This document shows positions 1 through 64,000 of a stretch of 64,000 nt of DNA, in pieces. A program made the translations under genes and the position numbers. Every line of letters starts with the position of its first letter. Within the stretch, counting starts at the first letter, position 1. Under the pieces are notes generated by a model. That model saw only the letters and a program-made list of their open reading frames with translations. It made no database searches and was not told where the DNA came from. Source of the DNA: Verrucomicrobiia bacterium (GTDB lineage Bacteria > Verrucomicrobiota > Verrucomicrobiia > Limisphaerales > CAIMTB01); contig JAHCBA010000001.1 in NCBI GenBank assembly GCA_019634625.1, positions 186,001-250,000 of the forward strand, written 5' to 3'.

Positions 1-26
1 CACGGAATTCCCCCGTCAGTTCTTAA

Positions 27-185
27 TCACGGCGGCTTCCCCCGGGCCTTCCGTCGCCACACCAGCACGGGGTTCAGGTGTCCCCGCGTGCCCATCCCCA
101 GGCGCTCCGCGATCCTGCCCGCCGTCATCCTCCTCTCCGCCCGCAACCGCGCCGCCGTCGCCCAGTTGGCCGTTGTCCGATGCCC
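27..185 (-). pseudogene. C-terminal remnant of a transposase (REP-associated type)
   Basis: Reading leftward, this frame encodes about 50 residues ending at a stop at 27. They include RLRAERRMTAGRIAERLGMG, which resembles the small helix-turn-helix tail found at the C-terminus of many IS200-like, REP-associated transposases in PVC-group bacteria. No HUH/Y1 catalytic domain lies upstream; the frame runs into unrelated sequence, so only a decayed 3' end remains. The resemblance is from memory of the family and was not searched. It could instead be the end of a small HTH protein. Confidence 0.45.
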
Positions 186-207
186 CACCGGCGCGCAAGG
201 TACCCTC

Positions 208-654
208 ATGGACTCCAGCCCAACGCCTTCTCCCGGCCCGAGATCAGCTGCGGCTCCGGACGATGACGTCGCCTGGGCCCGCCGCGTCAATGGACGGTGG
301 CTCGTTCACCATGGTCTCCGGGAGGATGCCGAGGCCTATCTCGATCACCTCGCCAGGGAAGCCCCCGACAGACTGCTCCGTTCCTGCCGTCGCGCCCGCG
401 CCATGGGACGCCAATGCCCCCCCGGCACCGACCCCAAACCGTGGTTCTACGGAGGCCTGTTCAGTCTCGCCACCGAGGAGGAGGCCAGTCGATTCCTGGC
501 CGGTCACTGGTTCACCCTGTGTACCGTCCCGTCGGTCCATGAACCCGCCAAGGCAGCGGCCAACGTCCCGCCCGGCGAAGTGTCCGACGGCACGCGGGAC
601 ACCCTTCGATCCGTCCGCGAAGCCATCGCCGCATTGACCCTGAGCGGGGAATAG
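208..654 (+). CDS. hypothetical protein (148 aa)
   Basis: This is a rightward frame of 148 residues starting at ATG 208. An upstream in-frame ATG at 88 would place its first 40 residues over the transposase remnant, so 208 is preferred. The protein is soluble, with no signal peptide or membrane segment. It has a middle block WARRVNGRWLVHHGLREDAE followed by a Cys/Arg-rich stretch and GGLFSLATEEEASRFLAGHW. I do not recognise the family. C-rich third codon positions match native + strand genes nearby, which favours a real gene. It sits alone, tail to tail with the nap genes. Confidence 0.5.
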   Translation: MDSSPTPSPGPRSAAAPDDDVAWARRVNGRWLVHHGLREDAEAYLDHLAREAPDRLLRSCRRARAMGRQCPPGTDPKPWFYGGLFSLATEEEASRFLAGHWFTLCTVPSVHEPAKAAANVPPGEVSDGTRDTLRSVREAIAALTLSGE

Positions 655-738
655 GGACCGCAAACGCCGGCCGAAGCGTGCCTCTCAGATCCGCGTGTCT
701 CGTCGTCTCCCTCCGCCTCACCCCCATCGGACTCCCGA

Positions 739-1083
739 TCACGAGAAGTCGTGCCGGATCCGCACCAATCGCACCCCGGCTCCCGTCACCATCAGCGTGT
801 CCCACCAGTCCGCCCCCTGGTATCGGTACCGCACCTGCACCCCGCGGACCGCCCCGGATTCCAGCAACGCCCGCGCCTCCTCCAGCGTCAGGCGCCCTTC
901 CTCGACCATCCGCCGGTCGGCGAACTTCGGAATCACCTCGACGATCTCCGCGCATTGGGACAAATCCCGGAACAGCCTGCCCAGCGTCTCCGAATCCAGC
1001 ACCGCCTGATTCAACTCGGGCAACGGCCCCTCGTCGCCATCCCCCGTTCCTGTCCCCGTCCCCGCGCCCGATCCTCCACTCAC
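739..1083 (-). CDS. hypothetical protein of the nitrate reductase operon (114 aa)
   Basis: The start is GTG at 1083, overlapping the TGA of the upstream tetraheme cytochrome gene by four bases (GTGA), so translation is probably coupled. After a Gly/Thr-rich N-terminus (about 15 residues) there is an ordered block with DLSQCAEIVEVIPKFADRR, then LTLEEARALLESGAVRGVQVRYRYQGADWWDTLMV. It has no heme motif, no signal peptide and no Fe-S motif. Its place at the end of the nap operon suggests an accessory role in nitrate reductase assembly or regulation. That is context only; no family is recognised. Confidence 0.6.
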   Translation of the reverse strand: MSGGSGAGTGTGTGDGDEGPLPELNQAVLDSETLGRLFRDLSQCAEIVEVIPKFADRRMVEEGRLTLEEARALLESGAVRGVQVRYRYQGADWWDTLMVTGAGVRLVRIRHDFS

Positions 1084-1943
1084 GGGGCCGCTCCCCCCGG
1101 AATCCCGGTCAACAGCCCCGAACCCGGCCCCGCCGTGACACCCAGCAGAAATGGATACGCCTCCAGCCCGGCGTCCGGCACATGGCACTGCGTGCAGGCC
1201 TGCCGTTCCGGGTGCGGCGTCCTCAACGCAAACGCGCCGAACGGCCCGTGGCAGCTCATGCAATCCTCCCGCATGCGGGTCGGGTGCGGAATCGTCGGGG
1301 GCGCCTCCGGCCAGGCCCGCGTGCCGCGGCGCGGGGCCGATGCCCCGATGAACCCGTTCCCGGCCAGCGGCTCGTCCATCGCCGCCATCGGAAACGCCAT
1401 CCCCAGGCCGGCCTCCGAAACGTGGCATTGCGTGCAGTTCGGATACACGGGGTGGCTCATCCGCGAGGCAAACCGATCCTTCACCGCCATCCCTTCCCCG
1501 TGGCACGCCAGGCAGGCCGTCACCGAGTCCTGCACAATCGGATGCGGCACCGTCGGTGGCGCCCCGTCGAAGGCCCGTCGCGCCGCCCGATCCCGGCGCG
1601 CCCGTTCCCGGTCGGCCTCGGAAACCGCCTGCACGTCGGCCGGCTCGAACGACGGTTGCACCAGGCGCGCCAGGTGGCTTTCCCATCCCGCATTCGGCCC
1701 GTCCCGCAACCAGTCCTGCCGGGAATACGCCACGGCCACCGGTGCCTGCGGTTCGCCCGCCCCTTCCGGCCGGACCGCGTCCGCCGTCGAAAACGTCGCC
1801 GGTTCCCCGCGGTTCAACGCCGATCCGGTCTGCCTCAACCCCATGAAATACCCGCTCACCGCCGCCGTCACCAGCACCGCCCCGACCACCCACGTCCCCT
1901 TCCGCAGGTGCCCGTAGCGGGAAGGTTGATCCGGCGCACTCAT
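1080..1943 (-). CDS. membrane-anchored tetraheme cytochrome c, tandem NapB-like
   Basis: The 287-residue protein has one N-terminal membrane segment or uncleaved signal (about residues 17-36) and four c-type heme motifs: CLACH at 144, CTQCH at 170, CMSCH at 228 and CTQCH at 250. The motifs come as two repeated units. Each begins PPT(V/I)PHP, has a CxxCH, then an (S/T)xHP histidine stretch, then CTQCH. Classical NapB carries one such di-heme unit, so this looks like a duplicated, membrane-tethered NapB. It would pass electrons to NapA in the periplasm. It lies 43 bp downstream of napA in the same direction. The napB-type assignment is from motif layout. Confidence 0.8.
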   Translation of the reverse strand: MSAPDQPSRYGHLRKGTWVVGAVLVTAAVSGYFMGLRQTGSALNRGEPATFSTADAVRPEGAGEPQAPVAVAYSRQDWLRDGPNAGWESHLARLVQPSFEPADVQAVSEADRERARRDRAARRAFDGAPPTVPHPIVQDSVTACLACHGEGMAVKDRFASRMSHPVYPNCTQCHVSEAGLGMAFPMAAMDEPLAGNGFIGASAPRRGTRAWPEAPPTIPHPTRMREDCMSCHGPFGAFALRTPHPERQACTQCHVPDAGLEAYPFLLGVTAGPGSGLLTGIPGGAAP

Positions 1944-1986
1944 CCCGCCGCCCTCCCCTCGCGCGACACCGACACGCCCGCGGCCT

Positions 1987-4422
1987 TCACAGCGTCACCT
2001 CCCGCGCACGCCGGGCCTCGGCGACACTGCCGCGGACCACCTGCGCCGCGCACTTCTTGTAATCCGGCTCGCGCGAAATCGGGTCGGGCTCGCCCAGCGT
2101 GAGATCGTTGCAGAGCAGCCGTTCGTCGAAGAAGGGAATGAACAGCGACCCCCGCGGCACATGCCCGCGGCCCCCCACCCACACGGGCAACGCCAGGGCC
2201 CCGCGCCGGGTCTGAATCGTCACGGTCTCCCCGTTGCGAATCTCACGCACCGCTGCGTCCTCCGCGTTCATCTCGACGTACGCATGCGGCATCGCCGCGT
2301 GAAGCTGCGGAATCCGCCGCGTCATGCTGCCCGTGTGCCAGTGCTCCAACACCCGCCCCGTGCACAGCCAGAACGGATACTCGGCGTCCGGTTCCTCGGC
2401 CGCCCGCTCGTACGGCGCGTACCAGATCAGCGCCCGGTCATCCCCCGTCACCGAATGGTAAAACTGTACCTCCCGCCCCTTCTCCACATAGGGATCGTCG
2501 AACTCGGAGAACCGGAACTTCGTTTCCCGCCATGTCCCGTCCTCCTGCTCCACCACCGGCCAGCGCAGTCCCCGCGCCTTCACGTACTCCTCATAAGGCG
2601 CCAGGTCCTTGTGCTTGTACCGCGTGAACACGCGGTACTCCTCGAACAGCGCGCGATCGACGTTCACGTCGTAGTACCGTTCCCACTCCCACACGGGCAC
2701 CTCGTGCCCCTGATCGTCCAGCACCTGGAACAGATACCGCCCGTCCTTGTCCTTCATCCCCGGATGCCCCAGGTCGTGCAGCCGCCGCGCCACGGCCAGC
2801 GTCTGCCAGCAGTCGTCCCTCGCCTCCCCCGGCGGTTTCACCATCCGGAACCACTGCTGCGTCCGCCGTTCCGAGTTGCCGTACATGCCGTTCTTCTCGA
2901 CCCACATCGCCGACGGCAGCACCAGGTCCGCCAGTTCCGTCGTCGCGGTCGGATACACGTCGGACACGATCAGGAACTTGTCCTCCAACCCCCGCTTCGC
3001 CTTGAAGAGCTTGTGCAGATTGGGCAGCGAATGCCCCGGGTTGGTCACCTGCACCCAGAGGGTCGAGATGTCTCCCCCGCGGTCCGTCGCCGTGCAGAAC
3101 TTCTCCCACATCAGCACGGTGTGATACCCCACCTTCCCGCTCAACCGGCCCTCGGGCAGGTTCCACAACCGCTCCGCATCCGCCCGGTGCTCCGCATTCG
3201 CCACCAGCCGCCCGCCCGGCAGGAAATGGCACATCGTCCCCACCTCCCGCGCCGTCCCGCACGCGCTCGGCTGCCCCGTCAACGACGTCGGCGCATCCCC
3301 CGGCCGGCCGAAATGCCCGCTCAACAAATGAATCCCATGACACAGCCGGTTGATGTTCGTCCCCCGGGTGTGCTGGTTGAACCCCATGCACCACACACTC
3401 GTGATCCGCAGATCCCGCCGCCCGAACAACTCCGCCAGCATCCGGATCTTCGCCGCCGGCACCCCGGAAATCCGCTCGACCTCCTCCGGCGTGTACGGCT
3501 CCAGGGCCGCCCGGTACTCGTCGAACGTCATCCCCCGCCCCAGCAGCGAAGGCTCCTCCGTGTCCTGCCGGAACGCGCAGTGCCGCTCCACGAATTCCCG
3601 GTCGAAGGTCCCGTCCTTCAACAGCAGGTGCGCAATCCCGTTGGCGATCGCCAGATCCGTCTGCGGCCGGAACTCCAGGTACTCGTCCGCAAATTCCGTG
3701 CTCCGCGTCCGCCGCGTCGCCAGATCAATCACCTTCACCTTCTCGCCCCGTGTCCGACGGTCGATCACCCGCGAGAACAACACCGGATGCATCTCCGACA
3801 TGTTGTTCCCCCACAGGATCAGCACGTCGCAACGGTCCAGGTCGTCATAGCACCCCGCCGGCTCGTCCACCCCGTACACGCTCAGATACCCCGTGACCGC
3901 ACTGGCCATGCACAACCGCGCGTTCGGCTCGATCTGGTTGCTCGACAACCCCGCCTTCATCAGCTTGTTCGCCGCGTACCCCTCCGGAATGGTCCACTGC
4001 CCGGACCCGTAAATCGCAAACCGGTCCGGCGCCTCCAGGATCCGCCGCGCCACCACGTCGATCGCCTCGTCCCACCCGATCGGCTCCAGCCGCCCGTTCC
4101 GGCGCAGCAACGGCGTCGTCAACCGGTCCTTCCCGTACATCGCCAGCCCGACGTGATACCCCTTCACGCACAACAACCCCTTGTTCACGTCCGCCAGCGG
4201 CTCCCCCTGGATCGCCGCCACCCGCCCGTCCTTCACCCCCACCCGCACATGACACCCCGTTCCGCAAAACCGGCACGGCGCCTTGTCCCACCGGATCCCA
4301 TCCCGGCCAGTTCCAACCGCCGCCTCCGCCGCCTGCGCCGCCCCGCCCACCCGTTCCGATATCGCCGCCGCCGCCGCCGCCAGGGCGCTGGCCCGCAGAA
4401 ATTCACGTCGCTCTAGTTGCAT
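1987..4422 (-). CDS. napA: periplasmic nitrate reductase catalytic subunit NapA
   Basis: The 811-residue Mo-bisMGD oxidoreductase reduces nitrate to nitrite in the periplasm. It has a twin-arginine signal (ERREFLR, residues 4-10), a [4Fe-4S] motif C50-x2-C53-x3-C57-x27-C85, and the Mo-ligand cysteine at about 171 in ARLCMASAV. Length and motif spacing fit NapA rather than assimilatory NasA. It overlaps the end of napD by 10 bp, and the NapB-like cytochrome follows. The leftward order napD-napA-cytochrome is one operon. No napC, napG/H or napF is present in the window. Confidence 0.95.
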   Translation of the reverse strand: MQLERREFLRASALAAAAAAISERVGGAAQAAEAAVGTGRDGIRWDKAPCRFCGTGCHVRVGVKDGRVAAIQGEPLADVNKGLLCVKGYHVGLAMYGKDRLTTPLLRRNGRLEPIGWDEAIDVVARRILEAPDRFAIYGSGQWTIPEGYAANKLMKAGLSSNQIEPNARLCMASAVTGYLSVYGVDEPAGCYDDLDRCDVLILWGNNMSEMHPVLFSRVIDRRTRGEKVKVIDLATRRTRSTEFADEYLEFRPQTDLAIANGIAHLLLKDGTFDREFVERHCAFRQDTEEPSLLGRGMTFDEYRAALEPYTPEEVERISGVPAAKIRMLAELFGRRDLRITSVWCMGFNQHTRGTNINRLCHGIHLLSGHFGRPGDAPTSLTGQPSACGTAREVGTMCHFLPGGRLVANAEHRADAERLWNLPEGRLSGKVGYHTVLMWEKFCTATDRGGDISTLWVQVTNPGHSLPNLHKLFKAKRGLEDKFLIVSDVYPTATTELADLVLPSAMWVEKNGMYGNSERRTQQWFRMVKPPGEARDDCWQTLAVARRLHDLGHPGMKDKDGRYLFQVLDDQGHEVPVWEWERYYDVNVDRALFEEYRVFTRYKHKDLAPYEEYVKARGLRWPVVEQEDGTWRETKFRFSEFDDPYVEKGREVQFYHSVTGDDRALIWYAPYERAAEEPDAEYPFWLCTGRVLEHWHTGSMTRRIPQLHAAMPHAYVEMNAEDAAVREIRNGETVTIQTRRGALALPVWVGGRGHVPRGSLFIPFFDERLLCNDLTLGEPDPISREPDYKKCAAQVVRGSVAEARRAREVTL

Positions 4423-4751
4423 CGTTCGTTCTCCCGGTTGTGGCGCGGTCGTTCCCGCACCGGACTGCCATCCGCCCCGATCGCCCCCCCGTCGGCCCTC
4501 CCCGACGCAGCACCCTCCCCATCCGCCTCGAAATGCACGGACACCACCTCCACCCGCACCACCCCGGGCAACCGCTCCATGCGCTCGTGCAGGTCCCGGC
4601 CATGCCCCGGATCCCGCGACTCCACCGCCACCGCCACCCAGTCGCCCTGCCGCTCCCCAATGGTCACCTCGGGCCAGCCCCGCAAGGCTTCCAGTTCCGC
4701 CGCCCCGACCTCCCCCGGCGCCACTCTCACCATCAATCCGCTGATCGGCAT
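4413..4751 (-). CDS. napD: NapD-like chaperone for nitrate reductase maturation
   Basis: The 112-residue protein starts at ATG 4751 with MPISGLMVRVAPG. A longer frame to 4808 exists but has no NapD-like content. The ferredoxin-like NapD pattern is visible: SGLMVRV, then LRGWPEVTIGERQGDWVAVAVES, then MERLPGVVRVEVVSVHFE. NapD binds the twin-arginine signal of NapA and holds back export until the cofactor is inserted. It is the first gene of the leftward operon and overlaps napA by 10 bp. The C-terminal 25 residues are low-complexity and poorly conserved. Confidence 0.85.
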   Translation of the reverse strand: MPISGLMVRVAPGEVGAAELEALRGWPEVTIGERQGDWVAVAVESRDPGHGRDLHERMERLPGVVRVEVVSVHFEADGEGAASGRADGGAIGADGSPVRERPRHNRENERCN

Positions 4752-4819
4752 GGTCCTCCGTCGTTGCTCGTTCCCACCCGGCACGTCCGCACTATCCCGC
4801 CTCCCCAACCGCCCCTGCC

Positions 4820-4833
4820 TTGAGCCAGGTCAA
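4820..4833. promoter_or_regulatory. CRP/FNR-family binding site in the nap divergent promoter region
   Basis: The sequence TTGAGCCAGGTCAA is a 14-bp palindrome of the form TTGA-N6-TCAA, the core of FNR/ANR/NnrR-type sites. It lies in the 278-bp gap between divergent napD (starts 4751) and the cytochrome gene (starts 5030), 69 bp from the napD start. A site here fits oxygen- or NO-responsive control of nitrate respiration. The inner half-site bases are G and G rather than the ideal T and A. Confidence 0.55.
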
Positions 4834-5029
4834 GGTCTCCCAATCCCACACCCTCCATGCTCTCATCGAGTTGGGGCGAATCGGGAATCACAAGAACACA
4901 TTTCCGCGATGGAGCGCATCAGACAAGCTTTACGTGCCCCGTCCGGCCCGCTAAGAAACCTCCGTCCCAGCAACCGGCATCGCCGCGACCATCGCCGCGA
5001 CCACCGTCGCCCGGCCCAAGGAATCCGCT

Positions 5030-5686
5030 GTGAAACCGTCCAGTCGCCAAGTCCTCACCTTCGCCGCCGTGGCCGGCCTGGCCCTCGCCGGTCTGCTCCT
5101 CGCCGCCCCCGCCATCCGCCCGCCCCAGGATCCCGGGATGTCCGTGGAACCCACCCCCGATGTCTCCCCGCCCTCCCGGTTCGCCACCTCCATCCGGCCC
5201 ACGCCCGGTCCCCAGGGCATCCCAACCGGCCTCACCGATCCCCACGGCCAACCGGTGACCGTCGCCTGCGCTTCCTGCCACGCCACCACCACCCCCAATC
5301 GTGACCTCCGCTCCGCCGATCAGCTCGTCCAGTTCCACCAGGGTCTCCACTACGCCCACGGCTCGCTCTCCTGCCTGAGCTGCCACAACGCCGACAACTA
5401 CGACACCCTCCGCCTCGCCGACGGCTCCACCCTCGCCTTCACCGACAGCATGACCCTCTGCGGCCAGTGCCACGGCCCGCAGTTGCGCGATTATCAGCGC
5501 GGCCTCCACGGCGGCATGAACGGCTACTGGGACCTCTCCCGCGGACCCCGCACCCGCAACAGTTGCATCCATTGCCACGATCCCCATGCCCCGGCCTTTC
5601 CCCTCGTTCAGCCCGTCTTTCCACCCCGCGACCGCACGCCGGTCCCCAGACCCAACCCCAACGCCAACCCCAACGCCTCCCATTGA
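5030..5686 (+). CDS. tetraheme cytochrome c of a quinol-linked respiratory module
   Basis: The 218-residue protein has one N-terminal hydrophobic segment (about 8-29, signal or anchor) and four heme motifs: CASCH at 80, CLSCH at 115, CGQCH at 144 and CIHCH at 179. The C-terminus is Pro/Asn-rich. It is the first gene of a rightward set with an Fe-S protein and an NrfD-type membrane subunit. That order (multiheme cytochrome, Fe-S, NrfD) resembles NrfBCD and Qrc/Act-type modules that move electrons between quinol and periplasmic partners. It is probably the exit cytochrome toward NapA or its NapB-like partner (inference from divergence with napDA). Confidence 0.8.
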   Translation: MKPSSRQVLTFAAVAGLALAGLLLAAPAIRPPQDPGMSVEPTPDVSPPSRFATSIRPTPGPQGIPTGLTDPHGQPVTVACASCHATTTPNRDLRSADQLVQFHQGLHYAHGSLSCLSCHNADNYDTLRLADGSTLAFTDSMTLCGQCHGPQLRDYQRGLHGGMNGYWDLSRGPRTRNSCIHCHDPHAPAFPLVQPVFPPRDRTPVPRPNPNANPNASH

Positions 5687-5725
5687 TCCCTCGCCCCACG
5701 CCCTGATCCACGTCCCGAACGCCTC

Positions 5726-6655
5726 ATGAGCCCCACCGAAACCTCCACCAACAGCCAGGGCTGGACCCGCCGCGACGTGCTCAAAGGGGTCGGCGTCACC
5801 CTCGGCGTCGCCGCCTTCGCCAAGGCCGTCGCGCCCCTCACCGAATGGGCCCGCGACATCCCCGTCGAGGACTTCCTCCAGAAACACTACAAGGAACTCA
5901 GCGCCGTCGATCTTCACGTGATCCTCCGCCGCCTCGAAAACGAAACCCGCGACCAGTACGGCGCCGAGGTCACCATCGCAGACCCCAAACCCCTCCCCGG
6001 CGTCAAGTTCGGCTACGCCCTCAACCTCAGCATCTGCAACGGCTGCCGCAAATGCGCCGAAGCCTGCCACCTCGAAAACAACCACGACCGCCCCTCCCAG
6101 CAGTCCTACATCCGCGTCTTCGAAATGCAGAAGGGCTCGCTCGACATGGAAAAGGGCACCGTCCATTACGACCACACCGTCCCCCAGCCCGACAAGTTCT
6201 ACATGCCCGTCCAGTGCCAGCAGTGCGAACACCCGCCCTGCGTGGACGTCTGCCCCGTCGAGGCCACCTGGAAGGAACCCGACGGCATCGTGGTCGTGGA
6301 CTACAACTGGTGCATCGGCTGCCGCTACTGCCAGGCCGCCTGTCCCTATCACGCCCGCCGCTTCAACTGGACCAAACCCCAGATCCCCGCCGGCGAGATC
6401 AATCCCAACCAGGCCTACCTCGCCAATCGCATCCGGCCCCAGGGCACCATGGAGAAATGCCACTTCTGCCTCCATCGTACCCGCGTCGGACGTCTCCCCG
6501 CCTGCCTCGAAGCCTGCCCCACCGGCGCCCGCGTCTTCGGCAACCTCCTCGATCCCGATTCCGAAATCCGCCAGGTCCTCGCCCACAAACGCGTCTTCAT
6601 CCTCAAGGAGGAACTCGGCCTCAAACCCCAATTCTTCTACTTCTTCGATGTCTGA
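5726..6655 (+). CDS. periplasmic four-cluster [4Fe-4S] ferredoxin subunit (NrfC/HybA-like)
   Basis: The 309-residue protein begins with a twin-arginine-like leader (WTRRDVLKGVGVTLGVAA, about 13-30). It has four cysteine clusters: 104/107/110/114, 164/167/172/176, 196/199/202/206 and 245/248/260/264. This is the layout of NrfC, HybA and PhsB-type subunits, which wire a multiheme cytochrome or molybdoenzyme to an NrfD membrane subunit. It follows the tetraheme cytochrome by 39 bp and overlaps the NrfD gene by 8 bp, so the three are one transcription unit. Confidence 0.9.
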   Translation: MSPTETSTNSQGWTRRDVLKGVGVTLGVAAFAKAVAPLTEWARDIPVEDFLQKHYKELSAVDLHVILRRLENETRDQYGAEVTIADPKPLPGVKFGYALNLSICNGCRKCAEACHLENNHDRPSQQSYIRVFEMQKGSLDMEKGTVHYDHTVPQPDKFYMPVQCQQCEHPPCVDVCPVEATWKEPDGIVVVDYNWCIGCRYCQAACPYHARRFNWTKPQIPAGEINPNQAYLANRIRPQGTMEKCHFCLHRTRVGRLPACLEACPTGARVFGNLLDPDSEIRQVLAHKRVFILKEELGLKPQFFYFFDV

Positions 6656-7958
6656 CCCGTCCCTGCCCACCCTCGCCCACACCGCCCCCGAGCCGTCCCC
6701 GTCCGCCGGTCACTGGCGCAATTACTCCCGCTTCCTCGGACGCGTGGTCTGGGAGGCCTTCGACGGCAACTGGACCTTCTACGTCTGGATGACGGTCCTC
6801 ACCGCCATCGCCCTCGTCGGCGCCAACGCCTGGGCCGTCCAGGTCCGCGACGGCATGATCCTCACCCACATGAACGACCACGTGTCGTGGGGCCTCTACA
6901 TCGCCAACTTCACCTTCCTCGTCGGGCTCGCCGCGGGCGGCGTCATGATGGTCATCCCCGCCTATCTCTACCACGACGACGAAATGCACCACGTGGTCAT
7001 CATCGGCGAACTCCTCGCCATCGCCGCCATCGTCATGTGCCTCATGTTCGTCGTCGCCGACCTCGGCCGGCCCGACCGCTTCTGGCATCTCATCCCCGGA
7101 CTCGGCCGCTTCAATTTCCCCATGTCGATGCTCACCTGGGATGTCATCGTCCTCAACGGCTACCTCCTCCTCAATCTCCACATCTGCGGCTATCTCCTCT
7201 ACATGCGCTTCCTCGGACGCGCCCCCAACCCGAAGTGGTACGTCCCCTTCGTCTTCCTCTCCATCGTCTGGGCCATCTCCATCCACACCGTCACCGCCTT
7301 CCTCTACTGCGGCCTCGGCGGACGCCCCTTCTGGAACACCGCCCTCCTCGCGCCCCGCTTCCTCGCCTCGGCCTTCGTGTCCGGCCCCGCCTTCATCATC
7401 GTCGCCATCCTCGTCCTCCGCCGCGTCCTCGGCGGCGCCTTCGGCGCCTCCCCCATCCGCACCCTGGTCAACATCATGCGGATCACCATCCTCGTGAACC
7501 TCCTCATGGTCGTCTCCGAGGTCTTCACCGAGTTCTACACCGGCGGCTCCCACACCTCCTCCGCCCAGTACCTCTACTTCGGCCTGCACGGTCACAACGA
7601 ACTCGTCCCCTGGGTCTGGAGTTCCATCCTCATGACCGTCCTCGCCGCCCTCCTCCTCCTCTGTCCCAAGGTGTACGACCACTCCGCCATGCTCATCGCC
7701 GCCTGCGCCCTCGCCTTCGCCGGCATCTGGATCGAAAAGGGCATGGGTCTCATCATCCCCGGCTTCATCCCCTCCTCCCTCCACGAAATGGTCGAGTACC
7801 GGCCCAGCCTCCTCGAATGGAAGATCACCGCCGGCATCTGGGCCGCCGGCCTCCTCATCTACACCATCGCCCTCAAAGTCGCCCTCAACGTCTTCGCCGG
7901 CGAACGCGCCCGCTCCCCCAATCCCGCCCCCGCCCCATCTCCAGGCACCCCCGCCTGA
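6648..7958 (+). CDS. NrfD/PsrC-type polytopic membrane subunit (quinol site)
   Basis: The 436-residue integral membrane protein has about 9-10 hydrophobic helices spread from residue 40 to 415. Landmarks are NDHVSWGLYIANFTFLVGLAAGG near the N-terminus and the repeated Glu/His/Asp residues seen in NrfD-family quinone sites. It overlaps the Fe-S gene by 8 bp. The family oxidises or reduces quinone at the membrane for a periplasmic Fe-S/cytochrome partner. In this locus it is the most likely replacement for the missing NapC. The stop codon lies inside a 9-bp duplication made by the repeat element that follows. Confidence 0.9.
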   Translation: MSDPSLPTLAHTAPEPSPSAGHWRNYSRFLGRVVWEAFDGNWTFYVWMTVLTAIALVGANAWAVQVRDGMILTHMNDHVSWGLYIANFTFLVGLAAGGVMMVIPAYLYHDDEMHHVVIIGELLAIAAIVMCLMFVVADLGRPDRFWHLIPGLGRFNFPMSMLTWDVIVLNGYLLLNLHICGYLLYMRFLGRAPNPKWYVPFVFLSIVWAISIHTVTAFLYCGLGGRPFWNTALLAPRFLASAFVSGPAFIIVAILVLRRVLGGAFGASPIRTLVNIMRITILVNLLMVVSEVFTEFYTGGSHTSSAQYLYFGLHGHNELVPWVWSSILMTVLAALLLLCPKVYDHSAMLIAACALAFAGIWIEKGMGLIIPGFIPSSLHEMVEYRPSLLEWKITAGIWAAGLLIYTIALKVALNVFAGERARSPNPAPAPSPGTPA

Positions 7959-7963
7959 ACCGG

Positions 7964-8120
7964 TGCATCCCCAAGTTGTCGGTACCGAGCCAGCGAACCG
8001 GAGGGACGAGCTCCGCGAGTCCTCAACCCAACGCTCCACACCGTTGCGGCCTCGTGGAACCCGGCCCTCCGAAGCGCCGCTTGGCGGAGTTCGCACCTCT
8101 ACCGACTACTCCGGGATGCA
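7964..8120 (+). repeat. 157-bp palindromic element, copy A
   Basis: This full-length copy begins TGCATCCC and ends GGGATGCA, with ~21-bp imperfect terminal inverted repeats and an inner CGGAGGG/CCCTCCG pair. Direct repeats CGCCTGAAC flank it at 7952-7960 and 8124-8132, with CGG between element and repeat on each side. The left repeat holds the stop codon of the NrfD gene. The orientation is taken as forward, and the copy at 63077 is nearly identical in reverse. Confidence 0.9.
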
Positions 8121-8157
8121 CGGCGCCTGAACGCCCCCATTCCCCATTCCCTACTCC

Positions 8158-8880
8158 CTACTCACCTTCCCCGTCCCTCCCCTCCGCCCACGCCTCCAAC
8201 TCAGGCCCGATGAGCGATGCCCACAGGGCATAGCCCGCATCGTTGACGTGCAAATCGTCGTCCAGAAATAACTCCCCGCGCGGCCGTCCCTCGTCGTCCA
8301 GCATCGGCGTGAACACATCGACGTACCCGAGGTGAGGCCGCTCCGCGCAATCCTCCCGGATCCGCTCGTTCAACACCCGTTGCGCCTCCAGCCACCGGAT
8401 CCGGCTCGGACTCGGCTTCACCGCGACAAAACGGATCGCCGTTCCCGGCATCGCCGCCTCGACCCGTTCCACGAACTGCCGCCAGCCCTCAAACACCGCG
8501 TCCACCGTCTTCCCCGCCGCCAGATCGTTGTCCCCCTCATACACGAAAATCAGCGCCGGCCGGTATCGCGTCACCACCCGGTCGAAGAAATGCAGCACAT
8601 CGCTCATCTGCGATCCCCCAAACCCGCGGTTGATTACCGGAAACCCCGGAAACGCCGTCTCCAGACCCCGCCACATCCGGAACGACGACGATCCCACAAA
8701 CAGCACCGGCCGCTCCGGCGGTGCCTCCCGAAGGTCTCTCGCCTCGAACGCGCGGATGTCTCCCTCGAACCGGTTCGTCCCCTGAGCACCCGCGCTTCCC
8801 CCAGCCAACGCCATCCCCACCGCCACGAACCCCACTGCCACCACCCTTCGAGCGAACAAAAACGGTATCGTCGGCCTCAT
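8158..8880 (-). CDS. secreted SGNH/GDSL-type hydrolase
   Basis: The 240-residue protein has a signal peptide (residues 1-32, ending around GSAGAQG). Family blocks are visible: block I VGSSSF at 62-67 with the nucleophile serine, a glycine block NRGFGGS at 84-90, block III EGDND at 115-119, and the C-terminal Asp-x-x-His region DDDLHVND at about 213-220. The family is esterases, lipases and acetyl-xylan or carbohydrate deacetylases acting outside the cytoplasm; the substrate cannot be told from sequence. It is divergent from the ACT-domain gene and one of three SGNH genes within 4.5 kb. Confidence 0.85.
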   Translation of the reverse strand: MRPTIPFLFARRVVAVGFVAVGMALAGGSAGAQGTNRFEGDIRAFEARDLREAPPERPVLFVGSSSFRMWRGLETAFPGFPVINRGFGGSQMSDVLHFFDRVVTRYRPALIFVYEGDNDLAAGKTVDAVFEGWRQFVERVEAAMPGTAIRFVAVKPSPSRIRWLEAQRVLNERIREDCAERPHLGYVDVFTPMLDDEGRPRGELFLDDDLHVNDAGYALWASLIGPELEAWAEGRDGEGE

Positions 8881-9004
8881 GCGGTCCGCACCCTATCGCC
8901 CCTCCCTCCCCCTGCCAATCGCCGCATCCCCGCCGCATCCCCGGTCGGCCCACCCTCCCCTCTTTTTCCGCGCCATTCTCCGCCCGCCACGTTACCAAAT
9001 CCCC

Positions 9005-9529
9005 ATGCGCGTCGCCCTCGTCCTCACCATCATCGGCCGCGACCGGCCCGGACTGGTGGAATCCCTCGCCTCCATGGTCACCCGGCACGACGGCAATTGG
9101 CTCGAATCCCGCATGAACCGGCTCGGCGGCGAGTTCGCCGGACTCCTCCGCTGCGACCTGCCCCCCGACCGCGAGGACGCCTTCCGCCAGGCCCTCGCCC
9201 AACTCGACGCCCTCACCGCCGTCGTCCGCCGCGACCAACCGGCCCCCGCCCCAACCGCCCCCCTCGCCACCCTCGACCTCGTGGGACACGACCGCCCCGG
9301 CATTGTGCGTCAACTGGCCGCCATCCTCGCCGCACAGGGCGTCAACGTCGAGGAACTCGCCACCGAATGCGTCTCCGCTCCCATGTCCGGCGAACCCCTC
9401 TTCAAGGCCCGCGCCCGCCTCGCACTCCCGCCCGGCCTCAACCTCGCCTCGCTCCGCACCGATCTCGAACGGGTCGCCGCCGATCTCCTCGTGGAAATCG
9501 CCATCAGCCCCGTTACCCCTCCCGCTTGA
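9005..9529 (+). CDS. tandem ACT-domain protein (GcvR-like)
   Basis: The protein has 174 residues with the start at ATG 9005 (MRVALVLTIIGRDRPGLVESL). An upstream in-frame ATG at 8879 would add a Pro-rich leader that is probably not translated. Two ACT domains are visible: residues 1-75 with GRDRPGLV, and 85-170 with GHDRPGIVRQLAAILAAQGVNVEEL. This pattern matches the glycine cleavage repressor GcvR and related amino-acid-sensing regulators. No glycine cleavage gene is in the window, so the regulated pathway is unknown. Confidence 0.85.
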   Translation: MRVALVLTIIGRDRPGLVESLASMVTRHDGNWLESRMNRLGGEFAGLLRCDLPPDREDAFRQALAQLDALTAVVRRDQPAPAPTAPLATLDLVGHDRPGIVRQLAAILAAQGVNVEELATECVSAPMSGEPLFKARARLALPPGLNLASLRTDLERVAADLLVEIAISPVTPPA

Positions 9530-9581
9530 ACACACCCCCATCGCCCGCTTCCCCACTCCGACTCCCCCGCGTCCGACAGTC

Positions 9582-11720
9582 ATGAGCCGGCACCGCCAAC
9601 CGCCCCGTTCCCCGCACCCCGGGAAACCCTCCCCCGGATCACCTCCGCCCACGGGATCTCGTCGGACCCGCCCCCTCTCCAACATCCGCAAAGCCCTCCT
9701 GGGCGGCGCCGTCACCCTGACCGCCTTTCTACTCCTCGAACTCCTTCTCTGGGCCTGCCGCGTCCAGCCCGCCTGGCGCACGGAAGACCCCTACGCCGGT
9801 TTCTCCCGCCACATTCCCCACTTCATCCGCGAACCCGGCCCGGACGGAGCGGCGCGCATCTCCGTCGCCCCCGCCAAGTCCGCCGTCCTCAACCCGCAAA
9901 CCTTCGCCGCCCGCAAACCCACGGGCACCTACCGCATCATCTGCCTCGGAGGTTCAACCACCTACGGCCGCCCCTTCTACGACGCCACCTCGTTCCCCGG
10001 TTGGCTGCGGGCGTTCCTTCCCGCCGCCGACCCCTCCCGTTCCTGGGAGGTCATCAACGCCGGCGCCATCAGCTACGCCAGTTACCGCGTCCTGGGCGTC
10101 ATGGAGGAACTCGCCCGCCACGAACCCGACCTCTTCATCCTTTACACCGGCCAGAATGAGTTTCTCGAACGGCGAACCTACGACGGCCTGGCCGCCGCCA
10201 CCTCGCCCCTCGCCGACGCCGCGTCCCTCGTCAATCGCACCCGCCTCGCCACCGTCATGCGTCAGGCCCTCGACGCCGCAGGCGTCGCCCGCAAATCCTC
10301 CGGCCACCGCGCCCCTGTCCTCGGTGAAAACACCCGCGCCATCCCCATCGATGCCGTCGGCCCCGCGGCCTACCATCGCGACGACGCCCTCGCCGCGGAT
10401 GTCCTCGAACATTATCGGGCCTCCCTCCGCCGCATGGTCGCCCTCGCCCGCTCCGTCGGCGCAGAAATCCTCTTCGTCGTGCCCGCCTCCAATCTCGCCG
10501 ACTTCGCCCCCTTCAAGAGCGAACACCGCCCCGGCCTTTCCGCCACCGAACTGACCGAATGGTACGCCCTCGAACGCGCCGGCCGTGCCGCCGCCGCCGC
10601 GGGTCGTTTCGACGACGCCGTCCGCGCCTTCGAATCCGCCATCCGCCTCGACGACCGCCACGCCGGCCTCTGGTTCCATCTCGGCAACGCCCTTCGCGCC
10701 CTCGGCCGCCATGGCGATGCCCGCACCGCCTTCCGTCGGGCCATCGACGAGGATATCTGCCCTCTCCGCATGCCCTCCCCCTTCACCCTAGCCGTCCGCG
10801 AAATCATCGCCGAAACCGGTGCCTGCGGCGTGGACTTCGAAGACTGGGTGGCCCGCGAAAGTCCCGATGGCCTCGCCGACCGCCGCTTCTTCCACGACCA
10901 CGTTCACCCCACCCTCGAAGGCAATCGCGGTCTCGCCCTCGCCCTCCTCGACTGCCTCGCCCAACGCGGCATCGTCCGCCCGTCCCCCGACTGGAACGAC
11001 GCCACCCTCGCCCGCGTCACCGCCAGCGTCGAGGCCTCCATCGACCGTCCCCTCCATGCCCTCCAACTCCGCATGCTGGCCGCCATGCTCGGCTGGCTCG
11101 GCCAACCCGACCAGGCCAGACACCAGGCCGAACTCGCCCTCGCCCTTGCCGGGCCGTCACCCGACGTTCTCCTGGACCAGGCCCAACGTTTCCAATCCGT
11201 TCGCGCCCACACCCTCGCCACCGAGTTCCTGGAACGTGCCGCGGCCGCCCATCCCGAAGCCGCCCCGGTCCGCTTCCAACTGGCCCTCGCCCTTCTCGCA
11301 TCGGGACGGGACGCCGATGCCCTGAACGACCTCCAGGACGTGGTCCGGCTCGATCCCAACCATGCCGAAGCCCACACCCGCCTCGGTGCCATCCTCGCCG
11401 CCCAGGAACGCTACGGCGACGCCGAGCGGCACTTCGCCGAAGTCGTCCGCCTCGCGCCCCACTCGGACGTCGCTCTCAACAACCTCGGCCTTGCCATGGC
11501 CCGGCAGGGCCGCTTCGAGGATGCCATCGTCGCCTATCGGCAGGCCCTCGCCGCCAATCCCCGCTCCGTCGCCGCCCATGTCCACTACGGACTCGCCCTG
11601 GAAGGTCTCGGCCAGACCCGCGACGCCATCGAACACTTTCGCACCGCCCTCCGCCTCGACCCGTCCCATTCCGAAGCCGCCACCCGCCTCAAGACCCTCC
11701 TCGCCGTCCCCGCCCCCTGA
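9582..11720 (+). CDS. SGNH-hydrolase-fold protein with TPR repeats
   Basis: The 712-residue protein starts at ATG 9582. One membrane anchor lies at about 38-60 after an Arg/Pro-rich cytoplasmic tail. The SGNH domain has GGSTTYG at about 122-128, GQNEF at about 190 and a C-terminal DHVHP at about 438. TPR units interrupt it at about 325-390 (ALERAGRAAAAAGRFDDAVRAFESAI) and fill the C-terminus (about 500-712). Such SGNH-TPR proteins are common in Planctomycetes and Verrucomicrobia; their substrate is unknown. It follows the ACT gene by 52 bp in the same direction. Confidence 0.85.
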   Translation: MSRHRQPPRSPHPGKPSPGSPPPTGSRRTRPLSNIRKALLGGAVTLTAFLLLELLLWACRVQPAWRTEDPYAGFSRHIPHFIREPGPDGAARISVAPAKSAVLNPQTFAARKPTGTYRIICLGGSTTYGRPFYDATSFPGWLRAFLPAADPSRSWEVINAGAISYASYRVLGVMEELARHEPDLFILYTGQNEFLERRTYDGLAAATSPLADAASLVNRTRLATVMRQALDAAGVARKSSGHRAPVLGENTRAIPIDAVGPAAYHRDDALAADVLEHYRASLRRMVALARSVGAEILFVVPASNLADFAPFKSEHRPGLSATELTEWYALERAGRAAAAAGRFDDAVRAFESAIRLDDRHAGLWFHLGNALRALGRHGDARTAFRRAIDEDICPLRMPSPFTLAVREIIAETGACGVDFEDWVARESPDGLADRRFFHDHVHPTLEGNRGLALALLDCLAQRGIVRPSPDWNDATLARVTASVEASIDRPLHALQLRMLAAMLGWLGQPDQARHQAELALALAGPSPDVLLDQAQRFQSVRAHTLATEFLERAAAAHPEAAPVRFQLALALLASGRDADALNDLQDVVRLDPNHAEAHTRLGAILAAQERYGDAERHFAEVVRLAPHSDVALNNLGLAMARQGRFEDAIVAYRQALAANPRSVAAHVHYGLALEGLGQTRDAIEHFRTALRLDPSHSEAATRLKTLLAVPAP

Positions 11721-11733
11721 CCCCGGTCCTTCC

Positions 11734-11796
11734 CCGAGTGGCGGATGAGAAGGCAGCAAGCCGGAGGGACGAACTCCGCGAGTCCACAACCCAACG
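11734..11796 (+). repeat. 157-bp palindromic element, partial copy
   Basis: This matches about the first 60 bases of the full element after its terminus: a diverged left arm, then GGCAGC, then CCGGAGGGACGAACTCCGCG, then AGTCC and CCCAACG. The right half is missing. It lies 14 bp after the stop of the SGNH-TPR gene, the usual position for this element. Confidence 0.7.
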
Positions 11797-11868
11797 AACC
11801 GCTCCCCTGCGCCCCACCCTCCGTCTTCCGCCTTCATCCCTCCCCCGACTCGCGCTACCCTCCCTTCC

Positions 11869-12564
11869 ATGCGTCGATTCGTTGTGGGAACGCGCCGATG
11901 GTGGACCCTCCTTCTTGCCCTGGGCTGGACCATGGGCTGCACCGTGCCTCCCAAGGCACCGCTGCCCGCCACCCACTTCACCGGGCTCACTCGCGTGGCC
12001 TGTGTCGGGGACAGCATCACCGCCGGCTCCGGCCTGGCCAACCCCGGGGAATCCGCCTATCCCGCCGTTCTTGCCGACCTCCTCGGTCCCACCTACCGCG
12101 TCCGGAACTTCGGCGTCAGCGGCGCCACTCTCCTCCGTGACGGCGACCTGTCCTACACCGGCACCGCCACGTTCCAGGAAGCCCTCGACTTCCGCCCGCA
12201 TGTCGTCGTCATCGCCCTCGGAACCAACGACTCCAAGCCTCAGAACTGGCTCCATGCCGACAGCTTCGAACGCGATCTCTACCGTCTGGTGCGCGCTTTC
12301 CAGTCCCTCCCCTCCCGCCCCGTGGTGTACCTGGCCACCCCGCCGCCCGTCTTCCGCGACCGCTGGGGTATCACCGCAGCGACCGTCCGCGACCGGATCG
12401 TCCCCACCCTCCGCCGCATCGCCGCCCGCGAAGGATGGTCGGTCATCGATTGGCACCTCCTCCTGAACGACGACCCCGCTGTCTTCCCCGACGGCATTCA
12501 TCCCGATGCCCTCGGGGCCGCCCGGATGGCCGGCCATGTCGAAACCGTCTTCCGCGGTCGCTGA
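11869..12564 (+). CDS. lipoprotein SGNH/GDSL hydrolase
   Basis: The 231-residue protein has a lipoprotein signal peptide; the lipobox LGWTMGC puts the lipidated Cys at 24. SGNH blocks: GDSITAGSG at 47-55 (nucleophile Ser49), SGATLL around 85, GTNDS at about 117, and DGIHPDALG near residue 207, giving the Asp-His pair. The arrangement is typical of GDSL esterases and thioesterase-I/lysophospholipase-like or sialate-esterase-like enzymes on the cell surface. It is the last native gene before the tRNA-Thr island. Confidence 0.88.
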   Translation: MRRFVVGTRRWWTLLLALGWTMGCTVPPKAPLPATHFTGLTRVACVGDSITAGSGLANPGESAYPAVLADLLGPTYRVRNFGVSGATLLRDGDLSYTGTATFQEALDFRPHVVVIALGTNDSKPQNWLHADSFERDLYRLVRAFQSLPSRPVVYLATPPPVFRDRWGITAATVRDRIVPTLRRIAAREGWSVIDWHLLLNDDPAVFPDGIHPDALGAARMAGHVETVFRGR

Positions 12565-12929
12565 ACCCCCGCCCTTCGCGGGCCCAGGCGGCGCTGTGGC
12601 GCCCGGTCTGACCGAGAACGAGACGTTTTGCCCCTGGAGCGGAGCACGATGTCGGCAGGCCACCGTCGCTGGCCGCTGCACTGGACCGCTACGCTGGACC
12701 GCTGCGCTGGGAAACGAGGCGCGAAACGAGAGCACCCCTGACCAGCCCTCTCGATGCCCCGCGCCGGTCCCGGGGTGGACCTGGGCGACGACCTGGGAAA
12801 TGGGGCCGCGACCTGAACACGCGGCTGGGCCATTCTATCGGGCCACTCCCGACCACTTTCCTTCGCCCGACGCAAGGGGCCCGCCAAAAGTGGCCCAAAA
12901 GTGGTCCAGCAGACTTTTCGGGAAGCCCT
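12565..12929. other. intergenic stretch bearing the relic end of an older related island
   Basis: No convincing gene is present. The last 49 bp (12881-12929) align without gaps to 25281-25329, the inner end of the neighbouring island, at about 30 of 49 positions. Both hold a pair of GTGG-type 12-bp repeats ahead of the att core. A short local repeat (CTGGACCGCT) lies near 12683-12705. The stretch therefore looks like the remnant of an earlier element integrated at the same tRNA. Confidence 0.5.
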
Positions 12930-13009
12930 TGAATCTTCGTAAGTCCTTGGTGCCGTTGGAGCCAGTTGTCGGATTTGAACCGACGCCCGTCCGATTACAA
13001 ATCGGGTGC
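12930..13009. repeat. attL: 80-bp direct repeat with 3' part of tRNA-Thr
   Basis: Positions 12957-13009 duplicate the 3' 53 bases of the tRNA-Thr gene (reverse orientation, including the CCA end), and 12930-12956 duplicate its downstream flank. The only difference from attR is C at 12986 against A at 25386. Identity ends at 13009, where the tRNA would continue into its anticodon-side 5' half, so this copy is not a functional tRNA. Confidence 0.92.
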
Positions 13010-13094
13010 AAGGCGTTTTTCCACGTCGTCCCATGTCGTGTGAAATCGCACAAATCCCTTGCAAAACAGGGGTTCAAGCGCGACAACACGCGAC

Positions 13095-14414
13095 ATGACG
13101 CAACCGCAACGGACGCCAAAAGTGGCTAAGCAAGTGGCTAAGCAAAACGAAGGCGGCAAGGTTTCGACTGGAATCCGGCGCTTCGAGTCCAAGGTCTTCA
13201 AGCCGGCGTGGACGAAGGGCGGCAGACGCTTCGAGCTTGAGCATTACGCCATCCGTCTCCGACACGACGGGAAGCGCGCCACGGTCAACCTGCAAACCGC
13301 CGACGCCCGGGAGGCGGCACGTCGGGCGGCGCGGTTCGCCACCATCTTGGCGGCAAGCGGATGGGAAGCGGCGCACGCCGACCTTTCACCCGAACAAGCC
13401 CGCGTCGTGGCGAAGCGCGACACGCCAACCGTCGGAGACTTGATTCGCGAAGCCGACCGCGTTGCCGTCCATGTCAAGGCGCCAACCCTTCGAGGTTACG
13501 GGAACTGCCTTCGACAACTGGCTACCCTCGTCGCCGGCATCGAGGGCGATGCCAGTCGGTTCAACTACCGCACCGGGGGAACCGAACGGTGGCGCGAGAC
13601 GGTTGACGCCATCCGCATCGGCACCCTGACGCCTCGCGCCGTCGAGGGCGCCACGGCCGCCTACGTGAAGTCTCGCGGGACGACGGACTCGGCGAAGCGG
13701 ACGATGGCGGCCGTTCTTCGCGGTGCCCGGGCGTTCTGGAGCCGACGCCTTCGCCGGTTGCTGCCCTTCGAGAACCTGCCCGACCCGTTCGAGGGCGTCG
13801 TTATCGAGTCGCCGCGCCCTCCCAGGTACGTCTCGACGGTGAACGCAACCGCCCTCGTCGAGGCGGCACGTTCCGAACTTCGCGACGGTGGCGACCCCGA
13901 GGCGTGGAAGGCGTTGCTCCTGGAGTTGGGCGCCGGGTTGCGGCGCGGAGAGGTTGACCAGTTGCTCTGGGCGAACGTGGACGCATCGCGCCGGGCAATC
14001 CGCGTCATCGCCGGCAAGTCGTGGGAGAGCGTCGCCGAGGTTCCCCTGGCGGACGGCATCGCATCGGAATTGGAACGGCTTCGCCCCGACGCGAAGGGGC
14101 TTTACGTGCTGGAGGGCGGACCAAGGCCCGGCCCGGACGAGAAGCGACGCCGCTACGGTGCACACCGAACATGGCGACGGCTGACCGATTGGCTTCGCCG
14201 CAACGGGGTCAACAGCCGAACGCCAAACCATTCGATGCGAAAGGAGTGCGGCGCGATCATCAACGCCACGGCCGGGCTTCACGCCGCATCGCGGTTCTTG
14301 CGCCACGCCGACGTTGCCGTGACCGCCAGCCATTACAGCGACGCCCGCAACCGCGTCGTGGTGCCGTTGTTCGACGACTCGACGCCCGGGAAGACTGGCG
14401 GGAACGCGTCTTGA
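13095..14414 (+). CDS. tyrosine recombinase (island integrase)
   Basis: The protein has 439 residues from ATG 13095; an in-frame ATG at 13059 is less likely. Catalytic residues are visible: Arg in GAGLRRGE (283/284), H379-x2-R382 in HSMRKECG, H404 in FLRHADVAV, and the nucleophile Y414 in SHYSD. A basic N-terminal arm-binding region (about 1-60) and a core-binding SAM-like region (about 110-215) precede the catalytic domain. The gene sits immediately inside attL, as is usual for tRNA-targeting elements. Two 12-bp arm-type repeats overlap its first codons, so integrase binding may repress its own expression. Confidence 0.95.
   Translation: MTQPQRTPKVAKQVAKQNEGGKVSTGIRRFESKVFKPAWTKGGRRFELEHYAIRLRHDGKRATVNLQTADAREAARRAARFATILAASGWEAAHADLSPEQARVVAKRDTPTVGDLIREADRVAVHVKAPTLRGYGNCLRQLATLVAGIEGDASRFNYRTGGTERWRETVDAIRIGTLTPRAVEGATAAYVKSRGTTDSAKRTMAAVLRGARAFWSRRLRRLLPFENLPDPFEGVVIESPRPPRYVSTVNATALVEAARSELRDGGDPEAWKALLLELGAGLRRGEVDQLLWANVDASRRAIRVIAGKSWESVAEVPLADGIASELERLRPDAKGLYVLEGGPRPGPDEKRRRYGAHRTWRRLTDWLRRNGVNSRTPNHSMRKECGAIINATAGLHAASRFLRHADVAVTASHYSDARNRVVVPLFDDSTPGKTGGNAS
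13122..13145. repeat. tandem 12-bp repeats near attL (candidate integrase arm sites)
   Basis: Two adjacent copies of GTGGCTAAGCAA occur at 13122-13133 and 13134-13145. The same unit with the same 12-bp spacing occurs next to attR at 25290-25312, with a further inverted copy at 25237-25246. Placement at both island ends fits integrase arm-type binding sites. Confidence 0.6.
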
Positions 14415-14751
14415 CCCTGATCCCGGCGCCTCGCCCGTGGTGGCGTCGTGGTCATGGCCAGTTGCAAGCCCGCAAAAGACACGCCCCACCCGCTTCCAAG
14501 ATGCTACGTCCGGCACGCTGAGCCTTCCCGAACACTGTCCGGGAGGCAGTCTTCCGCACTCGGGTTCCGTGCTCGCCGGGCGAGTCGAAGCCACGAAAGA
14601 GCATGAATTGACGCCGGTTTTCCCAAAATTCCGGTAAGTGTGCATCGCGTGCACCGCATTGATTCCCTTTCCGCCTCGGAATCAACACGTTAACAGGGGT
14701 ACAAAGTCAGGTTGCCTAGACGACGCGCTACAGTGGTAGTCTCGGCGGTGC
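14415..14751. other. 337-bp non-coding gap between integrase and Xis genes
   Basis: No gene is seen. The right half is A/T-richer than its surroundings (around 14600-14700) and probably holds the promoter for the rightward replication genes. A clear -35/-10 pair with standard spacing could not be fixed; TTGCCT at 14712 and TACAGT at 14729 are too close together. Confidence 0.4.
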
Positions 14752-14955
14752 ATGAATGAATCTGACATTCCTACGCCAATCGAGACACTTCGCCGGTACA
14801 CACTCGAAAAGATCGCGGAGCTTGCCTCTTGCTCCGTCGAGACCGTCCGTCGTCGCGTCCGTCGGGGGCAGCTTCCAGCGGTCAGGCACGGTAAGGGTTG
14901 GACTGTCGGCCACGCCGACGCGGTGAAGTTTCTGACGACCGGAGGTTCCCGATGA
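14752..14955 (+). CDS. excisionase-like HTH DNA-binding protein
   Basis: The 67-residue protein is dominated by one MerR/Xis-type helix-turn-helix: YTLEKIAELASCSVETVRRRVRRGQLPAVRHGKGWTVGHADAVKFL. The wing residues and the closing aspartate-containing helix match the excisionase / HTH_17 family. In tRNA-integrated elements such proteins direct excision or switch on the replication genes. It heads a rightward operon; its stop overlaps the start of the next ORF (ATGA). Confidence 0.8.
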   Translation: MNESDIPTPIETLRRYTLEKIAELASCSVETVRRRVRRGQLPAVRHGKGWTVGHADAVKFLTTGGSR

Positions 14956-15083
14956 GGCCCAGCCTTCGATGGTCGAGGGCCAGCGGGTCAACCAAGGCGA
15001 AGGTCGCCAGCCTGATCCGGCGCGGTTGGTTCCCGGGGTGCAGGATTTGCGACCTTGGCAGGCGGAAGCGAGGCGGTCGGTGA
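14952..15083 (+). CDS. small basic protein (43 aa)
   Basis: This is a short ORF from ATG 14952 to TGA 15083, linked by four-base overlaps to both neighbours (ATGA with the Xis gene, GTGA with the primase gene). The product is basic, with CRICDLGRRKRGGR at the C-terminus; two cysteines three residues apart could bind metal. The double overlap argues that it is translated. No family is recognised; it may serve mainly to couple translation. Confidence 0.5.
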   Translation: MRPSLRWSRASGSTKAKVASLIRRGWFPGCRICDLGRRKRGGR

Positions 15084-16003
15084 GAACCGCCGAGTTCCTG
15101 GACCGCTTGGGGGGCGTCCGGAAGTCCGGGCCGTCGAGCTGGATGGCGCGTTGCCCGAGTCACAAGGACCGGAATCCGTCACTCGCCATCACGGAGACAG
15201 CGGACGGCAAAACGCTCCTACGATGCCACGCGGGCTGCACCGCCGAGGCCGTCGCGGGCGCCGTCGGGCTTCGCATGAGTGACTTGATGGGCCCGAGTGA
15301 GTCGCGCAACGGCGGCCACCAACCCAAGGCGCCGCGCCGCATCGTCGCGACCTATCCCTACCACGACGAGACCGGCGCACTTCTCTTCGAGGTCGTCCGG
15401 TTCGACCCGAAAGACTTCCGGCAACGGCGTCCCGACCCCTCGGCGACGGACGGTTGGGCGTGGTCGCTGAGTGGCGTCCGTCGCGTTCTCTTCCGGCTTC
15501 CCGAGATCCGAAGGGCAATCGAGTCCGGGACTCCGGTTGTGGTCTGCGAGGGCGAGAAAGACGCCTTGCGCCTCGTTGAAATGGGCTTTCAGGCGACCAC
15601 GGCACCGGCCGGCGCTGGCAAGTGGACGGATGCCTACTCGGACTCACTTGCTGGCGCGGATGTCTATGTCGTTCCGGACCGCGACGAGCCGGGTCGAAAG
15701 CACGCGGAGCAAGTCGCCAAGTCACTCGATGGCAAGGCCAATTCCGTTCGCGTCGTCGAGCTTCCGGCTGAGTGGAGCGGCGGGCCAGTCAAAGACGTTT
15801 CCGACCTGTTTGACGGCGGGGCAACGGCTGGTGATTTCTTGGCTTTGTGTGAGTCGGCGAGTGAGTGGGCGAAGCTGCGTGAGGGAAGGAAGAAAAGTCA
15901 TGGCGGCAACAGGCGGAGTGAGGATGCCAGTTCAAAGGGCAATAGTTGCCCCATGGTAACTATTCAGGTCGGTGGTGCGCAGGGGAGGACTTTGCCGGGG
16001 TGA
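15080..16003 (+). CDS. CHC2/TOPRIM primase, C-terminus cut by IS66 insertion
   Basis: Starts at GTG 15080 (GTGA overlap), giving 307 residues. Zinc-finger-like motif: C25PSH28 with C49/H50/C53. TOPRIM domain: E158 in VVVCEGEKDA and D200/D202 in VVPDRDEPG. The last native codon before the IS is at 15953-15955; the final 16 residues are encoded by the IS left end. Removing the IS and one target duplication joins this frame directly to the AAA+ ATPase frame at 18618. The two were therefore probably one fused primase-ATPase of about 848 residues that replicates the island. Confidence 0.85.
   Translation: MRTAEFLDRLGGVRKSGPSSWMARCPSHKDRNPSLAITETADGKTLLRCHAGCTAEAVAGAVGLRMSDLMGPSESRNGGHQPKAPRRIVATYPYHDETGALLFEVVRFDPKDFRQRRPDPSATDGWAWSLSGVRRVLFRLPEIRRAIESGTPVVVCEGEKDALRLVEMGFQATTAPAGAGKWTDAYSDSLAGADVYVVPDRDEPGRKHAEQVAKSLDGKANSVRVVELPAEWSGGPVKDVSDLFDGGATAGDFLALCESASEWAKLREGRKKSHGGNRRSEDASSKGNSCPMVTIQVGGAQGRTLPG
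15948..15955. repeat. 8-bp target site duplication, left copy
   Basis: GCCCCATG precedes the IS left inverted repeat; the identical 8 bp follows the right inverted repeat at 18613-18620. Eight-base duplications are the rule for IS66-family elements. Confidence 0.95.
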
Positions 16004-16134
16004 AGGGCTTCGGCGGACCGCGATGAGGGGAGCGATCGGCGAGGGTGGTGCGAGGGAGGGGAAGGAAAGTTGCGATCCAGACTGGACTCTTGCTTCAGCC
16101 TCGGGCAGGGTCACTACCCGTGGAGCACGAGACC

Positions 16135-16998
16135 ATGGTGATGCAGGGCAGGGAACTGGGAGCGGCCGAGCTGACGCAGATCCGCTCACTCATCGCAACC
16201 CGGCCGGATTGGAGTCGCTACCGGTTGTCGCGGGAGTTGTGCCTCCTTTGGAACTGGCGGACCGCCACCGGCCAGATGAAGGACATGGCGGCGCGTACGC
16301 TGCTCTTGAAACTGGAGGAGCGGGGCCTGGTGCAACTGCCCCCACGTCGATGGGCCTCGCCCAATCGGATGCGGCGCAAGCGGCTAGTGCCCTCGGCTCA
16401 CGCCCGGGAACCGGTGGTCGGCGCGCTCGCCGAGTTGCAGCCGCTGGAAGTGGTGGAACTGAGTCGGGCCCCCGCCGAACTGGCGCTCTTCGAGACCTTG
16501 CTCCACACGCATCACTACCTGAGTTACACCAGTCCGGTGGGGATGAACCTGAAGTATCTGGTGCGCGATCGCCATGGACGACCGGTGGCCTGCTCCCTGT
16601 TCGGGTCCGCAGCGTGGCGCTGTGCCGCCCGGGACGGGTTCATCGGCTGGTCGGAGGCGACGCGCGCGCGCCACTTGCAGCGGATCACCAACAACACGCG
16701 CTTCCTGGTCATGCCCTGGGTTGAGGTCCGCCATCTGGCCGGCCATGTCCTGGGCCGGATCGAGCGGCGGCTGCGCGCCGACTGGAGGCGCAAGTATGCC
16801 GAACCGTTGAGTCTGGTGGAGACCTTCGTCGATACGAGTCGCTTTGCCGGGGTCTGTTACCGGGCGGCCAACTGGATTGCGGTGGGTGAGACCACCGGAC
16901 GGACCCGTCAGGACCGCTTCAGCCGCATCGAGGTTCCCCGCAAGACGGTGCTGGTGCGTCCGTTGGTGGCGAACTTCCGGGAGGAACTGGCGGCATGA
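16135..16998 (+). CDS. DUF4338 (DruA-like) protein carried by the IS66 element
   Basis: About 287 residues from ATG 16135; ATG 16141 is also possible. The domain pattern HHYLSYTSPVGMNLKYLVRDRHGRPVACSLFGSAAW, then NNTRFLVMPWVEVRHLAGHVLG, and the C-terminal DTSRFAGVCYRAANW, identifies DUF4338. This family is also the DruA component of Druantia defence systems, but many members sit beside transposases, as here. It overlaps the transposase start by four bases (ATGA). A role in transposition or target choice is likely but unproven. Confidence 0.85.
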   Translation: MVMQGRELGAAELTQIRSLIATRPDWSRYRLSRELCLLWNWRTATGQMKDMAARTLLLKLEERGLVQLPPRRWASPNRMRRKRLVPSAHAREPVVGALAELQPLEVVELSRAPAELALFETLLHTHHYLSYTSPVGMNLKYLVRDRHGRPVACSLFGSAAWRCAARDGFIGWSEATRARHLQRITNNTRFLVMPWVEVRHLAGHVLGRIERRLRADWRRKYAEPLSLVETFVDTSRFAGVCYRAANWIAVGETTGRTRQDRFSRIEVPRKTVLVRPLVANFREELAA

Positions 16999-18425
16999 GC
17001 CGGCGCGACGAACTGCTGGCATTGGCGCGGGCGAACCCCGAGGGCATCGTCGATTACGTGCTCACGCTGGAAGAGCGGATCCGCCAACTGGAAGCGCGCG
17101 TCGTCGAGTTGGAAGCGCGTCTGGCTCAGAACAGCGGCAACAGCGGCCGGCCACCCTCCAGCGACGGCCTCGCCAAGCCGCCTCCACGCAGCTTGCGTGG
17201 CAAATCGGCGCGCAAACCCGGTGGCCAACCCGGTCACCCCGGTCGCACCCTTCAGGCGGTCGCCAAGCCCGACCGGGTCCAGGTTCACCCGCTCACCCAG
17301 TGTCATTGTGGCCAATGCGGCGGCGTATCTCTGCTCGGCCAGCCGGTGCTGGATCACGAGCGCCGCCAGGTGTTCGATCTTCCGGTGCTCCAACTCTCGG
17401 TGACCGAGCACCAGGTCGAGATCAAGTGCTGTCCGGTCTCGGGCCGGAAAGTCAGCGCTGCCTTTCCGGCGGGAGTCCTGGCCCCGGTGCAGTACGGCCC
17501 CAACTTCCGTGGGCTGGCGCTCTATCTGTTCAACCAACAACTCCTTCCCTACGACCGGTTGCGGCAAACCTGTCTCGATCTCTTTGGACAGCCCTTGAGC
17601 CTGGGCACCCTCGGTTCGATCAACGAAAGCGCCTACGATGTCCTTGCCCCGGTGGAGAGCGCCATCATCCGTGGCCTCATCCGGGCTGAGGTGGTGCATG
17701 TGGACGAAAGCGGGTTGCGCGTTGCCGGAAGCCTCCACTGGCTGCATGTCGCCTGCACACCCGAACTGACTCACTACGGCGTTCATGCCAATCGCGGGAC
17801 CGAAGCGATGGATGCGCTGGGGGTGCTGCCCCTCTGCCGACTATGGCTGGTGCACGACCACTGGAAGCCCTATTTCAAGTACGACGCCCTGCACGCGCTC
17901 TGCAACCAGCACCTCCTGCGGGAACTCAAGTTTGTGGCCGAGCAGATGAATGAAGCCTGGGCCTCGGAACTGAGCGCGTTCCTGATCGGTTGGAAGAACG
18001 ACCCGCTCACTGCCCTGGGACTCGATGAGGACCAGTTCAACCGGGCCCATGCCCACTACCGCGCAATCCTCCGTCGGGGTCGGCGCCTTCATCCCCGCCG
18101 CCGGTCCGGGCAGGGTCGGACCAAGCAGGACAAGGCGACCAATCTGCTTGACCGCCTGGAGGACTACGATCTGTCGGTGCTGGCCTACCTGATCGATCCC
18201 AAGGTCCCCTTCACCAACAACCAGGGCGAGCAGGACATTCGCATGATCAAGGTGAAGCAGAAAATCAGCGGCTGCTTCCGGACCTTGCGCGGGGCGAACC
18301 TCTTCGCGCGCATTCGCAGCTACCTCTCCACCTGCCGCAAGCAGGGACACAATCTCTGGGACGCCTGCCGGCGCCTGGCGCTCGGACAACCCTTCATGCC
18401 CGAGGTTCCGGCCGCCGGCCCCTGA
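16995..18425 (+). CDS. IS66-type transposase
   Basis: 476 residues. N-terminal coiled coil (about 18-45, LEERIRQLEARVVELEARL), then the linker QNSGNSGRPPSSDG typical of IS66 TnpC, a zinc-binding segment around CHCGQCGG, and a DDE core. The core shows HVDESGLRV (first Asp), WLVHDHWKPYF (second Asp) and FTNNQGEQDIRMIKVKQKISG (Glu region). Length and motifs suggest an intact enzyme. It overlaps the DUF4338 gene and is read in the same direction. Confidence 0.95.
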   Translation: MSRRDELLALARANPEGIVDYVLTLEERIRQLEARVVELEARLAQNSGNSGRPPSSDGLAKPPPRSLRGKSARKPGGQPGHPGRTLQAVAKPDRVQVHPLTQCHCGQCGGVSLLGQPVLDHERRQVFDLPVLQLSVTEHQVEIKCCPVSGRKVSAAFPAGVLAPVQYGPNFRGLALYLFNQQLLPYDRLRQTCLDLFGQPLSLGTLGSINESAYDVLAPVESAIIRGLIRAEVVHVDESGLRVAGSLHWLHVACTPELTHYGVHANRGTEAMDALGVLPLCRLWLVHDHWKPYFKYDALHALCNQHLLRELKFVAEQMNEAWASELSAFLIGWKNDPLTALGLDEDQFNRAHAHYRAILRRGRRLHPRRRSGQGRTKQDKATNLLDRLEDYDLSVLAYLIDPKVPFTNNQGEQDIRMIKVKQKISGCFRTLRGANLFARIRSYLSTCRKQGHNLWDACRRLALGQPFMPEVPAAGP

Positions 18426-18617
18426 CCGGGCAACCTCGTAGCGGCGCGGACGAGCCCGCGACCGAAGCCCTCCTGCTCCGATTTCCCGACTTGCCGGGAC
18501 CCTCTACCGCGGAAAGCCGCAACAGTAGCGATCCTCCCCGCTCATCCGTCCTGGCCAGTGCCGTCACTTGCACCGCTCCCGGGCCCCCCCATTTGGGGAC
18601 CTGAACAGTTACGCCCC

Positions 18618-20291
18618 ATGAACTCTGCCGCCGACAAGAAGACTGCCGCTGAGGTTGAAACCGAGTCACCCCGCGCCGAAATCATCGGCATCTTGTCCGA
18701 AAAGGGACTCAATGGAACTGAGCGTGGAACACTGATTGCCAACGCGGTCGTTGAGTCACTTTCGAGGCGCGGCAGGTTCTACTATCACGCCGACCGCAGA
18801 GACTTTGATTCCGCAATGTTCTTCGACGCCGATAGGAAGCGCCTGGAACGGGTTCGGTCTGACGCGTTCCGAGGGTGGATTTCCGAATGGACCGCACTGA
18901 ACCGGGCGGCCACCCACTCGAAGTTTATCGAGTCCGGAATAGAGACCGCCGCGCTTGCCGGGCCACTCACAACCGGCATCGTTCCCGAAGCCTACTTCTG
19001 TTCCCGGGGCGGTGCCGTCTATCTTTCCAACGGCGACGGCTCGATTGTCCGCGTTCGCGCCGAAGGAATTGACATGGTGGACAACGGGACCGACGGAGTT
19101 CTTTTCGCGGCCGGGCGCACACTGGCGCCGTGGGCACTCACTGGCCCTCGCGACCCGTTCGAGACGTGCAGCCTGTTCAGCAACGTGAATTGCGGGGCCA
19201 CGCACGGAAGAGACCTTCTGAAGCTATGGGTTCTCTCGCTTCCGACTTCGCCGAGATCGAAGCCGCCGCTGTGTCTCGCGGGCGACGTCGGCAGCGGGAA
19301 GACACGGGCAGCGAAGGGCATCGCGGAACTGTACGGAATGCCATTCGTGGCCTCGGCGGTCGAAGAGTCACGCGAAGACGATTTCTGGCCCGGCATCGAC
19401 GCGGGCGGGCTGTTCACGCTGGACAACGCCGACTCCCGCGTTCGGTGGCTCGCCGATGCGCTGGCGTCTGCCGCTACGGACGGTTGCTCCCAGAGGCGCA
19501 AGCTCTACACAAACTCGGAGACCGTGAACCTTCGTGCCCGCGCTTGGGTGGCCGTGACGACCGCCAACCCGACCTTTGCCAGCGACCCGGGACTCGCCGA
19601 CCGCCTGCTCGTGGTGCGACTACTCCGACGGGAGGGCGAGACCGCCGACACCGCGCTTTCTGACGAAATTACCGCGAACCGCAACGCCGGACTATCCTTC
19701 GTCGCACGCACGCTTCAACGGGCCCTGGCTGATTCCTCGCCGGTCCCCTCCGGACTGAACGCACGCCACCCGGATTTCGCATCGTTCGCGGTTCGGATCG
19801 GGAGGGCAATCGGGCGGGAGGTGGAGGCCGTCGCGGCTCTGTCGAGCGCGGAAGCGGACAAGGGCCGGTTTTGCGTCGAGAACGATCCGATTGGCGCCGC
19901 CCTACTTTCGCTCGTCGAGGCTTCCGGGTTCATTTCCGGGACTGCCGCCGAGATCGGCCCGCGCCTTATCGAAGTGGACTCGGAGCTTGAGAACCGGGCG
20001 ACGCCGAAGCGTCTCGGCAAGAAGTTGTCGGCACTATGGCCGCACCTGGAGCGCGTCATGGGTGCGCGAAAAGAGGCCAACCGCATCGGGGTCACGACCT
20101 TTCGATTCACCCGACAAGGAGGCTTGGTGCAGGGTTTGCAGGGTTTCGACCCCCATGGTTTTGAAAAGTCCCCTCGTGAAGAGAATTCTGGGGACTTTTG
20201 GAAACCATGCTCTTCAAACCCTGCAAACCCTGCAACCGAGTCCGATTTCCGTCTCGGCGACTCACAACCCGAAATGGTTTGGCCGGACTAA
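18618..20291 (+). CDS. AAA+ ATPase/helicase half of a split primase-helicase
   Basis: 557 residues from ATG 18618, which lies inside the right target duplication. Walker A GDVGSGKT at 222-229, Walker B LFTLDN at 265-270, sensor-1 Asn in TTANPTF (about 317), and an arginine-finger candidate in DPGLADRLL (329). The N-terminal 200 residues are a helical adaptor. The arrangement suits a replicative helicase partner of the TOPRIM primase. The frame is open leftward across the duplication and, without the IS, continues from the primase. The C-terminal 60 residues are a polar tail rich in Asn, Pro and Ser. Confidence 0.85.
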   Translation: MNSAADKKTAAEVETESPRAEIIGILSEKGLNGTERGTLIANAVVESLSRRGRFYYHADRRDFDSAMFFDADRKRLERVRSDAFRGWISEWTALNRAATHSKFIESGIETAALAGPLTTGIVPEAYFCSRGGAVYLSNGDGSIVRVRAEGIDMVDNGTDGVLFAAGRTLAPWALTGPRDPFETCSLFSNVNCGATHGRDLLKLWVLSLPTSPRSKPPLCLAGDVGSGKTRAAKGIAELYGMPFVASAVEESREDDFWPGIDAGGLFTLDNADSRVRWLADALASAATDGCSQRRKLYTNSETVNLRARAWVAVTTANPTFASDPGLADRLLVVRLLRREGETADTALSDEITANRNAGLSFVARTLQRALADSSPVPSGLNARHPDFASFAVRIGRAIGREVEAVAALSSAEADKGRFCVENDPIGAALLSLVEASGFISGTAAEIGPRLIEVDSELENRATPKRLGKKLSALWPHLERVMGARKEANRIGVTTFRFTRQGGLVQGLQGFDPHGFEKSPREENSGDFWKPCSSNPANPATESDFRLGDSQPEMVWPD

Positions 20292-20528
20292 ATGCGACTT
20301 CGAGTTACTATGAACGACAGAGACCTTGAAACCCTTGCGGGCCGGGTGGAGCGATGCGGGACGCTGACCCGCGCCATCCGGGCTCTTCGCTGGTGCCGGG
20401 AGTGGCCTGCTGGTCACGCCGACCGGCCGGCCCAACCCGGATTCGTCCGCGACTTCGAGAAGGCCCACGGTCCCTTGCCGGCGAGCGCGGAACGGATCAT
20501 GGCTGAGTTTCAGCCGGAGGACGCATGA
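20292..20528 (+). CDS. small hypothetical protein (78 aa)
   Basis: Starts directly after the stop of the ATPase gene (ATG 20292; ATG 20310 is an alternative giving 72 residues) and overlaps the nuclease gene by four bases. The product is helical, with LAGRVERCGTLTRAIRALRWCREWPAG, followed by DFEKAHGPLPASAERIMAEF. No known domain is recognised. Tight packing within the replication operon suggests a function linked to the ATPase or the nuclease. Confidence 0.65.
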   Translation: MRLRVTMNDRDLETLAGRVERCGTLTRAIRALRWCREWPAGHADRPAQPGFVRDFEKAHGPLPASAERIMAEFQPEDA

Positions 20529-21034
20529 ACGACGACATCGACCTTCCAAGCGACGGCTCGTGCCGGCCGTGCATCGTGGTCGATTCGAGGGAGCAAACGC
20601 CTCTGGCCTTCCGGCGCCTGGCGTCGGTCGTTGGGACGCTTGGAACTGGCGACTACTCGGCGCGGGGCTTGGAACATCACCTCGTGGTCGAGCGGAAGTC
20701 CGTCGCGGATTTGATCGGGTCGCTTGGTCCGGAACGCGAGCGGTTCGAGAGGGAATTGCATCGGCTTCGCGGGTTCGTCTTCCCCCGCCTGCTGATCGTC
20801 GGGACCGAGGCCGAGGTGATTGCTGGGCGCTATCGGTCGAACATGAAGCCGCGTTCTGTCATGGCTTCGTTGCATGCCTTCGAGGCGCGTTACGGCGTGC
20901 CGATTGTTTGGGTGGCCGATCCGGAATCGGCGGCGCGACTGGTCGAACGGTGGGCGGCGTGGTGCGCGTACGACGTGACCCGGTCCGCGAGGCTGTTGGC
21001 GAAGGGCATGCCGGAAGCCGTGGAGGCGCGTTGA
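20525..21034 (+). CDS. ERCC4/XPF-type nuclease
   Basis: 169 residues. Nuclease landmarks: VVDSREQTPL at 18-27, GDYS at 42-45 and VVERKSVADLIGSL at 54-67, the V-E-R-K-x3-D active-site motif. The C-terminal half is short and has no HhH tandem or helicase. Stand-alone ERCC4 nucleases of this size occur in phages and satellites, where they cut branched or flap DNA during replication or host takeover. It follows the 78-residue ORF with an ATGA overlap. Confidence 0.88.
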   Translation: MNDDIDLPSDGSCRPCIVVDSREQTPLAFRRLASVVGTLGTGDYSARGLEHHLVVERKSVADLIGSLGPERERFERELHRLRGFVFPRLLIVGTEAEVIAGRYRSNMKPRSVMASLHAFEARYGVPIVWVADPESAARLVERWAAWCAYDVTRSARLLAKGMPEAVEAR

Positions 21035-21138
21035 GGAGAGGCCCGCTGTGGTTACCCTCGGACGAAATCAAAACCGCGTGGCGGTGCCCGTGCGGGGCGG
21101 GAAAGGGCATCCCAGAGAAAAAGGGGGGAAAAAGGTAA
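21031..21138 (+). CDS. possible mini-protein (35 aa)
   Basis: A TTG at 21031 overlaps the nuclease stop (TTGA) and opens 35 codons, LRRGPLWLPSDEIKTAWRCP, then CGAGKGIPEKKGGKR. It contains a CPC-G motif and a lysine-rich end encoded by an A5-G6-A5 run (about 21118-21133). The unusual start and short length make this weak; the overlap is the only argument for it. Confidence 0.25.
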   Translation: MRRGPLWLPSDEIKTAWRCPCGAGKGIPEKKGGKR

Positions 21139-21242
21139 GTATTTTCTTTAAACCCGCTCACACGGCAGGGTTGGCAGGACGGCGAACTTTATGCATAAAG
21201 CCCTCGAAAATCGAACTGTCACCCCCTCCATCTGAATCACCT

Positions 21243-22112
21243 ATGAACTCACAACCGAAATCCAACGCTCAACTGGCAAAAAAGTACGGCGCGACGACCC
21301 GAACCGTTCAACGCTGGCGTGCCGAAGGCGCACCCCTCCATGACCACGCTCAAATGCTCTCATGGCTGGCTGGCCGGCGCGTTTGTCCGGAACCGCCGGT
21401 TGAATCACCCATGACATCGGCGGCGAAAGTGATGTCACCCCCGACGCCGCCTGTGGAACCGCCGGCAGGGGCGGCTTGTGCCGATGCCGGGGACGGGGAC
21501 GAGGGTGCGGCGCAAGCATTGCGAAGGCTGGAGGCAGGCGAGCGGCAGGCACACAACGCCTTCCTGCGAGCCGTTGAGTCTGGCGACCCCAGGGCAATCG
21601 CGTCGTCGCGGCGTGGATGGTTGGCGGTGTGCGAGGCGCTGAGGAAAGCGGACCTGGCGGTGAGTGAGGTGAGGCGAGGCGACACGGTTTCCAGCGTTGC
21701 CGCCGTCGGGGCGTTCATAGCCGCGTTGGCACCACTCCGACAGCATGCCGCGGCCCTGCTATCAAGGATAGGTCCGGGGTGTTGCTCCCAGGCGCGGGAT
21801 GCGAGCGCATCCGCAGAGATCGAGGCTGTCATTCAGGGTGAATGCGACGCGCTGGAAGTATCCATCGAACACGCCATCGAGCTGTTTTCCGGCAACCTTG
21901 GCCAGCAGGCCGGGGAGGTTGGGAAGCGGGTCTTGGATCAATCGCTGACGGCGGGACGGACCCTCCAATCGCTACTCGGACGGATGTTCGGGGAGCTGGA
22001 TGAGACCGCGTCCCGTCGCCCGATCGCGAGGCATGAACTCAAAAGCGCGAGGGAACGGTTGTTTCTGGAGTTCTCGAAGAGACTCGGCGGGCTTGGGGAG
22101 GGTAAGCCATGA
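21243..22112 (+). CDS. HTH protein resembling a terminase small subunit
   Basis: 289 residues from ATG 21243; in-frame sequence back to 21048 lacks coding character. The N-terminal helix-turn-helix (SNAQLAKKYGATTRTVQRW, about 6-24, then RAEGAPL) matches Nu1-type terminase small subunits and phage/plasmid HTH proteins. A Pro-rich linker (about 55-85) leads to a long helical region (95-280). No large terminase subunit is present. In phage satellites a lone TerS redirects helper packaging; that role here is inference. A site-specific DNA-binding regulator is the main alternative. Confidence 0.65.
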   Translation: MNSQPKSNAQLAKKYGATTRTVQRWRAEGAPLHDHAQMLSWLAGRRVCPEPPVESPMTSAAKVMSPPTPPVEPPAGAACADAGDGDEGAAQALRRLEAGERQAHNAFLRAVESGDPRAIASSRRGWLAVCEALRKADLAVSEVRRGDTVSSVAAVGAFIAALAPLRQHAAALLSRIGPGCCSQARDASASAEIEAVIQGECDALEVSIEHAIELFSGNLGQQAGEVGKRVLDQSLTAGRTLQSLLGRMFGELDETASRRPIARHELKSARERLFLEFSKRLGGLGEGKP

Positions 22113-22279
22113 GCAGGAAACTGACCGAGTCGGAGCGACTGGTCTTAGACTCCGTGACCGCACCGCCCGATGAGAGCGTTGAGGACTTTTTGGCCAGCGT
22201 AGCGTTCGGGGTGCCCAAGACACCGAAGGCGACGGTCCTGAAACCGAAGGCAAAAAGGAAACGGAATGAGTTACCATGA
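22109..22279 (+). CDS. small hypothetical protein (56 aa)
   Basis: ATG 22109 overlaps the upstream TGA by four bases. The product begins MSRKLTESERLVLDSVTAPP and ends with a lysine-rich tail (KAKRKRNELP). It is acidic then strongly basic, with no recognised domain. The overlap chain with both neighbours supports translation. Confidence 0.55.
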   Translation: MSRKLTESERLVLDSVTAPPDESVEDFLASVAFGVPKTPKATVLKPKAKRKRNELP

Positions 22280-22502
22280 CCCAGCGCGGCTGTTCGAGGG
22301 GCGGAAGAAGGAGGTGACGAATCCTCAAGGCGTGAATCAGCACGGGGAGGCTGACCCTCAAAATGAGGTTCAACCAACAACCGCCGCTCAAATCGCCGCC
22401 GAGACGGGCGTCAGCCGCGCCACCGTCGAACGCGACGTAGCCTTCGCCAAAGCCGCCGACAAACTCTGCGTGGCGGATGACATAACAAAGGCTCGCCAAT
22501 GA
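22266..22502 (+). CDS. small HTH protein (78 aa)
   Basis: Starts at ATG 22266, overlapping the previous ORF by 14 bases. The C-terminal half is a helix-turn-helix, TTAAQIAAETGVSRATVERD followed by VAFAKAAD, as in ParB-like and replication-control proteins whose HTH is followed by a short helix. The N-terminus is polar. It overlaps the next gene by four bases (ATGA). Likely a DNA-binding regulator; the partner sites are unknown. Confidence 0.65.
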   Translation: MSYHDPARLFEGRKKEVTNPQGVNQHGEADPQNEVQPTTAAQIAAETGVSRATVERDVAFAKAADKLCVADDITKARQ

Positions 22503-22798
22503 ATGGCTTCGATGATGACAGCAGCGTGGTCCCGGCCGTGGACTTCCCTTACGACGACATAGACGCCCCCGTGGACTCACCTCGCGATGACAACACCCTC
22601 ATGCACGTCCTGTCGATCATCTGCGATGGGCGCGACGCGGAGCAGATAGGCAAGCGTGCTCTGGTCGTTCAGCAACTCCTGAATCCGCTCCCAGGCACAC
22701 AACGGGACTTGGCTAAGACTCTCGGAGTGTCTGAGGGTCGAGTAAGCCAGCTACTTAAGGCGCTGCGGGCCGCATTGCTGTCATCCACAACGACTTAG
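22499..22798 (+). CDS. small acidic HTH protein, sigma-region-4-like
   Basis: 99 residues. The first 33 are very acidic (DDDSSVVPAVDFPYDDIDAP). The C-terminal part, LPGTQRDLAKTLGVSEGRVSQLLKALRAAL, is a clear helix-turn-helix similar to sigma region 4 or HTH_XRE types. It is the last gene of a run of overlapping short ORFs. A transcription regulator of the island is the simplest reading. Confidence 0.65.
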   Translation: MNGFDDDSSVVPAVDFPYDDIDAPVDSPRDDNTLMHVLSIICDGRDAEQIGKRALVVQQLLNPLPGTQRDLAKTLGVSEGRVSQLLKALRAALLSSTTT

Positions 22799-22838
22799 GT
22801 TGGCTAAGTCACTCTGCCGCTAAAGTCCGGACACATTC

Positions 22839-23408
22839 TTGATGGCATCAAAAACTTTGAGAACGTCACGGGAGCTTGTCGTGGAGGCCCTGGACCGGTT
22901 GTGCGACTTGTCACTGACCCAAGACGACCCCAACGCTCCACACTTCGGCGGGCCCAGGCTTCCCGAGACCTTCCGTGAAAAGCGCCAACGCATGGAGGCC
23001 GAGGCGGCGGCGGCGCGGGCGGAGCATGAGGCGGAGCAACGGCGGTTGGCCAGTCTGTTTGTGAGTGTGCGCGACGGACAGGCCCATGCCCGTCGTTCAC
23101 GCCAGAAACTCGAATCCATCGAGGCCAGCCTGAAGGATTCAGATGGTGACATCGCGGCACAGTGTCAATGGCTGGTGGACACCTACGGTCATGCTGGCGA
23201 CGGCATGAATCCGATGGGATTGCAGCAACTTGCGGTCCTGCATGCGCTCAAGGCCAGTCGGGAGCAACTGATTGGCGCGGCGCGGCGTGAGTTTGAAAGC
23301 GCATCGGCGGCGCTGAGTAGGTTGGTGTCTGAGAACTCGAAGGACTTGGAGGCGATGGGACTTTTCAAAGCTGAGTCGCCAGAAGACACTGGCGCGAGCC
23401 CTTCCTGA
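22839..23408 (+). CDS. coiled-coil hypothetical protein (189 aa)
   Basis: Starts at ATG 22839 or 22842. Long charged helices dominate: REKRQRMEAEAAAARAEHEA at about 46-66 and a second run over 85-105. The C-terminal third (ALKASREQLIGAARREFESA, then SAALSRLVSE) is also helical. No enzymatic motif is seen. Such proteins in islands and phages are often scaffolding-like or of unknown use; nothing here decides it. Confidence 0.65.
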   Translation: MMASKTLRTSRELVVEALDRLCDLSLTQDDPNAPHFGGPRLPETFREKRQRMEAEAAAARAEHEAEQRRLASLFVSVRDGQAHARRSRQKLESIEASLKDSDGDIAAQCQWLVDTYGHAGDGMNPMGLQQLAVLHALKASREQLIGAARREFESASAALSRLVSENSKDLEAMGLFKAESPEDTGASPS

Positions 23409-23460
23409 TATCGACAATTCGCAGAGACAGGCGCACACTCTCACCGAAGGAGACACTGAC

Positions 23461-23784
23461 ATGAACGACAACAAACTTAGCGGGCTGGCCCGAGTCACCG
23501 CAGCATTCGCGGCGGAGCATCAATCGAAGAAGGAGCGAGTCCTGGCCGCACACGCCGTCGCGGATTCCCTCCGCCCGAAGAGCAACATGGTTGGGTTGCA
23601 CGGGCTGGAGAAGGTCACCGAGGCTTTCGCGGGGGCCCAGGCGCGGCGCATCGTCGAGGCCTTGGCCAGAAAGACCGGCATTCCGCTGCCGGGGGCGCCG
23701 AAACCGGCCGCGCAACTGCTGGGAACCAGTCCGGCGCCGGCCCGTCGTCTCTGCGGTGTGATGCCGTTGGGATTCGCGGATTGA
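23461..23784 (+). CDS. hypothetical protein (107 aa)
   Basis: A good ribosome-binding site (AAGGAG, about 10 bases ahead) precedes ATG 23461. The sequence contains an internal repeat: LSGLARVTAAFAAEHQSKKERVLAA and LHGLEKVTEAFAGAQARRIVEAL share the pattern L-x-G-L-x-x-V-T-x-A-F-A. The C-terminus is Pro/Ala-rich. No family is recognised. The duplicated helix suggests a small dimeric or adaptor fold. Confidence 0.6.
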   Translation: MNDNKLSGLARVTAAFAAEHQSKKERVLAAHAVADSLRPKSNMVGLHGLEKVTEAFAGAQARRIVEALARKTGIPLPGAPKPAAQLLGTSPAPARRLCGVMPLGFAD

Positions 23785-23897
23785 ACCATCCTCGCGGCGG
23801 GCGCCATCCATGCGCCTTTTCGCGGCGAACCCCGGCGCCGGCCGCACCAACCGGGGGCTGGCAGGACCACCCACCTGCCGGCATTTGAGGAACCGAC

Positions 23898-24182
23898 ATG
23901 CCAACATTGAGCGGAACGATTCGGTCCATCGGCGGCAACCCGGTTCGGACCGTCGTCAAGGCGACGAGGACGAGCAAGCCGGGCCCTGTCGGCGACGGGA
24001 AGTTTTGCCTCGGCGGTTCAGTGTCCTTCGAGACCGATGCCGACGGGAACTTCTCCGTGACGCTGGTGCATGGCGAGTTTCGACTGGACTGGAGCGTGGG
24101 CGGGCTTCCCTCGCGGCTGAACATCGTCATTCCCGAGGGCGCCGAGACCGTCTCGCTGGTTGACGTGATGGCCCCGACCTGA
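23898..24182 (+). CDS. small beta-rich hypothetical protein (94 aa)
   Basis: MPTLSGTIRSIGGNPVRTVV leads into alternating hydrophobic strands (GGSVSFETDADGNFSVTLVH, then LPSRLNIVIPEGAETVSLVD). The pattern resembles carboxypeptidase-regulatory-like or transthyretin-type beta sandwiches, without a signal peptide. It is the last rightward gene of the island, ending 38 bp before a terminator hairpin. Function unknown; a structural role is possible. Confidence 0.6.
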   Translation: MPTLSGTIRSIGGNPVRTVVKATRTSKPGPVGDGKFCLGGSVSFETDADGNFSVTLVHGEFRLDWSVGGLPSRLNIVIPEGAETVSLVDVMAPT

Positions 24183-24220
24183 CCAACGGATTCACGGTCA
24201 CGCCCCCGAGAACGGCGCAC

Positions 24221-24254
24221 GCCCGGTCTTCCGCGTAGGGGAGGCCGGGCTTTT
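24221..24254 (+). terminator. rho-independent terminator ending the rightward island operon
   Basis: GCCCGGTCTTCC and GGGAGGCCGGGC form a 12-bp stem with three G-T wobbles around loop GCGTAG (24221-24250), followed by TTTT. It lies between the last rightward gene and the convergent PIN toxin gene. Confidence 0.8.
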
Positions 24255-24350
24255 CGTCTGCTATGGCCACCTTCCCCCGGTTGTTCCGATGCGTCTCCGT
24301 GGCACCTGGAGCGTCGATTCCGGCATCGAGGCGCGCTGAATTGCCCCGCG

Positions 24351-24848
24351 TCAGGCTGCCCGAAGTAATGCCTTTGGATGGGCGACGTTAACGGGCGGCA
24401 AATCGAAATTGGCGAGGCACAAGGAAATCGCGTCACTGTCCGCGTCGAGGAGGTGCCGGTCGGACGTCACCAAAACGGGAAGATCGCAGAGGCTCGCCTC
24501 AGCGAGAATCAACGCATCATGGAGTTCATCGGAGGGGAGCTTGCATCGCCAAATCGCTTCTCTCGCGACCTTCTCCGCGATGCCATGCTCCACCGGCGAG
24601 AGCGGCAGTGGCGTTGCCCCCCAGCCCCGCAGGTCCCGGAGTGCTACCCCCGCAAGCGCCTGTTCCTCACCCTCCTTCTCCGTCGCCGCGTGAGCCAGTT
24701 CCTCAATGACGGTCGGTGTGGCGAACAGCGCAAATCCCCGCTCTTGGAACTTCTCACGAAAGGCGTGCGCCCAATTCTCGCCCCCCGCCAAGGCGTACAA
24801 GACGTTAGTGTCGAGCGCGAACCGCTTGCTTCGCCGGGGCTGCCCCAT
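24351..24848 (-). CDS. PIN-domain RNase, toxin of a toxin-antitoxin pair
   Basis: 165 residues. PIN acidic residues are in place: D13 in ALDTNVLY, E49/E50 in PTVIEELAH, D111 in ELHDALILAEA, and D130 in VTSDRHLLD. VapC-type PIN toxins cleave tRNA or rRNA. The gene overlaps the upstream small antitoxin-like ORF by 44 bases. Its place against the right att site is typical for island-stabilising systems. The C-terminal tail (about 145-165) is outside the core domain. Confidence 0.85.
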   Translation of the reverse strand: MGQPRRSKRFALDTNVLYALAGGENWAHAFREKFQERGFALFATPTVIEELAHAATEKEGEEQALAGVALRDLRGWGATPLPLSPVEHGIAEKVAREAIWRCKLPSDELHDALILAEASLCDLPVLVTSDRHLLDADSDAISLCLANFDLPPVNVAHPKALLRAA

Positions 24849-24999
24849 AGATTATCTGCATTCCCCGCTCGAAAAGCCGCGCCCGATCCGAGTCCGACAG
24901 GCGGTTTGCCGTCTCTCGCGTTTGGCGGGCGAGCTTCGTGCTTGCCGGCTCTTCGCCCTCCCTCTCGCCCTGCTTGGTGATAGGCTTGTCGGTTGCCAT
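24805..24999 (-). CDS. antitoxin-like small protein
   Basis: 64 residues from ATG 24999 (MATDKPITKQGEREGEEPAS). An in-frame ATG at 25077 exists, but its extra sequence lies in tandem repeats and is probably non-coding. Polar and charged, with a central helix ARQTRETANRLSDSDRARLF. Size, order (antitoxin before toxin) and the 44-base overlap fit the partner of the PIN toxin. The DNA-binding fold is not recognisable, so the antitoxin call rests on context. Confidence 0.6.
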   Translation of the reverse strand: MATDKPITKQGEREGEEPASTKLARQTRETANRLSDSDRARLFERGMQIIYGAAPAKQAVRARH

Positions 25000-25032
25000 C
25001 GAGGCTCCTCGCGAATTGTGTGTTGCGCCAGT

Positions 25033-25072
25033 TGACGCCAAATGCCAGCAACTGACGCCAAATGCCAGCAAC
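25033..25072. repeat. two tandem 20-bp repeats upstream of the toxin-antitoxin genes
   Basis: TGACGCCAAATGCCAGCAAC occurs twice without spacer (25033-25052, 25053-25072), with a further CTG fragment after. They lie 34 bp upstream of the antitoxin start on the promoter side, as expected for operator sites of an autoregulated toxin-antitoxin operon. Confidence 0.6.
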
Positions 25073-25289
25073 TGCATGGACCGTTACCCGTAGGGAGGAG
25101 CCTGTCAACGTCCCAGTCGAGGCCATGGTGGACCCGATGGAGCCGCACCGATCCCGAACCCGTGCCGTCCGTCATGGAGAACGTCCCCGCCGTCGAGGCG
25201 ACCCCGTCCTGGACGACGTGGCGGCACCCGGAACGAGCTTAGCCACTCGCCGCCTTGCCCGCACCCCCGCCGCAATCCTGCCGCCAGAA

Positions 25290-25312
25290 GTGGCTAAGTT
25301 TTGGCTAAGCAA
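25290..25312. repeat. tandem 12-bp repeats near attR (candidate integrase arm sites)
   Basis: GTGGCTAAGTTT (25290-25301) and TGGCTAAGCAA (25302-25312) repeat the unit found at 13122-13145. Another copy in inverse orientation, GCTTAGCCAC, lies at 25237-25246. Confidence 0.6.
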
Positions 25313-25329
25313 GGTTTCTCGGAGGCTCC

Positions 25330-25409
25330 TGAATCTTCGTAAGTCCTTGGTGCCGTTGGAGCCAGTTGTCGGATTTGAACCGACGACCGTCCGATTACAA
25401 ATCGGGTGC
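25330..25409. repeat. attR: 80-bp direct repeat within tRNA-Thr
   Basis: Matches attL with one mismatch. Positions 25357-25409 are the 3' 53 bases of the complete tRNA-Thr gene, so integration preserved the tRNA. Confidence 0.92.
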
Positions 25410-25431
25410 TCTACCACTGAGCTAAACTGGC
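25357..25431 (-). tRNA. tRNA-Thr(UGU), island integration site
   Basis: Read leftward: the acceptor stem GCCAGTT pairs with AACTGGC, the D arm is AGCTCAGTGGTAGAGC, the anticodon loop TTTGTAA gives anticodon UGU, the T arm contains GGTTCAAATCC, and CCA is encoded. It is intact despite the island lying on its 3' side. Confidence 0.95.
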
Positions 25432-25532
25432 CCGGCCCGGAGAGGCACTCTTCCCCTTGGGTTCCCCGCCCCAGTAAGCGCCCCCTCCCCATCTTCGGTC
25501 AAGTCAGCCCTGATCCCCCAGGAAGCAAACCG

Positions 25533-25689
25533 TGCATCCCGGAGTGGTGGGGAGAGGTGCGAACTTCGCGAAGCGTCACTTCGGAGGACCGGGCTCCACA
25601 AGCCCGCAACGGTGTGGCGCGTTGGGTTGTGGACTCGCGGAGCTCGTCCCTCCGATTCGCTGCCTCCTCACCCACAACGCCGGAAGGCA
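25533..25689 (-). repeat. 157-bp palindromic element, copy B
   Basis: Full-length in reverse orientation, TGCATCCC to a degenerate GGAAGGCA. It is more diverged than other copies and has no clear flanking duplication. It lies between tRNA-Thr and the 3' end of the radical SAM gene. Confidence 0.85.
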
Positions 25690-25694
25690 CCGCC

Positions 25695-26807
25695 TCAACC
25701 CCCGCCATCCCCTATCCGCACAAACCGCCTTTGCGAGCCCCAGGAGCCGGGCGAGTCGCTGAAGTCCCCGGGCAGGAGCAAGCTGCAGTTCGGGCATCGC
25801 CCGCTGGGCGTCAGCTTCCAGGCGGTCAGATCGTACCGATCCCGGGCAATCAGGATGTCATCGCATCCCGGACATCGGGTGGATTGCCCCTCGGGATCCT
25901 CGATGTTGCCCGTGTACACGAATCGCAATCCCGCCGCCAATGCCTGGCCCCTCGCCCGCCGCAACAACGCCGGAGGCGTCGGTGGCACGTCGAGCAACCG
26001 GAAGTCGGGATGAAAGGCGGTGAAGTGCAGGGGCACGTCCGGTCCAAGATGCTCCAAAAACCATTCGCACAGCGCCCCGATCTCCAACGGCCCATCGTTC
26101 AACCCCGGAATCAGCAGCGTCGTCACCTCGATCCATACCCGCGTCGAGCGGTGCACCCACTCGATCGTCTCCAGGACGGCCTCCAACCGGCCCAAACATT
26201 GCCGCCGGTAAAACTCGGGATGAAACGCCTTGAGATCGATATTGGCCGCATCCAGTGGGGCGTAAAACGCCTCCCGGGCCGCTTCGGTCACGTAGCCTGC
26301 CGTCACCGCCACCGCCCGAATGCCCGCCTCCCGCGCCGCGTGCGCACAGTCGATGGCGTACTCCGCGAAGACCACGGGATCGTTGTAGGTGAAGGCCACA
26401 CTCCGACACCCGGCACGCACCGCTGTCCGGGCCACTTCCTCCGGTGCCGCCACCTCCGCCAGGCGATCCATGTTCCGTGCCTTCGAAATCGACCAGTTCT
26501 GGCAGAACCGGCACCCGAGATTGCAGCCCGCGGTGCCGAAGGAAAGGATGCTGCTGCCCGGCAGAAAGTGGTTGAGTGGCTTCTTTTCGATGGGATCGAT
26601 GCAGAAACCGGAGGCTCGCCCGTAACTCGTCATCCGCATCCCGGCGGCATCCGCATCCCGGACAAAACAAAACCCCCTCTGCCCCGGCGCCAGCCGGCAT
26701 TCCCGCGGACATAAATCGCACTGAAACCGGCCGTCCTCGGTGCGATGCCACCACTCGGCACGCACCACCGAGGGCCCCAGCCGAAGTCGCTGAACGCGCG
26801 TCATCAT
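25695..26807 (-). CDS. amrS: AmmeMemoRadiSam system radical SAM enzyme
   Basis: 370 residues from ATG 26807 (26804 also possible); longer in-frame sequence to 26846 is Gly-rich and unlikely. Radical SAM motif CNLGCRFCQNW at about 94-104. Two zinc-like pairs flank the core: CDLCPRECRL near residue 30, and a C-terminal CPGCDD with CPNCSLLLPG. YGRASGFCIDPIEKKPLNHF is the AmrS signature region. AmrS is found with MEMO and AMMECR1 proteins; neither is adjacent here. The chemical reaction of the system is not settled. Confidence 0.88.
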   Translation of the reverse strand: MMTRVQRLRLGPSVVRAEWWHRTEDGRFQCDLCPRECRLAPGQRGFCFVRDADAAGMRMTSYGRASGFCIDPIEKKPLNHFLPGSSILSFGTAGCNLGCRFCQNWSISKARNMDRLAEVAAPEEVARTAVRAGCRSVAFTYNDPVVFAEYAIDCAHAAREAGIRAVAVTAGYVTEAAREAFYAPLDAANIDLKAFHPEFYRRQCLGRLEAVLETIEWVHRSTRVWIEVTTLLIPGLNDGPLEIGALCEWFLEHLGPDVPLHFTAFHPDFRLLDVPPTPPALLRRARGQALAAGLRFVYTGNIEDPEGQSTRCPGCDDILIARDRYDLTAWKLTPSGRCPNCSLLLPGDFSDSPGSWGSQRRFVRIGDGGG

Positions 26808-26942
26808 GCAGTCCCCCGGTGAGGATCCAACCCCCGCCCTCCCCACCGGTCAACCCTGCAGTGGTTCCCCAAATCGCCCCCAAGGCCATCCCCGCACTTG
26901 CCGTCGGCACAGCCCGCTCGCCACCCTCTCGCCCGAGTGACC

Positions 26943-27500
26943 ATGCCGATGCCGCTGGAAGGGAAAGAAATCCAAACGGATCACCAGGACACCGGGGAGA
27001 TCCCCGCCGCCGCCCGGGAAATCCGGTGGTTCGTCGCCCATACCCGGGCGCGCTGCGAGAAGAAGCTGGCGTCGTACTGCACCCGCGCCGGCCTCGAAAC
27101 CACCCTTCCCCTCTACAAAAGCGTCAAGAAATACCGCGGCAAAACCATGACCTTCGAGAAACCCCTCTTCCCGGGGTATCTGTTCCTGCGCATGCCCATG
27201 CTCTCGAGGGCCTCCGTCCTGCAAAGCGACTACGTCGCCAACCTCCTCGATGTCCCCTGCCAGGAGGAGTTCGAGGAACAACTCGGATCCATCCTCCGCG
27301 CCCTCGACACCGAATACGATGTCCGCCTCGCCCCAACCATCCAGCCCGGCTCTCACGTCCGCGTCCGCTCCGGCCCGTTGCGCGGCCTCGAAGGCTATGT
27401 CGAACAACGCCGCGGTCTGGTCGAGGTTCACCTCCGCCTCGACTTCATCAGCCAGGCCGCCGCGGTCACGCTCGATGCGGATCTCCTCGAACTGATCTAG
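26943..27500 (+). CDS. NusG-like transcription antitermination protein
   Basis: 185 residues from ATG 26943; the in-frame ATG at 26898 adds a non-conserved leader. NGN domain at about 25-125 (IRWFVAHTRARCEKKLASYC, then FPGYLFLRMPM), KOW region at about 135-165 (GSHVRVRSGPLRGLEGYVEQ). The divergence from NusG resembles RfaH/UpxY-type paralogues that act on particular operons. It lies just upstream of rpmI-rplT, a place often held by infC. Whether it acts on that operon is unknown. Confidence 0.85.
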   Translation: MPMPLEGKEIQTDHQDTGEIPAAAREIRWFVAHTRARCEKKLASYCTRAGLETTLPLYKSVKKYRGKTMTFEKPLFPGYLFLRMPMLSRASVLQSDYVANLLDVPCQEEFEEQLGSILRALDTEYDVRLAPTIQPGSHVRVRSGPLRGLEGYVEQRRGLVEVHLRLDFISQAAAVTLDADLLELI

Positions 27501-27610
27501 CCACACCCCATCCAGCCGCCGCTCCCGCTCAACGCACCCCATCCCATCCCGGATCCCGTCTCGAAGGCGCGGATCCCGGAAATGGAAATGCGTTCAGGCG
27601 AAAATGCCCC

Positions 27611-27639
27611 TTGCTGCCATTCCACCCGATCCTTATAGT
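27611..27639 (+). promoter_or_regulatory. sigma70-type promoter for rpmI-rplT
   Basis: TTGCTG (27611-27616) and TATAGT (27634-27639) are separated by 17 bp, ideal for the main sigma factor, 41 bp ahead of rpmI. This is the clearest -35/-10 pair in the window. Confidence 0.7.
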
Positions 27640-27679
27640 CCCCGCTCCTTTTCGACCGACGAGGGGACATCAGGACATT

Positions 27680-27892
27680 ATGCGACGAGCCCGCCCGCCC
27701 AAGACCAAGAAATCCGTGGCCAAACGCTTCAAGATCACGGCCACCGGCAAGGTGATGCGTTCGCGTTCCGGCCGACGCCACCTACTCCAAAGCAAGAGCC
27801 CCGGCCGACGCCGCAGCCTCCGCAAACAGGTGGAAGTCAGCCCCACGGATACGCATCGCGTCCTCGCCAGCCTGCCGTTTTCCCACCGCTGA
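27680..27892 (+). CDS. rpmI: 50S ribosomal protein L35
   Basis: 70 residues from ATG 27680. L35 features are clear: PKTKKSVAKRFKITATGKVM, then RSRSGRRHLLQSKSPGRRRS, the run of Lys/Arg that binds 23S rRNA in the large subunit. Starts such as MRRARPPKTKK are slightly extended against the usual MPKxKT. It is followed 60 bp later by rplT, the standard order. A longer open frame runs through it from upstream, but only this part is L35. Confidence 0.93.
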   Translation: MRRARPPKTKKSVAKRFKITATGKVMRSRSGRRHLLQSKSPGRRRSLRKQVEVSPTDTHRVLASLPFSHR

Positions 27893-27952
27893 TCCCACCG
27901 CTGATCCCACCGCCCGCCGCGGCCAACTGATTCCACACCCCGTTCTCCCACC

Positions 27953-28330
27953 ATGCGTGTCACCAACGCCCCAGCCTCCCGCCAACGCCGGAAGAAGATG
28001 CTCAAGATGGCGAAGGGCTTCCGCCTCAAGCGGTCCAAGCTCTATCGCTACGCCTCCGACGCCGTGGACCACGGCCTGCAATACGCCTACCGCGATCGTC
28101 GCAATAAGAAACGCACCTTCCGCGCCCTCTGGCAGATCCGCATCAATGCCGCGGCCCGCGCGGCCGGCCTCACCTACAGCCGCTTCATGGAGGGCCTCAA
28201 GAGCGCCCAGGTCGCCCTCGACCGCAAGGTCCTCGCCGACCTCGCCGCCACCGATGCCAACGCCTTTGCCGAATTGATCCGCGTGGCGCAAACCGCCCTC
28301 GACGCGAAGCGCGCCGCCGCCAGGGCCTGA
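27953..28330 (+). CDS. rplT: 50S ribosomal protein L20
   Basis: 125 residues starting [20 protein letters not shown], then [47 protein letters not shown], the highly conserved N-terminal rRNA-binding arm and core of L20. L20 binds 23S rRNA early in assembly and in many bacteria represses its own operon. It follows rpmI and ends ahead of a strong terminator. The linker and C-terminal helices are normal in length. Confidence 0.96.
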
Positions 28331-28367
28331 TCGGGCACCCGCTGCCGAACCTCACGTTTCCTTACCC

Positions 28368-28400
28368 AACGGGCGGCCCAACCAGGCTGCCCGTTTTTTT
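28368..28400 (+). terminator. rho-independent terminator after rplT
   Basis: ACGGGCGGCC and GGCTGCCCGT form a 10-bp stem with one wobble around CAACCA, followed by seven T (28394-28400). It lies 38 bp after the rplT stop and ahead of pheS. Confidence 0.9.
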
Positions 28401-28431
28401 CTGACCCGACCCCATCCCCACTCCCCTTCCC

Positions 28432-29439
28432 ATGGCTGGCTGGCTCGCCGACATCGATCCCCTCGCCCGCGAGGCCGCCGAGGCGCTTCGCTCCGCCCCC
28501 GACCTCCCCGCCCTGGAACGGGCCAAGGGCGCCTTCCTCGGTCCCGACGGCCGGTTCACCCGCCTCATGAAACAGCTCGGCTCGCTGTCCCGTGAGGAGC
28601 GGCCCGCCGCCGGCAAGGCCATCAACGCCGCCAAGTCGGACATCGAACAACTCCTCGTCGCCCGCCGCGAAGAACTGGAATGCCAGGCAACCGCCCCCCG
28701 CATCCCGGCGGATTTCACAGCGCCGGGACGTCGCCGCCACCTGGGCCGCCTCCACCCCCTCACCCAGACCACGGACGCCATCGTCGCCGCCTTCCGCCGC
28801 CTGGGGTTCGCCGTCGCCGACGGACCCGAAATCGAGGATGAGCGCCATTGCTTCGATGCCCTCAACACCCCCGCCGACCATCCGGCCCGCGACGCGCAGG
28901 ACACCTTCTACCTCGATCTGGCCGACCGCCCCCTGCTCCGCACCCACACCAGCTCGGTGCAGATCCGGGTCATGGAACGTCAACCCCCTCCCATCCGCAT
29001 CATCGTCCCCGGCCGCGTGTACCGGCGCGACAACGCCGACGCCACCCACAATCCCACCTTCCACCAGGTGGAAGGCCTCTACGTCGATCGCGACGTGACC
29101 GTCGGCGACCTCAAGGGCACCGTCGAATTCGTCTTTCGCACCCTGATGGGCGAGGACACCCGGATCCGCTTCCGTCCCCACTACTTCAGCTATACCGAGC
29201 CCAGCTTCGAGATCGATTTCAGCAACGCCCTGGTCCAACGCCTCGGCAAGGAATGGCTCGAAATCGCCGGATGCGGCATGGTCCATCCCCAGGTCTTCGA
29301 AAACGTCGGGTATGACCCCGAGGTCTGGTCCGGCTGGGCCTTCGGGTTCGGCATCGAGCGCATTGCCATGCTTCGCCACGGCATCGACGACATCCGGCTC
29401 TTCTACGGAAACGATGTCCGTTTCCTCCGCCAATTCTGA
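28432..29439 (+). CDS. pheS: phenylalanine-tRNA ligase alpha subunit
   Basis: 335 residues. N-terminal coiled coil (about 1-85), then class II motifs: HPLTQTTDAIVAAFRRLGF, DTFYLD, LRTHTSSVQIR, FHQVEGLYVDRDVTV (motif 2 region) and GFGIERIAMLRHGIDD (motif 3). With PheT it forms the heterotetramer that charges tRNA-Phe. pheT is not adjacent: a phosphatase-superfamily gene lies between, though all three read rightward with short gaps. The length is normal. Confidence 0.95.
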   Translation: MAGWLADIDPLAREAAEALRSAPDLPALERAKGAFLGPDGRFTRLMKQLGSLSREERPAAGKAINAAKSDIEQLLVARREELECQATAPRIPADFTAPGRRRHLGRLHPLTQTTDAIVAAFRRLGFAVADGPEIEDERHCFDALNTPADHPARDAQDTFYLDLADRPLLRTHTSSVQIRVMERQPPPIRIIVPGRVYRRDNADATHNPTFHQVEGLYVDRDVTVGDLKGTVEFVFRTLMGEDTRIRFRPHYFSYTEPSFEIDFSNALVQRLGKEWLEIAGCGMVHPQVFENVGYDPEVWSGWAFGFGIERIAMLRHGIDDIRLFYGNDVRFLRQF

Positions 29440-29497
29440 TTCCCCAATCTCTCCCCTCGCGCCCCGGCACCCTTCCCGCCTCCACCCCTGCCACCTC

Positions 29498-30607
29498 ATG
29501 AAATCCATCGCCACCGCTCTCCTGGCCGCCGTCGGCCTCGCCGCCTTCATCGCCCCCAGCGCCCACGGCGCCGACCGCGCCACCCGGCATGTCTTCCTCA
29601 TCTCCACCGACGGCCTCCGCTGGGAGGAGGTCTTCCGCGGCGCCGAGGAAATCCTCATCAGCCGCGAGTACGGCAATGTCGGCAACACCAACGCCCTGCG
29701 CGAGCTGTACTGGCGACCCACCCCGGAGGCACGGCGCCAGGCCCTGCTGCCCTTCCTTTGGTCCACCGTCGCCACCCAGGGCCAGCTCTGGGGCAACCGC
29801 GACCTGCGCAGCGATGTCCGCGTCTCCAATACCCGCCTCTTCTCCTACCCCGGCTACAACGAACTCCTCACCGGCTACGCCGATCCCCGCATCGACAGCA
29901 ACGACAAGACCCTCAACGTCAATACCAACGTCTTCGAGTGGCTCAACACCCTCCCCGCCTACCGCGACCGGGTCGCCGCCGCCATCAACTGGGATGTCCT
30001 TCCCTGGATCCTCAATGCCCCGCGCGCAGGCTTCCCCGTCTGGAGCGGGTTCGATGTCCCTCCCGGCACCCGCCGCATGGACGTCCCCGATGCCCTCACC
30101 GAAATGGTCGAGTACGGACGCACCATCTGGTCCGGCGTCCTCCTCGATACCTTCGTCGGCTACGCCGCCCGCCACGCGGTGCGCAGCCTTCAACCGCGCG
30201 CCATGTACATTTCCCTCGGCGAAACCGACGACTGGGCCCACGACGGCAGCTACGAACGCTACCTCCGTGCCGCCCACGAATTTGACCGCTTCCTCGCCTC
30301 CCTCTGGACCCTCGTCCAGTCCATGCCCGATTACCGTGACCGCACCACCTTCCTCATCACCGTGGACCACGGACGCGGCCCCGCCCCACTGGCCTGGAAG
30401 GACCACGGACGCGCCATCGCCGCCTCGGCCTACATGTGGTTCGCCGTCCTCGGACCCGACACCGCCCCGCTCGGCGAACGTTCCAACACCCTCCTCGTCA
30501 CCCAGGCCCAGATGGCCTCCACCGTCGCCGCCTTCCTCGGCGAAGACTTCCATGCTTTCTTCCCCAATGCCGCCCAGCCCGTCCGCGAGATCCTCGCCCG
30601 CCCCTGA
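29498..30607 (+). CDS. secreted alkaline-phosphatase-superfamily protein
   Basis: 369 residues from ATG 29498. Signal peptide (1-27, ending SAHGAD). Metal-site pattern of the alkaline phosphatase/phosphodiesterase superfamily: FLISTDGLRWEEVF near the N-terminus (Asp plus expected nucleophile region), SLGETDDWAHDGSYERYL in the middle, and FLITVDHGRG with WKDHGRAI near the C-terminus (Asp/His metal ligands). Substrate unknown: phosphodiester, sulfate or phosphonate esters are possible. It sits between pheS and pheT with 58- and 21-bp gaps, so is probably co-transcribed with them. Confidence 0.82.
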   Translation: MKSIATALLAAVGLAAFIAPSAHGADRATRHVFLISTDGLRWEEVFRGAEEILISREYGNVGNTNALRELYWRPTPEARRQALLPFLWSTVATQGQLWGNRDLRSDVRVSNTRLFSYPGYNELLTGYADPRIDSNDKTLNVNTNVFEWLNTLPAYRDRVAAAINWDVLPWILNAPRAGFPVWSGFDVPPGTRRMDVPDALTEMVEYGRTIWSGVLLDTFVGYAARHAVRSLQPRAMYISLGETDDWAHDGSYERYLRAAHEFDRFLASLWTLVQSMPDYRDRTTFLITVDHGRGPAPLAWKDHGRAIAASAYMWFAVLGPDTAPLGERSNTLLVTQAQMASTVAAFLGEDFHAFFPNAAQPVREILARP

Positions 30608-30628
30608 GCCTCCCCTCCGCCCCATCGC

Positions 30629-33118
30629 ATGAAGGTCACCCTCAACTGGCTCCGCGAATACGTCGGGTTCGACGGCTCCCCCGGCGAACTGGCCGAACGT
30701 CTGACCCAGCTCGGCCTCGAAGTCGAAGCCATGGAATCGCTGGGTGGCGACTTCCCGGGCGTGGTCGTCGCCGAAGTGCTCACCCGCGATAAACATCCCA
30801 ACGCCGACAAACTCTCCGTCTGCCGCGTCCACGACGGCCAGGGCGAACGCCAGATCGTCTGCGGCGCCCAGAACTTCAAACCCGGCGACAAAGTCCCTCT
30901 CATCCTCCCCGGCCACCCCCTCCCACCCCGTCCCGGCGAATCCGCCCCGTTCGTCATCAAAGTCGGCAAAATTCGCGGTGTGGAATCCCACGGCATGCTG
31001 TGCGCCGCCGACGAACTCGGCATCCACCCCGAATCCCTCGGCCTCGCCCGCGAAGAGGGCCTCCTCATCCTCCAACCCGAGGCCACCGCCGGCCAACCCT
31101 TCGCCGAATACCTGGGCCGCGGCCGTCCCGACACCCTCTTCGACCTCGAAGTCACCCCCAACCGCCCAGACCTCAACAGCGTCATCGGCATCGCCCGCGA
31201 AATCGCCGCCGTCACCGGTCAACCCCTTCGTCTCCCCACCGTCCCCACCCCCGATCCCGCTTCGGACCATCCGCCGGCCGATCACTGCGTCTCCGTCCGT
31301 CTCGAAGCCCCTGAACTTTGCCCGCGCTACACCGCCCGCGTCCTCTTCGGCATCCGCGTCGGCCCCAGCCCGGACTGGCTCCGCACCACTCTCGAACGGG
31401 TCGGCCTCCGCAGCATCAACAACGTCGTGGACGTCACCAACTACGTGATGCTCGAAACCGGCCAGCCCCTCCACGCCTTCGACTATCGGTCCCTTGCCCC
31501 CGACGCCCAGGGCCGCCCCGCCATCATCGTCCGCCGCGCCTCCGATGGCGAATCCTTCACCGCCCTGGACGGTCGGACCCACACCCTCGCCCCGGATCAC
31601 CTCGTCATCGCCGACCCGACCCGCCCCCTCGCCCTCGCCGGGATCATCGGCGGCCAGAACTCAGAGGTCACCGACCAGACCCGCGACATCCTCCTCGAGT
31701 CGGCCAACTTCGCCCCCACCTCGATCCGCCGCACCTCGAAGACCCTCGGCATCCGCACCGACGCCTCCTACCGCTTCGAACGCGGCGCCGATCCCAATCA
31801 ACCCGGGGCCGCCAGCGCCCGCGCCGCCCACCTCATCCTCTCGCTCGCCGGCGGTTCCATGGCCCCGGGAGTCGTGGACGCCTACCCCTCCCCGGTCCAA
31901 CCCCGCCTCGTCACCCTGCGTCACGCCAGGGTCAACCAGCTCCTTGGCACCCATCTCTCACCCGAGGAGATCGAATGCCTCCTCGCCCAACTCGGCCTCA
32001 AGGCCGCCCACCGCCGCCCCCGCGCCGTCGCCGAATCCGCCGCCCCTGAACCCCTCACCGTCTCCATCCCCACCTACCGCGTGGACCTGAAACGCGAAAC
32101 CGACCTCATCGAGGAGGTCGCCCGCATGTACGGCGTCGATCGCATCCCCTCCGTACCCCCGCGCCAGGCCCAGGGCACCCATCCCTTCGATGCCCGCTAC
32201 GACGCCTTCATGGAGGTGCGCCGATGGCTCACCGGCCTCGGCCTCAGTGAGGCACAGGGCCAGACTCTCGTCGCCCTCCCCTCCATTCGTGGCGTCCCCG
32301 ACCCCGCCATCGTCCGCCTGGCCAATCCGCTCAGTCACGACATGGACGCCCTCCGCCCCAGTCTGATCCCCGGGTTGCTGGACGTCCTCCGCCACAACCT
32401 CCGCCACCAGAACCGGGACGTCGCCCTGTTCGAGTTGGGACGCATCTTCCGCCGCCAGGACGCCTCATCCCGGACCACCGAATCCTGGAGCGTCGGCATC
32501 GCCCTCACCGGCGCCCGTCATCCCGCGTCCTGGTCCGGAACCGACCGCGATGCCCGGTACGATGCCCATGACCTCAAGGGCCTCATCGAGACGTTCTTCG
32601 AACATCTCGGACTTCGCGGCGCCGCATTCCAGCGCCAGGACGCCTCCACGGATCTCTTCGTCGAACACGCCACCATCGCCCTCGGCGGCAAACTGCCCCT
32701 CGGCACCCTCGGACAACTCCATCCCCGGCTTGCCCGCGACTACGATCTGCGGGACCCCGTCCTCCTCGCCGAACTCGATCTCGACGCCCTCCTCGCCCGC
32801 CGCAACCCGGCCCGCTCCTTCAAGGCCCTCCCCGCCTTCCCCGCCACCCGCCGCGATGCGGCCATGCTCCTTCCGGAATCCGTCACCCACGACGCCGTCC
32901 TCCAGGCCGTTCGTCAGGCAAAGGCGCTCCACCTCGAATCCGCCGAACTCTTCGATGTCTTCCGCGACGAACGCCTCCCCGCTGGCCAGAAAAGCGTCGC
33001 CTACGCCTTCACCTACCGCGCTCCTGATCGAACCCTCACCGATGCCGAGGCCAATGCCTCCCACGACAAGATCCTCGCCCATCTGAAGGATCGCCTGGGC
33101 GCCACCTTCCGCGCCTGA
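30629..33118 (+). CDS. pheT: phenylalanine-tRNA ligase beta subunit
   Basis: 829 residues. MKVTLNWLREYVGFDGSPGE starts the protein; the tRNA-binding OB domain follows (GVVVAEVLTRDKHPNADKL, about 45-150), then the B3/B4 editing region (about 215-400), B5, the inactive class II core and a C-terminal ferredoxin-like anticodon-binding domain (FPATRRDAAMLLPESVTHD to the end). Length and domain order are normal. It is separated from pheS by the phosphatase-superfamily gene. Confidence 0.96.
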   Translation: MKVTLNWLREYVGFDGSPGELAERLTQLGLEVEAMESLGGDFPGVVVAEVLTRDKHPNADKLSVCRVHDGQGERQIVCGAQNFKPGDKVPLILPGHPLPPRPGESAPFVIKVGKIRGVESHGMLCAADELGIHPESLGLAREEGLLILQPEATAGQPFAEYLGRGRPDTLFDLEVTPNRPDLNSVIGIAREIAAVTGQPLRLPTVPTPDPASDHPPADHCVSVRLEAPELCPRYTARVLFGIRVGPSPDWLRTTLERVGLRSINNVVDVTNYVMLETGQPLHAFDYRSLAPDAQGRPAIIVRRASDGESFTALDGRTHTLAPDHLVIADPTRPLALAGIIGGQNSEVTDQTRDILLESANFAPTSIRRTSKTLGIRTDASYRFERGADPNQPGAASARAAHLILSLAGGSMAPGVVDAYPSPVQPRLVTLRHARVNQLLGTHLSPEEIECLLAQLGLKAAHRRPRAVAESAAPEPLTVSIPTYRVDLKRETDLIEEVARMYGVDRIPSVPPRQAQGTHPFDARYDAFMEVRRWLTGLGLSEAQGQTLVALPSIRGVPDPAIVRLANPLSHDMDALRPSLIPGLLDVLRHNLRHQNRDVALFELGRIFRRQDASSRTTESWSVGIALTGARHPASWSGTDRDARYDAHDLKGLIETFFEHLGLRGAAFQRQDASTDLFVEHATIALGGKLPLGTLGQLHPRLARDYDLRDPVLLAELDLDALLARRNPARSFKALPAFPATRRDAAMLLPESVTHDAVLQAVRQAKALHLESAELFDVFRDERLPAGQKSVAYAFTYRAPDRTLTDAEANASHDKILAHLKDRLGATFRA

Positions 33119-33185
33119 ACCCGGAACCGCCGGTAGCCACGGGTCCGCCACGGCTCCCCGTCGGCTCGTTTCGCACACAACCCTC

Positions 33186-33228
33186 CACCCCCCGGAGGGA
33201 CGAGCTCCGCGAGTCCTCAACCCATCGC
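33186..33228 (+). repeat. 157-bp palindromic element, partial copy
   Basis: Only the inner block remains: CCCGGAGGGACGAGCTCCGC, then GAGTCCTCAACCC. Both termini are lost. It lies 68 bp after the pheT stop, again at the 3' end of a gene. Confidence 0.65.
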
Positions 33229-33320
33229 CCCACCGTCATGCCCGCCGCGCATAGCCGGCGCGTCCTCCCCCTTCCACTCACCCAAGTTGTCCCCTGGAGG
33301 GACGCCCCCCCCCGGCATCC

Positions 33321-34034
33321 TCACGCCTCGGCAGGTGCCGGTTTCGCCGACGGCCTCCCCTTCGGCGTCCCTTCCGCCTCCTCTCCCTCAGGCTCCGGAT
33401 CCCGCGCCGCCTCCGTCTCAGGCGAAGGCGCCCACCGGTGCACCCACGCGAACAGTGCGGTGAACAGCCCCCCGCTCAGCATCGTGTTGCGGAAGAACTC
33501 CCACGTGGGCGGAAACCCCGCCGTCCCCTTGGTCAACGCCACCAGCCAGCCGGCCAGATCCTTGGTGTATTCCGGATGCCCGAACGGATTGAACAACCAG
33601 GAAGCCGTGTTCGTAAGCACGTAAAACAAACACGCCCCCAGCAGGCCTCCCCCCAGCAACGGCAACAGCCCCCGGTGCGAACGGAAACACCGCCCCAACC
33701 CGATGAGCACCGCAAACCCCGCGTAATTCAAAAGCTGGTACCACTGGAACGCCTCGTACCCGAGCCAGTACTGGTAGTAGCAGTTCAACACCAGGTCCGT
33801 CGCCAGCAACGTCCCCAATGGCACCCACCAGGCCACCTGGCCCCGAAAGAAGGCCCCCGCACAAAACGCCAACGCATAAAACGCACTGAAATTCGGCGGA
33901 AACAAACCGGGCCATCGCGTCAGTGCCGCCACCCCCACAAACACGGCAGGCAGCACCCATCGACGATTCCACTTCACGCGCACCACGATACGGACCCCGC
34001 CCCCTCCCGCCAAGCGCAGCCTCCACCTCCTCAC
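33321..34034 (-). CDS. DUF6580-like integral membrane protein
   Basis: Up to 237 residues; the real start may be about 14-20 residues in. Five or six hydrophobic helices between about 25 and 195: LPAVFVGVAALTRWPGLFPP, NFSAFYALAFCAGAFF, WWVPLGTLLATDLVLN and others. A Glu/Pro-rich cytoplasmic tail closes it. The N-terminal pattern with PPNFSAFYALAFCAGAFF matches DUF6580 proteins, which look like small-molecule transporter (ECF S-component-like) membrane proteins. Substrate unknown. It is leftward and not coupled to mnmE. Confidence 0.7.
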   Translation of the reverse strand: MRRWRLRLAGGGGVRIVVRVKWNRRWVLPAVFVGVAALTRWPGLFPPNFSAFYALAFCAGAFFRGQVAWWVPLGTLLATDLVLNCYYQYWLGYEAFQWYQLLNYAGFAVLIGLGRCFRSHRGLLPLLGGGLLGACLFYVLTNTASWLFNPFGHPEYTKDLAGWLVALTKGTAGFPPTWEFFRNTMLSGGLFTALFAWVHRWAPSPETEAARDPEPEGEEAEGTPKGRPSAKPAPAEA

Positions 34035-34085
34035 CCTCGAAGTCCCGGAAGGAAGAGCCCCCCCCTCCCCCAGCTATCCCCCCCA

Positions 34086-35468
34086 TCACTTGCCAAGGCA
34101 AAACTCGCCGAATATCCGGTCCAGCAAATCCTCCGTCGTCGTCTTCCCCACCATCTCGCCCAACGCCTGGACCCCCAATCGCAATTCCATCGCCACCAGT
34201 TCCAGCCCCTCCCCCGCCCGCAATGCATCGGCCGCCGATCCCACCGCCACCCGCGCCCGACGCAGAATGTCCTCGTGCCGGGCATTGATGGCAATGTCCT
34301 CCGTCCCTCCACCCGCTCGCCCCGACCCTGCCTCCCGCACGATCGCGTCCTTCAGCGCCTCCAACCCCTCCCCCGTCCGACAGCTCACCGACACCGCCGC
34401 CGGCCCCAGTTCCCTCAACGCCAGGTCCGATCCGAGATCCGCCTTGTTCAGGACCAACACCCGGGGACGCCCGGCAAACTCCTCCAGAAATCCCCGGTCC
34501 GTCGCCGACATCGGCTCGGATCCGTCCAACACATGAAGCAGCAGCTCCGCGTGGGCCGCCGCCCGCCGCGAACGCCGCACCCCCTCCTCCTCGATCGCGT
34601 CTCCGGCCTGCCGCAGTCCCGCCGTGTCCACAAACACCACAGGAATGCCCCTCACGTTGGCCGTCGCCTCGATCGTGTCCCGCGTCGTCCCCGCCACCGG
34701 CGAAACGATCGCCCGATCCCGCCCCACCAACTCGTTCAACAAACTCGATTTCCCGGCATTCGGGCGCCCGATGATCGCCGCTCGCACGCCCCGACGCAGC
34801 ACCTCCCCCTCCCGCGCCGTCGCCAGCAACCCGTCCATCCGCCCCAGGGCCGATTCCAAACGCGTTCCCATCCCGTCCTGCGTCTCCGGCTCGATGTCCT
34901 CGTCCGGGAAATCCAGGTGCGCCTCGACATGCGCCAGCACCCCCATCAGATCGTCCCGGAGCCCGCCCACCCGCCGCGACAACGTCCCCGCCAGCTGCTC
35001 CTGGGCCGCCCACAAGGCGCGCTCCGTCCGGGCATGGATCAGATCCGCCACCGCTTCCGCCTGAACCAGATCCAGCCGCCCGTTCAAGAACGCCCTCCGC
35101 GTGAATTCCCCGGGCAACGCCAGCCGCGCCCCCGCCGCCAGCACGGCGTCCAGCACCTGCCGCGCCACGAACACCCCGCCATGACACGAAATCTCCGCCA
35201 CGTCCTCGCGCGTGAACGTCCGAGGCGCCCGCATCACCGCAAGCAGCACCTCATCCACCACCTTCCCATCCCGCACCACATGCCCGTAATGCAGGGTGTG
35301 CGTCGCCGCCACCAAGGCTCCCCCCCTCGCCGAACCCGGCGTCACGAAAACCCGGTCCGCCACCGCCAGCGCTTCCCGCCCCGACAGCCGCACCACCGCC
35401 AGCCCCCCCTCGCCCATCGGGGTCGCAATGGCCGCAATCGTGTCCGTCTCCCCAGCCGTCAGGCGCAT
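34086..35468 (-). CDS. mnmE: tRNA uridine-34 modification GTPase MnmE
   Basis: 460 residues. N-terminal folate-binding domain (1-120, with DTIAAIATPMGEGGLAVVRLSG), helical domain, GTPase domain with GRPNAGKSS, DTAGLRQ and NKAD, and the C-terminal FCLGK, where the cysteine matches the conserved C(I/L)GK end. With MnmG it installs carboxymethylaminomethyl groups on U34 of tRNAs. The 51-bp gap to the membrane gene and 23-bp gap to the upstream acetyltransferase suggest a shared leftward transcript. Confidence 0.96.
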   Translation of the reverse strand: MRLTAGETDTIAAIATPMGEGGLAVVRLSGREALAVADRVFVTPGSARGGALVAATHTLHYGHVVRDGKVVDEVLLAVMRAPRTFTREDVAEISCHGGVFVARQVLDAVLAAGARLALPGEFTRRAFLNGRLDLVQAEAVADLIHARTERALWAAQEQLAGTLSRRVGGLRDDLMGVLAHVEAHLDFPDEDIEPETQDGMGTRLESALGRMDGLLATAREGEVLRRGVRAAIIGRPNAGKSSLLNELVGRDRAIVSPVAGTTRDTIEATANVRGIPVVFVDTAGLRQAGDAIEEEGVRRSRRAAAHAELLLHVLDGSEPMSATDRGFLEEFAGRPRVLVLNKADLGSDLALRELGPAAVSVSCRTGEGLEALKDAIVREAGSGRAGGGTEDIAINARHEDILRRARVAVGSAADALRAGEGLELVAMELRLGVQALGEMVGKTTTEDLLDRIFGEFCLGK

Positions 35469-35491
35469 GCCGCCAGCCTGCCGGGTGAACG

Positions 35492-35962
35492 TCAGGGTTC
35501 AATCCGAACCGGTGCCTTCACCATGACCACATGCTCCACCCGCCCGAAAAGCACCGGCCCCGGACCCATCGCCCGATACCCCCTCCGTGCGTAGAACTCC
35601 GCCACCTCAATCCTCGCATTCAGGCCGATCTCCCCGGCCCCGCGTCGCCCCGCCTCCCGTTCCAGGGACTCCAGAAGCGCGGCACCCACGCCCCTTCCGC
35701 GCCAGGCCTCCTCCACCGCCATGTAGCGCACCTGCGCCACCCCCTCCGCCACCCACTGAACCCGCCCTGTCCCAATCACCCGCCCCGCCGACGTCACGGC
35801 CACCCGATGAACGCTGTCCGCCTCCCCTTCGTCCCGCTCGCTCCCACGCTCCTGCCCCCACGGCGCCCGCAACACCCGCCAGCGCAGATCGTACAGCGCC
35901 TCCCATTCGCCCAGGCCTTCCGGCCCACGAATCATGAAGTCACCGGAATCGCTCGCTCCCAT
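35492..35962 (-). CDS. GNAT-family acetyltransferase
   Basis: 156 residues taking MGASDSGDF as the start; MIRGPEG (35935) and an upstream ATG (36019) are alternatives. GNAT motif A is visible as VRYMAVEEAWRGRGVGAALLESLE, with the R-G-x-G-x-G/A acetyl-CoA loop; motif B follows as LNARIEVAEFYARRGYRAMG. N-terminal RWRVLRAPWG resembles ElaA-type GNATs. The acceptor cannot be inferred. It precedes mnmE in the same direction. Confidence 0.85.
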   Translation of the reverse strand: MGASDSGDFMIRGPEGLGEWEALYDLRWRVLRAPWGQERGSERDEGEADSVHRVAVTSAGRVIGTGRVQWVAEGVAQVRYMAVEEAWRGRGVGAALLESLEREAGRRGAGEIGLNARIEVAEFYARRGYRAMGPGPVLFGRVEHVVMVKAPVRIEP

Positions 35963-36083
35963 CCTGTTCCCCCTTCCCCGCCCCCGGGTCGTGCCGGGGT
36001 TTTGCCGATTGACGCTCAAACAAGCCCATTCGTAAGGTTTCCATGCCGGCAGCGGTCCCTCCTCCGCCTCACGGCCCGGCCCT

Positions 36084-36338
36084 ATGATCGAAGGTTACTG
36101 CGTCAAGTGCAAAGCCAAGCGTCCCATCGCCGAGGCCGTCGAGGAACAAATGAAGAACGGTCGCAAAGCCGTGAAGGGCAAATGCCCCGCTTGCGGCGCC
36201 GTCATGTTCAAGATCCTCGGCGGCAAAACCTCAACGCCACCCGCAACGCCATCCGCAACGCCACCCGCGATCCCATCCCCCACCTCCGAGTCCCCTCTCG
36301 CCAACCCTGCGCCGGAACCCGCTCCCGGCCCCCCCTGA
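36084..36338 (+). CDS. DUF5679 zinc-ribbon protein
   Basis: 84 residues. The first 47 form a zinc ribbon: YCVKCKAKRPI, a helix with EEQMKNGRKAVKGKCPACGAVMFKI, giving two CxxC knuckles, as in DUF5679. The tail is low-complexity Pro/Thr/Ala. Function unknown; related ribbons bind nucleic acid. It lies 4 bp ahead of the NDK-like gene and is probably co-transcribed. Confidence 0.85.
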   Translation: MIEGYCVKCKAKRPIAEAVEEQMKNGRKAVKGKCPACGAVMFKILGGKTSTPPATPSATPPAIPSPTSESPLANPAPEPAPGPP

Positions 36339-36342
36339 TTCC

Positions 36343-37548
36343 ATGGCCGACCAACTCGCCTACGTCATCCTCACTCCCTACACCCTCCAGAAATCCCGCA
36401 CCGGCGGGATTTTTGCCAGATTGATCACCCGCACCGGGCTCGAACTCGTGGCCGCCCGCATGTTCGCCCCCAGCCAGACCCTCATCGACGAATACGCCGC
36501 CCACATCGTCTCCGCCGAGGATCCCCAGGACCGCCGCATCCAGGAATGGATCCGCGACTACGTCGCCCGGAACCTCGCCCCCAATCCCGCCACCGGACGC
36601 CGCCGTCGCGTCATGGTCCTCCTCTTCCGCGGCGAAGACGCCGTCCGAAAGGTCCGGTCCGTGGTCGGCAACTTCACCCAGACCCCCCGCAGCGGCGAAA
36701 CCATCCGCGATTCCTTTGGCGACCTGATCCTCGACGAACACGGCCAGGCCCGGTACTTCGAACCCGCCGTCCTCGCCGCCCCCAACGGCGAGGAAGCCGC
36801 CTCCAAACTCCAGATCTGGGCCCGCTACGCCGCCCGGGACGGCGGCCTCCTCGAAGACGTCGCCTTCCACGACGCCCCCGGCCCCATCGAACGCACCCTC
36901 GTCCTCATCAAGCCCGACAACTTTCGCTTCCCCTCCGGCCGCCCCGGAAACGTCATCGACTTCTTCTCCCGCACCGGCCTCGCCATCGTCGCCATCAAGG
37001 TCCACCGCATGAGCGTCGCCGATGCCGTCGAGTTCTACGGGCCCGTCCGTGACATCCTTCGCACCCGCCTCAACGAGTCCGTCGGCCATCGTGCCGCCGC
37101 CGCCCTCGAAAAGGAATTCGGCTTCCGCCCCGGCCCGGACGTCGCCGCCCGCCTCGGCGAACTCCTCGGCCCCGCCTTCGGAGACCATCGGTTCGAGGAG
37201 ATCGTGCAGTTCATGTCCGGCCTCGCCCCCAGTCAGTGCCCGCCCGGGCGCCTGCACGAACCGGGCACCGAGAAATGCATCGCCATCGTTTACGAAGGCC
37301 CCGAGGCCATCCGCAAAATCCGCGATGTCCTCGGACCCACCGACCCCTCCCAGGCTCCCCCCGGTTCCATCCGCCGCGAATTCGGCTCGACCATTATGGT
37401 CAATGCAGCCCACGCCAGCGACTCCGCCGAAAATGCCCGGCGCGAAATGGCCATCATCAAACTCGGCCAGGAAAACATCTTCCAGAAAACCGTCGAGGAC
37501 TTCTACGCCGGATGCGGATCGGGCGGCGCATCCCGGAATGGGGGTTGA
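36343..37548 (+). CDS. tandem nucleoside-diphosphate-kinase-domain protein
   Basis: 401 residues with two NDK-like domains. Domain 1 (about 1-165, AYVILTPYTLQKSRTGGIFARL) lacks the NxxH(G/A)SD phosphohistidine motif and is probably inactive. Domain 2 (about 185-385, TLVLIKPDNF) keeps VNAAHASDS with the phospho-accepting His. NDK transfers the gamma phosphate between nucleoside triphosphates. The last seven codons and stop lie inside a repeat element (37527-37684), so the native C-terminus has been replaced. Confidence 0.85.
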   Translation: MADQLAYVILTPYTLQKSRTGGIFARLITRTGLELVAARMFAPSQTLIDEYAAHIVSAEDPQDRRIQEWIRDYVARNLAPNPATGRRRRVMVLLFRGEDAVRKVRSVVGNFTQTPRSGETIRDSFGDLILDEHGQARYFEPAVLAAPNGEEAASKLQIWARYAARDGGLLEDVAFHDAPGPIERTLVLIKPDNFRFPSGRPGNVIDFFSRTGLAIVAIKVHRMSVADAVEFYGPVRDILRTRLNESVGHRAAAALEKEFGFRPGPDVAARLGELLGPAFGDHRFEEIVQFMSGLAPSQCPPGRLHEPGTEKCIAIVYEGPEAIRKIRDVLGPTDPSQAPPGSIRREFGSTIMVNAAHASDSAENARREMAIIKLGQENIFQKTVEDFYAGCGSGGASRNGG

Positions 37549-37684
37549 GGAGGCTGCAAATCGCGAAGGGACGAGCCCTGCGAGTCCTCAACCCAGCGCT
37601 CCACACCGTTGCGGCCTCGTGGAACTCGGCCCTCCGTAGCGACGCTGCGCGACGCTCGCACCTCTCACCACAACTCCGGGATCC
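37527..37684 (+). repeat. 157-bp palindromic element, copy C, overlapping an NDK-like gene
   Basis: Forward copy with degenerate termini (CGCATCCC; GGGATCCC). It overlaps the last 22 bases of the NDK-like reading frame and provides its stop codon. Flanking duplication is not visible, so it is probably an old insertion. Confidence 0.85.
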
Positions 37685-37775
37685 CGCGCCCGAGCAACAG
37701 CGCAATTGAACGCTGCGCAATTGAACGCTTGCAATCCCCCCGCCCATTGCCCACCCTGTCCGCGCTTCACGGGAA

Positions 37776-37852
37776 GCGAGCGTAGCTCAGCCTGGTAGAG
37801 CGTCACCTTGCCAAGGTGAATGTCGAGGGTTCGAATCCCTTCGCTCGCTCCA
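37776..37852 (+). tRNA. tRNA-Gly(GCC)
   Basis: Acceptor GCGAGCG pairs with CGCTCGC, the D arm is AGCTCAGCCTGGTAGAGC, the anticodon loop TTGCCAA gives GCC, the T arm is GAGGGTTCGAATCCCTT, and CCA is encoded. All stems close. Confidence 0.96.
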
Positions 37853-37976
37853 TTTCTCTCAAGCGCCTCCTTTCCCCAAGGAGCGCGCACTTCCAGCAGC
37901 CTTCGACTACTAGCGTACTCACCGTTAAGCCCGCGGTTCAACGCCACATCAGTGCGCTTCCCCTCCCCTTTTCAAC

Positions 37977-38006
37977 CAATTCATATCATCGCATCCGGAT
38001 GAATTG
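37977..38006. promoter_or_regulatory. inverted repeat in the metH upstream region
   Basis: CAATTCAT and ATGAATTG form an exact 8-bp inverted repeat around a 14-bp loop, in an A/T-rich patch 62 bp ahead of metH. It could be a repressor or activator site, or an RNA hairpin. No known SAM, SAH or cobalamin riboswitch core was recognised around it. Confidence 0.35.
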
Positions 38007-38067
38007 ATTTGATCACGGGTCCAACCTTTGCTCCCATGCCGATGGCCCTTCCCGATCGGGTCCCGCC

Positions 38068-41999
<3,932 letters not shown>

Positions 42000-42015
<16 letters not shown>

Positions 42016-42758
42016 TCGCCGGCCTCCCCCCCCGCCGCCTTCCCAGGCAGCGCCAGCAACCGCCACTCCCCAACCGGCAGTCCCTCCAGTCCGTACGGCC
42101 CAAAACCGGGACGGTGCAGTCGCACCACCTCCACCCCGACCTCCGCAAACATCCGCTTCACCTGGTGATACCGGCCCTCCCTAAGGTGCAGGCGCGCCTC
42201 GGTCCCCGAAACCAGTTCCAACCTCGCTGGAAGACACGGACCCTCCTCCCCCTCCAGGCGCAACGTCCCCGAGGCGAACAACTCCACCCATTCCGGTCGC
42301 AGCATCCCATGCACCTCCACCTCGTAGCACTTCTCCACATGGTGCCTCGGTGACGTCCACCGATGCACCCACTCCCCCAGATCTGTCACCAGCAGCAACC
42401 CGGTGGTGTCCCGATCCAACCGTCCCACCGTGGTCACAGGAGGATTCCGGCGCAACCACCGCGCCGGTAGCAGATCGTAAACCGTCGGCCCTTCCCGGTC
42501 GTCTCGCGTACACACCACCCCTTGAGGTTTGTTCAGCATCACCAGCAATCCGTCCGGCCCCTCCACCCCCTCCCCGTCAATCCGCACCCGCCCCACCTCC
42601 ACCCGCTCCGATCCGTCCCTTACCGGCTGGCCGTCCACCGTCACACGCCCCGCCTTCCACCACGCCCGCCCCTCACGACGCGACGCATACCCATACCGGG
42701 AAAGAAGTTGATCCACCCGAACCCGCCCACCGTGCGTATTGATGCGTGCGTCACCCAT
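42000..42758 (-). CDS. RsuA/RluB-type pseudouridine synthase
   Basis: 252 residues from ATG 42758 (an in-frame ATG at 42797 is less likely). S4 RNA-binding domain at about 10-65 ([20 protein letters not shown]); catalytic motif [14 protein letters not shown], with the Asp that forms the pseudouridine adduct; closing motif [17 protein letters not shown] typical of the RsuA branch. It acts on 16S or 23S rRNA; which position is uncertain. Convergent with metH. Confidence 0.9.
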
Positions 42759-42866
42759 GACCTTGCCGGATCCCACCTTCCGCCACCCGCCACCCAAACT
42801 TCAATCCCCGCCCGAATCCGTCGCGGATATCAGGCAGCAAAGGACAACAACTAAGATAATAGGACC

Positions 42867-42923
42867 GACTCTTTACTGTTGACGCCTTTCTTATAACAAG
42901 TCAGACTCTTTTCTGTTGACGCC
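42867..42923. repeat. two near-identical 20-bp direct repeats upstream of hisB
   Basis: GACTCTTTACTGTTGACGCC (42867-42886) and GACTCTTTTCTGTTGACGCC (42904-42923) differ at one base and start 37 bp apart, in an otherwise A/T-enriched gap (42759-43091) with no gene. The gap serves the divergent pseudouridine synthase and hisB genes. They could be operator sites. Confidence 0.6.
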
Positions 42924-43091
42924 GCACTCACCGCCCTAGACCCGACCCGCAACGGACTTTCGAGCCCTCAGGTTCCCCACTAGGCTTCAACAACGCTCAA
43001 GCCGCGACGCTCACCAGGCATTCGGGCACCTGCGTCCCGGGACGTTTTCGGTTCCGCCCGCAGGGCACCCTGTGCTATCTGCCTCGACGAC

Positions 43092-43754
43092 ATGCAACTC
43101 CGCCGGGCCCGGATCCGTCGCCACACCCAGGAGACCCGGATCACCCTCAACCTCGATATGGATGGCCGTGGCCGCTCCTCCATCCGCACCGGAATTCCCT
43201 TCTTCGACCACATGCTGACCCTCTTCGCCAAGCATGCCGTGGTGGACCTCACCCTGCGCTGCCGGGGCGACCTCGAGGTGGACATGCATCACACCGTCGA
43301 GGATTGCGGCATCGCTCTCGGCCAGGCCTATCTCCATGCCTTGGGCGAAAAGCGCGGCATCCGCCGATATGGCCATGCCTTCGATCCCCAGTCGCCCCTC
43401 TACGGCGACGCCTTTGTCCCCATGGACGAAACCCTTGCCCGTGCGGTCATTGACTTCTGCGGTCGTCCCACCCTCGTCTGGCGCGGCATGAACAACCTCG
43501 CCGCCCGGCGTACCACCCCGCCCGACCGCACCCAGGACCCCTCATCGGCCTTCCGCTTCGGCCTCGCCCGCGAGTTCTTCCAGGGCTTCACCAATGAGGC
43601 CCGCTGCGCGCTTCACCTCGAACTGCTTTACGGTGACGAACCTCACCACATCGTCGAGGCCCTCTTCAAAGCCTGCGCCCGCGCCGCCGACCTCGCCTGC
43701 CGCCTCGATCCCCGCCGCGCCAACGATATCCCAAGTACCAAGGGAACCCTCTGA
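43092..43754 (+). CDS. hisB: imidazoleglycerol-phosphate dehydratase
   Basis: 220 residues. Manganese-binding repeats are clear: GIPFFDHMLTLFAKHAVVDL, then VDMHHTVEDCGIALGQ, the C-terminal counterpart FFQGFTNEARCALHLELLYGD, then HHIVEALFKACARA. It carries out the sixth step of histidine synthesis. This is the monofunctional form without the HisB phosphatase domain. A middle insert (about 135-160, AARRTTPPDRTQDPSSA) is longer than usual. The ECF sigma gene follows 39 bp later. Confidence 0.95.
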   Translation: MQLRRARIRRHTQETRITLNLDMDGRGRSSIRTGIPFFDHMLTLFAKHAVVDLTLRCRGDLEVDMHHTVEDCGIALGQAYLHALGEKRGIRRYGHAFDPQSPLYGDAFVPMDETLARAVIDFCGRPTLVWRGMNNLAARRTTPPDRTQDPSSAFRFGLAREFFQGFTNEARCALHLELLYGDEPHHIVEALFKACARAADLACRLDPRRANDIPSTKGTL

Positions 43755-43793
43755 CCCCGCCTGAATAGCTCCGCAACACCCCCCGTCCACGAA

Positions 43794-44399
43794 ATGCTCG
43801 GGCCCGACAACAAGACCGCCTGGACGGATGATGCCTTGGTGGACGCTGCCAAGGCTGGCGATTTGGAGGCCTTCGAGGAACTCGTCGCCCGACACCGAGA
43901 CAAGATGTACGCACGCGCCTTCAGCATGGTCCGAGACGAACAGGAGGCGCTCGACCTCTCTCAGGAAGCCTGGATCCGCGCCTGGAAACGTCTCGGCCAG
44001 TTCGCCGGGGATTCCAGTTTCACCACCTGGCTGACGCGCATTACGATCAACGTGTGCTTGGATCACTTCCGAAAACATCGCCGGTTCCGTGTCGAACCGC
44101 ATGCGGACCAGAAGGATGATCCCGAGGCTTGGGATCGCCTCGTCCCCCCGGTCTGGCCCAATCCCACCGAACGCCTTGAACGCGAGGAAATCCGCCGCCG
44201 CATCGATGAAGCCCTCGGCAAACTCTCCGAAGCCCATCGCACCGTCCTCATCCTCCACGAGTTCGAAGGCATGGAATACAAACAAATCGCCCAGGTCGTA
44301 GGAATCTCCATCGGCACCGTCATGTCGCGCCTCTTCTATGCCCGGCGCCGCATGGCCACGCTCCTCCCCGACCTTGGCCAACCCGGAACACGACGATGA
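43794..44399 (+). CDS. ECF-type RNA polymerase sigma factor
   Basis: 201 residues. Region 2 is at about 18-90, with FEELVARHRDKMYARAFSMV and EALDLSQEAWIRAWKRLGQF; region 4 at about 130-190, with LSEAHRTVLILHEFEGMEYK then QIAQVVGISIGTVMSRLFYARRRMA. It is of the RpoE-like group. The anti-sigma gene overlaps its end by four bases (ATGA), so the pair is translated together. The gene follows hisB closely, so basal expression may come from the his transcript. Confidence 0.93.
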   Translation: MLGPDNKTAWTDDALVDAAKAGDLEAFEELVARHRDKMYARAFSMVRDEQEALDLSQEAWIRAWKRLGQFAGDSSFTTWLTRITINVCLDHFRKHRRFRVEPHADQKDDPEAWDRLVPPVWPNPTERLEREEIRRRIDEALGKLSEAHRTVLILHEFEGMEYKQIAQVVGISIGTVMSRLFYARRRMATLLPDLGQPGTRR

Positions 44400-44899
44400 A
44401 CCCCCAAGACCAACTCGATTATCAGGCCTGGGTGGATGGCGAATTGCCAGAAGTCCGGGCCCGGGCCCTTGAGGAATCCCTCCCAAGCGACCCCGATGCC
44501 CGCACCTTCTGCGACGGACTCCGCAACTTCCGCGACGTCCTTCGCCATCACGAACCCACCGTCGCCCTCCCCGAATCGCGCGATTTCTACTGGTCCAAGA
44601 TCCGCCGGGCCATCGAGCAGGGTGGCGCCAGTCCCGCACCGTTCCGTTCGCCCGAACGTGGCTCGCCTTACCGCTGGCTCGGCTGGCTCGTCCCCTCAGC
44701 CGCCCTCGCCCTCGCCCTGGTCTGGGCCCTCCCCAAGTTCTCGACCCGCCCCGCACAACCCGCCCCTGTCGCGATGGCGGCCACCATGGTCGGCCATGAG
44801 ATCGAGGCGCCCGCCGCCGAAGGCATCACCACCCTCACCTTCTACTCGGCCCAGGACTCCATGACCGTCGTCTGGCTCGGTCGTGTGGACATCCTCTGA
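44396..44899 (+). CDS. membrane-anchored anti-sigma factor
   Basis: 167 residues. N-terminal cytoplasmic sigma-binding part (about 1-90) with QAWVDGELPEVRARALEESL; no zinc HxxxCxxC motif is seen. One membrane segment at about 97-115 (WLVPSAALALALVWALPKF), then a short periplasmic domain with an Ala-rich linker. Position directly after the sigma gene with a four-base overlap makes the call firm even though the fold is weakly conserved. It would hold the sigma factor until an envelope signal. Confidence 0.8.
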   Translation: MNPQDQLDYQAWVDGELPEVRARALEESLPSDPDARTFCDGLRNFRDVLRHHEPTVALPESRDFYWSKIRRAIEQGGASPAPFRSPERGSPYRWLGWLVPSAALALALVWALPKFSTRPAQPAPVAMAATMVGHEIEAPAAEGITTLTFYSAQDSMTVVWLGRVDIL

Positions 44900-44918
44900 G
44901 GCTGCACCACCACCCCCG

Positions 44919-45401
44919 ATGAACACCCGCTCCTTCCTCCGCTTCGTTCTCTCCTCCTTCGCCCTCGCAACTGCCACCACCCCCCGCAGCGCCTTGGCCG
45001 CCGCCAGCGAGGAGGTCCGCCTCGTCGCCGAGCTGATTTGGGGCACCAACGGCCCCAAACCCGATGATGTCGAACTCCGACCCATCGCGCCCGAACTCGA
45101 AAAGCGCCTCCGCCGGATCTTCAAGTGGCGCAGCTACTACGAGATCGAACGTAAACCCGTCGTCACCCGCGCCCCGAAACCTACGCAGGTCCAGATGAGC
45201 AAGGAGTGCCGCCTGGAAATCCTCCACCTCGGTGGCCATGAATTCGAAATCCAGCTCTTTGGCAAAGGCGTCCTTGTCGTCAAAAAGCGCCAGCGCATCG
45301 TCCCCGGCGAAACCGTCGTCCTCGGCGGTGACGACAAGAACGACGATGCCTGGTTTGTCGTCCTGAGCCTCGCCCGCCCCGGAACCGATCGGCGCGGCTA
45401 A
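44919..45401 (+). CDS. exported hypothetical protein of the sigma-factor operon
   Basis: 160 residues from ATG 44919; signal peptide 1-28 (ending SALAAAS). The mature part is small and probably beta-rich: RRIFKWRSYYEIERKPVVTR, KECRLEILHLGGHEFEIQLF and DDAWFVVLSLARP. No known domain is recognised. It follows the anti-sigma gene by 19 bp, so it is probably a periplasmic partner or target of the envelope-stress regulon. Confidence 0.7.
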   Translation: MNTRSFLRFVLSSFALATATTPRSALAAASEEVRLVAELIWGTNGPKPDDVELRPIAPELEKRLRRIFKWRSYYEIERKPVVTRAPKPTQVQMSKECRLEILHLGGHEFEIQLFGKGVLVVKKRQRIVPGETVVLGGDDKNDDAWFVVLSLARPGTDRRG

Positions 45402-45435
45402 CTCGGACTCGCCCGCAATCCCCAATCCCTCCCCC

Positions 45436-45873
45436 ATGGCGGCGCAGGCGCCTCCCCTCACTGCCAGCCCCAGCCGGCGGTTCAGTCGCCTCCCGCCCCG
45501 CGACCGCCTCCAGGTCGCCATCCTCATCAACCAACTGGCCACCCCCGGACTGGGGTCCTGGCTGGCCGGATTCCGGGTGGCCGGTCTCGGGCAACTGATC
45601 CTGTCCATCTCAGGTTTCCTCCTCTTCCTCGTTTTTTTCGGCGCCTGGATGCTCGAACTCGGGCGGTTCTGGTACTACGCCCTGGACGAAGTCCACCTCC
45701 CGGACCCCTTCTGGTGGCAGTCGAGCCTCCTCCTCTTCGGTGCCGCCTGGCTCTGGGCCGCCATCACCAGTTGCCAGATGTTCGGTCAACTCCGGCGCCT
45801 TCCACGTCCGCCAACCACCCCACCCTCCCTCAACGCGCCTCCGCCCATCGCAACTGAACGGCGTTCGGACTGA
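45436..45873 (+). CDS. small membrane protein (145 aa)
   Basis: Two transmembrane helices, at about 50-72 (LGQLILSISGFLLFLVFFGAWML) and 94-113 (SLLLFGAAWLWAAITSCQMF), with a basic N-terminus and a Pro-rich tail. RDRLQVAILINQLATPGLGSWLAGF just before the first helix looks amphipathic. Unknown family. Its end overlaps the convergent lipoprotein gene by 44 bp. It is the last gene of the hisB-sigma unit. Confidence 0.65.
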   Translation: MAAQAPPLTASPSRRFSRLPPRDRLQVAILINQLATPGLGSWLAGFRVAGLGQLILSISGFLLFLVFFGAWMLELGRFWYYALDEVHLPDPFWWQSSLLLFGAAWLWAAITSCQMFGQLRRLPRPPTTPPSLNAPPPIATERRSD

Positions 45874-48118
45874 TCACCCCCCGCTCCGGCGGTCCCGCCT
45901 GCCCTTCGGTCCCAACCCGAACGGTGCCCACCGACCACGGATGACCCGAGGGAGTCCCCCACCGCCATCCCGGCACCGAAGGCCATCCCTCGTCACCCAC
46001 CTGCCCCCATTCCACGGCCTGGACCAGGACGGTCCCGGGTTCACCCCCCGCCTCACCGTATCCAGCCTCCGAGTCGAAGGAAGGTGCGTCCCCAATCCAC
46101 CGTTGGATCCGCGGCGGACCCGCCGCCGCACGCAGTGCAAGCACCCGCCGGGCTAATTCCTCCACGGGCTGGCCCTCCCGCCCACCCGCCCCCAACACCT
46201 CCGGTCGCGCCCCCAGGACCAGCCCTTCCACTCCGACCAACGCGTCCGGGATCGGCACTACACCTCCCTCCCACGCCGCGCCGCCAATTCCCTCCAACAA
46301 CGCCCGCACTTCCCGCCCCACGTCGCCCACTATTCGCTCCCGCAAGAACCGGCCGACTGCCGGTTCCGCCAGGTGCCCCCAGCGTCGCGCCGCCCATGCG
46401 GTGTCAAATCCAGCCCCGTTCCGCGGTCGTTCCAGCCGCCATCCCTCCGTCCCATCACCAAGTTCCGTCACGCAGGCCGTCACTCCAATCGGTTCCAACG
46501 AATGCCACGGCTGCTGCTCCCGGTACCACGCCGCCCCACGGACCCGTGCCTGCATCCGCACCAACTCCCGCGCCACCCTTCCGCAGGCCACATTGTACAC
46601 CTCCCCATCCCCGGCCAGGAACGCCAGGCGCGCCAGCGCAATCGCACCCGCCGCCTCATCCCCCACACCCGCCGTCCGCCATGCCCCAAGTCCCGCCCAA
46701 CCGCCCCGCTCTCCCCTCAGCGCCAACGCCCGCCACTCCAGCCACCTCGCCCCCAGGACAGCCTCGTCCCCGGAAAACCGCGTGTACGCCCACAACGCCT
46801 GCCACAGTGCCGTTCGCACCGCAGTCCCCGCTTCCGCCAGGCCTTTCCCATCCCACCCAAACCCCTCCAGCCGGCGCTTGAGCTGGGCCGCCACCCACAT
46901 TCGCGTCCCCTCGTCATAGTACGGCAATCCCCGCGCCACCCACTCCCAGGCCCGCAGTGCCTCCACCCCATCCCCGGTCGGGAACGCCCCGGAGGCCTCC
47001 CCGGCAACCCACCGGCGCGCCGCCTCCCGAACCCCCTCCAACGCCTCCCGAACCGCGTCCGTCGCCCCCGGGTCCAGCGCCCGCACTGCCTCCACCTCAT
47101 CCACATACCGCAACACCTGAAACCGGATCTCGTATCCCTCCACCCCAGGCACCCCGAAGTACGGCCCGTACGGCGTCGCGATCTCGAAATCGAAGGGCGG
47201 CTTCGAGAACTCCACCGGAAAGGACTGCCCCTTGGTCAATACCAACCCCAGCGTCGGACTCACCGGTGCCACATGGAGCGGTCGGGTCCCCCATTCGTCC
47301 CCGATCTCCAACCACCGGTACGCCTGCCGCACCACCACCTCCCCCCGCCGCGCATCCACCCGCACCGTCTCCTCCACCCCAATCGGAAACCGCCGCGTCG
47401 CCCCCGCCCAGTATCGCAGCCGCGTCAGGGGATCCCGCGCCACCACGGTTCCCCATTCCCACGTCAATAAGCCCTTCTCCTTGAACCCCTGGTCCGTGAG
47501 GAATTCCCGCCCCTGCTGCGGTGGCTTGTAATACCCGTACAGCGGCATCGCCGTGAAATGCCCCGCCTCCCCCGCGAAACGCAAGGCCACCCCGTCCTCA
47601 TCCAGGTCCACCCGCTCCGGTCGTCGCTCCAAGAACACCGCCCACGGACTGTCCCAATCCTCCCAGCCCTCCGCCCCGGGGAAACCCGTCAGCAACCAGT
47701 TCTCCCGCATCTCCCCCCCGGCAATCCCATGACCCGGGCGCAACACCGCGATCCCGGTCGGCGACGAGTAGGCCAGGAAGGTCGGCCCCCCCAGTCCCAA
47801 TCGCCCCAGTTCGCCAAAGAGCCGCACCGTGTCCGCCCTCGTGCGCCACAAGGTTGCCGGCGACAACTCCGTCTGGATCACCGACAACCACGCATTCGTC
47901 GTCAGCCCGTCCGGCCCCCGCGGCCCCTGCCGTCCTTCGCGCCCCCGGTCTGCCGTCCCAACCTCCTCGATCCGCGTCCATCGACCCTGATCCCCGCCCG
48001 GACGTCCGTCGCCCCGCCACCCATCGCAGCCGGCCGCCAGCCAGCCGGTCAATAGGACCACGCTCCAGCCCGTCACGACCCGGCCCCGTCCCTCCTTCCA
48101 CGCCCCGGCACCCTTCAT
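45830..48118 (-). CDS. large lipoprotein of unknown function
   Basis: 762 residues from ATG 48118, overlapping the stop of the PQQ-like gene by four bases. Lipobox LTGWLAAGC places the lipidated Cys near residue 31. The N-terminal half is beta-rich (about 150-370, with WEWGTVVARDPLTRLRYWAG). The C-terminal half is helical and repetitive, resembling an alpha/alpha toroid (about 380-660, with WVARGLPYYDEGTRMWVAAQ). That two-part layout recalls some polysaccharide-active enzymes, but no catalytic signature is recognised. It is the last gene of a five-gene leftward operon. Confidence 0.65.
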   Translation of the reverse strand: MKGAGAWKEGRGRVVTGWSVVLLTGWLAAGCDGWRGDGRPGGDQGRWTRIEEVGTADRGREGRQGPRGPDGLTTNAWLSVIQTELSPATLWRTRADTVRLFGELGRLGLGGPTFLAYSSPTGIAVLRPGHGIAGGEMRENWLLTGFPGAEGWEDWDSPWAVFLERRPERVDLDEDGVALRFAGEAGHFTAMPLYGYYKPPQQGREFLTDQGFKEKGLLTWEWGTVVARDPLTRLRYWAGATRRFPIGVEETVRVDARRGEVVVRQAYRWLEIGDEWGTRPLHVAPVSPTLGLVLTKGQSFPVEFSKPPFDFEIATPYGPYFGVPGVEGYEIRFQVLRYVDEVEAVRALDPGATDAVREALEGVREAARRWVAGEASGAFPTGDGVEALRAWEWVARGLPYYDEGTRMWVAAQLKRRLEGFGWDGKGLAEAGTAVRTALWQALWAYTRFSGDEAVLGARWLEWRALALRGERGGWAGLGAWRTAGVGDEAAGAIALARLAFLAGDGEVYNVACGRVARELVRMQARVRGAAWYREQQPWHSLEPIGVTACVTELGDGTEGWRLERPRNGAGFDTAWAARRWGHLAEPAVGRFLRERIVGDVGREVRALLEGIGGAAWEGGVVPIPDALVGVEGLVLGARPEVLGAGGREGQPVEELARRVLALRAAAGPPRIQRWIGDAPSFDSEAGYGEAGGEPGTVLVQAVEWGQVGDEGWPSVPGWRWGTPSGHPWSVGTVRVGTEGQAGPPERGVISPNAVQLRWAEAR

Positions 48119-49689
48119 GGCCGCAGGGGGATCCGGAAGGCCGCCGCCTCCCGGTCGTTGCGCACCAGCAACAGGTCGCCCGCCAGCGCCGGCGGGTTCC
48201 ACGTCTTGCCCTCCAACGCCCGGAACCGCGCCACCTCCCGAAATGCCTCCGGCTTCGCCTCCACCAGCGCCACCTCGCCGCTCTCCGTCGTCACCAGAAT
48301 CCACTCGTCCACCAGCAACACCTGTCCGTGCCCGTACCGTTCCCCATCCCAACGCCGCGTCCCGTCCGCCAGGTCCACGCAGACCAGCCGGCCATCGTCC
48401 AGCCCGTACACATACCCGCCCCGCAGCAGCACATTGGCGAACTTCGACCGCAACCGGATCGACCGCCACACCAACCGGTCCGCAGACCACGTCCCACCCT
48501 CGCCGCGTTCAATCTCCACCAGGTGGGAACCGGTCCCGTACCCGCTCGAAATCAGGACCCGCCGGTCGTCCACCGCCCGGGGATCCGCCACATGCGGATG
48601 TCCCCCGCGCCACGCGTACGCCCACAACAGCGCCCCGTCCCGCGGATCGTGCGCCGCCGCCGCCGCCGCCGTGAAGGTCAGGATCTGCGGCACCCCCAGC
48701 AAGGTCTCCACCCGTGGCGAACTGTAATGCGCCGAAGACTCCCCCCCTGACCACACCCACGCCCCAGTGTCCGCCCGCAGTGCCACCAGCGAAACCCCCG
48801 CCCTCCCGCGCGGCGCCACGATCACCCGATCCCCATGGACCAGCGGCGAACTGCTCACACCCCACTCCAGCTCATCCATCGGCACCGCCCCCACCACGTT
48901 CGTCCCCCACACCACCGCGCCGCTCGCCAGATCGAGACAACTCAAATGACCCGTCGCCCCGATCGCATACACCCGACCCCCATGCACCGTCGGCGTGGCC
49001 CTCGGCCCCACCCCGCCAATCGGATTGTCGTACCGGGCCTCCACCCGATGCTCCCAGCGCAGCCTCCCGGACATCCACTCCCGGGCCGTCACCACCTCAA
49101 ACGCACCGTCCTGCTCCTGCGTCAACGCCAGCCCGTCCGCCACCGCAAAACCACCCCATCCCGACCCCACCGGCTGCCGCCAGACCAGCCCCGGAGCCCG
49201 CGCCGCCCAGTCCGGATCCAATCCCACCCCGCGCAATTCCCCGGTCCGCTCCGGCCCCAGGAATTGTGGAAACGATGCCGCGGAACCCGTCCCCGATCCC
49301 GCCACACCCCCCCCTCCACCCTCCCCCTCGTCCATCACCGCCGCCCGCGCCCGCGGCTTCCATCGCGGTTCCAGAATCGGCACCAGATCCCCCGTCACCC
49401 CCTCATACCGAAATGCCGCCACCCCCAATCCCACCGCCACCACCGCCCCCGCCAGCCCATACCATCGCCACCGACCCGGTGCCCTCGAAAAAAACATCCA
49501 CCAGAGCATCAACAACCCCACCCCGCCGATCAACGCGCTCCCCACCTGCATCACCTGCTGCTGCCGAGGCGTGTCCTCGCCGCCCAGGACCCGTGCCACC
49601 CGCAGCACCACCAACGCCACAATCGCCACCGCCGGCCACCAGCGGATGCGGACCCTCCCGCCCGGCACCTTCTGATCGAGTTCGCTCAT
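48115..49689 (-). CDS. membrane-anchored PQQ-type beta-propeller protein
   Basis: 524 residues. Three N-terminal membrane helices (about 15-35, 47-67 and 77-93), then a periplasmic propeller (about 130-524) built from PQQ-like blades such as GRVYAIGATGHLSCLDLASG, with further D-x-x-x-G-x-x-x-W turns. No PQQ or metal-binding residues are evident, so it is probably a binding or scaffold protein (BamB-like outrons, quinoprotein-type) rather than a dehydrogenase. Four-base overlaps link it to the oxoamine synthase gene upstream and the lipoprotein gene downstream. Confidence 0.8.
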   Translation of the reverse strand: MSELDQKVPGGRVRIRWWPAVAIVALVVLRVARVLGGEDTPRQQQVMQVGSALIGGVGLLMLWWMFFSRAPGRWRWYGLAGAVVAVGLGVAAFRYEGVTGDLVPILEPRWKPRARAAVMDEGEGGGGGVAGSGTGSAASFPQFLGPERTGELRGVGLDPDWAARAPGLVWRQPVGSGWGGFAVADGLALTQEQDGAFEVVTAREWMSGRLRWEHRVEARYDNPIGGVGPRATPTVHGGRVYAIGATGHLSCLDLASGAVVWGTNVVGAVPMDELEWGVSSSPLVHGDRVIVAPRGRAGVSLVALRADTGAWVWSGGESSAHYSSPRVETLLGVPQILTFTAAAAAAHDPRDGALLWAYAWRGGHPHVADPRAVDDRRVLISSGYGTGSHLVEIERGEGGTWSADRLVWRSIRLRSKFANVLLRGGYVYGLDDGRLVCVDLADGTRRWDGERYGHGQVLLVDEWILVTTESGEVALVEAKPEAFREVARFRALEGKTWNPPALAGDLLLVRNDREAAAFRIPLRP

Positions 49690-50780
49690 CCCCGGTCACG
49701 GTGGAACGAATCCAGCACCTCCCGCAAGTTCGCCATCTGCCCGGCGCTGTGCTCGCTCGAAATCGCAAACCGGAAGTACTCCGGCGCCGGCCCGTTCGGA
49801 TAACGCATCCGCGGTGGCAGAATGCCCGCCGCCCGCAATCGCCGCCCCAACTCCGCCCCCCCGCCTCCCGTCGGTGCCAGACTGAACATCGGCCCCGGCC
49901 CGTCACCCGCCCCCGAAACCACCCCTCGCATCCGGTCCATGTTCGTCGCCAACCGCTCCCGCCGCACCCCCCCCTCCTCGGCCAGCACCCACAGACTCTC
50001 CAACGCCGCCGCCGCGCACACCGGCGGCATCGGCGTGTTGCCCGTGTAAAGCGCACTCCTCTCCAGCACCCGCCGCCGAAATCCTGCCCCCCCCGCCACC
50101 CAACCCCCGTAACACCCCAACGCCTTGCTCAACGTCCCCGTCAACACCACCCGCCCCGCCGGCACCCCTGTCCACTCGATCGTCCCCCGCCCGCGCCGCC
50201 CCAGCACCCCAACCCCGTGCGCGTCGTCCACCAGCAGCGTCGCCCCGCGCGGCAGCACCTCCAGATATGCCCCCAGCGGCGCCACTTCCCCGCTCTGCGA
50301 AAACAACCCGTCGGTCATCACCAGGACCCTCGCTCCCGCCCCCTCCGCCAGCGCCCCCCTCAACCCGTCCGCGTCCCGGTGCGGAAACCGCCCGATCGGC
50401 AACCCCGTCCATCGCGCCGCATCCACCAGGCACCCATGGGCCCTCGCATCCAGCAGCACCCGGTCATGGCTCCCCGCCAGGGCCTGCACCGCCACCCACG
50501 GAGCCACATACCCCGACGACGTCAGCACCACCCGCTCCCGAATCCCCAGAAACGCCCGCAACGCCTCCTCCAGCTCCTTGTACACCTCCAGGTTCCCGGT
50601 CGTCATCCGCGAAGCCCCCGCGCTCAACCCCATCGTCTCCACCGCCGCCGCCCCCGCCGCCCGAACCCGCGCATGCCAGGACATCTTCAAGTAGTCGCTC
50701 CCCCCGAAGTACGACAGGCGCCGCCCCCCTTCCTCCACCCATGTCGGGGCGACCAGCCGAAGCGCACGCGGTTCCTGCAC
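49686..50780 (-). CDS. alpha-oxoamine synthase family PLP enzyme (BioF/KBL-like)
   Basis: About 364 residues; best start is GTG 50780 (VQEPRALRLVAPTW). The open frame runs further upstream without coding character. PLP fold type I, with the Schiff-base Lys in VLTGTLSKALGCYGGW; other landmarks are YLKMSWHARVRAAG, MTTGNLEVYKELEE and TLLVDDAHGVGVLG. The family joins acyl-CoA and amino acids (7-keto-8-aminopelargonate, 2-amino-3-ketobutyrate, sphinganine precursors). The operon with a membrane GTPase and propeller protein argues against plain biotin synthesis. Substrate unknown. Confidence 0.85.
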   Translation of the reverse strand: MQEPRALRLVAPTWVEEGGRRLSYFGGSDYLKMSWHARVRAAGAAAVETMGLSAGASRMTTGNLEVYKELEEALRAFLGIRERVVLTSSGYVAPWVAVQALAGSHDRVLLDARAHGCLVDAARWTGLPIGRFPHRDADGLRGALAEGAGARVLVMTDGLFSQSGEVAPLGAYLEVLPRGATLLVDDAHGVGVLGRRGRGTIEWTGVPAGRVVLTGTLSKALGCYGGWVAGGAGFRRRVLERSALYTGNTPMPPVCAAAALESLWVLAEEGGVRRERLATNMDRMRGVVSGAGDGPGPMFSLAPTGGGGAELGRRLRAAGILPPRMRYPNGPAPEYFRFAISSEHSAGQMANLREVLDSFHRDRG

Positions 50781-50866
50781 CCCCCGATTCAGCCCGCTTC
50801 CAACCCGCCGCCAAAGCCGAATCTCCAGCCGAATCTCGAGCCGAATCGCCGCATTCCTCCCCCCTC

Positions 50867-52327
50867 CTACCCACCCCCCGCTCCACCGTCCCGCCAGGGC
50901 GCCGTGCCCGCCACGACCAGTCGCGACGTCACCAGGTCCCGTAGCGCCTCCCGCTCCTCCGGCCCCATCCGGCCCCGTCGAATCCGCCCGAAATGCCGCT
51001 CCGCCTCGCGCCGGTCCGCATCGGGCCACCGGGCACTCGACAACCCCGCCCGTTCCAACGCGGCCTTCAGGGCCCCGCTGTCGATCACCGCCTCGTCCCG
51101 TCGCGCGTGCGCCCGGTGGATCACATAGCAGAACACCCCCATCGCCCGGTCCATCAGGATCCACGGGAAATTGATCGCGCCGTACGGCCCCACCGCCAGC
51201 GCACTCCCCCCCAGCCGCACCCGCTGCCCCAACCCGGGCACCGTCACCTTCAACTCGGGCCGCCGCCACCCCAGCACCAGCGCCCCGGCCGCCCCGGCCA
51301 ATCCCCCGATCGCCGCCCCCGCCAGCAGCGTGTGCCCGGCCAGCAGCACGTCCACCCCCACCCCCGTCGCCGCACCCCCCAGCGCCCCCGCCCCCACCAA
51401 CTGCCGCGTCGTCAGCCCAAACGCCCGCCAGGTGTCCGCACTGAACAAATCGGCATCGTACACCGGTGCCTCCCCCGTCAACGCCCGCACCCGCCGGTGT
51501 CCAAACAACCGGATCATCGCCCGGTGCGCCTCCAGTTCACGCGCCCCAACGTTCCGCGTGAACCGGGCCTTCAACCCCTCCGCCACCCGGTCCCGCTCCA
51601 TCCCGTTCGTCGGCGGCGCCCCGGCCACTTCCTGATGCGTCAGCGCGTCCACCAGCAACTCGACCACGATCTCCGCGCACTCCCGCAACCGGTCCTCCCA
51701 CGCCTCCCGATACAACGCCACCGCCCGCCCCAGCTTCGGTTTCCACGTCTGCTCGATCCCCGCCAGGGTCTCCAGCAACTCCACCCGGTCCGCAAACCCC
51801 GCCCGATGCGCGTTGAACTCGCGCACCGCGTTGAAATGCAACCCCAGCCGCCGCTTCCACTCCGCCACATGATCGTCCCGTCCCGTCCGGTTGATCACCG
51901 CCAGTCGCGGCTGCCCGGTCAACCGCAGGATCTCCATCTCGGCCGCGTGCAGTTCCAGCACCGGCTCCGACCCGTCCACCACGTAAAGAATCCCCGCCCC
52001 TTCCTCGATCAGCGGACGAAACAGCGTGCACTCCGCCCGGTAATCCTCGTTGTCCCGGTGCCGCACCACAAACTCCCGGAACACCGACAGCGGCTCCCTG
52101 GCCCGGGCCGCCGCCGCCAGTTCCGGCAGGGCTTCCAGCGCGTTCTGAAATCCCGGGGTGTCGTAAAACACAAACAAATCCTGCACCGCAAACCGCTGGC
52201 ACTCGACCGTCTCCCCCGCCATCGCGCTGATCCGGACCTGGTCGTCCTCCGCCAGCGTCGAAACCACCGACGACTTCCCGTGGTTCACCGCCCCCACCAC
52301 CGCAAACGTCGGAATCGTGTCGCTCAC
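50867..52327 (-). CDS. DUF3482 GTPase
   Basis: 486 residues from GTG 52327, overlapping the DUF2868 stop (GTGA). G1 motif GAVNHGKSS at 12-20, G3 DTPGF at 56-60, G4-like NRTGRDD around 155. A hydrophobic Gly/Ala-rich segment (about 310-370) suggests a membrane-inserting hairpin. The pairing of this GTPase with a DUF2868 membrane protein is a known two-gene arrangement. Its cellular role is not established; Era/dynamin-like membrane work is possible. Confidence 0.88.
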   Translation of the reverse strand: MSDTIPTFAVVGAVNHGKSSVVSTLAEDDQVRISAMAGETVECQRFAVQDLFVFYDTPGFQNALEALPELAAAARAREPLSVFREFVVRHRDNEDYRAECTLFRPLIEEGAGILYVVDGSEPVLELHAAEMEILRLTGQPRLAVINRTGRDDHVAEWKRRLGLHFNAVREFNAHRAGFADRVELLETLAGIEQTWKPKLGRAVALYREAWEDRLRECAEIVVELLVDALTHQEVAGAPPTNGMERDRVAEGLKARFTRNVGARELEAHRAMIRLFGHRRVRALTGEAPVYDADLFSADTWRAFGLTTRQLVGAGALGGAATGVGVDVLLAGHTLLAGAAIGGLAGAAGALVLGWRRPELKVTVPGLGQRVRLGGSALAVGPYGAINFPWILMDRAMGVFCYVIHRAHARRDEAVIDSGALKAALERAGLSSARWPDADRREAERHFGRIRRGRMGPEEREALRDLVTSRLVVAGTAPWRDGGAGGG

Positions 52328-53883
52328 GCCGCCCCTCCCCCCGACGTTCCGTTCCCACCCGCGTCCGTCACCCCACCCCCCGTCACCAGCCCCGGCCACG
52401 ATTCCACCGTCCACCGCAGCCCGTTCGCCGCCTGAAACCGACGCCAGTGCCGCAACTCCTCCTCGGTCGCCCGGCCCCACCCCTCTTCCCCCGACCGCCC
52501 CGCCACCAGGAGCACCGACTCCCCTTGCCCCCCGGACGCCTCCCCGATCCGCCTCAGACACACCGCCATCGCCCGGATCGGCGAGCGACGCCCCGGCACC
52601 ACCACCACAATCCCCGCCCTCTCCCCATCCCGGCTCCCCGCCGCCGCCATCACCTCCGGGTTCCCGCTCGGATGGTCGATCCGCACCGGCATCGTCTCAT
52701 CCACCCGCCACCCCAACGCCCGACTCACCCCGCCTTCCAGCGCCGCCCGATCCATCCCCATCTCCGCCGCCACCAGGGCCAGGCACGGCGCCCCGCTCTC
52801 CTCGTGCGCCATCGCCGGTGCCGGCGGTTCCGGTTCCGGTACGGTCATCCCCGGCTCCTCCGTCCGCACCACCGGACCCGTCAGCCGACGGTACAACGCA
52901 TTCCCCCGTTCGTGATTGAACGACACGGCCCGCAGCCCCGCCCGCAACCGGTACATCGCCCACGCCAGCAGCAACACCCGCGGCGCCAATCCATAAATCC
53001 CCACCGCGTACGCCAGGAACGGCCACCACGATGCCGTCGCCGCCGGATCCAACGCACCCACCCCGGCCGTGTACGTGAACCGGCTCCCCACGATCTCCTG
53101 CAAGCCAGGCTTCGCCTGCGGGGCCCACGCCGACCACGGCCACGCCATGGCCGTCACCAGCCGCTCCACCGCCTCGGGCCCCAGCGACAGCGTCGATTGC
53201 CACCCGAACGCCAGATCCGTCGCCGCCACGTGTGCCAGCAGCACCGCCAGCACCCCGCCACTGAACGCCACCGCAAACCCCTGGGTCACAATCCACACCG
53301 GCCACATCGCCAGAGATCCGTAGATCTCGCGCTTCCGCGACACCGTCGCCAGCGCCCCCCTCAACCCTTCCCGCTGCTCCCCGGGCAGCCGCCTCAACCC
53401 CGCGTGACCGAGCCATGCCAATCCCGTCAGAAGCGCCCGAACCGGCCTCACCTCGTCCCACCCTCCCGTCGCCCACCGCAACATCCCCAGCCCCATCGTC
53501 GCCACCAGAAACAGCAGCGGCACCCCCACCGTCACCCCAAGAAACAACGCCACATTCACCGGGTACGCCCCCCGGTAGTTCAACAATCCGCCCGTCACCG
53601 CCGCCCCCACCATCGCCCCCACCACCCATCCCATCACCCCCAGCAGACGCCACGCCGCGCTCACCGTCCGACCCGGCAGCCTTCCCTCCTCCCCCTCCCG
53701 CCGCGTCTCCAGCCAGGCCCGCAACACCGTCCGCCGCCGTTCCCGGGGCAAGGCCGGCATCCCCCCCCGCATCCGCCCCAATACCCTCTCCCGCACGCCA
53801 GCCTCATCCGCCCCGGATTCCCGCCCCAGCAGGTATTCCAGGTCGATCACGTCGGCAATGCTCCAGGAGCTCGGACGGCGCAC
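52324..53883 (-). CDS. DUF2868 integral membrane protein
   Basis: 519 residues. N-terminal helical cytoplasmic part (1-80, VIDLEYLLGRESGADEAGVR), membrane helices at about 90-140 (LLGVMGWVVGAMVGAAVTGG, then NVALFLGVTVGVPLLFLVAT), about 200-235 and 285-315, then a soluble C-terminal domain (about 330-519). It is first in the operon, coupled by GTGA overlap to the DUF3482 GTPase, matching the known DUF2868-DUF3482 pair. Function is unknown. Confidence 0.88.
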   Translation of the reverse strand: MRRPSSWSIADVIDLEYLLGRESGADEAGVRERVLGRMRGGMPALPRERRRTVLRAWLETRREGEEGRLPGRTVSAAWRLLGVMGWVVGAMVGAAVTGGLLNYRGAYPVNVALFLGVTVGVPLLFLVATMGLGMLRWATGGWDEVRPVRALLTGLAWLGHAGLRRLPGEQREGLRGALATVSRKREIYGSLAMWPVWIVTQGFAVAFSGGVLAVLLAHVAATDLAFGWQSTLSLGPEAVERLVTAMAWPWSAWAPQAKPGLQEIVGSRFTYTAGVGALDPAATASWWPFLAYAVGIYGLAPRVLLLAWAMYRLRAGLRAVSFNHERGNALYRRLTGPVVRTEEPGMTVPEPEPPAPAMAHEESGAPCLALVAAEMGMDRAALEGGVSRALGWRVDETMPVRIDHPSGNPEVMAAAGSRDGERAGIVVVVPGRRSPIRAMAVCLRRIGEASGGQGESVLLVAGRSGEEGWGRATEEELRHWRRFQAANGLRWTVESWPGLVTGGGVTDAGGNGTSGGGAA

Positions 53884-53948
53884 CGCTCTTGCCTAGGTCC
53901 CGCAACCGCGATTGTCAGTCCCAAACCGGCCCAACCCTCCCCTCACCG

Positions 53949-54105
53949 TGCATCCCGGAGTTGCGGGTCGAGGCACGAAGTTCGCGAAGCGTTGCCTCGG
54001 AGGGCCGAGTTCCACGAGGCCGCAACGGTGTGAAGCGTTGGGTCGAGGACTCGCGGAGCTCGTCCCTCCGATTCGCTGCCTCCTCACCCACAACTCCGGC
54101 ATGCA
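53949..54105 (-). repeat. 157-bp palindromic element, copy D
   Basis: Full-length reverse copy. Flanking direct repeats CTCCCCTCACC at 53937-53947 and 54109-54119, with G on the left and CCG on the right between element and repeat. It occupies most of the 423-bp gap between the DUF2868 gene start and the sensor kinase. The remainder of that gap holds no gene. Confidence 0.92.
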
Positions 54106-54306
54106 CCGCTCCCCTCACCCCCCCGCCCAGGGACGGGATCGCTGCGGCAACGCGCCCCTCTTGGCGGAGACATTTTCCGATCCGGAATCCTTCGAAGGCA
54201 CCCCCTGCATGGCCAGCCGCTGGGAGGCCCCCGGCCACAGCCGTCACCGCGCCGATTGTGGCCTTCGGGCACGTGTGCTACCGTCGAATCGCATCAGGAG
54301 AGCTCC

Positions 54307-56499
54307 GTGAAAGCAGAAATCCTCTTCGGGGAGCGCAGTTCCTGGGGACTGATGTCGGAGCCCCGGCGGGTGGAACAGGCATTGGGGGAGAGTGAGCTAC
54401 GCTACGTACGGCTGCTTGCCGCCATCACGGACTACATTTACACGGTCACGGTGGAAGGGGGATGTGCTGTGGCCACGGCGCACGGGCCCGCGTGTGCGGC
54501 GGTGACCGGATACACCTCGGCGGAGTTCGCGTCGGACCCCTATCTCTGGTATCGGGTGATCCACGAGGAAGACCGGGAGGCGGTGGTCGCGCAGGCGGGA
54601 CACATTCTCGCCGGGCAGGTTCCGCCGCCGCTCGATCATCGTCTCATCCACAAGCAGGGCGGGGTGCGTTGGGTTCGCAACACGACCATTCCGCATCACG
54701 ATGCCTCCGGCCGCCTGGTGGCCTACGATGGGCTGATATCAGACATCACGAGCCGCAAGAGTGCGGAATTGCTGCTGGCCGTTGAGTACGCCGTGACGCG
54801 TGAACTGATTGAGGCGGACCGACTTGCGGAGGCCGTGCCTCGCGTGCTGGAACATCTCTGCCGCACGCTCCTGTGGAGTCATGCGGCGTACTGGGAACGC
54901 GGAAACCGGCAGTGGCGCGGGGGGATGACCTTCTGGCGGCCTCCGCTTCGGGCGGCCGATTATGAAATCACCGGCGGGTGTCGCCTCCTGGACGACGGGG
55001 CCGGTCTCCCGGGCTGGGTGTGCTCGAAGGGCGAGGCCGTCTGGGTGCCTGATATCAGGGTGGTGCCCGAGTTGACGTCGGCGGCGCCTCCCGAGGCGGC
55101 CGGATTTCGCGCTGGCTGCGCGTTTCCCGTGCACGTCAATCGCCACCTCGCGGGCGTGATCGAACTCTACAGCCGCGACGTGCGGGAACCGGATGAACGC
55201 ATGCTGGAGGTGCTGACCACGATCGGGGTGCATCTCGGTCAGTTCCTCGAAAAGAAGCAGTCTGAGGAGCGAATGAAGGAGACCGACCGGAGACTGCGGC
55301 ATTCCCAGGCGATTGCCCACGTGGGCAGTTGGGAACTGGACATCGCCTCCAGGGGGCTTGCGTGGTCGGATGAGGCGTACCGGATATTCGGCTTGGAACA
55401 GGGCGGGGCAGACTTGAGCTACGAGGACTTCCTGGCGTGCGTGCATCCCGACGACCGTGCGTGTGTGGACACGGCTTACTCGGAGTCCGTGCGCGACGGC
55501 CGGGATACCTTTGAGCTGGAGCATCGGATCGTGCGCCCGGGCAGCGGTGAGGAGCGGATCGTGCATGAGAAATGCGAACACGTGCGCGATGCGGGAGGGG
55601 AGATTGTCCGTTCCGTCGGGATGGTTCAGGACATCACCGATCGGAAGCTCGCGGCTTGTGAGTTGGAGACCGCCTTTGGGCGCATTGCCCGCCGGGACCT
55701 GATTCTCAAGAGCATGATCCGCCGACTCAAGGCCTCTCATCGGAATCTCAAGGAAACGCAGATGCAGCTCATCCAGGCGGCAAAGCTGGAATCCGTCGGC
55801 ACGCTTGCCGCCGGTGTGGCCCATGAGGTGAAGAATCCGCTTCAAACCATCCTGCTGGGCCTGCACTTCCTGACGCGGAGGTTCGCGGACCAGCCGGAGG
55901 AGGTCATCCACACCCTGTCGGACATGCGCGAGAGCGTGCTGCGCGCCAATGCCATCATCCGCGAACTCCTTTCGCTTTCAGCCGGCACGGAATTCCATTC
56001 GCAGCCAGCCGACGTGACCGCGGTGTTGGAGCGTTCCCTCCGGCTGATGCGGAATGACTTGATGGCCGGCAAGATCGAACTGGTGTGTGAATTCGGCCCG
56101 GACCTGCCGCCGGTGCCGATGGATGCCGCCAAGATGGAACAGGTCTTCATCAACTTTGTCCTGAACGCCACGCAGGCGATGCCGCAGGGCGGTCGTCTGC
56201 GCGTCGTCACCCGCGAGTTGCGGCTCGAGGATGATCCGCCTGCGCGCCAGCCCCTGCTCCGCCGCTTCAAGACCGGACAACGGTTGGTGATGGTCGTCCT
56301 TGAGGACACGGGATCCGGGATTGCGGAGGCCGATCTGCCCCGGATCTTCGACCCGTTCTTTACAACCAAGCCGGTGGGCGTTGGCACGGGATTGGGGCTG
56401 ACGGTGGCGCGGAAGATCGTGGATCTCCACGAAGGCGCTGTTGAGATTGGAAATGCTCCCACCGGCGGTGTCCGTGTTGCGGTGGTTCTGAAGGCGTAG
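54307..56499 (+). CDS. PAS-GAF-PAS hybrid sensor histidine kinase
   Basis: 730 residues; GTG 54307 has a strong ribosome-binding site AGGAG six bases ahead. PAS 1 at about 25-145, GAF at about 165-310 (LPGWVCSKGEAVWVPDIRVV), PAS 2 at about 335-455 (VGSWELDIASRGLAWSDEAY). HisKA holds H506 in GVAHEVKNPLQ. The HATPase has the N-box NFVLNATQAMP, DTGSGIAEAD and GTGLGLTVARKI. No membrane segment, so it senses cytoplasmic signals. The response regulator gene follows 126 bp later. Its coding strand is G-rich, unlike native + strand neighbours. Confidence 0.93.
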   Translation: MKAEILFGERSSWGLMSEPRRVEQALGESELRYVRLLAAITDYIYTVTVEGGCAVATAHGPACAAVTGYTSAEFASDPYLWYRVIHEEDREAVVAQAGHILAGQVPPPLDHRLIHKQGGVRWVRNTTIPHHDASGRLVAYDGLISDITSRKSAELLLAVEYAVTRELIEADRLAEAVPRVLEHLCRTLLWSHAAYWERGNRQWRGGMTFWRPPLRAADYEITGGCRLLDDGAGLPGWVCSKGEAVWVPDIRVVPELTSAAPPEAAGFRAGCAFPVHVNRHLAGVIELYSRDVREPDERMLEVLTTIGVHLGQFLEKKQSEERMKETDRRLRHSQAIAHVGSWELDIASRGLAWSDEAYRIFGLEQGGADLSYEDFLACVHPDDRACVDTAYSESVRDGRDTFELEHRIVRPGSGEERIVHEKCEHVRDAGGEIVRSVGMVQDITDRKLAACELETAFGRIARRDLILKSMIRRLKASHRNLKETQMQLIQAAKLESVGTLAAGVAHEVKNPLQTILLGLHFLTRRFADQPEEVIHTLSDMRESVLRANAIIRELLSLSAGTEFHSQPADVTAVLERSLRLMRNDLMAGKIELVCEFGPDLPPVPMDAAKMEQVFINFVLNATQAMPQGGRLRVVTRELRLEDDPPARQPLLRRFKTGQRLVMVVLEDTGSGIAEADLPRIFDPFFTTKPVGVGTGLGLTVARKIVDLHEGAVEIGNAPTGGVRVAVVLKA

Positions 56500-56625
56500 C
56501 CGCGAACCGTTGGGAGACGCCTTGGAAGCGCGGGTCGCCGCCCCGGGGCAGGATCAACGCGGGATGGCTGCCCGGTGCCCTGCGCAAGGGCAGGGGGGCT
56601 CGAACCGCGGGAATGGAGTAGAGCT

Positions 56626-57021
56626 ATGAAAACGGAGAGGAAGCGGATTCTGGTTGTGGACGATGAGGCAAGCATCACCCGGTTGCTGAAAATCAATCTG
56701 GAACAAACCGGGGACTTTGCTGTTCGGGTGGAGAACGACGCGAAGCACGCCATGAGTGCCGCGATCGAGTTCATGCCCGACCTGATCCTGCTGGACGTCC
56801 TGATGCCGGGCACGGATGGCGGCCAACTGGCCGCCCGGTTTCAGGGCAATCCCCGCTTCGCGAAGGTCCCCATCCTGTTCCTGACGGCGGCAGCCACGAA
56901 ACCGGAGGTCAAGGAGCACCACGGGAAGATTGGGGGACTGCCATTCCTGGCCAAACCGGTGGACATTCCTGAAGTGATCTCCGCCATTCGGGAACACCTG
57001 CCGGCCGGAGTGCCTGACTGA
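56626..57021 (+). CDS. single-domain response regulator
   Basis: 131 residues from ATG 56626. REC fold with acidic pair D12/D13 in VVDDEAS, phospho-acceptor D57 in LILLDVLMPG, Thr in ILFLTAAAT, and Lys in FLAKPVDI. No output domain, so it acts through protein contacts or phosphotransfer (CheY/Spo0F-like). It is the likely partner of the PAS-GAF-PAS kinase upstream and shares its unusual base composition. Confidence 0.93.
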   Translation: MKTERKRILVVDDEASITRLLKINLEQTGDFAVRVENDAKHAMSAAIEFMPDLILLDVLMPGTDGGQLAARFQGNPRFAKVPILFLTAAATKPEVKEHHGKIGGLPFLAKPVDIPEVISAIREHLPAGVPD

Positions 57022-57157
57022 GAACCGGGTTCCTTCGCATTCCCGGCCAGGCTTTGATCGGGCCCCCGGGAACGACCTTCCAGCACGAGGCGGGTGGACA
57101 ACCTGCGGCTTCAGGGTCATGCGCCATGCGCGCGCGGGGCGGGCCTCCGCCGCCCCT

Positions 57158-58066
57158 TCATGGCGCCAGGTACCCCGGCGACTCGTACGCCGCCTCGCTG
57201 GTCGTCCGCTCCATCAACCACTCGAAATCCCCCGCCTCCCCCGCCGGAACCGTCAGTGGCAGCGACGCCGCATCCGGTCGCGCCGGCGGACGCGTCCGCC
57301 CATGCCGCCAACGCCGCACCGTCCCGTGCCCGTCCACATGCGACAATGTCGCTCCTCCCCCATGGTACGACCCGGGCAGGTCAATCCATTCCCGCCGCCC
57401 CAACCGGTTCAGGAAGTACCCGTCGTTGATGCTGTCCGGATGCTCGTCGATGAACGTGAAGATCCGTGCCGGCACCCTCACATCGGACACCCTCAGGAAC
57501 TGCCGGTAGCGCGGATTGTTGGTGTTCGACTGGCCCTCCATGAACTCCCCCGCATTCCCAACCATCGCGTTCAGCGAAATGCTCCGCGCCCGCGCCCGCC
57601 ATCCCGCCCTCCGTTGCAGCGCGCTCAACACCCGGTCCGAAGGACACCCCAGCACCGACACACCCCCCGCCAGATGCGGCCCCAACCCACCCGCACGCAG
57701 CCAGTGCAAATTCGTGTTCCCCGGGTCCAGTTCCCAGTTCAGCAGGCTCGTCGCCCAATTGTTGAATCTCCCCGATGCCACCGCCTCAAGCGTCCCCGCC
57801 GCCCCGAAGTTGTAAGGTAACCGGTCCTCCCCATCCCCGGCGTACAAATGCAGCGCCACCGAAAGCTGCCGATGATGCCCCAGGCACACCGCCGCCCTTC
57901 CCCGTTCCCGGACCGCCCCCATGGCAGGCAGCAGCAGCGCCACCAACACCGACACCATCGCCACCGTCACCAGCAGCTCGACCAGCGTGAACGCCCGCCG
58001 GCCTCCGCCACCCCACCTCCCTCCCGGGCTCCCGCGTGACCAACTCCCGCGCATCCCCCGACCCAT
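57158..58066 (-). CDS. prepilin-like (type II secretion pseudopilin-type) protein
   Basis: About 302 residues from ATG 58066 (58054 also possible); longer frame upstream lies antisense to thiG and is rejected. N-terminal class III signal [20 protein letters not shown], cleaved after the Ala before FTLVEL, with Glu at +5. A long extracellular domain follows with [15 protein letters not shown] and [16 protein letters not shown]; the C-terminal motif SHVDGHG is typical of the many such proteins in PVC bacteria (DUF1559-like). Pseudopilin or surface fibre role; exact function unknown. Confidence 0.85.
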
Positions 58067-58169
58067 GCCCCAACCCACCCCGCAAGGCCAGCGCGGAAAC
58101 CACACCCTGTGGATGTTGCCATCCTTCCAGCCTTGGTCGTCCGCCGCTCTCCCGTTACCTTTCCCCGGC

Positions 58170-58952
58170 ATGTCGTCCTCGGGGCTCACCATCGCCGGCC
58201 GCACCTTCCGCTCCCGCCTCATCGTCGGCACCGGCAAGTTCGCCTCGCCTGAAGCCATGCGCGACGCCCTGCTGGCCAGCGGTGCCGAAATGGTGACCGT
58301 CGCCCTTCGCCGCGCCGATCTCTCCGGGGAACGCGACCCCTTCGCGAACATCCTCGAATTCATCGATCCCGCCCGATTCCTTCTCCTCCCCAACACCAGC
58401 GGTGCCATGAACGCCGAGGAAGCCGTCCGCCTCGCCCGCCTCGCCTGCGCCGCCGGCCTCCCCAACTGGGTCAAACTCGAAATCCATCCCGATCCCCGCT
58501 ACCTCCTCCCCGACCCCATCGAGACCCTCAAGGCCGCCGAACGCCTCGTGAAGGAGGGCTTCGTCGTCCTCCCCTACATCAACGCCGATCCCGTCCTCGC
58601 CAAACGCCTCCAGGAAGCCGGCACCGCCACCGTCATGCCCCTCGGCTCCCCGATCGGCTCCAATCGCGGCCTCCTCACCCGCGACCAGATCCGCATCATC
58701 ATCGAACAGGCCACCGTCCCTGTCGTCGTCGATGCCGGCCTCGGCGCCCCCAGCCATGCCGCCGAGGCCATGGAACTCGGCGCCGACGCCGTCCTCGTCA
58801 ATACCGCCATTGCCGTCGCCGCCGACCCCAACGCCATGGCCCGCGCCTTCGCGCTTGGCGTCGAGGCCGGTCGTCTCGCCTACCAGGCCGGCCTCGCCGA
58901 TCCTCTCAACCATGCCGATCCCACCAGCCCCCTCACCGCCTTCCTCGGCTGA
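58170..58952 (+). CDS. thiG: thiazole synthase
   Basis: 260 residues from ATG 58170. Begins [20 protein letters not shown]; catalytic region NWVKLEI with the Schiff-base Lys; phosphate-binding [12 protein letters not shown] and [30 protein letters not shown]. It forms the thiazole phosphate of thiamine from deoxyxylulose phosphate, dehydroglycine and ThiS thiocarboxylate. No thiS, thiF or thiH is in the window. Divergent from the pseudopilin gene. Confidence 0.95.
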
Positions 58953-59092
58953 GAGCCTGTCTGATTCCCTACCGCAGGACTGCTCCCCAACCGGTGCACC
59001 TCGGAAAGGCACCCCACGGCCCTTGGGTCCTGACTCGTCCCTCGACATCCAACGCCGCCCCGGGCTTACATGGGGGCCCCGAATCGGGTCGG

Positions 59093-60922
<1,830 letters not shown>

Positions 60923-61098
60923 GAGGCGCTCTTGGGAGGCGGTCTTGGAGCCTGTCTGAAAACTGGAAGGGGCCCTGCCAGGCGGGATCATGGCCTGGGG
61001 ATCTTGGCCTGGAACAAGGAGGCGGGGCCGGCGCATCCCCGCAGCGGGCCGGACCCCGGGCGAACCGCCCAAACCCATTCCGCTACACCGCCATTCCG

Positions 61099-61491
<393 letters not shown>

Positions 61492-61536
61492 TCATCCCCG
61501 CGCAAGCTCCCCATCAAGCCCCCCCTCACCCCGCGG

Positions 61537-61693
61537 TGCATCCCCAAATTGTCGGTGAGGAGGCAGCCAATCGGAGGGACGAGCTCCGCGAGTCCTCATC
61601 CCAACGCACCAAATCGTTGCGGCCTCGTGGAACCCGGCCCTCCGAGGCGATGCTTCGCGAAGTTCCCGCCTCCACCCACAACTTCGGGATGCA
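61537..61693 (+). repeat. 157-bp palindromic element, copy E
   Basis: Full-length forward copy. Flanking direct repeats CTCACCCCGCG at 61525-61535 and 61697-61707, separated from the element by G on the left and CGG on the right. The right repeat covers the stop codon of the Gfo/Idh/MocA gene, so insertion duplicated the gene's end. Confidence 0.92.
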
Positions 61694-61697
61694 CGGC

Positions 61698-62996
61698 TCA
61701 CCCCGCGATGGCCCGCTCCAGCGTCCACGGCTCCCGGTAGCCCAGGTCTTTCCAGGCATCGTCCCCGGTCCCCCCGACAAACCGCTCGGCCGACGGATCC
61801 CACTTCAACCTCAGCCCGGTCCAGTACGCCAGGTTGACCAGATGACACACACTGACCGTCCGGGCCCCGACCTCGACATCGCAGATCGGGCGCTTCCGCG
61901 TCCGCATGCAGGTCAGCCAGTCCCCGATGTGGTCGTTGCTCTCGTAAAGCTGAACCGCATGGCTCGTCAGCGGGATCTCCACCAGGGATTCCGGGTTCGA
62001 TTGGAACTGCCCCCGGTTCACCCGGATCCGCCCCCCGCTCCCATGAAACGTCACCCCGTTCCCAGATACATGCCGGACCACCGTCCCGTTCGCGTACCGA
62101 TAGCTCACCCCGCTCTGCGCATCGGGCCGGTCCGCCGGCAGCACCTCGACCGGACCGCTCTCGTCCATGCCCATCGCCCATTGCGCGATGTCGAAATGGT
62201 GCGCCCCCCAGTCGGTCACCATCCCGCCCCCGTACTCCCGGTAGTTCCGCCAGTTCGGGAAATGCCTATGCACCCCCCGCGGACTCAACTCCGAATGATA
62301 CGGACGCCACCGGGCCGGCCCCAGCCAAAGATCCCAATTCAAACCCGGCTGGGCCGCCTCCTCCGGCAGATCGCACCACCGTCCCGGCCCGCCAACCCCC
62401 ACCTCGATCTCCTCCACCTTCCCGATCGCCCCGTTGCGCACCAACTGGCACGCCCTCCGGAATTCCCGCGATGACCGCTGCATGCTCCCCACCTGCAGCA
62501 CCCGCTCATGACGCCGGACCGCCCTCACCAGTTCCCGTGCCTCGCGGATCGACTGCGTCAGCGGCTTCTCGCAGTAGATGTCCTTCCCGGCCTTCGCCGC
62601 GGCGATTCCGATCCACGCGTGCCAGTGGTCCGGCGTCGCAATCACCACCCCGTCCAGCCCGGGTCGCGCCAGCAACTCCCGGAAATCCTCCGCCGCATGG
62701 CACCCCCCCCGCCCGCTTCCCCCAGCCTCCTTCGCGTAATGGTCATCCACCATGCGTCGCGCGTTCTCCCGGCGGTCGCCATCCACATCGCAGACCCCGA
62801 CCACCCGCACGTTGCCCCGCCGCAGGCAATTCCCCAGCAGCCCGCGCCCCTGCGTCCCCATCCCGATGAATCCAAGCTCGATCCGGTCGTTGGGCGACAC
62901 CTCGGCACCCCAGACCCCCGATCGCAACACCGCCGGAGCGGCCAGAATCATCGCGGAACAACGCAGAAAGGAACGACGGGCAAGGCGGTGTGACAT
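61698..62996 (-). CDS. Gfo/Idh/MocA-family oxidoreductase, exported
   Basis: 432 residues from ATG 62996. Twin-arginine-like signal RLARRSFLRCSAMILAAPAV (5-24). NAD-binding part: LGFIGMGTQGRGLL; EKP motif in DIYCEKPLTQSI; C-terminal sugar-binding part with GGGMVTDWGAHHFDIAQWAMG. Such secreted dehydrogenases are very numerous in Planctomycetes and Verrucomicrobia and act on sugars or inositols. Substrate unknown. The element copies on both sides make this a repeat-bracketed gene. Confidence 0.92.
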   Translation of the reverse strand: MSHRLARRSFLRCSAMILAAPAVLRSGVWGAEVSPNDRIELGFIGMGTQGRGLLGNCLRRGNVRVVGVCDVDGDRRENARRMVDDHYAKEAGGSGRGGCHAAEDFRELLARPGLDGVVIATPDHWHAWIGIAAAKAGKDIYCEKPLTQSIREARELVRAVRRHERVLQVGSMQRSSREFRRACQLVRNGAIGKVEEIEVGVGGPGRWCDLPEEAAQPGLNWDLWLGPARWRPYHSELSPRGVHRHFPNWRNYREYGGGMVTDWGAHHFDIAQWAMGMDESGPVEVLPADRPDAQSGVSYRYANGTVVRHVSGNGVTFHGSGGRIRVNRGQFQSNPESLVEIPLTSHAVQLYESNDHIGDWLTCMRTRKRPICDVEVGARTVSVCHLVNLAYWTGLRLKWDPSAERFVGGTGDDAWKDLGYREPWTLERAIAG

Positions 62997-63076
62997 GGCG
63001 TGGAACGGTTTCCGGCGAATCTCCCAAAACCCGTGCCGGCGGACAATCCCAACCTGCCGCACCGCCCGTCAGCCAG

Positions 63077-63233
63077 TGCATCCCGGAGTTGTCGGTAGAG
63101 GTGCAGACTTCGCGAAGCGTCGCTTCGGAGGGCCGAGTTCCACGAGGCCGCAACGGTGTGGAGCGTTGGGTTGAGGACTCCCAGAGCTCGTCCCTCCGAT
63201 TCGCTGGCTCGGTACCGACAACTTGGGGATGCA
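63077..63233 (-). repeat. 157-bp palindromic element, copy F
   Basis: Full-length reverse copy with the best-preserved termini. Flanked by CCGCCCGTCAGCCAG (63062-63076) and CCGCCCGTCAGCAG (63234-63247), a duplication with a single-base indel. Its inner sequence is close to copy A at 7964. Confidence 0.93.
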
Positions 63234-63381
63234 CCGCCCGTCAGCAGATTCCCGCTGCATCTCCGTCGCACCCCCTGCCGCGCAGCCAGGAACCCCACAG
63301 TCCCCTCCCTCGCCGGGCTTTACACCGTCGGCTCGCGCACCATGCTCACACGGTCTCCTCCATCCAAGCGCCGGTTCCCTC

Positions 63382-64000
63382 ATGCCCACCCTCATCCAGC
63401 GCCTGCAAACCCTTCTCGCCCGGACCCGGGGCGGATTCAGGCCCGGGGGCGAAACCGACACGGTCAGGGGAGGCCAACCCCTGGACCACGCCCTCCGTGC
63501 CTTCATGGACCACTGCCCCGCCGCCGCCTTTATCAAGGATCGGGACGGACGCTACCTCTACGCCAATGCCGTTTGGTGCCGGCAGTTCGATCCACCAGCC
63601 CGGAACTGGCTCGACCGGACCGACCACGATTTCTGGCCCCCGGCCACCGCCGCCCTCTTCCGCGCCAGCGACCTCGATTGCCTCGACCGGAACGCCGTCC
63701 TCCAGCGCGAAGAAACCGGGCTCTCCCGCGACGGCACCCTCCGCGCCTGGCTGGTGCTGAAATACCCCGTCCCCACCTTCCGAGGGCCCGGTGTCGCCGG
63801 CATGGCCTGGGAAATCACCGACCGTCGCCGCGTCGAAGACGCCCTCCGCGAACATTCCGACCTCCTCCACAACGCCCAGCGCCTCGCCCGCATGGGAAGC
63901 TGGAATCGCGACCTCGCCTCCGGCCGCCTTTCCTGGTCCGACGCCACTTGCGAACTGTTCGGGATCCGCCCCGAATCCTTCCAGGAAACCCTCGATCACT
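63382..64000 (+). CDS. PAS-domain sensor protein, truncated by the window end
   Basis: ATG 63382 opens a frame that runs off the window (206 codons seen). First PAS at about 35-160 (FMDHCPAAAFIKDRDGRYLY, then ANAVWCRQF and GVAGMAWEITDRRRVEDALR). A second begins at about 166 (LLHNAQRLARMGSWNRDLAS, then DATCELFGIRPESFQ), the same PAS type as the second PAS of the kinase at 54307. A histidine kinase or GGDEF output is expected beyond the edge but not seen. C-rich codons match the native background. Confidence 0.85.
   Translation, partial: MPTLIQRLQTLLARTRGGFRPGGETDTVRGGQPLDHALRAFMDHCPAAAFIKDRDGRYLYANAVWCRQFDPPARNWLDRTDHDFWPPATAALFRASDLDCLDRNAVLQREETGLSRDGTLRAWLVLKYPVPTFRGPGVAGMAWEITDRRRVEDALREHSDLLHNAQRLARMGSWNRDLASGRLSWSDATCELFGIRPESFQETLDH

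Follow-up and report, generated by a model that had tools for sequence, protein, structure and literature searches.

A 163-bp MITE located near promoter-like sequences in a Verrucomicrobiia genome shares its ends with a DruA-carrying, ISKra4-like insertion sequence

The 64,000-bp stretch of Verrucomicrobiia DNA analysed here (the window) carries a short repeat in several copies, which raises the questions of what this repeat is, at which sites it is found and which enzyme moves it. A sequence-only reading of the window had described six full-length and two partial copies of a palindromic element of 157-158 bp, four of them flanked by duplications of 9-15 bp, had attributed it to transposition and knew of no named family that it matched. 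BLASTN with the 7964 copy recovered all six copies and the two partial ones (Table 1); five of the six are well preserved, whereas the 37527 copy is degenerate. The length given earlier was too short, as the real element measures 163 bp and extends 2-3 bp further on each side.

Table 1. Copies of the MITE in the window, with their target duplications, -35-like hexamers and nearby tRNA genes
Feature	Positions	Strand	Basis
MITE copy, full 163 bp	7961..8123	+	BLASTN, end pairing, flanks
9-bp target duplication CGCCTGAAC, left	7952..7960		
9-bp target duplication CGCCTGAAC, right	8124..8132		
Partial MITE copy, query positions 25-88	11751..11814	+	BLASTN
tRNA gene near the 25530 MITE copy	starts 25431	-	
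-35-like TTGACC, 28 bp outward of the end of the 25530 MITE copy	25497..25502	-	
MITE copy, full length, without recognisable target duplication	25530..25692	-	
Partial MITE copy, query positions 35-76	33192..33233	+	BLASTN
Degenerate MITE copy, eroded ends	37527..37684	+	
tRNA gene right of the degenerate 37527 MITE copy	37776-37849	+	
-35-like CTGACA, 28 bp outward of the end of the 53946 MITE copy	53913..53918	-	
9-bp target duplication CTCCCCTCA, left	53937..53945		
MITE copy, full 163 bp	53946..54108	-	
9-bp target duplication CTCCCCTCA, right	54109..54117		
9-bp target duplication CTCACCCCG, left	61525..61533		
MITE copy, full 163 bp	61534..61696	+	
9-bp target duplication CTCACCCCG, right	61697..61705		
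-35-like TTGTCC, 28 bp outward of the end of the 63074 MITE copy	63041..63046	-	
9-bp target duplication CCCGTCAGC, left	63065..63073		
MITE copy, full 163 bp	63074..63236	-	
9-bp target duplication CCCGTCAGC, right	63237..63245		

To define the element beyond the window, ends were paired in 71 sources (the window, L001-L030 and L100-L139), counting doubly present places once, and 76 raw pairings were obtained. The core GTGCAT..ATGCAC is exactly 159 bp long in 56 of these 76 and makes up the 163-bp MITE together with the outer CR and YG. Twenty pairings were left out because their length lay beyond 157-161 bp or because they had more than three mismatches over both ends, several of them being spurious combinations of one true end with one weak end. 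The 56 copies kept (157-161 bp), on which all duplication and promoter statistics were calculated, represent the best BLAST matches and the first-listed contigs and are not a random sample. These well-defined copies have the ends CRGTGCATCCC...GGGATGCACYG, with the terminal C present in 50 and the terminal G in 51 of them, and their terminal inverted repeats (TIRs) span about 20-24 bp, the two ends being slightly different. The element is thus short and bounded by TIRs with constant ends, as a MITE should be, and a transposase gene would be too large for it. Palindromic is an apt word for the outermost ~24 bp and for a nested CGGAGGG/CCCTCCG pair but not for the whole element: set against its reverse complement, the 163-bp consensus agrees at 72 positions.

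The target duplication in the flanks measures 9 bp exactly, a fixed length such as MITEs produce. Flank pairs were identical at 8 or more of the nine positions in 38 of the 56 copies and perfectly so in 25, compared with a mean of 0.68 and a maximum of 4 copies reaching 8 of 9 in 1000 shuffles of the flanks. Position by position, 42-49 of the 56 copies were identical throughout the nine duplicated bases and at most 23 immediately outside. In the window, perfect 9-bp duplications surround four of the five well-preserved copies; the duplications noticed earlier are therefore real, and their greater lengths are chance extensions. Across the genome we counted 449 TIR ends at no more than one mismatch, while the reversed-pattern control gave 0, and therefore at least 225 elements bearing such ends are present. 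The orthologous region of another genome of the same genus (G013) has the orthologous genes and no match to the MITE, its intergenic DNA being too diverged to align.

We then asked where the copies lie. In 24 of the 56 copies, and in either orientation, a TTGACA-like hexamer (at least 4 of 6 bases) starts at an outward distance of 28 bp from one end of the MITE. Other offsets gave a mean of 2.8 and a maximum of 8 copies, and a count of 24 was not attained in any of 5000 random-offset draws; the offset of 28 was spotted in the profile first and tested afterwards. The signal is confined to 24 copies at offset 28, seven at 27 and one at 29; in 32 of the 56 copies no match of this quality lies at offset 28. 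The hexamer is separated from the target duplication by 18 bp. A -10 signal is weak, the best mean TATAAT match (1.63) falling at a 17-bp spacer, and at that spacer none of the 30 flanks having a -35 match at 27-29 contained TATAAT at 4 of 6 or better. The degenerate 37527 copy, with its end set by eye at 37688, has no -35 at 28 bp and has TTGAAC at ~18 and ~33 bp. Judged from the -35-like hexamers, which would be parts of working promoters, the MITE is predicted to insert preferentially a short way ahead of gene promoters, and we propose that it does so in either orientation because its two ends are nearly alike.

Comparable targeting is described in a study of prokaryotic Mutator-type elements (PMC3942029), according to which some ISs of the ISKra4 group insert upstream of sigmaA promoters, 15-17 bases from the -35 region, and 13 such ISs with near-identical IRs have promoters on both sides. 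The MITE resembles them, except that the distance from its end to the start of the -35 is 28 bp and so exceeds theirs by roughly one helical turn. According to the same study, TnGBS and ISLre2 (p-MULT 3) also insert at a fixed distance upstream of promoters but differ in their oriented insertion, their spacing of ~16 bp and their transposase clade. One may argue that the promoter association reflects survival and not target choice, harmless upstream insertions having stayed and others having been lost, as purifying selection removes gene-disrupting copies, and indeed no convincing gene interrupted by the MITE was found in eight joined-flank frames read by eye. However, selection alone should tolerate a range of distances whereas the signal sits essentially at one base offset, and related transposases have published fixed offsets (PMC3942029); we consider survival an unlikely explanation and favour target choice, in which the preference would be the transposase's own property. 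A MITE with many copies at a fixed distance from promoter-like sequences offers a natural promoter map in a poorly studied lineage, and its promoter-upstream copies are a possible source of shared regulation.

The search for a full transposon with the same terminal repeats, as suggested by the sequence-only reading, identified a 2.19-kb IS, both in this genome (G000:C21) and in relatives. Its ends (TGCATCCCCAAGTTGTCGG and TGCATCCCGGAGTTGTCGG) match both end variants of the MITE while its interior is dissimilar, and MITE copy 63077 (so numbered by its earlier start) agrees with them over 20 of 20 bp at one end and 19 of 19 bp at the other. Ends held in common with an autonomous-type element, together with the lack of an own transposase, are again typical of a MITE. 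The C21 IS has two genes, the upstream one coding for a DruA/DUF4338 protein and the downstream one for a DDE transposase of the Mutator type that is ISKra4-like. Its transposase frame contains a premature TGA and no other close partner IS was found in the assembly, so that this IS is at best a putative present source of the enzyme. In G120, a genome of the same genus, the same IS has both frames open and a perfect 22-bp IR; in G200 the two ends enclose a match to DruA and a transposase frame that is open over its full length, and the IS in G192 is bordered by a perfect 9-bp duplication. Among the six two-ended partner elements, own-genome copy included, a clear 9-bp duplication was seen by eye in one, and two are shortened to ~1.5 kb. 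At the G273 and G259 loci we found neither a full IS nor a match to the G120 DruA or transposase; by eye, a relic of the transposase C-terminus beside one end was all that was present. The exact TIR pattern occurred in eight of the nine genomes whose transposase is close (E<=1e-100), as against 22 of the 284 other genomes searched, and in 1 of 14 genomes holding merely a more distant transposase.

The best NCBIfam match of the partner transposase is ISKra4 (E 7.5e-45), yet the 205-bit cut-off of NF033572 (ISKra4) is reached neither by the G120 protein (153.8) nor by the own-genome copy read as far as the stop (87.8), and therefore we term it ISKra4-like and do not file it as a member. PMC3942029 gives IRs of 18-39 bp, a terminal C and 8-9 bp duplications for prokaryotic Mutator-type elements, and these were found here in the G120 IR, the MITE and the G192 IS. 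The earlier view that no named family matches can thus be refined, as Mutator-type elements near ISKra4 are indicated by the ends, by the length of the duplication and by the preference for promoters. With the ISKra4 group (p-MULT 4), as far as that text describes it, the system has in common the terminal C, the IR length, the 9-bp duplication and, as predicted from the -35-like hexamers, a placement ahead of promoters of the sigmaA type on either side; it differs in the transposase falling under the family cut-off and in having DruA as companion gene. PMC3942029 ascribes genes of unknown function to four ISKra4 elements, and its text has 0 occurrences of the term 'MITE'. Bacterial MITEs are likewise short, TIR-bounded and target-duplicating, share their ends with an IS and far outnumber it, but this MITE has an interior unrelated to the IS found and a fixed offset from promoter-like sequences.

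Taken together, the 163-bp MITE is very probably moved by the ISKra4-like transposase of the DruA-carrying 2.19-kb IS, with a 9-bp cut and a promoter-upstream preference. The transposase would recognise the ~20-bp terminal repeats (5' C-R-GTGCATCCC...) and make a staggered 9-bp cut at the target, preferably at a set spacing ahead of promoters of the sigma70/sigmaA type, whose -35 would start 28 bp from the element end. Another transposase of this genome (for example one of four DDE_Tnp_1 enzymes, or one of the two further ISKra4-like ones on C35 and C27) might mobilise the MITE instead, the likeness to the C21 IS being convergence, and the stop in the C21 copy and the further transposases in the genome speak for it. 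We regard this as very unlikely, since the four DDE_Tnp_1 (PF01609) loci tried as partner lacked the 11-bp ends at no more than one mismatch in their 1.5-kb flanks, the C35 and C27 loci had no end better than 4 mismatches, the C21 IS matches both MITE end variants and the TIR co-occurs with the close transposase across genomes. Y1 transposases, as in REPIN/RAYT systems, are not known to make target duplications. Hence a REP/REPIN-type palindrome spread by RAYT (Y1, IS200-like), or a structural RNA or regulatory repeat under selection, to which the hairpin of the single copy folded (z = -5.9) and the hundreds of ends would be suited, is extremely improbable, being largely refuted by the exact 9-bp duplications and opposed by the fixed 163-bp length, by ends common to an IS with a DDE-type transposase and by Rfam, in which two tRNAs alone attained the gathering score in the window and the MITE copies matched no family. 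The original argument for transposition over an accreted REP is therefore upheld by the fixed length and ends, the exact duplication and the hundreds of genomic ends.

Furthermore, the partner IS ties DruA, known from anti-phage defence, to transposition. Its companion gene falls in Pfam DruA (PF14236; E 4e-23 and 4.2e-25), the same family as Druantia DruA (DUF4338), but unlike the latter it is located within IS elements, adjoining the transposase. DruA is a recurrent companion of transposases in several IS families, carried by or fused to those of the ISKra4-like, IS66, IS4/IS50 and ISAs1 types, with single ISL3 and IS21 cases, and a complete IS66 element with DruA lies inside the window. Neighbours were evaluated at 73 of 80 loci, seven being without room, and the loci were picked by likeness to IS-borne DruA among the matches listed; within the order, the scan covered a selection of 20 DruA neighbours or fusions. 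The DruA genes examined sit inside or beside IS transposases. The PADLOC DruA model matched one of four DruA-type proteins, the ISAs1-type fusion L193 (E 9e-5), and did not match the window DruA. DruA inside IS elements was not found described in the literature, in a search thin on subscription papers and preprints.

In a VIA-align comparison the predicted DruA fold had phage Mu Mom (8bv8_A) as its top chain, with Z 14.7 against 13.3 for the next chain, and superposed on it at 4.1 A over 170 residues with 16% identity; the model thus suggests a GNAT fold closest to Mom. Pfam Mom matched the L193 fusion weakly (E 0.007, below cut-off), and a DruA profile against the sequences of solved structures (PDB) gave no meaningful match and no Mom. 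Among the invariant residues of DruA are those at H157, D197, R219 and E259 of the window protein. It is possible, and we put it forward tentatively, that DruA is foremost a transposon module and not a defence one, a Mom-like GNAT, maybe base-acylating, which was recruited by Druantia and whose IS spawned the promoter-seeding MITE. Base acylation, if the modelled fold is a guide, may mark or protect DNA and thereby permit transposition or help to escape restriction; a part for DruA in the transposition reaction itself is putative. The recurrence of the DruA-IS link in several IS families suggests a testable biochemical role for DruA as such a GNAT and hints at where a defence gene may have come from, and if the transposon-module reading is true, a large number of promoters would have been seeded with a near-identical upstream inverted repeat. 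DruA-like proteins are also reported from Synechococcus phages, and a plasmid collection contained two records with a relative of the window DruA, annotated as ISAs1 transposase and 'DUF4338 domain-containing protein'.

By sequence comparison the repeat is a MITE of an ISKra4-like, DruA-carrying insertion sequence (IS), and it shows a strong bias towards positions upstream of promoter-like sequences; both the partner IS and the target rule are well supported on comparative grounds. All six copies claimed in the sequence-only reading were present in the window. For the anatomy we used the window copies, 30 own-genome loci with flanks and 40 further places, the two loci that are window copies (L001 and L021) being entered once each in the copy count. 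Copies with at most 3 mismatches over both ends together and a core of 157-161 bp were retained, giving 56 copies after exclusion of 20 of the 76 raw end pairings. The core, GTGCATCCC...GGGATGCAC, is 159 bp, and because the second base outside it is conserved as C on the left (50/56 copies) and G on the right (51/56), we define the MITE as 163 bp with C as first and G as last base; the fixed length read earlier from the sequence thus stood, but not its value of 157-158 bp. Flank identity was 42-49/56 at each of nine positions and fell to at most 23/56 immediately beyond, which fixes the target duplication at exactly 9 bp across the 56 copies; of the 9-15 bp duplications first described only the longer lengths had to be given up. 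This duplication was exact in 25 of the 56 copies and had at most one mismatch in 38, as against a mean of 0.68 and a maximum of 4 in 1000 shuffles of the flanks. Identity to the consensus ranges from 83 to 97.5% among the copies, with a median of 92%, so the burst is not very recent. Genome-wide, 449 TIR ends (232 + 217) were found at one mismatch or less, with none in the control; at two ends per element this amounts to at least 225 elements, which, if all are MITEs, occupy ~0.54% of the 6.74-Mb assembly.

The search proposed earlier for a full transposon with the same terminal repeats yielded an IS both in the window's own genome (G000:C21) and in G120, a genome of the same genus. An end-pattern search found MITE-type ends in 30 of 293 genomes of the order, and in G120 two such ends, spaced 2.19 kb, flank two genes, the first matching DruA (PF14236, E 4e-23) and the second having as its best NCBIfam match the ISKra4 transposase (E 7.5e-45, 153.8 bits, below the cut-off of 205). 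A protein search with the G120 transposase located the own-genome copy, which spans 2189 bp from TGCATCC to GGATGCA, has one TGA within its transposase frame, and carries the MITE's two end variants at its termini. MITE copy 63077 is identical to these ends over 20/20 and 19/19 bp, and the longest end similarity is 31 bp at 87% (copy 61537); beyond the ends, the MITE interior gave short chance-level matches only. In another genome, G200, two ends, each a single mismatch off the pattern, bracket an open full-length transposase frame and a DruA match. The IS of G192 is flanked by a perfect 9-bp duplication (gtccgcagc) yet contains one TGA, and by eye no clear duplication was seen at the other five two-ended elements (the G000:C21 copy included), two of which are shortened to about 1.5 kb. 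The window's genome holds a second DruA and ISKra4-like pair (L066, G000:C35), within which no TGCATCCC-type ends better than 4 mismatches were found. Short elements with TIRs of the same type and different adjoining sequence were seen at five loci of other genomes of the order (L046, L047, L062, L063 and L064); these may represent separate MITE families, belonging to related ISs.

Ends and transposase also go together across genomes. A close transposase (E <= 1e-100) was found in 9 of 286 genomes searched, and the exact TIR pattern in eight of these nine vs 22 of the 284 other genomes of the end-pattern search (Fisher p 4e-8); two of the nine had supplied the pattern and the query, and without them 6/7 carry the TIR. 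The ninth, G200, has the TIR with one mismatch, and of 14 genomes whose only transposase match was more distant, one had the exact pattern.

Across the 112 outward MITE flanks a single strong base peak stands out, with T, T and G occupying positions 28-30. We scored a match to TTGACA of at least 4/6 on either side, with offsets 1-139 without 26-30 as background. At offset 28 it occurred in 24/56 copies (other offsets: mean 2.8, maximum 8), and a match of at least 5/6 in 11 copies (mean 0.39, maximum 2). In 5000 draws of random offsets the count never exceeded 11, well short of 24. The offset had been noticed before testing; the independent check is the -10 signal, which is weak. In 39 flanks picked by the hexamer alone, T at 46 (0.49), A at 52 (0.44) and T at 56 (0.38) were enriched, the latter two being placed as a -10 element with a 17-bp spacer would be. 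At that spacer the mean TATAAT match, 1.63, was the highest among spacers 10-30, but, as evidence against such an element, 0/30 flanks matched TATAAT at 4/6 or better. The hexamer was found 10 times at the left end, 15 at the right and once at both. From the -35-like peak and the weak -10 signal, many MITEs appear to sit upstream of sigma70-type promoter-like sequences, in either orientation, with 27 bp from end to -35 hexamer. In the window 3/5 well-preserved copies (25530, 53946, 63074) have the hexamer at this offset, and copy 25530 faces a tRNA gene starting at 25431. PMC3942029 describes insertion of TnGBS and related ISs 15-17 bases upstream of -35, a lower promoter signal for p-MULT 4, and promoters on both sides of 13 ISKra4-group ISs with near-identical IRs; relative to the rule so described the MITE offset is about one helical turn larger.

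The MITE finding opens onto a wider pattern, in which DruA accompanies transposases beyond the ISKra4-like partner IS. PF14236 was found in 41/116 genomes of the order, in 37 of them above its cut-off, and one single-contig genome, G072, has at least 18 DruA matches (18 of 68 candidates scored). Ten downstream neighbours of DruA were scanned, giving eight IS66 transposases (six over the curated cut-off), one pilin and one without match; transposase-domain matches were likewise obtained for all ten long DruA ORFs scanned, six of IS4/IS50 and four of ISAs1 type, some of them below the Pfam cut-off. We further took 80 DruA loci (L195-L274) from named genomes of many phyla, picked among the matches listed by similarity to IS-borne DruA. 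The 73 with room for a neighbour gave matches to IS66 (62), ISKra4 (four), ISL3, IS4 and IS21 (one each); among the matches listed, DruA lies directly 5' of IS66 transposases in Verrucomicrobiota, Acidobacteria, Firmicutes, Proteobacteria, a Bathyarchaeum MAG and others, and its nearest relatives come from many phyla, Verrucomicrobiota being prominent.

DruA-associated transposase features in the window and in genomes of the same order
Feature	Position or locus	Remarks
Complete IS66-family element	15956-18612	TIRs GTAACTATTCAGGTC/GTAACTGTTCAGGTC
DruA gene of the IS66 element	16045-16998	overlaps transposase gene
IS66 transposase gene	16995-18425	IS66, E 6.6e-81
DruA with IS4/IS50-type or ISAs1-type domains in a single frame	L187, L183, L192, L179, L180, L181; L193, L162, L170, L172	genomes of same order

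The model of the window DruA (44 sequences, pLDDT 84.1, pTM 0.64) combines helices at the N-terminus with a C-terminal domain for which Foldseek returned GNATs; in the structural aligner Mom of phage Mu (8bv8, Z 14.7, 170 residues) ranked first, with NatF below it (Z 13.3). DUF4338 has been described as a GNAT domain (PMC10853773), and adenine is the base acylated by Mom enzymes (PMC7824862). The predicted fold is like that of Mom, though a common fold proves no function, and we only infer that DruA might modify DNA. The window IS66 element is flanked by a perfect 8-bp duplication, GCCCCATG, and its span includes the end of a Toprim/primase-like frame (14969-16003), close to which lies a phage-integrase family gene (13059-14411); an integrated element around 13-20 kb of the window is possible. 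Elsewhere, ~216 bp at 60881-61097 are without counterpart in the orthologous stretch of another genome, G013, and part of them (about 60944-61050) is repeated elsewhere in relatives.

Follow-up and report, generated by a model that had tools for sequence, protein, structure and literature searches.

The window analysed here, i.e. the whole stretch of 64,000 nucleotides, contains an integrated satellite-like element at positions 12866-25409, which is about 12.5 kb long including a 2.66-kb transposon (about 10 kb once the transposon is discounted) and carries at both ends direct repeats that overlap a tRNA-Thr gene. The features of the element are listed below, with the E-values of family matches in parentheses:

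12866-13009: attachment repeat beside the integrase, a copy of the 3' part of tRNA-Thr and adjacent sequence
13134-14414, + strand: tyrosine integrase, frame open from 13059 (PF00589, 1.6e-10; phrog_1, 6.7e-18)
14969-16003, + strand: primase part (Toprim) of a primase/ATPase gene interrupted by the transposon (phrog_6088, 2.7e-38)
15956-18612, + strand: transposon with DruA-like (DUF4338) and IS66 transposase genes (PF14236, 5e-36; PF03050, 6.5e-37)
18613-20291, + strand: ATPase part of the same replication gene, ORF listed from 18558 (AAA matches only weak)
20128-20234: iteron-like array, candidate origin (TGCAGGGTTT twice and its complement twice)
20525-21034, + strand: ERCC4-type nuclease (PF02732, 6.1e-14; phrog_3490, 1.2e-17)
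21243-22112, + strand: TerS-like protein gene (from profile comparisons, relatives and AlphaFold2)
22266-22502, + strand: small HTH protein (HTH_11, 4.6e-5)
22499-22798, + strand: small HTH protein, second gene after terS (homologue at L008 9031-9360)
22839-23408, + strand: coiled-coil-like ORF without a family match
23461-23784, + strand: ORF of 107 aa (translated ORF, family searches)
23898-24182, + strand: ORF of 94 aa (translated ORF)
24351-24848, - strand: PIN-domain protein, probable accessory gene (PF01850, 5.6e-7)
25266-25409: attachment repeat at the intact tRNA-Thr gene (tRNA-Thr itself 25357-25431, - strand)

The two attachment repeats are 82% identical over 144 nt, with a longest identical run of 56 nt, and are nearly identical on the tRNA-Thr side; the GC content is 64% in the element and 67-68% in its flanks. 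Family searches across the element recognised no portal, capsid, tail or lytic genes, no cos or pac site was found for it, and the comparison of its genes with anti-phage defence models gave no match except a weak DruA hit inside the transposon.

The transposon has 15-bp terminal inverted repeats and an 8-bp target duplication (GCCCCATG), and the primase and ATPase parts share a frame after subtraction of the 2665-bp insertion, by coordinate arithmetic only. Because the primase/ATPase gene is split in this way, the window copy may be defective in its own replication, with terS intact. A Druantia-family domain travels with a transposase in this transposon, whose terminal repeats are clean. The array at 20128-20234 is the sole inverted repeat of at least 18 nt in the element, and comparable iteron-like arrays follow the replication gene in the related elements; it is not statistically distinctive, as counts of repeated 9-mers did not alone separate iteron arrays from GC-rich coding repeats.

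Structure and TerS likeness of the 289-residue protein

The ORF at 21243-22112, originally predicted to encode an HTH protein with a long helical body resembling the small terminase subunit (TerS), specifies 289 aa from its ATG; the reading frame is open already from a GTG at 21048, but the homologues begin at the position equivalent to 21243. The protein is laid out as an N-terminal HTH (AKKYGATTRTVQRWRAEGAPL, residues 12-32), a Pro-rich linker and a helical body. In the AlphaFold2 model, obtained with an 11-row alignment, the HTH region (residues 8-45, pLDDT about 95) and a long helical hairpin (residues 87-147, pLDDT mostly 90-98) are predicted with confidence and the linker between them is predicted to be disordered; the rest of the chain is modelled as helices with low confidence (mean pLDDT 69, pTM 0.31). 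TerS, which selects the DNA that a virus packages, usually has an HTH plus a long helical hairpin, and the predicted model contains both, the HTH at the N-terminus and the hairpin in the centre. Structure prediction had been proposed as a check for a ring-forming TerS fold; Foldseek searches with the poorer and the better models (pTM 0.27-0.31) returned no match at E 0.001 or better. The long C-terminal third could not be aligned with canonical TerS.

Taken as a single sequence, the protein is only marginally similar to TerS: it matches phrog_57 at E 0.01, through the HTH, and its single-sequence HTH matches include transcription regulators at similar E-values. These matches would also suit a DNA-binding regulator, or an accessory factor of replication or excision, that resembles TerS in the common HTH only. 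A canonical TerS profile, built from 20 TerS genes chosen for a neighbouring GpA-type large terminase subunit (TerL) and run on 158 proteins, is ambiguous in the same respect: its top proteins are the TerS of element L018, gp05 of Verrucomicrobia phage P8625, the homologue in element L008 and the window protein, which ranks first among the proteins of the window (E 1.7e-3), but is aligned in the HTH only; the homologue in element L007 reaches only 0.1.

The TerS reading is carried by relatives and profiles rather than by the single sequence. Two clear homologues emerged when 293 genomes of the same order were searched; they belong to L007 and L008, lie at equivalent positions in these elements and are 35-41% identical to the window protein. 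The L008 homologue matches phrog_57 at 3.4e-6, and tblastn against 50,697 phage records gave it a single match, a gene of phage P8625 (E 0.05) located immediately upstream of the GpA terminase gene (terL); a profile of the three members (window, L007 and L008) finds this gene at E 2.2e-5 with a probability of 76%. The TerS of L018 is unambiguous, with a nearly full-length TerS match (residues 4-233, 3.3e-11), and meets the window-family profile at 2.8e-6. The regulator reading is opposed by a profile from which the HTH was left out, i.e. one of the central region of the window, L007 and L008 proteins: when it was run on 453 proteins, 36 of them TerS, ranks one to four were all TerS, the best (E 2e-6) being the P8625 gene that adjoins terL in this cultured phage; below rank four, TerS and other proteins are intermixed.

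Since the homologues occupy equivalent positions in two elements and the HTH-free profile ranks TerS first, the likeness appears to go beyond chance, and the TerS-like character that had been proposed for the HTH protein stands. The confident hairpin agrees with the helical body of the original prediction. In the related element L078 a canonical TerS occupies the same slot; this, together with the HTH-hairpin combination, also speaks against a regulator, which we consider unlikely. By these comparisons the window protein appears homologous to known TerS, and the gene product is very likely a divergent small terminase subunit.

The P8625 gene, gp05 (L055 2077-2856), is annotated as hypothetical; from its position directly before terL and from the profile match, it is probably the TerS of that phage. 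The window-type subfamily has only three known members, some of them in hosts that are fragmented MAGs. Single-sequence and profile scans of viral contigs found no relative of the window protein, a profile scan of genome contigs found only the L007 and L008 elements again, and in tblastn no phage or plasmid sequence matched it. Three further candidates of the first homologue search (L004, L005 and L006) were rejected as chance or unrelated matches once the loci were read.

Related elements without a large terminase

Four related elements, each at a tRNA gene and flanked by repeats, are compared here with the window element: L007 (tRNA-Lys, repeats 3983-4067 and 12110-12194, 8.1 kb), L008 (tRNA-Met, repeats 3285-3322 and 12020-12057, 8.7 kb), L018, from a profile search of the phylum (tRNA-Lys, repeats 6527-6581 and 14353-14407, 7.8 kb), and L078, from a phrog_57 search (tRNA-Arg, 50-nt identical repeats, 5.75 kb). 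An integrase, a replication gene and TerS are present in all five elements and a recognised TerL in none; TerS lies downstream of the replication gene throughout the group, and its reading frame is open in every case. The window integrase is homologous to those of L007 and L078, and the primase part is 58% identical to the L007 primase-helicase. An ERCC4 gene precedes terS both in the window element and in L018 (39% identity), and the HTH protein at 22499-22798 is 37% identical (E 3.7e-13) to its L008 homologue, which directly follows terS. The helicase (73%) and the small gene ahead of terS are common to L008 and L078; the terS slot itself differs, holding a window-type gene in L008 and a canonical TerS (1.7e-13) in L078. 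The latter element (4090-9888, genome G071) holds only an integrase, a 210-aa gene, a helicase, a small gene and TerS, and resembles a near-minimal satellite.

The shared plan bears on the possibility that the window element is a decayed prophage, in which TerL and the virion genes have been lost and terS is a functionless leftover. The transposon-interrupted replication gene fits such decay, as do the retention of only a few head genes in L008 and the occurrence in the same order of truncated prophage relatives with TerS and without TerL (e.g. L057, L067 and L070). However, the TerL-less plan is repeated in at least four other elements, with an intact integrase and near-perfect attachment repeats, at four tRNA genes, and independent decay to one shared plan is unlikely; moreover, both neighbours of terS, a small gene ahead of it and an HTH gene behind it, recur between elements, and terS has stayed open in all five. 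We therefore regard a decayed prophage as quite unlikely.

L057, L067 and L070 were left out of the satellite count, being similar in type to the resident prophage and perhaps truncated prophages themselves. L057 (5172-11971, on contig C3 of the window genome) carries a second TerS followed by genes for a 144-aa, a RadC-like and a 137-aa protein, without TerL; the same trio stands ahead of terL in the resident prophage L056, from which L057 differs in its replication gene, so that L057 is either a satellite or a truncated prophage. In L074 (9985-19868, G209:C13), an integrase lies near tRNA-Arg and TerS, about 9 kb away, is the last gene before host genes; TerL is absent and an attachment repeat was looked for and not found. 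A near-identical TerS on G181:C38 is followed by TerL. Finally, in L076 (8892-12012) and L077 (10238-11050), both of G071, a GpA TerL gene near a contig end lies within about 1 kb of tRNA genes and host genes, and the host side has neither a portal nor a capsid gene; in L076, TerS precedes TerL. These are possibly elements that carry both terminase subunits.

Large terminases and candidate helpers

In phages, terS is usually located beside terL, an arrangement that is by definition absent in TerS-bearing satellites; the window terS has no adjacent terL. The claim that no large terminase accompanies the gene holds on the scale of the contig: a search for TerL families over the whole 6.74-Mb assembly gave no match on C1, the contig of the window, with GpA_ATPase matches only on C3 and Terminase_6C on C37, and TerL_ATPase had no match anywhere in the assembly.

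The C3 match belongs to a prophage with a TerS-TerL pair, the TerL being of the GpA type, and by reading of its ORFs this prophage also has portal, protease and capsid genes. The host of L007 likewise carries a GpA TerL beside TerS (G200:C81), and in prophages of the same order a TerS gene stands before GpA TerL. The C3 prophage and G200:C81 are thus potential helpers, although the TerS of the resident prophage is not closely similar to that of the satellite. The Terminase_6C-type TerL on C37, around position 21300 (L020-L022), lies in a Mu-like prophage, which was set aside as a helper, its terminase-proximal gene having been read as a different, Mu gp27-like type.

A probable satellite that may redirect helper packaging

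We find it probable that the window gene is a divergent terS carried by an integrated phage satellite, similar to the phage-inducible chromosomal islands (PICIs), that redirects the TerL of a helper. From the presence of a TerS-like gene in a mobile element that lacks TerL and recognisable virion genes, we infer that the element probably spreads by turning a phage packaging machine onto its own DNA, the mode of spread of PICIs in other bacteria. Homology, element boundaries and gene content are read from the DNA; induction, oligomerisation, the DNA site, TerL binding and transfer are modelled on known TerS and PICI biology, as follows: when a helper phage with a GpA-type TerL becomes active, the satellite would excise and replicate; its TerS would oligomerise, bind a packaging site on the satellite DNA through the N-terminal HTH and join the helper TerL through its C-terminal part; and the helper motor would then fill helper heads with satellite DNA. 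That the TerS-like protein instead poisons the packaging complex of the helper as an anti-phage device, without packaging the element, is very unlikely: satellites often interfere with their helpers (PMC6092414) and terS is intact in a copy that is perhaps replication-defective, but the gene matches no anti-phage defence model, and the integrase and replication genes, kept across the group, favour mobility.

The satellite reading rests on a comparison with the described TerS-bearing PICIs of the SaPI type (PMC6092414). Shared with them are an integrase at one end of the element, attachment repeats, a terS gene downstream of the replication genes, a length of about 10 kb without the transposon and the absence of virion and lysis genes; the primase/replication module, with the iteron-like array as a candidate origin behind it, is similar in layout, and the logic of an own TerS and a borrowed TerL would be the same. 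The specific attachment site with flanking repeats, a PICI trait, is represented here by tRNA-Thr and the 144-nt repeat, and by the same plan in the four relatives; the lack of structural and lytic genes holds for the window element, L008 having two head-related genes; and of the PICI trait of an own replication module, the window copy has the transposon-split primase and the array described above. The window element differs from PICIs in its phylum, its integration at a tRNA gene and the ERCC4 nuclease before terS; the likeness between the two is one of gene plan. The protein itself is comparable to the GpA/Nu1-type terminase of lambda-like phages (phrog_57 TerS, PF05876 TerL; gp05-gp06 in P8625), with which it has in common the HTH, the predicted helical hairpin and the similarity of the central region, and from which it differs in its Pro-rich linker, its longer C-terminal part and the lack of a TerL gene after its own.

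The two head-related genes of L008 (9998-11255) encode a cement/scaffold-like protein (phrog_673, 2.6e-9) and a ClpP-like head-maturation protease (phrog_2976, 4.9e-10); outside a virion, neither has an evident role. Capsid-forming PICIs and P4-like satellites alter or supply capsid parts, and L008 recalls them by the type of these two genes; unlike them, it has no recognised major capsid protein or portal. It is conceivable, and we propose it tentatively, that a satellite lineage native to Verrucomicrobiota parasitises GpA-terminase phages with an exchangeable TerS, some members such as L008 owning a head-maturation protease and a cement-like protein; if this is true, L008-like satellites would redirect both which DNA the helper packages and how its capsids are processed.

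Phage satellites are well characterised in few bacterial groups only. A 2024 review lists P4-like satellites, PICI, cfPICI, PLE, PICMI and recently proposed marine and soil satellites (PMC11389934); no phage satellite described for Verrucomicrobiota was found in the open-access literature, which is weak evidence of absence, as subscription papers lie mostly outside it. Given several related elements with TerS and without TerL, in genomes able to hold GpA-terminase prophages, terminase piracy would extend to a phylum known largely from uncultivated lineages, and the swapping of TerS in this slot, among elements that are otherwise alike, would serve as a natural experiment on helper choice by satellites.
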